A DNA stretch of 21,817 bases, taken from a virus. Both the position numbers and the translations under genes were made by a program. The notes under the pieces were generated by a model. It saw only the letters and a program-made list of their open reading frames with translations. It was not told the DNA's origin and did not search any database. Each line of letters opens with the position of its first letter. Within the stretch, counting starts at the first letter, position 1. The DNA lies in IMG/VR virus record IMGVR_UViG_3300027298_000012, positions 1-21,817 of that record. One strand, given 5' to 3'. Positions 1 to 21,817 of this stretch are shown one piece after another.

Positions 1-117
1 AACAGAAAGAAAAATGATTGCGTTGTTAAGATGTCAGGTCCTATGGGTGCTGATGAAGAATATGCTTACGACTTTGTACCTGTTGTAGATTTTAGATTAG
101 AAGGGATGGGAATATAA
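1..117 (+). CDS. 3' end of an unidentified protein (partial)
   Basis: The frame is open from the first base and ends at TAA 115-117, giving 38 C-terminal residues with several acidic and aromatic positions. The stop lies one base before the ATG of the next gene, as in the tight stop/start spacing elsewhere in this genome, which supports a real gene end. The fragment is too short to assign to a family, and no function is proposed. Confidence 0.6.
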   Translation, partial: NRKKNDCVVKMSGPMGADEEYAYDFVPVVDFRLEGMGI

Positions 118-118
118 T

Positions 119-1318
119 ATGTTTAGACTTTGGATTTTTATTATAGTAATTCACTCAATATTAATGATCGGCGTAGTATTTGCTGGTGAGAAATATTGTT
201 TTGATTGTATGCACAAATATAAAATAGGTGATAAGAAAAATGAAACCTATGATTTTGAGATTGATTTACAGGAGAATAATTTATCTGTAAAAGTTAAAGA
301 ACAAATTAGTGATAAGAAAACTGGTCTTGTATCTTATATCTTATTTGAAAACAATAAAATTTTAATTGATGAAAACAGAAAATCAAAATATACAGGACCT
401 TATCCTTCACACTCGGTTGGTAAATCTTTAGTATCTTTGGTTACAGGTTATGCTGTATGTGGTGGTTATATAAATCATACGGTTTTTGATTCAATAGATT
501 ACCCAACGGTTGCAGGTACTTTATATGAAAATCAAAAATTAATTAACTTACTTAATATGCAGGCAGGTGATGGTGAAATAGTAGGTGATAGAATACACAA
601 TAAAGATAATAGAATAAAAGGTAATGGTAAAAATATTAATACTATACCTATTAAATCTGCTATGAAAGCATACTTTAAAAATAAAGATGGTTTAGAACCT
701 GGTGTTTATTTTAACTATAGTGCCATGGCAACCAATGTTATTATGAACTATGTTATTTACAAAACTGGTGATGATTGGAATAAGTTATTACATAAGATAT
801 TTGTAGAAGACGCTAAAGTTGCTAAAAAAGTTTATTTTGGTAAGTCATTAGAAAAACACAATACAGGTAATAGATCAAAAGGTGAGTACGGTAGATATTC
901 TTTCTATGCTGACAGATACGATTATGTAAGAATTGCTAACTTAATGTTAAATCACTGGAAGAATGATACTTGCGTTGGTAAGTATTTAAAAACAATGTAT
1001 GAAAATAGAATTGATAGAGATTATAAAACAAATAAGTTTAATGGTAACCATAGAGTTGCATTAAGATATGGTGGTCAGTTTTTATGGGATGCTGTTGGTG
1101 TTGAAGATAGACCTATCTTAATGATGGATGGTGCTTGGGGTCAACAAGTAGTAATTGATTTTGAAAATAACAAAATTATAACTGCCCATTCAACCGACAG
1201 AAATTACGACTACTATGCTCTGATCTATCTACAATTAACTTCAGACACTTTAGATAATGGTAGACCAGTTTGTAGAAAATATAAAGATGACGGAAACTTT
1301 GTTTTAGAACCTTGTTAA
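119..1318 (+). CDS. Secreted beta-lactamase-fold serine hydrolase
   Basis: A 399-residue protein with a hydrophobic N-terminal segment (about residues 5-22, then FAGEKYC) that looks like a signal peptide, so export across the host inner membrane is likely. The core resembles class C beta-lactamase/esterase/6-aminohexanoate-dimer hydrolase proteins. Ser99-Val-Gly-Lys102 fits the catalytic SxxK motif. Tyr200-Ser-Ala202 lies where the family has Tyr-x-Asn, so the Asn is replaced. Gly338-Ala-Trp-Gly-Gln342 sits where the third KTG/HxG-like motif is expected. The family cleaves amide or ester bonds through an acyl-serine; the substrate here is unknown and could be peptidoglycan, a lipid ester or a small molecule. 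A weak GGGA precedes the ATG, and the start is one base after the preceding stop. Several cysteines near the mature N terminus could form disulfides. The fold is fairly sure, the reaction is not. Confidence 0.78.
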   Translation: MFRLWIFIIVIHSILMIGVVFAGEKYCFDCMHKYKIGDKKNETYDFEIDLQENNLSVKVKEQISDKKTGLVSYILFENNKILIDENRKSKYTGPYPSHSVGKSLVSLVTGYAVCGGYINHTVFDSIDYPTVAGTLYENQKLINLLNMQAGDGEIVGDRIHNKDNRIKGNGKNINTIPIKSAMKAYFKNKDGLEPGVYFNYSAMATNVIMNYVIYKTGDDWNKLLHKIFVEDAKVAKKVYFGKSLEKHNTGNRSKGEYGRYSFYADRYDYVRIANLMLNHWKNDTCVGKYLKTMYENRIDRDYKTNKFNGNHRVALRYGGQFLWDAVGVEDRPILMMDGAWGQQVVIDFENNKIITAHSTDRNYDYYALIYLQLTSDTLDNGRPVCRKYKDDGNFVLEPC

Positions 1319-1462
1319 AATACGTCTTCTCTTTCTCTTTACAACCTTGGGTACTTCTTTCTTTTCAGGCAATATTGCACCTGTTGTAATATAGTGTTGA
1401 GTTAAAGGACTATTAGGTTGATAATTTCCGTATTCGCTACGAGTATATCTTTTTTTAGACAC
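1304..1462 (-). CDS. Small basic protein, 52 aa, GTG start
   Basis: On the minus strand a GTG at 1462 opens 52 codons ending at TAA 1304. The product begins VSKKRYTRSEYGNYQPNSP and ends in a very basic tail (KVVKRKRRRILTRF). An in-frame TAA lies three codons upstream, so the GTG is the first possible usual start. A late-promoter octamer lies 13 bp before it. The stop overlaps the 3' end of the convergent hydrolase gene by 15 bases. The composition looks like a real nucleic-acid-binding or virion-associated small protein, but it matches no family I recognise. Confidence 0.5.
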   Translation of the reverse strand: MSKKRYTRSEYGNYQPNSPLTQHYITTGAILPEKKEVPKVVKRKRRRILTRF

Positions 1463-1475
1463 GGTGTTTTACATT

Positions 1476-1483
1476 TATTTATA
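1476..1483 (-). promoter_or_regulatory. Late-promoter-like octamer TATAAATA
   Basis: An exact TATAAATA on the minus strand, the T4 late-promoter core. It lies 13 bp before the GTG of the 52-aa gene and overlaps the stop region of the 73-aa gene. With T4 geometry the transcript would begin about 8 bases before the GTG, with no Shine-Dalgarno sequence. Confidence 0.45.
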
Positions 1484-1700
1484 ATCGTAAAACTCTATGA
1501 GCGAACCATTTTAGAAATCTTTTTATATGTTCGTTAATATATCTATTAAAAAAGAACCGAATAAATCTTACAATAATTAATATAGGACTAGATAAGACAT
1601 CAAACGCAATAAGTCCAACATCAACAAACATATCAATCCAATGATCTACGGAAGACCACTCTTTAAATTTTTGCCATTTGTTTTTAGTCCATTTAATCAT
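1479..1700 (-). CDS. Small membrane protein, 73 aa
   Basis: I start this gene at the ATG at 1700, because its A is also the last base of the upstream peptide's TAA (TAATG), a coupling arrangement repeated elsewhere in this genome; a longer frame to 1739 would overlap that peptide. The 73-residue product has a Trp/Lys-rich N terminus, a hydrophobic segment at about residues 24-49 and a basic C-terminal helix (INEHIKRFLKWFAHRVLRL). This is the profile of a single-pass or amphipathic inner-membrane protein. A lysis-related role (holin- or spanin-like) is possible from the small-membrane-gene context, but no family motif is visible. Confidence 0.6.
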   Translation of the reverse strand: MIKWTKNKWQKFKEWSSVDHWIDMFVDVGLIAFDVLSSPILIIVRFIRFFFNRYINEHIKRFLKWFAHRVLRL

Positions 1701-1777
1701 TAATAAGTTATGGGCCCTACACAAAATGCTAATAAGCACATCATAACAATTAGTAATCCTGTAAAGTAGTAATTCAT
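1700..1777 (-). CDS. 25-residue membrane peptide
   Basis: A very short frame, ATG at 1777 to TAA at 1700, encodes MNYYFTGLLIVMMC followed by LLAFCVGPITY, almost entirely one transmembrane helix. AAGGTAGG lies just upstream as a usable Shine-Dalgarno site, and the stop overlaps the next ATG in TAATG, so translation of the 73-aa membrane protein is probably coupled to it. The signal and the hydrophobic pattern together suggest a genuine gene, but the length limits certainty. Confidence 0.5.
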   Translation of the reverse strand: MNYYFTGLLIVMMCLLAFCVGPITY

Positions 1778-1783
1778 AATTAC

Positions 1784-2041
1784 CTACCTTGTTTTTAATA
1801 AGTGTTTTAATTTTTCATACCAATAGATACCACCATCTCGTAGTTTATCATTGGCGTCCCTTAATTTCTCTAAACGTTTTGTTAAGTCTTTTAATTGTTT
1901 CTTATCTAACGTTTTTTTCTTATCTACTATCTTCTCTAATTTACTTATTACATTGTCAATACTTATACACGTCAAAGGCGGAATTTTAGGTGCCTTTTTC
2001 TTTAATGAAGATATAGATATTTTCTTTGGCTTTTTAGCCAT
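1784..2041 (-). CDS. Small basic coiled-coil protein, 85 aa
   Basis: The product has a Lys-rich N terminus (AKKPKKISISSLKKKAPKIP), a central charged heptad-like helix at about residues 28-68 (KLEKIVDKKKTLDKKQLKDL and onward), then GGIYWYEKLKHLLKTR. It has no signal peptide or membrane segment. An AGGAG eight bases before the ATG supports the start, and TATAAATA 57 bp upstream suggests late expression with a normal leader. It heads the leftward group of small genes, six bases before the 25-residue peptide. I do not recognise a family; a coiled-coil structural or DNA-associated protein is the most that can be said. Confidence 0.75.
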   Translation of the reverse strand: MAKKPKKISISSLKKKAPKIPPLTCISIDNVISKLEKIVDKKKTLDKKQLKDLTKRLEKLRDANDKLRDGGIYWYEKLKHLLKTR

Positions 2042-2086
2042 AGTCTATCTCCTAGTTGTCTGCAATGTTCGGTAAGTAATATAAGA

Positions 2087-2983
2087 TTATAATGTAATAT
2101 TTATATTGTTAAGAATAATATCTGCTATTTTATTATGGCCTGATTGATTAGGATGATTGTCTTGTCTAAAATCATTTTTTTTTTCATTTAAATTAGATAT
2201 AAAGTCTTTTTCTCTATCTAGTTTTTTATACAACGAAGAATTTAATATTGGCCAATTTATAAAATTATTTTTATCAATTAAATTGTACATAGGAAACTGT
2301 GACAATTCTTCAGCCAATTGTTGTCTAAAAATAGTTTTAACTTCTTTAGCACTTTGTAATGATCTTTGTGGTGTACCTAATGTAAGACCTAAATTAAATT
2401 CTGTACCTAAATTTGGCAATTTTTCTAAAGGCAGAGATTGTACCATTGTATAAGGAATATTATTATGTTTTAAAAACGTCTGTAGCATGTACATATATCT
2501 AATACTTTGTTTTACCCTATAAAACATATCACCTCTTAAAGGGTCTGTATATAATATACTATCCCAAATATATTTTGGATTATATCTATATTCTTTATAT
2601 TTGTTTTCAAATAAATTTTTTACGTAGTAATCATTTTCACTTTGTCTAAATTCAAAATCTGTACGTTTAGCCTCACTCCAAGCAGGAATAACTAAACCAA
2701 TGTTACTTTTTTTCTTTTCACCCATTGCTGATATGTTATCAATTAAAGAAGAACATATATATTCATTACCTGAAGAATATTTACCAAAATTTATTAGTTG
2801 CATATCTAACTTATCAGCTAATATATTAAACCATCTATTATAACCTTTTACAATATCATGTGAAACCCTAGGATCTTCAGAATCCGTATATGGGTCAGCC
2901 CAACTACAACCACTTACTATTAAGTATTTCTTATTCACGTTTTTATTTAGATAAAAATTTTGAGGGAAATATTTGTTACTCAT
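2087..2983 (-). CDS. SGNH/GDSL-type hydrolase
   Basis: A 298-residue protein with the blocks of SGNH hydrolases in order: a nucleophile block Gly25-Cys-Ser27-Trp after a beta strand (YLIVS), a block II/III-like region (INFGKYSSGNEYI, about residues 64-76) and a C-terminal Asp275-Asn-His277-Pro followed by NQSGHNKIAD, where the catalytic Asp and His sit. Family members remove acyl groups from sugars, lipids or cell-wall polymers; phage members are often virion- or glycan-associated. There is no signal peptide, so it acts in the cytoplasm or in the particle. The start at 2983 lies 5 bp after a GATAAATA octamer and has no Shine-Dalgarno sequence. Ten A residues in a row (2175-2184) occur just before the catalytic Asp/His block. 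Confidence 0.75.
   Translation of the reverse strand: MSNKYFPQNFYLNKNVNKKYLIVSGCSWADPYTDSEDPRVSHDIVKGYNRWFNILADKLDMQLINFGKYSSGNEYICSSLIDNISAMGEKKKSNIGLVIPAWSEAKRTDFEFRQSENDYYVKNLFENKYKEYRYNPKYIWDSILYTDPLRGDMFYRVKQSIRYMYMLQTFLKHNNIPYTMVQSLPLEKLPNLGTEFNLGLTLGTPQRSLQSAKEVKTIFRQQLAEELSQFPMYNLIDKNNFINWPILNSSLYKKLDREKDFISNLNEKKNDFRQDNHPNQSGHNKIADIILNNINITL
2098..2105 (-). promoter_or_regulatory. Late-promoter-like octamer TATAAATA for the small-gene group
   Basis: An exact TATAAATA on the minus strand inside the 3' end of the SGNH gene, 56 bp before the ATG of the 85-aa gene. Transcription would start near 2092 and leave a leader of about 50 bases carrying AGGAG, so this is the conventional leadered form, unlike the 5-bp sites elsewhere. 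Confidence 0.55.
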
Positions 2984-2988
2984 GTTTT

Positions 2989-2996
2989 TATTTATC
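2989..2996 (-). promoter_or_regulatory. Late-promoter octamer GATAAATA, 5 bp from the SGNH start
   Basis: GATAAATA, then AAAAC, then ATG at 2983. With the T4 late-promoter spacing the first transcribed base would be the A of the start codon. No Shine-Dalgarno sequence can fit between. Confidence 0.65.
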
Positions 2997-2997
2997 T

Positions 2998-3005
2998 TAT
3001 AAATA
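2998..3005 (+). promoter_or_regulatory. Late-promoter octamer TATAAATA, 5 bp from the 3011 start
   Basis: TATAAATA, then TCAGT, then ATG at 3011. It stands back to back with the minus-strand octamer, one base away, forming a compact divergent promoter pair in the 27 bp between the two start codons. Confidence 0.65.
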
Positions 3006-3010
3006 TCAGT

Positions 3011-3586
3011 ATGAAAACGGTTATATTACTAATTGATTTTGATGGTCATAAAATACTTGCTGATGAGTATGTAAACAAATTACGATACAGCACACTTCAA
3101 CATATCATAGACGACACGAGCATAGATAGAAATGCTAATATCATATTATCTATTGGTAATAGTGTAAGAGATAAAAAATTACAAGAACTAAAAAGTATGG
3201 CCATAGAGGATAAGTGGCAATGGCTAGAAATACCAGATGATAGTTTAAGTGTAGAAAGCATAGAAAAGTTAGTACTTGAAAAACTTAACTTTAGTATGAA
3301 TAATACCGATACTCAAATAGTCATAGGAGGTTGCAATACTGCAGGATGTGTGATAAAATCTAAATTGTGTAGTGCAAAATATTTTTCATGGAAACAATAT
3401 AAGACAACTATACTATTACCTATGTGTGCTGAATATGCCCACCATGGTATAAATGATATTGAAAAAAATATGAGAGCGTTTGGTAAAGTGTTTACTTTTA
3501 TAAAAGATAATAAGTTAAAAAATATTCATATAGCAGAGGACGTTATGAGAGTTAACTTTATCAAATATGATAAACAGATAATATAG
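3011..3586 (+). CDS. Isochorismatase-fold-like protein
   Basis: I place the start at the ATG at 3011 (191 aa), because a late octamer ends 5 bp before it; a longer frame from 2960 would run through the divergent promoter and into the opposite gene. The N-terminal strand VILLIDFDGHK (Asp9, Asp11) resembles the first catalytic Asp region of isochorismatase-like cysteine hydrolases, and IGGCNTAGCV (Cys108, Cys113) resembles their Gly-x-x-Thr-x-x-Cys-Val nucleophile block, followed by a strand (TTILLPMCAEYAH) like the family's last core strand. I cannot place the usual catalytic Lys, so activity is uncertain. It is the first gene of the rightward accessory operon, 14 bases before the radical SAM gene. 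A cytoplasmic hydrolase of a small amide or ester is possible; the family call is moderate to weak. Confidence 0.5.
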   Translation: MKTVILLIDFDGHKILADEYVNKLRYSTLQHIIDDTSIDRNANIILSIGNSVRDKKLQELKSMAIEDKWQWLEIPDDSLSVESIEKLVLEKLNFSMNNTDTQIVIGGCNTAGCVIKSKLCSAKYFSWKQYKTTILLPMCAEYAHHGINDIEKNMRAFGKVFTFIKDNKLKNIHIAEDVMRVNFIKYDKQII

Positions 3587-3587
3587 A

Positions 3588-3595
3588 GATAAATA
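3588..3595 (+). promoter_or_regulatory. Late-promoter octamer GATAAATA, 5 bp from the radical SAM start
   Basis: GATAAATA begins two bases after the preceding stop; ATTTT follows, then ATG at 3601. Same 5-bp spacing and lack of Shine-Dalgarno sequence as the sites near 2983, 3011, 14620, 19114 and 19146. Confidence 0.65.
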
Positions 3596-3600
3596 ATTTT

Positions 3601-5163
3601 ATGGAAACTGATTTAAATAAAAAAGTGGTGAAAGATATTGATGACATGCACGACAAACAAGTTGAGGACATGCTCACAAAAGGTGGCCCTGGTGACCGTT
3701 CTTCTCCTGGTAATGTAAATACTGAAGAATGGTGGAAGTGGAATAATTTATCAGACTATACTAAACTTAAAGCAGGTAAAACCGTACGTGGTCAACCACC
3801 ATCAGACAAATCAATTCTACAACAAGCAAAAGATAAAGATATATGGTTTTGTACAATACCATTTACACAAGTCTATAATGAGATAAGTGGTAAATATAGA
3901 GCATGTTGTTTTGGTAAAGACGCTGAACATGAAACTATTAAGAACACATCATTAAAAGAATGGATGGTTGATAGTGAATACATGAATAGTATTCGTAAAG
4001 AAATGCTTGATCCTAAATCAGATCATAAAGCAGTAAATGATATATGCCGAAGATGTAGAAGTGATGAGGAAATATATGGTAGAAGTAGAAGAACAAACTG
4101 CTTAAAAATTCATACTAACGATAAAGAGTTTTGGGATAATATTCAAAAGAATGTTGAACTATATAACGCAAGTGGTCAGTATGCCTTTGATGAAAGAATT
4201 TTAGAAATACAATTAAAAGTATTTGGGTCAGAATGTAACCTTGATTGTTTTATGTGTGTACATGCTAATTCTACAACTAGACAACGTGTTGCTGAAAAAG
4301 GTGTTTGGAATGACGCTGTGTTTGGTGAACGTGGTAAAGTTAGAGAAGATTATATGAAACTTGTTATGGCAGATAAAACTGAAGGTGTTACTGAACAAGT
4401 TATGGAATTATTACCATATGTTAGAAGTATTAAAGTAATTGGTGGTGAACCATTGATTATGAAAAAACATTATGAGTTATTAGAAAAGGTTATTGAAAGT
4501 GGCCATGCAAAACATATCTATTTAAAATATCAAACTAACTTAACTAAAACTAAAAAAGGTAGACACAATATATTTAATTACATTCCTCATTTTAAAAATG
4601 TATCTATGGTTGCTTCAGTAGATGGTATTGGTAAGACTATTGAATACATGAGAAGAAGAACTGAATGGGAAGAAGTTGTAGAAAATATAGAGATGTGTCG
4701 TCAACACCCTAACGTTGTTGTTGACTTCAATGGTTTAGTTTCTAATCTTTCAGTTATGAGATTTTATGAAGTTATTGATTGGTGTAAAGACAATCCTGTT
4801 ATTGATCAATTGAATTGGGCAATGATTGACAAACCTAAACATTTAAGACCTAATAACTTACCAGAAGAAATTAAGAAGTCATTAATACCAAAATATAAAG
4901 ACTGGCCTGATATAATAGCTGCATTAGAAAGACCTGCTGATCCAGATGTAGATTTACAAAACGTATTTGATTATATGTTAAAGGCAGATAAATTCTATGA
5001 AGGCACAAAATGGGAATCACATTTGTTTGAAGTGTTTCCTGAATTAGAACCATATTACGATCCTACTAAACATAGAGATCATAACGAACAAGCAAAAATA
5101 TTTCAAACATGGGATAAATCAGTAAAGGAAGCTGAAGAAACTTCAGATACAAATATTATATGA
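3601..5163 (+). CDS. Radical SAM protein with N-terminal SPASM/twitch-like domain
   Basis: A 520-residue protein. The radical SAM core carries the cluster motif Cys212-x3-Cys216-x2-Cys219 (CNLDCFMC) and the SAM-binding GGEP at 281-284, within a TIM-barrel-like stretch of about residues 200-430. Ahead of it is a Cys-rich auxiliary region like SPASM/twitch domains: Cys84, Cys102-Cys103, Cys149 and Cys152, with KEWMVDSEYMNSIRKEML between. Such domains bind extra 4Fe-4S clusters; here the domain precedes the core, whereas SPASM normally follows it. These enzymes cleave SAM to a 5'-deoxyadenosyl radical and modify peptides, sugars or other small molecules; the substrate is unknown. The stop overlaps the nitroreductase ATG (ATGA), so the two are probably co-translated. 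The C-terminal part (about 430-520) is charged and has no recognised domain. Confidence 0.88.
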   Translation: METDLNKKVVKDIDDMHDKQVEDMLTKGGPGDRSSPGNVNTEEWWKWNNLSDYTKLKAGKTVRGQPPSDKSILQQAKDKDIWFCTIPFTQVYNEISGKYRACCFGKDAEHETIKNTSLKEWMVDSEYMNSIRKEMLDPKSDHKAVNDICRRCRSDEEIYGRSRRTNCLKIHTNDKEFWDNIQKNVELYNASGQYAFDERILEIQLKVFGSECNLDCFMCVHANSTTRQRVAEKGVWNDAVFGERGKVREDYMKLVMADKTEGVTEQVMELLPYVRSIKVIGGEPLIMKKHYELLEKVIESGHAKHIYLKYQTNLTKTKKGRHNIFNYIPHFKNVSMVASVDGIGKTIEYMRRRTEWEEVVENIEMCRQHPNVVVDFNGLVSNLSVMRFYEVIDWCKDNPVIDQLNWAMIDKPKHLRPNNLPEEIKKSLIPKYKDWPDIIAALERPADPDVDLQNVFDYMLKADKFYEGTKWESHLFEVFPELEPYYDPTKHRDHNEQAKIFQTWDKSVKEAEETSDTNII

Positions 5164-5861
5164 TATACGAAACAGTAAAAAAAGCAAGACACGTACATGA
5201 GTTTTATACTTACAAAGAAAAACCTGTTGATAAAGAAGTATTAAAAGACTTATTAGAAAAGACTTATGAAATTACACCATCAAAAAATAATATGGCTGCT
5301 TGGCAAGTACACGTTTTAGGTCCAGAACATCAAAAATATAAAGACGCTCTTTTTGAAGGGTCGGCAGCAAATGATACACTCTCTAATATAGGTAATAAAG
5401 ATTATGTAGATATAGGGCACGAAAATGAAAAAAAAGGTATACCAAGAGAAAATGTTATGTATAGAAGTTTGAATACCGCCCCATATGTTTTAATTGTAAC
5501 ACAAAGAAAATCTGAACTAACAAGTCCATATCAAAAAGACGCTTGGAGTAGAGGTATATTTTATGACCCTTGTACAGAAAAAGGTCTTGCTGATAGTAGA
5601 GAAAATATTTGTGTTGAATGTGGATTATTTGCAATGAATTTTAGAAGTTTAGCAATTGAAAAAGGTATTGATACAACATACACTTGCAATTTTAATAAGC
5701 AATTAGATACAAAGGTATGGAAGCAATTACCTTTTGTTGATAGACGAGTTAATGTAATGATATCCGTTGGTTATGGTAAAAAATATAGACGAGATATACA
5801 CCCAATTACATATGACTATAAGCCTTCTATTAATAAGATAATTAAATGGCTACCTGCTTGA
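5160..5861 (+). CDS. Nitroreductase-family flavoprotein
   Basis: A 233-residue protein with the nitroreductase layout: an N-terminal helix KARHVHEF, then PVDKEVLKDLLEKTYEITPS followed by KNNMAAWQVHVLGP, matching the family's R-x-x-x-x-F and PSxxNxxPW-type FMN-contact blocks, and a C-terminal strand RVNVMISVGYGKK. The helix around CGLFAMNFRSLAIEKGI corresponds to the dimer-interface helix that normally begins G-A/x-x-x-N. Members use FMN and NAD(P)H to reduce nitro groups, flavins, quinones or enones, and some act as dehydrogenases on peptide- or sugar-derived intermediates. The ATG overlaps the radical SAM stop, which suggests both enzymes act in one pathway. Cytoplasmic. The family is fairly sure, the substrate unknown. 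Confidence 0.82.
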   Translation: MIYETVKKARHVHEFYTYKEKPVDKEVLKDLLEKTYEITPSKNNMAAWQVHVLGPEHQKYKDALFEGSAANDTLSNIGNKDYVDIGHENEKKGIPRENVMYRSLNTAPYVLIVTQRKSELTSPYQKDAWSRGIFYDPCTEKGLADSRENICVECGLFAMNFRSLAIEKGIDTTYTCNFNKQLDTKVWKQLPFVDRRVNVMISVGYGKKYRRDIHPITYDYKPSINKIIKWLPA

Positions 5862-5885
5862 CTTTAACAATAGATATGATATAAT
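5858..5885 (+). promoter_or_regulatory. Sigma70-like promoter, TTGACT-N16-TATAAT with extended -10
   Basis: TTGACT at 5858-5863 and TATAAT at 5880-5885, 16 bp apart, with TG one base before the -10 (TGATATAAT). It overlaps the stop of the nitroreductase gene. Expected initiation at about 5891-5893 coincides with the next ATG (5891), which has no clear Shine-Dalgarno sequence. This could give the second half of the operon its own host-polymerase expression. AT-richness makes chance matches possible. Confidence 0.5.
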
Positions 5886-5890
5886 GAAAG

Positions 5891-6238
5891 ATGAGCAAAT
5901 TTAGTAGTAAAGAAATAGATCCTAAAGATATTAAAATTAAACCTCGTTGTTTAGTATATGAGCCAAAGAGTTATCATAAGCCTGCAGCTTACACAGCAGA
6001 TGGTTATATGTTACCTTGTTGTTGGTTAGATGATCCTAAAAATGATCATGGCGTAGAGGAAGTATTTCATTTAAAAGATGAACACCTTGCATTAAAGAAT
6101 AACGATAAGTTAGAAGACATATTTGGTTCTGAAGAATGGGAACACTTCTTTGATACACTAATAAATAATCCTAGTTGTGCTTTGAAACAATGTCAATATA
6201 AATGTGGCAATAGAGAAAAAGATAATTATAAAATATGA
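5891..6238 (+). CDS. Free-standing SPASM/twitch-like Fe-S protein
   Basis: A 115-residue protein that looks like an auxiliary-cluster domain without a radical SAM core. Cysteines lie at Cys20 (PRCLVYEP), Cys43-Cys44 (GYMLPCCWLDDP), Cys96, Cys101 and Cys105 (SCALKQCQYKCG), with the family's typical LEDIFGSEEWEHFFDTL segment between. This is the same arrangement as the N-terminal region of the 520-aa radical SAM protein. Its stop overlaps the ATG of a radical SAM protein that lacks such a domain (ATGA), so the two probably work as one split enzyme. It probably binds a 4Fe-4S cluster; it has no membrane segment or signal. The role is inferred from motifs and context. Confidence 0.72.
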   Translation: MSKFSSKEIDPKDIKIKPRCLVYEPKSYHKPAAYTADGYMLPCCWLDDPKNDHGVEEVFHLKDEHLALKNNDKLEDIFGSEEWEHFFDTLINNPSCALKQCQYKCGNREKDNYKI

Positions 6239-6996
6239 AGGAAAAACATTCAGATTTCTATATTCGTAATCAACGTTTCTCATCACCTAATATGGATTTA
6301 TCTCATAGGTGTATATTACGTTGCCCACAATGTTTACGACAAAAGGTAGAAGGTCTACCTAGAATAGCAAGATCATTTGACATTGATCCTAATGAGTTTA
6401 GAAAAATACTATCCTACTATGAACATCAAATAACCTTTTGTGGTCAAATATCAGACCCAATATATCACCCACAATTTTTAACATTTTTAGAAATGATGGA
6501 TGGTTTAGGTAAAGGTTTAAGAGTTGCAACTAATGGTACTAATACAAAAGGCATGGATGATAAGTGGTGGGAAAAAGCATATAGTTATGGTGTAGGAGAA
6601 AACTGTTGGTACTTTGGTGTTGATGGTTTAGATAAGAAATCAGAATTGTATCGTATAGGTTCTAACTTTGAACAAGTATGGGAAACTATGAAAATGGGTG
6701 TTGCCATGGGTCACCCGATAGTTTGGCAATATATAATATTTGGATACAATGAACATGAAATAGAACAAGCAAAAGAGATGGCTGAAAAAGAAGGTATAAC
6801 TTTATTACTAATTAATACTAATAGAGGTTTTGATCCTAGAAGTAGAAATTTAAGAAAGAACGTACAAGAAGCATATGCTAACTTTCAAAAGCCTAGTGAC
6901 AAGCATACAGTAAAAAAAATAAAAAAAGAAACTTACTTTAATGTAACACCAGAGTTGACACATTGGAGAAAAGTAAGACACGGAGCATTAAAATAA
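6235..6996 (+). CDS. Radical SAM protein, core domain only
   Basis: A 253-residue protein whose Cys26-x3-Cys30-x2-Cys33 (CILRCPQC) is the canonical radical SAM cluster motif, preceded by a strand (NMDLSHR). FCGQISDPIYHP fills the place of the GGEP SAM-binding motif, RVATNGTNT is the usual third strand, and WYFGVDGLDKKSELYRIG matches the S/D-x-D-G block. The C terminus is short (about 60 residues after the barrel) and has no auxiliary Cys cluster; that domain is encoded by the preceding overlapping gene. The stop overlaps the next ATG (TAATG). The core assignment is firm; the reaction is unknown. Confidence 0.87.
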   Translation: MKEKHSDFYIRNQRFSSPNMDLSHRCILRCPQCLRQKVEGLPRIARSFDIDPNEFRKILSYYEHQITFCGQISDPIYHPQFLTFLEMMDGLGKGLRVATNGTNTKGMDDKWWEKAYSYGVGENCWYFGVDGLDKKSELYRIGSNFEQVWETMKMGVAMGHPIVWQYIIFGYNEHEIEQAKEMAEKEGITLLLINTNRGFDPRSRNLRKNVQEAYANFQKPSDKHTVKKIKKETYFNVTPELTHWRKVRHGALK

Positions 6997-7841
6997 TGAA
7001 TATAACATATAACAACATAACAATTCCTTTCTATGGAAAACACTTATTAGATTTAATGGAAACATCACCTTATAGAGATAGAGCAAAGGCTGATGTAGCA
7101 CTAGATGAAGATGGCATACCTAAAACAATTGTTGCTTCATTATCAGGTGGTTGTGATTCTGCAGCTGCATTATATCTAACTGCAAAACACTTTATTAATA
7201 TTGACATCTATCCATTAACGTTTAGAGATGTACACGCACCAAAAGACGCTGACGCAGCTGCTGAAATAGTTGAGTTTATAAAGAACAAGTTTCCTTTTGC
7301 AAATATACGTGAACATACAATAATAGATTTTGATGATAAGGATCCTGTACACTATGAAAAGGCACAAAAATTTATAGATACAAGACCTGAATATAAAACA
7401 TTGAACTTACAACAAATGTCAAAGTGTAACCAAATAGATGATGGTTCGGATGAATTTATGGCACGTTTAGATAGACCTTTACGTTTAGATGGTATGTCAG
7501 CAAACCCACCTATGGAAGTAAGAAAACAATTTAGTGATTATGCAATAAAGAAGTTTCCTAATATTAAGTTTGATGAAAAGAACATTGCTAGAATAAGAGG
7601 TGAAGCAAGACGTGATACGGGTGGTAAAGAACCTGAATTAAAATACAATGTATATAAACCTTGGGTTAATCAATCTAAAAAATTTATTGCAAGTATCTAT
7701 AAAGAAGAAGGTTTAATGAAAGACCTATATCCTATCACACGTAGTTGTGTTGGTGGACCTAATCAAACTAATAACTTTACTGAATGGTGTTGGCAATGCT
7801 TTTGGTGTTATGAAAAAGCATGGGCATTTGATTTACTTTAA
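6996..7841 (+). CDS. QueC-like PP-loop ATP pyrophosphatase
   Basis: I start at the ATG at 6996 (281 aa), coupled to the previous stop in TAATG. Ser50-Gly-Gly-Cys-Asp-Ser55 in a strand-loop-helix setting is the PP-loop that binds ATP and activates a carboxyl or carbonyl group as an adenylate. Near the C terminus, Cys251, Cys265, Cys268 and Cys271 (SC...CWQCFWC, then EKAWAFD) match the zinc knuckle of QueC/ExsB proteins. QueC makes preQ0, but no QueD, QueE or GCH gene is visible here, and the radical SAM proteins have CX3CX2C rather than QueE's motif, so another amidation or thiolation is equally possible, for instance of a sugar or peptide. It is the last gene of the operon; its 3' end overlaps the convergent sulfotransferase gene by 9 bases. 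Confidence 0.75.
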   Translation: MNITYNNITIPFYGKHLLDLMETSPYRDRAKADVALDEDGIPKTIVASLSGGCDSAAALYLTAKHFINIDIYPLTFRDVHAPKDADAAAEIVEFIKNKFPFANIREHTIIDFDDKDPVHYEKAQKFIDTRPEYKTLNLQQMSKCNQIDDGSDEFMARLDRPLRLDGMSANPPMEVRKQFSDYAIKKFPNIKFDEKNIARIRGEARRDTGGKEPELKYNVYKPWVNQSKKFIASIYKEEGLMKDLYPITRSCVGGPNQTNNFTEWCWQCFWCYEKAWAFDLL

Positions 7842-8675
7842 TTCATAACCATAGTATTGAAATTCATTGTAAAAACGTTCTTCAAATATTTCTCTTATGA
7901 TTTTCATATCTTCTGGTTTAAAATAAGTTTTATACTCAAAGGTAGTAAAAGGTGTAGGAAGTTTTTTCAAAACAACTTTAAAATAATCTTCTAACCATTC
8001 TGTAGTAATATCTTCAGTCCATATTATTTGTGGTTTATCTAATTCTTCAATAACAACATCATTTAAAAAGCGAATACTATTAACAAAGTTATTCCAACAT
8101 ATTTCATTAAATTTAAATTCTACTTTGTATTCTTGTATTGTGCTTTTTATAATATCTTCAGCTACATCAAATCCATATTTACCTTCATCAGTCTTTGATG
8201 GTGTAATATAAGTATAACCTTCTTTGTTATTACCTTTAACATTATTTGGACCTGTTGCAAGTCCAATACAATTATAAAACAATATTGCTAACCAATGGGT
8301 AAACATATGTCGTCTTTTTAAAACTAATATATTATGGTCTTTATAAAAGGTTTTAAACCAAGGCCATATAGATATGATTTCAGGTACATGTGCTTTATGT
8401 GCTAATTCTAAACCATACTCTCTTAACTCTTTTAATAATTCAATACGTTGAGTCATTGTCTTTTTCCTAAAGTCATGTTCATTATCTTCATGGTTTCTTA
8501 CACAAAAGAACTCATTAAATAAATTACCAGGTGGCAACGTAACACCAAATTGTCTATACTTTTTATGAATATAACTTTGCACCCAAGTAGATCCACTCTT
8601 GTGCATACTAATTAATTGAACGTATCTATTCCTTGATGTTTTCTTTGAAATACTTGTCATACTTATCGGGTTCAT
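7833..8675 (-). CDS. Sulfotransferase-like protein
   Basis: The N-terminal strand-loop-helix [18 protein letters not shown] (Lys26, Ser27, Gly28, Thr30, Trp31) is the 5'-phosphosulfate loop of PAPS-dependent sulfotransferases (PKSGTTW type). The length (280 aa) fits the family, which moves sulfate from PAPS to a hydroxyl or amine of a sugar, lipid or small molecule. A region around residues 110-135 ([20 protein letters not shown]) could hold the 3'-phosphate-binding block, with Arg and downstream polar residues. No signal peptide is seen. The start is uncertain: 8675 overlaps the ferredoxin gene by 50 bases, a second ATG at 8660 by 35; neither has a Shine-Dalgarno sequence. Position next to SGNH and radical SAM genes hints at glycan or small-molecule modification. 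Confidence 0.75.
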
Positions 8676-8952
8676 CTTTTAATGCGTCACCATAAGGACT
8701 ATCCCTATTTTCTGTTATGTTAGGCCATATACGAGAATACTCATCATTTACTTTTTTCATTAAACCACTTGACTCTGATTCCTCAACAATAGCGTTAATA
8801 GGACATTCAGGTTCACATACACCACAATCAATACATTCTTCAGGATTAATTACCAACATATTTTCACCTTCATAGAAACAATCAACAGGACAGACATCCA
8901 CACAATCCATCAACTTACATTTTATACACTTTTCATTTACTACATAAGTCAT
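8626..8952 (-). CDS. fdxA: 7Fe-type bacterial ferredoxin
   Basis: I choose the ATG at 8952 because the product then begins [13 protein letters not shown], the usual N terminus of FdxA-type ferredoxins; a longer frame from 8970 adds six residues not seen in the family. The 108-aa protein keeps all cysteines of the 3Fe-4S/4Fe-4S ferredoxins: Cys9, Cys12, Cys17, Cys21, Cys25 ([13 protein letters not shown]), then Cys40, Cys43, Cys46 and Cys50 ([12 protein letters not shown]). It carries low-potential electrons in the cytoplasm. Radical SAM enzymes need such a donor, and the neighbouring operon has two; that link is inference. The C-terminal 50 residues are acidic and typical of the longer members. 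The stop lies inside the sulfotransferase gene. Confidence 0.9.
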
Positions 8953-9009
8953 ATCACAAATTCCGCACAAGTTAACATTCGAGTCTCGCTCTCTTAAAGC
9001 GAAAAATTT

Positions 9010-9339
9010 TTAGACGCTAAAACTTTCCCCACAGCCACAGCTACTCTTACTATTAGGATTAGTTATCTTAAATTCGCTATTAAACTCACCCTCTACCCAA
9101 TCTAACGTAGTACCTAATAAGTATAATTCTAATTCTAAAGATACAACTAATACATTACCTAATAAACAATCAGTATCTTCTCTTTCGTTAGTAGTAGACC
9201 ATTTATATTCAAAGCCTGCACATCCACCACCCTTAATGTCTAAACGAACATAACTCGTGCCTGCCTTATTTGCTATGTAAGTTAATCTCTTTATTGCGTT
9301 ATCTGTTAGCTCTAGCATGGTTCCTTTGGGTTTCAACAT
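9010..9339 (-). CDS. A-type Fe-S cluster carrier (IscA/ErpA/HesB family)
   Basis: A 109-residue protein with the A-type carrier pattern: N-terminal LELTDNAIKRL, Cys40 in KGGGCAGFEY and the C-terminal pair Cys101-Gly-Cys103 in SSCGCGESFSV. These three cysteines hold and pass on 2Fe-2S or 4Fe-4S clusters to target proteins. Two starts are possible: ATG 9339 (no Shine-Dalgarno sequence) and ATG 9318, which is preceded by AAAGGA and would begin MLELTDNA, closer to the usual family start. It lies just upstream of the ferredoxin gene in the same direction, so carrier and electron donor are probably co-expressed. HesB-like genes are known in T4-like marine phages. Which A-type subfamily this is cannot be told from the sequence alone. 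Confidence 0.9.
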   Translation of the reverse strand: MLKPKGTMLELTDNAIKRLTYIANKAGTSYVRLDIKGGGCAGFEYKWSTTNEREDTDCLLGNVLVVSLELELYLLGTTLDWVEGEFNSEFKITNPNSKSSCGCGESFSV

Positions 9340-9382
9340 AACTATGTATAAAAGTATTAATCTCTAAAACGTATTCAAGTAA

Positions 9383-9401
9383 GTGCTACGCACACGGCCG
9401 T
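9383..9401. repeat. GC-rich inverted-repeat element, copy A (GTGCTACGCAC + ACGGCCGT)
   Basis: In the AT-rich gap between the Fe-S carrier gene and gp5, GTGCTACGCAC (9383-9393) is followed directly by the palindrome ACGGCCGT (9394-9401). The first can fold as a 4-bp stem with a 3-base loop. The same 11-mer is found once more in inverted orientation on the other side of gp5 (10700-10710), also beside a GC-rich run. Function unknown; a processing or termination hairpin is possible. Confidence 0.45.
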
Positions 9402-9467
9402 CTTATATAGTAAAAAATAGCACGAAAAAAATTCTAATATCTAAACCAAGAAAAGCCGCTCCCTTAT

Positions 9468-9497
9468 ATCTATATGTTACTTACTACTTTTATAGAT
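9468..9497. repeat. AT-rich inverted repeat downstream of gp5
   Basis: ATCTATA (9468-9474) and TATAGAT (9491-9497) are perfect 7-bp inverted arms separated by 16 bases, beginning 27 bases past the gp5 stop. It may be a weak 3'-end structure of the gp5 transcript; there is no GC-rich stem, so it is not a convincing intrinsic terminator. The rest of the 9340-9523 gap holds no gene that I can support. Confidence 0.3.
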
Positions 9498-9523
9498 TAG
9501 AAAGCCCAGCCAGTTTTAATAGT

Positions 9524-10615
9524 CTAGTTATGGTCAATCGGCGACCCAAACGTATGGTATTCACCTTGTGCTGTACGTGTTGTTGTACTCTTACTGGTCT
9601 CTAATATCTGACCTGCGACTACTTTGTATGTACCACCTACTGATATATTCATGTTGTTATTAGCAAACATATTAATATCACCATCTAAAGCGGCCATGTT
9701 AATGTTACCTTTATCTACTTGTATATTTACATTAGCATTAGGTCCTACCTGTATGTCATAGTTATTATCTGCAGCGCCATTCGCATTGAGCATTATCTTA
9801 TGACGGCCTTGTATTGTAATGTCTGAATTGCCTTTGATGTAATGCTTACTATTCTTTTCTATTATGGTATTAAGGTCATCTTTAATAATCGTATTGGTTG
9901 TGCCTTTGTCTGTAATTTCTGTTTCAGTCCCACTATGGTGATATAAGAGGATACGTTCTTTGTTTGGTGTATCATCAAATTCTAATATGTGGCCTGATTC
10001 TGATTCATATACATGGCCGTATGGGTATTCAGTTGCATAGGTATTTTCTGGTAGGGACCATACATCACCTGCACTTGCGTCAATCTCAGCAATGCCATCT
10101 TTAACTTCTATAATGTTACCTGTTGGTATGTTTGTATATGAGGCCGCTCGTATGGTCTTTCTTGCTTCTAGTATGAGTGACTGATTATCTGCGTCATTCC
10201 GTGCTAATCTATTAACATCACTCTCGGCCGCATAACGTGGGTATACACCATTGGGATCGCTAAACCCTAAACCCTCGGCCGCATTAAGAGCGCCTGTAGA
10301 AATAGGTTTGCCAGGTAAGGACCCAAGTATTACTGCGTCTTGTTTAGTATCTGCATCCCTAAAGAAACCTATGACCCATGACCCTTCTAATAATCCTAGT
10401 GGCGTCTGGCCTATACCAGATATGCCTGATGAAGTAATAGGTAAGAGAGGGTGTGCCCAAGGTAAATCTGAAGTAGGCAATACACTCTTGTCCTCTGTGT
10501 GATAACCTAGACATCTGACTCTGCAACGGCCAAGTTTAAGCGGGTCTGCTCTATCTTCTACCACACCTGCGAACCAGATGAAGCCATCTCTGCCCATAAA
10601 ATCTGTAGTACTCAT
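9524..10615 (-). CDS. gp5: Baseplate central spike gp5, without a lysozyme domain
   Basis: A 363-residue homologue of T4 gp5. Residues 12-105 form the N-terminal OB-fold (WFAGVVEDRADPLKLGRCRV, very close to T4's WFVGVVEDRMDPLKLGRVRV). GFSDPNGVYPR (117-127) matches the T4 segment before its lysozyme. The C-terminal part (YPYGHVYESESGHILEFDDT from 197, then repeated I/V-x-I/V-x strands) is the trimeric beta-helix needle. T4 gp5 is 575 residues; the whole internal lysozyme domain is missing here and replaced by a linker of about 65 residues (130-195). It forms the membrane-piercing tip with gp27. AGGA lies 8 bases before the ATG; a separate longer Shine-Dalgarno-like sequence and a hairpin lie further upstream. 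The identification is firm. Confidence 0.95.
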   Translation of the reverse strand: MSTTDFMGRDGFIWFAGVVEDRADPLKLGRCRVRCLGYHTEDKSVLPTSDLPWAHPLLPITSSGISGIGQTPLGLLEGSWVIGFFRDADTKQDAVILGSLPGKPISTGALNAAEGLGFSDPNGVYPRYAAESDVNRLARNDADNQSLILEARKTIRAASYTNIPTGNIIEVKDGIAEIDASAGDVWSLPENTYATEYPYGHVYESESGHILEFDDTPNKERILLYHHSGTETEITDKGTTNTIIKDDLNTIIEKNSKHYIKGNSDITIQGRHKIMLNANGAADNNYDIQVGPNANVNIQVDKGNINMAALDGDINMFANNNMNISVGGTYKVVAGQILETSKSTTTRTAQGEYHTFGSPIDHN

Positions 10616-10633
10616 TTATTTTTTCCTATAAAT

Positions 10634-10661
10634 GACCGTATTTAAAGCGGTCACCTCCTTA
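10634..10661 (-). promoter_or_regulatory. gp5 leader: full-length Shine-Dalgarno match plus hairpin
   Basis: On the minus strand TAAGGAGGTGA (10661-10651) is complementary to eleven bases of the bacterial 16S rRNA 3' end, much longer than any other ribosome site in the window, yet it lies 35 bases before the gp5 ATG. It runs straight into a hairpin, GACCG (10652-10648) and CGGTC (10638-10634), with a 9-base loop. A 12-codon frame from the GTG at 10654 ends in TAA directly before the gp5 ATG (TAAATG). This looks like a translational control element or ribosome standby site. Confidence 0.45.
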
Positions 10662-10669
10662 TATTTATC
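10662..10669 (-). promoter_or_regulatory. Late-promoter octamer GATAAATA upstream of gp5
   Basis: GATAAATA on the minus strand, 46 bp before the gp5 ATG and directly before TAAGGAGGTGA. With T4 geometry, initiation would fall near 10656, inside that Shine-Dalgarno-like sequence, so transcripts from this promoter would carry only part of it while read-through from gp27 would carry all of it. Confidence 0.5.
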
Positions 10670-10674
10670 CGTAT

Positions 10675-11022
10675 TTAAACAATCTGCGTAGGCGCCGCGG
10701 TGCGTAGCACTACTCTATGGTCATATCTATTAGTCCATGATAACCAGTTGGTTTTACTATACATTCTTCTCATGTAATTACGAGACCTATTCTCTTTCAT
10801 AGGTAATTGAGGTTCTTTTCTCATATATAGTTCTGGTTTCTTGGTTGTTCTATGTATCATTCCTATTGTCTTTCTTACATTGTTTGTATTGTTGCTATTA
10901 GGGTTGCTCTCATGTGGCCACCCTTTAGTAAAAATTTTTTTCGTAACTCGCAATAAGCGTTGAGGTGGTTCAATGTTTTGTTCATTAAAAGAACCCCTTA
11001 AAGAAACTTCTAGCACTTGCAA
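10675..11022 (-). CDS. Basic protein between gp27 and gp5, start uncertain
   Basis: This frame is open from an ATG at 11022, inside the end of the gp27 gene, to TAA 10675 (115 aa). The product is basic and rich in Asn, Arg and Trp (for example RRMYSKTNWLSWTNRYDHR near the C terminus), with no domain I recognise. A start 38 bases inside gp27 with no clear Shine-Dalgarno sequence is unusual for this genome. The alternative is entry from the ATG at 10985, which is coupled to the gp27 stop (TAATG) in another frame and reaches this frame by a -1 shift at A_AAA_AAA (10941-10935). Whether the gene is expressed, and from which start, is open. Confidence 0.45.
   Translation of the reverse strand: MQVLEVSLRGSFNEQNIEPPQRLLRVTKKIFTKGWPHESNPNSNNTNNVRKTIGMIHRTTKKPELYMRKEPQLPMKENRSRNYMRRMYSKTNWLSWTNRYDHRVVLRTAAPTQIV
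10700..10710. repeat. Inverted-repeat element, copy B (GTGCGTAGCAC)
   Basis: The reverse complement of copy A (9383-9393), in the 3' end of the small frame before gp5 and beside the GC-rich GGCGCCGCG (10691-10699). The two copies face each other across gp5. TGCGTAG also occurs immediately to the left (10684-10690), so the motif is locally repeated. Confidence 0.4.
10875..10985 (-). CDS. 36-codon frame coupled to the gp27 stop
   Basis: ATG 10985 shares a base with the gp27 stop (TAATG), the same coupling seen at gp53, gp54 and the PP-loop gene. It encodes MNKTLNHLNAYCELRKK up to a run of seven A, then continues in frame to TAA 10875 (36 aa in all). The product resembles nothing known. Its likely meaning is as the zero-frame entry to the longer -1 frame that ends at 10675. 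Confidence 0.35.
   Translation of the reverse strand: MNKTLNHLNAYCELRKKFLLKGGHMRATLIATIQTM
10935..10941 (-). promoter_or_regulatory. Candidate -1 frameshift heptamer A_AAA_AAA
   Basis: In the frame begun at 10985 the codons are CGA AAA AAA TTT, so the last A of CGA plus AAA AAA form an X_XXY_YYZ heptamer. A -1 slip moves ribosomes to ATT TTT ACT AAA, exactly the long frame ending at 10675. About 11 bases downstream, GGGT and ACCC (within 10902-10924) could close a stem-loop around a TGGCCA palindrome. Confidence 0.35.
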
Positions 11023-12988
11023 GACTTTGCTTGAAGTTTACCATTGAGGATTGTACAAACTTATTGACATTCCCTTGTATTCTACTTCTTATTCTATCTG
11101 CACCCATAGGGTTTAGACCATTGCCACCTGCAATACCTGATAGATTGATACCACCTAGTGCTAGTTTTGCCTTTTCTGCGATTTTCTCTACTACGGTCTT
11201 TCTTGTTAATATGGCATTGTTGATTTTTGCAAGGTTTTTGTTAGATAAAACCCTATTAGAAGTACTATTTAAAACGGCGTTAATAGACTTATTAGCGGCA
11301 TCCTTGACGTTTAAGTCTGTACTACTTAAATCAACGCCTAACTGCGTAGCAATGTCTTCTACGGTGCTTATCTGCGGCGATGGTATCTTTAAGTTCTTAT
11401 TTTTCAATGGGACTAGGGTGGTTATGTCTATACCCGACCCTATTACATCAATAGGTTGTGATCTGAAATGAGCACTTGCTTTAAACGTTTCTGCTAGAGG
11501 TAAATCTGTAGCAAATATGTTACGTACTACGGTCATTGATGTAGTGTGCTTTTGTTCTAATAGGTCAACTTGATGGTGTAATTTAGATATTAGATAACGA
11601 CCCGATAACAATACATCTGTTACATCATTTCGTTCAAGTTTGGCGTCATTGCCAACCTCTGTAGCAGCATATTTTGGTACCTCACACCATACAAGGTCGC
11701 CTACGTTATATGTAAAGTTACCAGGTACGTCTATATCCATTGAGAAGTAATCACGTGACCCACTTGATAATGCTTGTTTTGCTGTTGCTCTCTTGTCTAT
11801 ACCTATGCCTTCACTATTACGTCTATGATTCCATTTAGTAGCAGGTTCTACAAATACACGTGATAGGTAATCATCCATATACTTACGTTTATCATTTCCT
11901 TTTTTAGATAGTTTACTAGCATGTAAACGATTAATCTGGTGTTTATTCTCACTTGTATATGACTTATCATCTACGGTGTAATCATCATCAAAGTCAGCAG
12001 GACCTGGTGGCATAACGCCTTGATATTTGTTACCAGCACCAGTCGGTGCGTCTATGTGTAATGCTTGTTCATAGTAGTTTGTATATGATAGTTTTGATTT
12101 GATAAACTTCTTATCAATCAGGTCGTGAGCATAGGTCATACTACCAAACATACCTCTTCTTGTATTTGCTAATATGTTATATGAAGCGTCAAACGAAAAT
12201 GAATATGGTTTAGTTACGATAGAGTCTGCCTCGGTATCAGGTGGACTAAAGTTAGGATTAAATGCTGATAATAGGTCTATGAAAGCAACAAACTTTCTAG
12301 TTTGTGTTGTATCAGCGCCTTCTCTATACAATGACTCTAAACATCTAAAATGAAAACCTCTATTGTTCTCATAAAACATATAGTGTGGTGTCTTGTAATT
12401 AACTGGTTCTGCTAGGTCTGCCATTGATCTTACACCATCTATCGGTCGTACATTTGGGAATGTGTACTTATAATTACCTAACGTTGAGTCAATGAATAGG
12501 TCTTTTTTAGAGTTCAATAATTCTTTATCTGACTTGACTAACTTGTCAACCATTTCTGCAAACGAACCTTCTAATGATTTTGAAACACGTACTCTTTCGT
12601 TACGTACTGACTCGATTGATGTAAAGAATAAAGCAATTGCTTGTACGTTTTGCTGTGTCTTAACCGATCTCTTTTCATACACCTTAAATCTATGATTAGT
12701 AGCATTCAGTTCTTCATCACCTGCAGCGTCAATTGGGTTTCTAAATTTAAACTCTAAATGTTCGTTACCTACAATAGGTAAACTAGTTTGTATACCCATT
12801 GTGTCAAAGAATAAAATGTTGCCTGATAGAAATGGTGAGTCTAGGTTTTGATAGACGTTGACAACTGCGGTTAGACCTGATATATCAAATTGTGTACCAT
12901 TGTAACCGTATAAAATAATTTCACCTGATCTAAAGTCGCCAGGATATCTGTTATTTAAATCATCATATTTTGGTGCGTCTGTTGACAT
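10985..12988 (-). CDS. gp27: Baseplate hub protein, gp27-like
   Basis: A 667-residue protein whose N-terminal half follows the T4 gp27 layout: a beta-rich opening (FDISGLTAVVNVYQNLDSPF), GNILFFDTMGI followed by LEFKFRNP, a helix at SLEGSFAEMVDKLVKSD, and a later domain with DIDVPGNFTYNVGDLVWCEV, where gp27 has its second tube-like beta barrel. T4 gp27 is 391 residues; the extra length here is mostly in the middle and in a C-terminal tail (about 520-667) of unknown fold. gp27 is the trimeric hub that joins the gp5 spike to the tail tube. AGGAG seven bases before ATG supports the start. Context (gp53 just upstream, gp5 downstream) supports the call more than local identity does. Confidence 0.8.
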   Translation of the reverse strand: MSTDAPKYDDLNNRYPGDFRSGEIILYGYNGTQFDISGLTAVVNVYQNLDSPFLSGNILFFDTMGIQTSLPIVGNEHLEFKFRNPIDAAGDEELNATNHRFKVYEKRSVKTQQNVQAIALFFTSIESVRNERVRVSKSLEGSFAEMVDKLVKSDKELLNSKKDLFIDSTLGNYKYTFPNVRPIDGVRSMADLAEPVNYKTPHYMFYENNRGFHFRCLESLYREGADTTQTRKFVAFIDLLSAFNPNFSPPDTEADSIVTKPYSFSFDASYNILANTRRGMFGSMTYAHDLIDKKFIKSKLSYTNYYEQALHIDAPTGAGNKYQGVMPPGPADFDDDYTVDDKSYTSENKHQINRLHASKLSKKGNDKRKYMDDYLSRVFVEPATKWNHRRNSEGIGIDKRATAKQALSSGSRDYFSMDIDVPGNFTYNVGDLVWCEVPKYAATEVGNDAKLERNDVTDVLLSGRYLISKLHHQVDLLEQKHTTSMTVVRNIFATDLPLAETFKASAHFRSQPIDVIGSGIDITTLVPLKNKNLKIPSPQISTVEDIATQLGVDLSSTDLNVKDAANKSINAVLNSTSNRVLSNKNLAKINNAILTRKTVVEKIAEKAKLALGGINLSGIAGGNGLNPMGADRIRSRIQGNVNKFVQSSMVNFKQSLASARSFFKGFF

Positions 12989-12989
12989 A

Positions 12990-13520
12990 TTACGCTCCTA
13001 TCAATGTTCTAAACTCTTCCGTAATTAATTCTAAAAATTCAGGTTTGATTAATTTGATCCTTGATTTCTTATCCTGTAATTTTTGCTCATAATCATAGTT
13101 AGATACACTTGTTGCACCTGACACGGTGCTGTTTACTTGTATTTTGTGTGAGTCGTCAAATGATGATGTAGCACCACTTGATTGAGCAACTTCGTAATGA
13201 TGTATAGCATTTACGTCACTATACTTATCTTGTACGTACTTCTCAAATTGACCTGCTGTTAACGGCCAGTCATAAAATCTATCTTTTACATCATTGAACA
13301 ATAGTATAATCCAGTAATACTGCTGATCGCCATAGTATTGCTCTGATACTGATTCAGGTGTGTCTTCACCCATTATGTCGTATAGGTCAAATAGAGCAGC
13401 ACTTTCTTTTAATCCCTTTTTCATTTGTACTCGTCTTAATAGGTTTGTAACTAGTTTGAAATTACCTTTACCCTCAGCGTCATAATATATTTTAGGAAAG
13501 GCATTGAAATAATTAGGCAT
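12990..13520 (-). CDS. gp53: Baseplate wedge protein gp53
   Basis: A 176-residue protein with the gp53 hallmark GEDTPESVSEQYYGDQQYYW followed by IILLFNDVKDRFYDWPL and FEKYVQDKY: a LysM-like fold with the conserved YYGD...W...N...D..YDWP pattern. T4 gp53 (196 aa) joins the baseplate wedges around the hub. The ATG overlaps the gp48 stop in TAATG, and the gp27 start follows two bases after the stop, so gp48, gp53 and gp27 look like one translationally linked unit. The C-terminal part (about 120-176) is Ser/Thr-rich, then charged. Confidence 0.92.
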   Translation of the reverse strand: MPNYFNAFPKIYYDAEGKGNFKLVTNLLRRVQMKKGLKESAALFDLYDIMGEDTPESVSEQYYGDQQYYWIILLFNDVKDRFYDWPLTAGQFEKYVQDKYSDVNAIHHYEVAQSSGATSSFDDSHKIQVNSTVSGATSVSNYDYEQKLQDKKSRIKLIKPEFLELITEEFRTLIGA

Positions 13521-14620
13521 TAATTAGAACCTTCCGTTGAGCTTCTGTCTGTGTTTTGAGCACTACTTCTTAATGCGTTATATCTTGTTCTCTCCATTAG
13601 TTCTAGTTCTCTAAATGTTAGTGTTGCGTCTATTGATACAGGATCACCACTAGCGTGTGTTGAAAACTTATCTGAACCGTAGTCTATGTCAACACCTGTA
13701 CATGCACATAAACCTATCTGATCTAGGTATGGATTGATTTTAGTACCTTTCATAAATCTAATTACAAATTCATGTGGTACTTGATATGCAGCAATACTTT
13801 TTGTACCGACTCTTGTTGGTAGCATTCCGTCTTTGATAGCATGTAATAGGTTGTTAACTACGTCTGACTCTTTTCTGCTTCTAGGTGTAAACTTAAACGT
13901 AAAACTAAACGTTCTATAATCTATACCATTAAATATCATTTCTGTCATGGCTGCTGGTGCAATACCAGTTCTACGTTGTAAGGCAGCATTTACACCTGCA
14001 CCTAAACCACCAGTAGCAAATGATCCTAAACCTGTAACTAACTTACCGACTTGAGCACCAACTGCTTTTAAATCACCACCAAAGAATTTACCACTATTCA
14101 TTGCGTCCCTTAATTTTGAAAGAGCACCTAAACCACCACCTATTTCTTCAGCACCATAGTCTGCCTGTAAATTGAATTTAAGTGTTTGTGGCATGTAAAT
14201 AGCGATTGTAGTTTTTACTTCCCTTACTGCACCTTTACCTGTAGGTATACCTAATAGACCTGAAGTAGTACCTTCACTAAAAAATCTGTTAGCACCATAT
14301 ACAACTTCGTTTAAATTGTCTGCTCTTTTTGTAAATTGTGTGTTTCTAACACTTGTATTATTACCACCTTCACTTCTTCTTTCTATAATATCAAATAAGA
14401 TGTAATGCTCTTGGTCATCTTTGTCTATAGGATAAACATAAAACTTATTACTATCTGTTATAGGGTGAGCAGAGTAATCTACGTTTGTAGGATTGTAATT
14501 GATAACACCTTTTTTAGTCGCTATAGTTTGAAACGAAACTGGTGATGTAAAACCTTTTAGGACTGATTGAGGTTTATTAAGACCTTTGATTATGTTACCG
14601 ATTACTTTAAATGCTTTCAT
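13520..14620 (-). CDS. gp48: Baseplate tail tube cap gp48
   Basis: A 366-residue protein, almost the length of T4 gp48 (364). Conserved-looking regions include IAIYMPQTLKFNLQADYGAE near residue 140, a Gly/Ala-rich linker and the tube-like domain DYRTFSFTFKFTPRSRKES, followed by LLHAIKDGMLPTR and a C-terminal VSIDATLTFRELELM. The protein caps the baseplate hub where tube polymerisation begins, with gp54. The ATG lies 5 bp after a GATAAATA late octamer and has no Shine-Dalgarno sequence; it opens the gp48-gp53-gp27 unit. Confidence 0.92.
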   Translation of the reverse strand: MKAFKVIGNIIKGLNKPQSVLKGFTSPVSFQTIATKKGVINYNPTNVDYSAHPITDSNKFYVYPIDKDDQEHYILFDIIERRSEGGNNTSVRNTQFTKRADNLNEVVYGANRFFSEGTTSGLLGIPTGKGAVREVKTTIAIYMPQTLKFNLQADYGAEEIGGGLGALSKLRDAMNSGKFFGGDLKAVGAQVGKLVTGLGSFATGGLGAGVNAALQRRTGIAPAAMTEMIFNGIDYRTFSFTFKFTPRSRKESDVVNNLLHAIKDGMLPTRVGTKSIAAYQVPHEFVIRFMKGTKINPYLDQIGLCACTGVDIDYGSDKFSTHASGDPVSIDATLTFRELELMERTRYNALRSSAQNTDRSSTEGSN

Positions 14621-14625
14621 ATTAA

Positions 14626-14633
14626 TATTTATC
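14626..14633 (-). promoter_or_regulatory. Late-promoter octamer GATAAATA, 5 bp from the gp48 start
   Basis: GATAAATA, TTAAT, then ATG at 14620, in the 21-base gap after the tape-measure stop. Same 5-bp geometry as at five other genes in this window; predicts a leaderless gp48 message. Confidence 0.65.
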
Positions 14634-14641
14634 TACCTATC

Positions 14642-16267
14642 TTAATAATAGTCTGGATAGTGTGTGTTTCCAGTACCTATTGTTGTTGACCCATAGTCTG
14701 TTTTATTTTGTGTATTTGAAGCGTCAACATTGTTTTGATTATTAATAACCGTATTACCACTATTCTGACTATTGTTTACTATCGTTGAACCTTTTTCTAC
14801 ACCGTCTGCTTGTATTGTGTTAGCAGTTTCAATTTTGCCTTCGGTGTTTGCTTTAACTGATGGTGGTATTATCATACTATTTACCTGATCCTCTGAAAAT
14901 TGTGCTCTTATTGATCCATAATCAGCATCAGCTTTCACTAGATTTGCGTCTTTAAATAGATTTGTACCCATAAATCCTTCAAATTTTAATTCTCTTGTTA
15001 TACCTGCGTTTGATTTTGCTGTTTTATATTGTTCAAAGGTCATGTCTTTTGGTAATTTATTTGCTTTTATACCTCTATTGTACTCATCTTTTAATTGAGC
15101 ATCCCTCATTAATGCGTTCTCTGCTTCTATGTCTTCAGCTAATACACCTTCAAAGTTTGATGATGATGTTATGTCTGCACTTTGTCGTTTTACTTCTTTT
15201 GTTTCTTCTTCACCAACATTTGACATACCTATTTTTTCAATCAATTTACCAAGACCAAAACCAGCAGCTGCCGCAGCTGCAAATACACCTGCTGTAACAG
15301 ATAAGGCACCTAAATTTGCAACAAGTGTAGCAACTCTTCCTGCTTTAACAAAGTCGTATAGTTTTTTCATACCTAAAACTTCTAGTATGCTAAAACCATC
15401 TTTGTCATCTTTTGCACCTTTTTTACCTTTTTTGCCACCTAGTAATTCATTTGTTAATTCTGTTTCTTCAAGTATTCTTTCTAATGTACCACTTGTAGTT
15501 TCAAACTGAGCGTCTGACTCTCTTTCTTCCTCAACAAGTTCTTCTCTATCTCCTTTTGGTATAGATTTATTATCTGTTGCCATTATTCCAGCAGTAGTTT
15601 GTTTTGCAATTGTTTTATTTTGTTGAGTTTGACTCTGATCGTTGGGTGCTGGGAATGAAGTGTCACCCATTTTTCTGGTATCTCTTGCTTCTCTTTTTCT
15701 TAAACCTCTTTTAATACGTAATGCTTCTGACTCACCTTCTTCTTCAGCACGTATTGCTCTCTCAATTCTTTTACCTAAAATAGGTATTCTTGTTAGACCT
15801 ACTCTAGCAGCAAGTTTTAGAGGTTTAAGTTCTTTCTTCAAATCTCTAAATGCAAACTTTAATCGTGTAGATAACTTCAATACTTCTTTTAATCTAGTAT
15901 TGGTTTCACCTACCGTTGCTCTAATAAAATCTAATTCTGCCTCATTCAATTGACCAGTACCTTCTATCTCTGCTATACTCTTTTCGGTTGATGATTGTAA
16001 TTGTAATGCGTCATCATACTCCATGCCTTTGATACTATCAAGGCTGCTGATAGTGTAATTATCAACAAAGTTAATTACCTCTTGTCTGATATTGGCCTTT
16101 TCTAACTTCTCTTGGTTCTGATAACCTGCCTTTTTACCTATCGTATCAATGTATTCTTGTAACGAATCAGATATAGCAAACTTCTCATCATCTTCCATCT
16201 CTTTTTGTTTCTTTAAGATGGATTGAAAGTTAGGTTTAGGTTTCTTAAATTTTACTTGTTCTGGCAT
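14642..16267 (-). CDS. gp29: Tail tape-measure / hub assembly protein, gp29-like
   Basis: A 541-residue protein assigned by context and architecture. The N-terminal half is mainly charged helix with coiled-coil character (about 20-200). A hydrophobic, Ala-rich segment lies at 311-346 (VATLVANLGALSVTAGVFAA and on), of the kind tape-measure proteins have for contact with the host membrane. A Lys/Gly linker lies just before (276-290) and an Asn/Thr/Gln-rich tail at the end. T4 gp29 is 590 residues and sits next to gene 48, as here. It would set tail length inside the tube and may be ejected. The ATG follows the preceding stop by four bases, with only a weak AAAGAA site. I see no peptidase or lysozyme motif. 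Confidence 0.62.
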   Translation of the reverse strand: MPEQVKFKKPKPNFQSILKKQKEMEDDEKFAISDSLQEYIDTIGKKAGYQNQEKLEKANIRQEVINFVDNYTISSLDSIKGMEYDDALQLQSSTEKSIAEIEGTGQLNEAELDFIRATVGETNTRLKEVLKLSTRLKFAFRDLKKELKPLKLAARVGLTRIPILGKRIERAIRAEEEGESEALRIKRGLRKREARDTRKMGDTSFPAPNDQSQTQQNKTIAKQTTAGIMATDNKSIPKGDREELVEEERESDAQFETTSGTLERILEETELTNELLGGKKGKKGAKDDKDGFSILEVLGMKKLYDFVKAGRVATLVANLGALSVTAGVFAAAAAAGFGLGKLIEKIGMSNVGEEETKEVKRQSADITSSSNFEGVLAEDIEAENALMRDAQLKDEYNRGIKANKLPKDMTFEQYKTAKSNAGITRELKFEGFMGTNLFKDANLVKADADYGSIRAQFSEDQVNSMIIPPSVKANTEGKIETANTIQADGVEKGSTIVNNSQNSGNTVINNQNNVDASNTQNKTDYGSTTIGTGNTHYPDYY

Positions 16268-16270
16268 TTA

Positions 16271-16570
16271 TTATTCTTTGTTTTTAACTTTAGATGGTTT
16301 ACCGTTTACATATATTGCAAACCAACCTGCACCAGCCCCAACTACTACTGACACTAACCCTGCCTGTGCGTTGTTAGGATTTTCTAACATCATAAACCAG
16401 TTGATTACATCTAAAAATGCCCAACCATAAGCAAGCATTAATAGTCTTGGTACTAGTCTCCAGTTTGACATCAATTCAGGTATCTCTACCTCAATGAAAT
16501 GCCATAGTGATTTAGCACCATGTTTAAAACCTTGCCAACCTGTTGTTAGCATATTCTTTAAAAAATTCAT
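16271..16570 (-). CDS. Two-TM membrane protein, holin-like by topology
   Basis: A 99-residue protein with two hydrophobic segments, at about residues 40-62 (LVPRLLMLAYGWAFLDVINW) and 69-88 (QAGLVSVVVGAGAGWFAIYV), a short loop (ENPNNA) and a basic tail (GKPSKVKNKE). An amphipathic N-terminal helix precedes them. The topology and size fit small holins, but membrane proteins of unknown role are also common in tail clusters, and the location between gp26 and the tape measure does not settle it. AAGGAT seven bases before the ATG is a good Shine-Dalgarno site and overlaps the stop of the gp26 -1 extension. Confidence 0.6.
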   Translation of the reverse strand: MNFLKNMLTTGWQGFKHGAKSLWHFIEVEIPELMSNWRLVPRLLMLAYGWAFLDVINWFMMLENPNNAQAGLVSVVVGAGAGWFAIYVNGKPSKVKNKE

Positions 16571-16573
16571 AAA

Positions 16574-16765
16574 TTATCCTTTTCTTTGTTTTTCTCTTAT
16601 CTTCTCGTTTTCTTCTTTTATATGTTGCATAAGCATTTCAACATATATCTCCCTCTCCCATGGTATCATATCTTCTAATTCACTTAAAGAGTATTTATGG
16701 TACTGCATTAATGCAAAATTAGTACGGTACAAACTCTCCAGGTTTTCATGCAAGAGGGTTACTGA
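16574..16765 (-). CDS. gp26 -1 frame extension (63 codons)
   Basis: In the -1 frame relative to gp26, 63 codons run without a stop from TCA 16765 to TAA 16574. They encode a helical, acidic sequence with SLSELEDMIPWEREIYVEML at its centre and HIKEENEKIREKQRKG at the end. No Shine-Dalgarno site precedes the only early internal ATG (16708), so expression by frameshifting at 16771-16765 is the simplest explanation. The product would be a gp26 fusion of 293 residues. This corresponds in arrangement to the T part of G/GT tail-assembly chaperones. The coding character is strong; the mechanism is inferred. Confidence 0.72.
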   Translation of the reverse strand, partial: SVTLLHENLESLYRTNFALMQYHKYSLSELEDMIPWEREIYVEMLMQHIKEENEKIREKQRKG

Positions 16766-17454
16766 AAAAAATCTGACGCCCCTTGTAACAATAATGTAAA
16801 CTCTTTACCTGATTTAGGATTGTTATACTTAATCAGGTGTGATACAATAGGTAAATGTTCAAAGTACTCTCTTATCTGTTTAAACTGCTTTGTAGTTAAA
16901 TGTTCAACATACTCGTCAAGTTCTTCTACAGATAAATCATTTGCTTCGTGTACTTCGTCACCATTGTATATTTGAGCAATGCAATCCCTAACTAAATTAA
17001 AAGACAAATCTAACAATGTTCTTTTGTTAGCAATCTGCATAATTGTAGGCACTTTCATTATCACACCATAGTCTTTTTCAAATTCAATCTTTGTATCAAC
17101 CTTCTTATCAAGGTCAGGTTTAACATCATCTAATTTTAATTGATAGTCAACAGAAACGGTATCGTCATCTGGACATTTCAATTTCATTTCTATAATTTCA
17201 CCAACAGATTTACCTCGTATATTTAACCAAAGATATTCAAAGTCATATACTGGTAACTTCGTTACGTCTATTTGTGATAATGTACATTGTTGAACAATTT
17301 TAATTAGAGCATTGTTCATCTCACCTTCGTCTTTGCTCTCTACAGCCATCAATAAAACTTTTTCTTCTTTTATTAAGAATGGTCTGTATTTCACCTTTAC
17401 ATTATTTGATAACGTCAAATTATATTCAGGCACCTTTATAAATGATAAACTCAT
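16759..17454 (-). CDS. gp26: Baseplate hub subunit gp26 / tail-assembly chaperone-like
   Basis: A 231-residue protein resembling gp26 of T4-like phages: an N-terminal beta segment (KVPEYNLTLSNNVKVKYRPF), a helix of the LIKEEKVLLMA type, the conserved LPVYDFEYLWLNIRGKSVGE at about 62-81, a CPDDD segment and a central VIMKVPT motif. gp26 is needed to assemble the hub in T4 but is a small part of it. The frame ends ...SDFFQ at TAA 16759, two codons after a slippery T_TTT_TTT, and a 63-codon extension follows in the -1 frame. This makes the gene look like the first half of a frameshifted tail-assembly chaperone pair. AAGGAG eight bases before the ATG supports the start. Confidence 0.85.
   Translation of the reverse strand: MSLSFIKVPEYNLTLSNNVKVKYRPFLIKEEKVLLMAVESKDEGEMNNALIKIVQQCTLSQIDVTKLPVYDFEYLWLNIRGKSVGEIIEMKLKCPDDDTVSVDYQLKLDDVKPDLDKKVDTKIEFEKDYGVIMKVPTIMQIANKRTLLDLSFNLVRDCIAQIYNGDEVHEANDLSVEELDEYVEHLTTKQFKQIREYFEHLPIVSHLIKYNNPKSGKEFTLLLQGASDFFQ
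16765..16771 (-). promoter_or_regulatory. Candidate -1 frameshift heptamer T_TTT_TTT in gp26
   Basis: The gp26 codons GAT TTT TTT CAG TAA contain the last T of GAT plus TTT TTT, an ideal X_XXY_YYZ heptamer, two codons before the stop. A Shine-Dalgarno-like AAGGGG lies eight bases upstream of it, a known stimulator of -1 shifting. CTCT (16756-16753) and AGAG (16737-16734) could form a short downstream stem. Confidence 0.65.
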
Positions 17455-17468
17455 TATTTAACTCCTTA

Positions 17469-18560
17469 TTAATATAAAAAATCACGTATGATTCTAGGGT
17501 CTGGTAGACCTTTCGGGAACACACGTCCTCCCGTTGTTCGCCCAATAGGCAAATTCTTTTTAAGTGTTTCATACACTTGACGACCTGCTCTACCTATCTC
17601 GTTACCTATACCAAAAGGTAGGTTATCTAATAGGTTACCTTGTATTGCTGTCGTATTAGTTCTATATTCGTTTCTGTTTAGTGTGCTGTATTCTTCGGTT
17701 GCTGTTTTACCTAAAAAGTTCCATGCTGATGTAGCATGATTTCTGTATGTAAATGTAACACTAGTTTTAACAATCTGATTTTGAGCGTCATAACTCAATG
17801 GTGTAGCAGCAATTGTTTTAGGCCACACTTCATACATTTGCACTTGATAAGATGAGAAACCAGAGTTATCGCCTAGTGATTGTCTGATCTTATCTCTATC
17901 TGCAAGTGTATCGCCTGTTGGTTCAAAATTTTGTAATGCAGCGATAAACGTTTTAGTTAATGGTGTAATTGTAATCATACATGGTGTAGCATAATCATCA
18001 TAGTAACCTACGTTATGTGATATAGGATCAACTATGCTGTTTTGCCATGCCTCAAAAAATATACGTTCATCATAGTTTATACTAGTATAAAATTCTAATG
18101 TGACCTCATTGAATTGTACATTTTTAGCAAATGCTCTTTTAGGACCATAATAGGTTTCATTTGTATCGTCTGTGATAGTCTTATCAGGTAATGATACACT
18201 TGAACAGAATAGATCCATTCTTAACTGCATATTCTTTTTGATTGCCGCTGACAATCTAGCACTCTTTGCCATACGAGCAGCCTGATCTTTACCTTTTGCG
18301 TCAGCGTATATTGATGTATCGCCAAACGTTGCTGCTTTAGGACCATCAATCGTAACCATAAATTGTGTCGGTCTTGCAAACCCACCTGATTGTGTTATGC
18401 CTGATCTGAATATGTTGTAAACTGAATTGTAATTAGATGTAACGTTATTTACTGAAAATCTTTTATTAGTTTCGCTTACATTGAATTGTGCTTTAGATGG
18501 TGGTATACCTAATCGTATATCTAAATCACCTATCTTTTTACCTACACTAATTATTGACAT
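17469..18560 (-). CDS. gp54: Baseplate tail tube initiator gp54
   Basis: A 363-residue protein with the tail-tube-related fold of T4 gp54 (320 aa). RPTQFMVTIDGPK (about 62-74), LFCSSVSLPDKTI, NETYYGPKRAFAKNVQFNEV, LEFYTSINYDERIFFEAWQN followed by SIVDPISHNVGYYDDY, and a C-terminal VTFTYRNHATSAW follow the gp19/gp54 pattern. It sits on the hub and starts tube polymerisation together with gp48. The ATG is coupled to the previous stop in TAATG and also has AGGAG nine bases upstream. The N-terminal 50 residues and the Gly/Arg-rich C terminus are less conserved-looking. Confidence 0.9.
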   Translation of the reverse strand: MSIISVGKKIGDLDIRLGIPPSKAQFNVSETNKRFSVNNVTSNYNSVYNIFRSGITQSGGFARPTQFMVTIDGPKAATFGDTSIYADAKGKDQAARMAKSARLSAAIKKNMQLRMDLFCSSVSLPDKTITDDTNETYYGPKRAFAKNVQFNEVTLEFYTSINYDERIFFEAWQNSIVDPISHNVGYYDDYATPCMITITPLTKTFIAALQNFEPTGDTLADRDKIRQSLGDNSGFSSYQVQMYEVWPKTIAATPLSYDAQNQIVKTSVTFTYRNHATSAWNFLGKTATEEYSTLNRNEYRTNTTAIQGNLLDNLPFGIGNEIGRAGRQVYETLKKNLPIGRTTGGRVFPKGLPDPRIIRDFLY

Positions 18561-19114
18561 TAAATAAATCTCCTACTGTCTGAATAAACTTTTGCTTCAG
18601 TTGCCTTTTTGAATCTTTGTACAGGTAAGTAGATAGCAACTGCTGCCTCATCTGCATTTACTCTAAAAAATCCTGTCTGTACATATGAGTACAAATACTT
18701 TTTGATTGTTGGTTTCACAATTTTTATATTCTTTACATCATCATAGTTTACATTGAATTTTGTCTTATCGTCAAATCTACTATCTGTTGCTGTTGCCTGC
18801 ATACGTTCTAATAATCTAAATCTCAATAGTGGTGGTAGATAGTGAAAGTTCATACCCATAAACCCACCTGATATTGGTTCTAATGGCAACACCAATGGGA
18901 ATACATCATAATAAGGTAACGTTTTTCTGTATTTAGGATTGTACCCAAATAAGTTCAATCTGCCTACACTTGGTCTACGATTAAGTTTACCTTGTCTAAA
19001 CAATTGTCCTGCTGTAGTATTACTAGCAATCTTATTTACTTGCGTTCTATACCAAGTAGCAGACTTTGTTGTATCCCCAGCACGTGTTTTTATAGTGTCA
19101 AATACGCTTGCCAT
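18560..19114 (-). CDS. Conserved T4-type virion-associated protein, unassigned
   Basis: A 184-residue protein with a distinctive block NLFGYNPKYRKTLPYYDVFP followed by LVLPLEPISGGFMGMNFHYLPPLLRFRLLERM (54-103), a central KNIKIVKPTIKKYLYSY and a basic C terminus. It looks like a real virion-type gene, but I cannot place it with confidence; small T4 completion proteins encoded near gene 4, such as gp2 or gp3, are unverified candidates. It is the first gene of the leftward tail operon, divergent from gp4. The ATG is 5 bp after CATAAATA without a Shine-Dalgarno sequence. gp54 follows in TAATG overlap. Confidence 0.82.
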   Translation of the reverse strand: MASVFDTIKTRAGDTTKSATWYRTQVNKIASNTTAGQLFRQGKLNRRPSVGRLNLFGYNPKYRKTLPYYDVFPLVLPLEPISGGFMGMNFHYLPPLLRFRLLERMQATATDSRFDDKTKFNVNYDDVKNIKIVKPTIKKYLYSYVQTGFFRVNADEAAVAIYLPVQRFKKATEAKVYSDSRRFI

Positions 19115-19119
19115 ATTAC

Positions 19120-19127
19120 TATTTATG
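19120..19127 (-). promoter_or_regulatory. Late-promoter octamer CATAAATA, 5 bp from the 19114 start
   Basis: CATAAATA, GTAAT, then ATG at 19114. It would drive the 184-aa gene, gp54, gp26, the membrane protein and the tape measure. Confidence 0.65.
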
Positions 19128-19132
19128 TTGGT

Positions 19133-19140
19133 AATAAATA
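19133..19140 (+). promoter_or_regulatory. Late-promoter octamer AATAAATA, 5 bp from the gp4 start
   Basis: AATAAATA, GATTT, then ATG at 19146. It forms, with the minus-strand octamer five bases away, the second divergent pair of this kind in the window (31 bp between start codons). Confidence 0.62.
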
Positions 19141-19145
19141 GATTT

Positions 19146-19607
19146 ATGAAGAAGTTGAAGAATATAGATAAACGACCCTATCAAGGTATATACAAACCAC
19201 TCAACCCACAGAAATATAAAGGCAATGTAAACAATGTTATTTATAGGTCTAGTTGGGAGAAACGTTTTATGATTTATTGTGATAAAACTAGGGATGTTAT
19301 GGAATGGGGTAGTGAAGAAATAGCAATATCTTATCGTTCAGTTGACAATAGACCACATAGATACTATCCTGATTTTTATATGAAAGTTAGACAATCAAAC
19401 GGCACATTTAAAAAGTTTGTTGTAGAGATTAAACCTAAAGCACAAACACGTAAACCTAAAGCGCCATTGCGTGTAACTCGTACTTATAAAAATGCGTTGA
19501 TTACTTATGAAAGAAATAGAAGAAAGTGGTCTACAGCGTATGCCTGGTGTCACAAGCGAAACATGAAGTTTCTAATACTTACTGAAGACCACCTTAAAAC
19601 GTTTTAA
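19146..19607 (+). CDS. gp4: Head completion nuclease-fold protein gp4
   Basis: I start at the ATG at 19146 (153 aa, close to T4 gp4 at about 150), because a late octamer ends 5 bp before it; a longer frame from 18939 would cover the promoter and the opposite gene. The gp4 hallmarks are clear: NPQKYKGNVNNVIYRSSWEK (20-39), EWGSEEIAISY (53-63), HRYYPDFYMKV (71-81) and FVVEIKPK. Asp76 and Glu94-x-Lys96 fit the PD-(D/E)xK nuclease core. T4 gp4 acts after DNA packaging, with gp2 and gp50, to prepare heads for tail joining. The 3' end overlaps the convergent DUF262/HNH gene by four bases. Confidence 0.93.
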   Translation: MKKLKNIDKRPYQGIYKPLNPQKYKGNVNNVIYRSSWEKRFMIYCDKTRDVMEWGSEEIAISYRSVDNRPHRYYPDFYMKVRQSNGTFKKFVVEIKPKAQTRKPKAPLRVTRTYKNALITYERNRRKWSTAYAWCHKRNMKFLILTEDHLKTF

Positions 19608-21043
19608 GCAGAAAATTGCATATCTAATTCTTCATCAAGTTTATTTGATTTCTTTAGATTAAATTCTCTACTTACTAATCTCAAATTTGAGATGTCGTTT
19701 GAACCTTGTTTACTCAAAGGCACAATGTGATCTACATGGTACTTCTCGTCAAGTATTTCATGTAGTGATATTGACTCACCTGACACAGCGTCAAAGCCAT
19801 TTTGTTTGGCCCATAACTCATATCTGTATTTCTGATACGAGTCTGATCTCGGTGTATATTCATTGATAACATCTGTATTAAGAAGATTAGCGTATATATC
19901 ATTTACATACATGTTCATTCTGTATTGTATGATATTGGCATTGTTCTTTCTTAACATACGGTCAAACGTATAAACATCATCATCAATATCGTAGGTCTTT
20001 TTACTTTGTATATTCTTAATCACAAAGCCTTTGTACCATTGATAAAAGAGTTTTCTATCTTTTATGACAATGTTCTTATCTTCAAGCAATTTTGTTAGCA
20101 TGAAATAATCATAGAACAAAAATGTTTTTGAGTTTATCTTGTCGGTATTACTCTCATTGATAAACTTACAAAAATCTGTAAAGTCTTTACTAAATTTGTG
20201 TAAAAACTTAACAGCAGGATTATCATCTGACTCATCTGCATACATTTTGTTTTTAGCAGTGTCGGAGATATTCTTCTCGTTTTTGTATGAGTAACCAAGT
20301 AAACAGTTAGCGATGAAGTCGTCAAACTTCAATCTTGTTATCTCGGTATCACTAAACAGTTTTGACATGTACTCAATGTTTTGATCTGACAATACTTTTA
20401 TAGTATCAGCAACTACATTCAACATACCATTTCTTTTTTCTTGGCCGTTCAATGTTTTACCATCGTTGACTCTTAAAAAAAGATTAGATATATCTTTCTT
20501 ACTTGCCTTTGTAACCATAATAACATATATTTTAGCATTGTCAATGGCATTAACTAAATTGATCTCGTTTTTAGTTACTGACTCTTTCAATGTAGAATAT
20601 GAAACAGGTTGTGTAACTTCTACAAACTGTTCATTGTTGTTATTGTCAAGTACAAACATCTTTCTAGTTTTCGGAAACTGAAATAGATTGTTTTTGAATT
20701 TCAACAAAGCAACTACTCTATTCCAACCATCAACAACAATGTATCTGAAACCTTTGTCTATGATAGATTGAAAATACTCTTGGTCTTTTTGAGTATCAGC
20801 ATTGTTTAAGCATTCTTTTGCGTCAACAATGACTAGAGGTGTTACTGCATTACCAGTAGCAACTGATTTGATGAAACTTTGACGCATAGTATTGTCCCAT
20901 CTGGAATCAATCCCTACAACATCAATTGTTTTTTCTTTTGATTTAAATATTCCTACCTGAAACGATTTGTCTAGGTAAGATTGCTTCAGTACGGTATCAT
21001 TTAATACTTCGTAACTAAAGTCTTTCATTTGTGATAATAACAT
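19604..21043 (-). CDS. DUF262-like / HNH endonuclease protein
   Basis: A 479-residue two-domain protein. The N-terminal part has a ParB/DUF262-like nucleotide-binding pattern: VVDGWNRVVALLKF (104-117, in the place of DGQQRL) and LFLRVNDGKTLNGQEKRNG (188-206, the usual F-x-R-x-N-x-G...L-x-x-x-E-x-R block). The C terminus holds an HNH nuclease: His436-Val-Asp-His439-Ile-Val-Pro, NDISNLRLV and Asn462 before LKKSNK; the Cys pair often seen ahead of HNH is absent. This pairing occurs in GmrSD-type restriction enzymes and in other phage and defence nucleases. It may be a homing-type or superinfection-exclusion nuclease, or part of host takeover. AAAGG eight bases before the ATG and a strong sigma70-like promoter upstream suggest early expression, unlike the late tail genes around it. 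Confidence 0.8.
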   Translation of the reverse strand: MLLSQMKDFSYEVLNDTVLKQSYLDKSFQVGIFKSKEKTIDVVGIDSRWDNTMRQSFIKSVATGNAVTPLVIVDAKECLNNADTQKDQEYFQSIIDKGFRYIVVDGWNRVVALLKFKNNLFQFPKTRKMFVLDNNNNEQFVEVTQPVSYSTLKESVTKNEINLVNAIDNAKIYVIMVTKASKKDISNLFLRVNDGKTLNGQEKRNGMLNVVADTIKVLSDQNIEYMSKLFSDTEITRLKFDDFIANCLLGYSYKNEKNISDTAKNKMYADESDDNPAVKFLHKFSKDFTDFCKFINESNTDKINSKTFLFYDYFMLTKLLEDKNIVIKDRKLFYQWYKGFVIKNIQSKKTYDIDDDVYTFDRMLRKNNANIIQYRMNMYVNDIYANLLNTDVINEYTPRSDSYQKYRYELWAKQNGFDAVSGESISLHEILDEKYHVDHIVPLSKQGSNDISNLRLVSREFNLKKSNKLDEELDMQFSA

Positions 21044-21108
21044 AATATAACCTTTCTTATTATCTGTTTAATAAAAGAATCAAACACAATTGTTTAATTC
21101 ATAGTAAT

Positions 21109-21137
21109 ACTATATCATAGTTTGCCGCTTTTGTCAA
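21109..21137 (-). promoter_or_regulatory. Sigma70-like promoter, TTGACA-N17-TATAGT with extended -10
   Basis: On the minus strand a perfect -35 (TTGACA, 21137-21132), 17-bp spacer and TATAGT -10 (21114-21109) with TG one base upstream of it. Initiation is expected near 21102, about 60 bases before the DUF262/HNH ATG. It lies downstream of the gp32 hairpin, so it gives that gene separate expression from the host polymerase, probably early in infection. Confidence 0.8.
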
Positions 21138-21206
21138 GCGTGAATTGGGTCTTTTTTAGGGTTATTTTAAGTGTATTTTAGATGAGAACAAAACGAGAAC
21201 ATTGTA

Positions 21207-21224
21207 GGGTGCCCGAAGGCACCC
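21207..21224 (-). terminator. UUCG tetraloop hairpin after gp32
   Basis: On the minus strand GGGTGCC - TTCG - GGCACCC: a 7-bp GC-rich stem with the very stable C(UUCG)G loop, 26 bases past the gp32 stop. Only a weakly T-rich stretch follows, so it may be a terminator or an mRNA 3'-stabilising hairpin. T4 uses UUCG hairpins between genes. Otherwise the 21044-21250 gap carries only the promoter and the ribosome site of the HNH gene. Confidence 0.7.
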
Positions 21225-21250
21225 CATATTGAGAAAGTGAGAGAGATAGA

Positions 21251-21817
21251 TTATGAATCGTCTTCAGCAAGTTTACTAAAATACGACAGGTCATCGCTGT
21301 CGTTAGACGATTCAACTTTCTCTACCGAATTGTTAGAAGACGTTGGTATGTCATTGCTGACAGGTGGGAGGTCAATATCTTCAACTGACTCGGTACTTCT
21401 TTGTCCAGTAAGTGTCTTATTAAGTTTCTCTTTGAGTTCTTCATAAGATTTAAAATTACTAGGATCAACGAAGGCTTTTAGAGCATATTGAGATTTCCAT
21501 ATCTTGTCAATCTCCTCATCAGTAGGTTTTACTCTACTAACTGGCTCAAATTCAGATTTATCATAATTCCAATAACCATCAACCTTTCTGATTTTTAGTT
21601 TAAAGTTTGCACCTTCCCAAAAATCAAATGGGTTTACAGCCTTTTCATCTTCAAAAGCAGGATTCATTGCTTCAGTAATTTTATCAAAGATTTTCTTACC
21701 GAATTTGAACAAGAACGTCTTGCCTTCATTCTCTGGATGTTTAGGATCAGATACTACAAAGATATTAGAATAGTAAGATAACTTTCTTTTTCTCTTTCTA
21801 GCAATTTCTTTATCGGC
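21251..21817 (-). CDS. gp32: Single-stranded DNA-binding protein gp32, C-terminal part
   Basis: The frame is open to the right edge of the window, so the 5' end is missing; 188 residues remain. They match the second half of the T4 gp32 core and its tail: YYSNIFVVSDPKHPENEGKT, FKFGKKIFDKITEAMNP, FWEGANFKLKIRKVDGYWNY (T4 has [20 protein letters not shown]), then YEELKEKLNK and a Ser/Asp-rich acidic C terminus (NDSDDLSYFSKLAEDDS). gp32 coats single-stranded DNA in replication, repair and recombination, and the acidic tail recruits other replication proteins. A hairpin with a UUCG loop lies 26 bases after the stop. An apparent start at 21712 is only an internal TTG; the true start is outside the window. 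Confidence 0.95.
   Translation of the reverse strand, partial: ADKEIARKRKRKLSYYSNIFVVSDPKHPENEGKTFLFKFGKKIFDKITEAMNPAFEDEKAVNPFDFWEGANFKLKIRKVDGYWNYDKSEFEPVSRVKPTDEEIDKIWKSQYALKAFVDPSNFKSYEELKEKLNKTLTGQRSTESVEDIDLPPVSNDIPTSSNNSVEKVESSNDSDDLSYFSKLAEDDS

Follow-up and report, generated by a model that had tools for sequence, protein, structure and literature searches.

A viral contig of 21,817 nt (IMG/VR record IMGVR_UViG_3300027298_000012; a fragment, here called the window) carries octamers of the T4 late promoter type directly ahead of several of its genes, which raises the question of whether the mRNAs begun there would have any leader at all. A sequence-only reading of this DNA had described six octamers ending exactly 5 bp before an ATG, and this observation was confirmed. 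All six sites were found at the places claimed and read ATAAATA-N5-ATG, three on each strand and each with the spacer reported; a control search with the backward pattern gave 0 matches.

Octamer sites in the window

Two of the six sites form a divergent promoter region of 27 bp (2984-3010), in which the opposed 7-mers are 3 bp apart. On the minus strand, the octamer GATAAATA (2989..2996) is followed by the 5-bp spacer AAAAC (2984-2988) and the ATG of a 298-aa gene (2087-2983), whose sole Pfam match, to DUF6071, was under the cut-off; the name 'SGNH' for this gene is the earlier reader's label. On the plus strand, TATAAATA (2998..3005) and the 5-bp spacer TCAGT precede the ATG at 3011 of a 191-aa gene (3011-3586), and GATAAATA (3588..3595, plus strand) lies 5 bp (ATTTT) before the ATG at 3601 of a radical SAM protein gene (3601-5163). 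A further copy of GATAAATA (14626..14633, minus strand) stands, with the 5-bp spacer TTAAT, before the ATG at 14620 of gp48, the baseplate tail tube cap (13520-14620). The second divergent region spans 31 bp (19115-19145), with 7 bp between the gp4 and gp2 7-mers. Here CATAAATA (19120..19127, minus strand) is 5 bp (GTAAT) from the ATG at 19114 of a gene previously listed only as 184 aa long (18560-19114), which PHROGs identified as the DNA end protector gp2, and AATAAATA (19133..19140, plus strand) is 5 bp (GATTT) from the ATG at 19146 of the head closure protein gp4 (19146-19607).

Protein clustering placed the genes behind these sites in six separate clusters. ATAAATA stands 5 bp before 6 of the 24 gene starts of the window, a list drawn up by hand, against an expectation of 0.0255 (about 0.03; binomial P 2e-13, or about 1e-11 allowing for 60 offsets). 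Its abundance in the window is not raised (12 copies of the 7-mer vs a mean of 17.1 in shuffles); the non-random feature is the position of ATAAATA. Two of the remaining copies are leadered, namely 10662..10668 (minus strand), 46 bp before the ATG at 10615 of the baseplate hub/tail lysozyme gene with AGGA ahead of that ATG, and 2098..2104 (minus strand), 56 bp before the ATG at 2041 with the Shine-Dalgarno (SD) sequence AGGAGA. Another, at 1482 on the minus strand, is 13 bp from a GTG. The earlier count of three octamers inside genes holds for the copies at 6161, at 16698 (in a 59-aa ORF with a TTG start) and at 19244 (antisense within gp4), but the total overlapping ORFs is four, the fourth being 2098-2104 in the 3' end of ORF 2087-2983; this copy may be the promoter of the gene at 2041.

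Octamer-to-ATG distances in related phages

The sequence-only reading had proposed examining the distribution of distances in relatives. This distribution is not flat and has a single-base peak: ATAAATA was found 5 bp before the ATG in 28 protein families, some of them covered by PHROGs annotation, with five families at 6 bp, three each at 7, 8 and 10 bp, none at 3, 4 or 9 bp, and six for 0-2 bp summed. Twenty anagram controls gave 0-8 families at 5 bp (mean about 3), and by this measure about 3 of the 28 could be due to chance; 16 of the 28 rest on one site each. The anagrams AATAAAT and TAATAAA had peaks at 6 bp (33) and 7 bp (26), respectively, which we take as readings of TAATAAATA sites shifted by one and two bases. 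Families rather than cases were used as the unit of count because orthologues of gp2, gp4 and gp48 account for most of the 341 cases, a set restricted to genes with an octamer no more than 80 bp upstream and including repeat fetches of some contigs. When identical contexts were counted once, the 5-bp spacing was present in 122 of the 480 octamer contexts and the 6-bp spacing in 8. ORFs of less than 50 aa were generally omitted from the distance and gene counts; the floor was 60 aa for the first distance-peak and anagram run and for the divergent-start analysis, 90 aa for the SD and -1 base counts, and 100 aa for the TATAAT test. The size floor dropped, for example, 2 of 8 ATAAATA-N5-ATG places in Mosig, 2 of 5 in RHph_I1_18, 2 of 3 in P-SSM2 and both in T4.

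For gp2, 142 matches carried an octamer no more than 80 bp upstream, at a distance of 5 bp in 140 and of 6 bp in the other 2; a contig that was fetched twice enters this count twice. The loci related to gp4 and gp48 were not conditioned on the octamer, and ATAAATA was 5 or 6 bp upstream at all 80 of the former (65 by script and 15 read by eye from sequence; 44 at 5 bp and 36 at 6 bp) and at 64 of 73 of the latter. The spacing was kept at gp48 loci averaging 40 percent ungapped identity over the first 57 coding bases after the ATG, among loci selected because they carry the octamer.

Genome by genome, HTVC008M, Mosig and two marine contigs of 165-170 kb (G001 and G002) each show a clear 5-bp peak; Melnitz, which has 3 sites at 5 bp and 3 at 31 bp, does not. 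These five genomes together with the window, here called the clade, have 41 of 272 sites at 5 bp, vs 2 of 312 in a comparison set of T4, Syn9, S-RSM4, P-SSM2, AG-345-P14, phiM12, Moby and C48C1 (Fisher P 2e-12 with Rhizobium phage RHph_I1_18 left out and 8e-11 with it placed among the comparison genomes; the grouping was drawn after the counts were seen). Five-bp sites number zero in T4 and in five of the seven other T4-like comparison genomes, and one each in the remaining two; RHph_I1_18 has 3 of its 29 sites at 5 bp and 1 at 6 bp. Overall enrichment of the octamer in the clade was rejected on anagram counts: each of the 20 anagrams outnumbers ATAAATA in G001, G002, HTVC008M, Mosig and T4, and the count of ATAAATA is inside the anagram range in Melnitz, Syn9, S-RSM4 and the window. 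RHph_I1_18 has 29 copies of ATAAATA, more than the 9 of the median anagram.

The likely hosts are Pelagibacteraceae. In a test using 18 Pelagibacteraceae/Pelagibacterales loci and 36 others, of 80 fetched, the former (249 genes) showed no TATAAT peak 5-8 bp before ATG (3 vs an anagram mean of 4.05), and on this basis no general use of leaderless genes by the host is claimed. The phages themselves (window, G001, G002, HTVC008M and Mosig) had no clear TATAAT signal at 5-8 bp either (10, with an anagram mean of 4.9 and maximum of 12), an indication that the 5-bp effect belongs to the late octamer in particular.

Start codons and the predicted transcription start

The distinct contexts at 5 bp comprise ATG 122 times, GTG once and TTG 0 times, and those at other distances up to 80 bp (6 bp omitted) comprise ATG 292, GTG 33 and TTG 80 times. 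As had been noted from the sequence, the six octamer genes of the window are without an SD 4-mer, while downstream operon genes have one (12988, AGGAG; 18560, AGGAG; 17454, AAGGAG; 16570, AAGGA). Across genomes, an SD 4-mer was found at 3 of 41 five/six-bp genes, 49 of 64 leadered octamer genes, and 474 of 803 other genes, a control rate that may be lowered by wrong starts since gene calls were longest-ATG ORFs. None of the 41 has an alternative in-frame start with its own SD in the 30 codons that follow. The absence of an SD is partly mechanical, because the octamer fills the position where an SD would usually be, and it was set aside as independent proof. Octamers were found upstream of late-type genes including gp2, gp4, gp48, a baseplate wedge subunit and the tail tube, 'late' being assigned by homology to T4 virion genes; these are putative T4-type late promoters in the sense of a NATAAATA octamer ahead of late genes.

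The T4 late octamer lies at -13 to -6 (PMC1524935), which agrees with the position assumed in the sequence-only reading. Given this geometry and a spacing of 5 bp, the predicted +1 is therefore the A of the ATG. The base at -1 was a pyrimidine in 40 of the 41 five/six-bp genes, which include orthologues, vs 375 of 803 other genes (P 4e-12); the commonest -1 base was a pyrimidine in 27 of the 28 families, and at leadered promoters it was a pyrimidine in just 40 of 89. At leadered sites the predicted +1 base is a purine in 77 of 89 cases in the clade, 24 of 31 in T4, and 72 of 94 in Syn9, S-RSM4, P-SSM2 and AG-345-P14. This preference is not unique to +1: offset 13 equals the predicted +1 offset in T4 (19 of 26 each), and nearly equal preferences are seen at offsets 0 and 6 for the cyanophage set and at offsets 9 and 10 for the clade. 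Orphan octamers likewise have a +1 purine in 55 of 71 cases, so either they too are promoters or the signal is compositional. The only sharply specific start-site signal is the -1 pyrimidine. Divergent gene starts make up 16 of 44 octamer starts vs 70 of 984 overall, an about fivefold enrichment (P 7e-9) as expected of promoters; the 44 and 984 starts were found by slightly different rules, and the 16 include gp2/gp4 pairs of several genomes.

The interpretation given in the earlier reading, leaderless late mRNAs, is supported by the 5-bp peak, the T4 geometry and the -1 pyrimidine, and we strongly predict from these sequence features that the RNA starts on the A of the ATG. The genes to which this prediction applies include gp2 in HTVC008M (18916, minus strand) and Mosig (106670, minus strand), gp48 (19456, plus strand) and a wedge protein (31132, plus strand) in HTVC008M, and a tail-tube homologue in Mosig (24964, minus strand). 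We consider it very probable that the clade has a leaderless regulon of T4-type late genes in which the promoter abuts the gene. Host RNA polymerase with a gp55-like late sigma factor would read the octamers, the promoter having been shifted against the gene until the transcription start became the A of the ATG, and the near-invariant -1 pyrimidine would set initiation on that A. Ribosomes would then load straight onto the 5'-terminal AUG without an SD. Read-through RNA would presumably leave five-bp genes poorly translated, so that the late start of each gene would supply most of its expression. Late octamers with a leader also occur in these phages, usually accompanied by an SD, so two promoter classes coexist. 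More tentatively, it is possible, if rather doubtful, that part of the gp55 late regulon is shut both ways, being transcribed only late and, without an SD, translated only from RNAs starting at its own AUG, to the exclusion of early and read-through RNA; in that case the host ribosome may become biased toward leaderless initiation late in infection.

An unlikely alternative is that these are real promoters at which initiation is scattered or falls 1-3 nt upstream, giving very short leaders. Five families have 6-bp members and 36 of the 80 gp4 loci are at 6 bp, but the six-bp spacers of the clade (GATTCT, TAGCAT, GATAAT and TATAAT) all end in T, so that the pyrimidine-purine step still falls on the A, and the -1 pyrimidine is nearly invariant; the six-bp spacer of RHph_I1_18, ATAGCA, does not end in T. 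It also seems improbable that the octamer and its five bases are instead a translation-initiation signal, such as an A/U-rich ribosome or S1 site, within a longer mRNA whose promoter is elsewhere. A/U-rich upstream stretches can aid SD-less initiation, and 20 of 28 codirectional sites are less than 25 bp after the upstream gene, where read-through RNA is likely. However, the string is that of the T4 and cyanophage late promoter and occurs at leadered distances in the same genomes, anagrams of equal composition lack such a 5-bp peak, divergent gene starts are enriched, and it is not evident why a ribosome would favor a -1 pyrimidine. Chance or shared ancestry in an A+T-rich genome, with a few orthologous promoters counted repeatedly, would account for the prevalence of gp2, gp4 and gp48 orthologues and refetched contigs among the 341 cases, but is next to negligible given 28 clustered families vs 0-8 for anagrams, six genes in six clusters in the window alone (P 2e-13), and the spacing kept at the diverged, octamer-selected gp48 loci.

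Comparison with known systems

The predicted leaderless late regulon resembles the T4 late system (TATAAATA, gp55/gp33/gp45) in its octamer, in the purine favored at the same +1 offset, and in the gp55 homologue of relatives, which was found in all seven records searched (G001, G002, HTVC008M, Mosig, Melnitz, Syn9 and S-RSM4; E 3e-19 to 5e-22). For Melnitz, gp45-like and sigma-like genes are given in PMC9004378. In contrast, none of the 65 ATAAATA sites of T4 is 5 bp before the ATG of a 50-aa ORF; 30 of 38 ATGs within 60 bp lie 17-36 bp off, and an SD is present in 19 of 23. The cyanophage late promoter is also NATAAATA (PMC2984593), a likeness that S-PM2, Syn9, S-RSM4 and P-SSM2 have to the clade, but longer distances dominate, with sites at 5 bp in 0 of 38 cases in Syn9, 0 of 42 in S-RSM4 and 1 of 66 in P-SSM2. 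An SD is present at 9 of 33 leadered octamer genes in Syn9 and S-RSM4 together. The Syn9 transcriptome study is reportedly that of Doron et al. 2016.

Thermus phage phiYS40, whose middle and late mRNAs are described as mostly leaderless in a review, which also states that the phage raises IF2 and lowers IF3 (PMC3594737), is likened here by description, leaderless mRNAs being predicted from sequence in the present phages. Phages of the phiKZ type have a TATG late start, TATG being read by the non-virion RNA polymerase of phiKZ with the G as start (PMC5312081). They differ in having a phage-coded multisubunit polymerase and another promoter, and the phiKZ relative AR9 has leaders of 26-491 nt (PMC5312081). 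No description of leaderless T4-like late mRNAs was found among the matches listed in the open-licence PubMed Central literature, and we read the regulon as a new arrangement of known parts. In this group of ocean phages, unlike in T4, the late switch stands exactly five letters before many start codons. The ATAAATA-N5-ATG rule offers a simple finder for some predicted leaderless late genes, helps to fix annotated start codons, and yields a direct prediction for RNA 5' ends. The comparison suggests that related T4-like phages alternate between a leadered and a leaderless form of one promoter, as at gp48, which bears on the evolution of SD-independent translation in small genomes. The family Kyanoviridae is given in the records of HTVC008M, Mosig, Melnitz, Syn9, S-RSM4 and P-SSM2.

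Spacing of the late-promoter motif from the start codon

The pattern ATAAATA-N5-ATG occurs six times in the window, three times on each strand, and the same pattern taken backward gives no match in the 21,817 bases of this IMG/VR virus record. The six sites lie at all six genes for which the sequence-only reading had claimed an octamer exactly 5 bp before ATG, and that claim holds. Exact 5-bp placement was found at 6 of 24 window gene starts, with 0.0255 expected from upstream dinucleotide composition. Since the 7-mer is present in 12 copies, below the shuffle mean of 17.1, its frequency in the window is ordinary; its placement is not. PHROGs matches identified among these "five-bp genes" the DNA end protector (gp2), head closure protein (gp4), tail tube cap (gp48) and a radical SAM protein (gene at 3601). 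Two of the other window octamers, at 10668 and 2104, lie farther upstream of their genes and are "leadered" with a Shine-Dalgarno (SD) sequence.

Searching IMG/VR with gp4 and gp48 yielded 80 and 73 loci, on contigs that are partly shared. These 153 loci and the window contain 251 distinct ATAAATA sites, of which 92 are exactly 5 bp before the ATG of an ORF 60 or more codons long, while 6 sites are at 6 bp, 2 at 0-4 bp and 1 at 7-15 bp; the most that any of 20 anagrams (same-composition control 7-mers) reached at 5 bp was 6. A flat distribution of distances would have spoken against the proposed spacing, and a single peak at 5 bp was found instead. When five whole genomes or contigs were added and the proteins clustered, 28 families had the motif at 5 bp, five at 6 bp and none at 3, 4 or 9 bp; with the anagrams, the number of families at 5 bp ranged from 0 to 8 and averaged about 3. 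Counting identical contexts once, ATG was 5 bp from the octamer in 122 of 480 contexts and 6 bp from it in 8. Start codons at 5 bp were ATG in 122 cases, GTG in one and TTG in none; at other distances, 6 bp excluded, they were ATG (292), TTG (80) and GTG (33).

The counts for gp4 and gp48 were not conditioned on the presence of an octamer. For gp4, it was 5 or 6 bp from the start of the match in 65 of 80 loci (29 and 36, respectively). The match to the remaining 15 starts two or three codons too far in, and there the printed sequence places the octamer at 5 bp, giving 80 of 80. For gp48 the figure was 64 of 73. Three of the nine failing gp48 loci (L136, L137 and L154) have CTAAATA, still 5 bp from ATG; CTAAATA is reported as the late motif of phage Aeh1 (PMC1524935). 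In the remaining six the motif is farther upstream, with ATAAATA at 16 bp (L096, L102, L144 and L156) or 18 bp (L143) or CTAAATA at 16 bp (L104), and the new leader contains a purine-rich stretch, AAAGAGA, AAGAGAGA, AAAAGGA or AAAGAGAGA, only AAAAGGA including one of the SD 4-mers used. Given these displaced motifs and leader stretches, gp48 seems to come in two forms, one leaderless and lacking an SD, the other with a leader that carries an SD-like stretch.

Predicted transcription start and promoter character

In T4, TATAAATA is described as spanning -13 to -6 (PMC1524935), the position given in the sequence-only reading, and therefore the sixth base past the octamer is the predicted +1. In the five-bp genes this base is the A of ATG. 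Leadered promoters have a purine there in 77 of 89 cases in the clade (the window, the 165-170 kb marine contigs G001 and G002, HTVC008M, Mosig and Melnitz), 24 of 31 in T4 and 72 of 94 in four cyanophage-type records, although other offsets are comparably or nearly as purine-rich (13 in T4, 9 and 10 in the clade, 0 and 6 in the cyanophages). C was never found at this base in the 89 clade promoters, and orphan octamers have a purine in 55 of 71. The base before it, at -1, is a pyrimidine in 40 of 41 five- or six-bp genes, compared with 375 of the 803 remaining genes in these genomes (P 4e-12) and 40 of 89 leadered promoters. We read the -1 pyrimidine and the A as a putative pyrimidine-purine initiator step. 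A start slipped by one base would be harmless for a leadered message, but a leaderless message would lose the A of its AUG. RNA predicted for spacings of 3 or 4 bp would likewise lack this A, and the emptiness of both distances fits a start on the A of ATG.

Of 44 five- or six-bp genes, 16 are divergent from the upstream neighbour, compared with 70 of all 984 gene starts (P 7e-9). Each of the seven records searched (five clade members and two cyanophages) has a homologue of the late sigma factor gp55. We read the octamer at 5 bp as a probable promoter rather than a ribosome signal. The named five-bp genes (PHROGs) are mostly virion genes, namely gp2, gp4, gp48, a wedge subunit, tail tube, a tape-measure-like protein and fibre assembly; some auxiliary ones are also named, as radical SAM, 2OG oxygenase, nitroreductase (a weak match) and a metallophosphoesterase that matched DNA repair nucleases less strongly. 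One in the Rhizobium phage RHph_I1_18 is homing-endonuclease-like. No replisome protein was named among the subset of five-bp genes given to PHROGs.

Two window intergenic regions, one of 27 bp (2984-3010) and one of 31 bp (19115-19145), are each made up entirely of two back-to-back 7-mers and their spacers, the 7-mers being 3 and 7 bp apart, respectively. In 240 of 250 pattern matches for back-to-back divergent octamers, mainly at gp2/gp4, a gap of 7 bp separates the two 7-mers, each place being counted on both strands and repeated contigs included. At such a distance, simultaneous occupation of the two promoters is hardly to be expected.

Shine-Dalgarno sequences

An SD 4-mer precedes 3 of 41 five- or six-bp genes, a low figure forced in part by the octamer itself. 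For the remaining genes in these genomes the count is 474 of 803, and for genes with a leadered octamer it is 49 of 64. None of the 41 has an in-frame start with an SD inside the next 30 codons. Most middle and late mRNAs of phage phiYS40, a precedent for the state predicted here, are described as lacking a leader, and this phage reportedly increases IF2 and decreases IF3 (PMC3594737); leaderless phage transcripts have been called frequent (PMC5312081).

The test made on Pelagibacteraceae gave no sign of general leaderless use. SD 4-mers precede 22 of 249 genes in 18 Pelagibacteraceae/Pelagibacterales loci (among L236-L278) versus 354 of 658 phage genes (window, G001, G002, HTVC008M and Mosig), the start calls behind this comparison being crude, and 159 of 556 genes of other alphaproteobacteria. 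SD sequences appear to be much commoner in the phages than in the Pelagibacteraceae, their probable hosts.

In the window, the baseplate hub/lysozyme gene has a leader (10619-10668, minus strand) with a strong SD-like AAGGAGG directly past the octamer, adjoining an inverted repeat, GACCG...CGGTC. Inspection of this leader revealed no well-spaced start codon for AAGGAGG, and the gene's own AGGA is nearer to the ATG.

Host, novelty and distribution among phages

Sequence similarity makes a SAR11-like host likely for the window phage. Its gp2 is nearest to those of Pelagibacter phages (48 percent Mosig, 46 percent HTVC008M), and the top-ranked genome matches listed for its ferredoxin are Pelagibacteraceae (67-69 percent). 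Among the matches listed, however, gp4 is nearest to cyanophage S-CAM1 (54.9 percent; Melnitz 54.3), and gp48 reaches only about 27 percent at most, best with enterobacterial phages. The ferredoxin belongs to an auxiliary-gene island (3601-9339) with two radical SAM proteins, a nitroreductase, an Fe-S biogenesis protein and a QueC-like protein whose match is below Pfam's cut-off.

The T4-type octamer with gp55 is already known, as is leaderless mRNA in other phages. As far as literature searches show, what is new is their fusion, at fixed spacing and across a lineage, into predicted leaderless late genes. Late-promoter prediction is reported to have failed in pelagimyophages (PMC7029224), and for Melnitz 15 late promoters were predicted, their distance to ATG passing without remark in the passages of PMC9004378 consulted.

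With ORFs of 50 aa or more considered, the share of all ATAAATA in each record that stand 5 bp ahead of an ORF was 9/54 in G001, 8/63 in G002, 9/45 in HTVC008M, 6/56 in Mosig, 3/42 in Melnitz, 6/12 in the window and 3/29 in RHph_I1_18, which has a further site at 6 bp. The counts were 0/65 in T4, 0/38 in Syn9, 0/42 in S-RSM4, 1/66 in P-SSM2, 0/30 in AG-345-P14 (omitting the record's last 55 bases), 0/24 in phiM12, 0/13 in Moby and 1/34 in C48C1; a pattern search of the SRB7757 record found no ATAAATA-N5-ATG. Of the distances up to 60 bp, 5 bp occurs most often in G001, G002, HTVC008M and Mosig and ties with 31 bp in Melnitz. Distances in T4 and the cyanophages cluster farther out.

ATAAATA is scarcer than all 20 anagrams in G001 (54 versus an anagram median of 121), G002, HTVC008M, Mosig and T4, and not so in Melnitz, Syn9 and S-RSM4. 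This scarcity perhaps reflects selection against stray late promoters.

Two of the five- or six-bp genes of RHph_I1_18 are homologous to five-bp genes of pelagimyophages. One encodes a baseplate wedge subunit, taken for gp25, with 35 percent identity to its five-bp homologue in G001. The other encodes a small phrog_385 "transcriptional regulator", for which the distance from octamer to ATG is 6 bp in RHph_I1_18 (62523, plus strand) and 5 bp in the distantly related HTVC008M (142360, plus strand), the two proteins being 37 percent identical.
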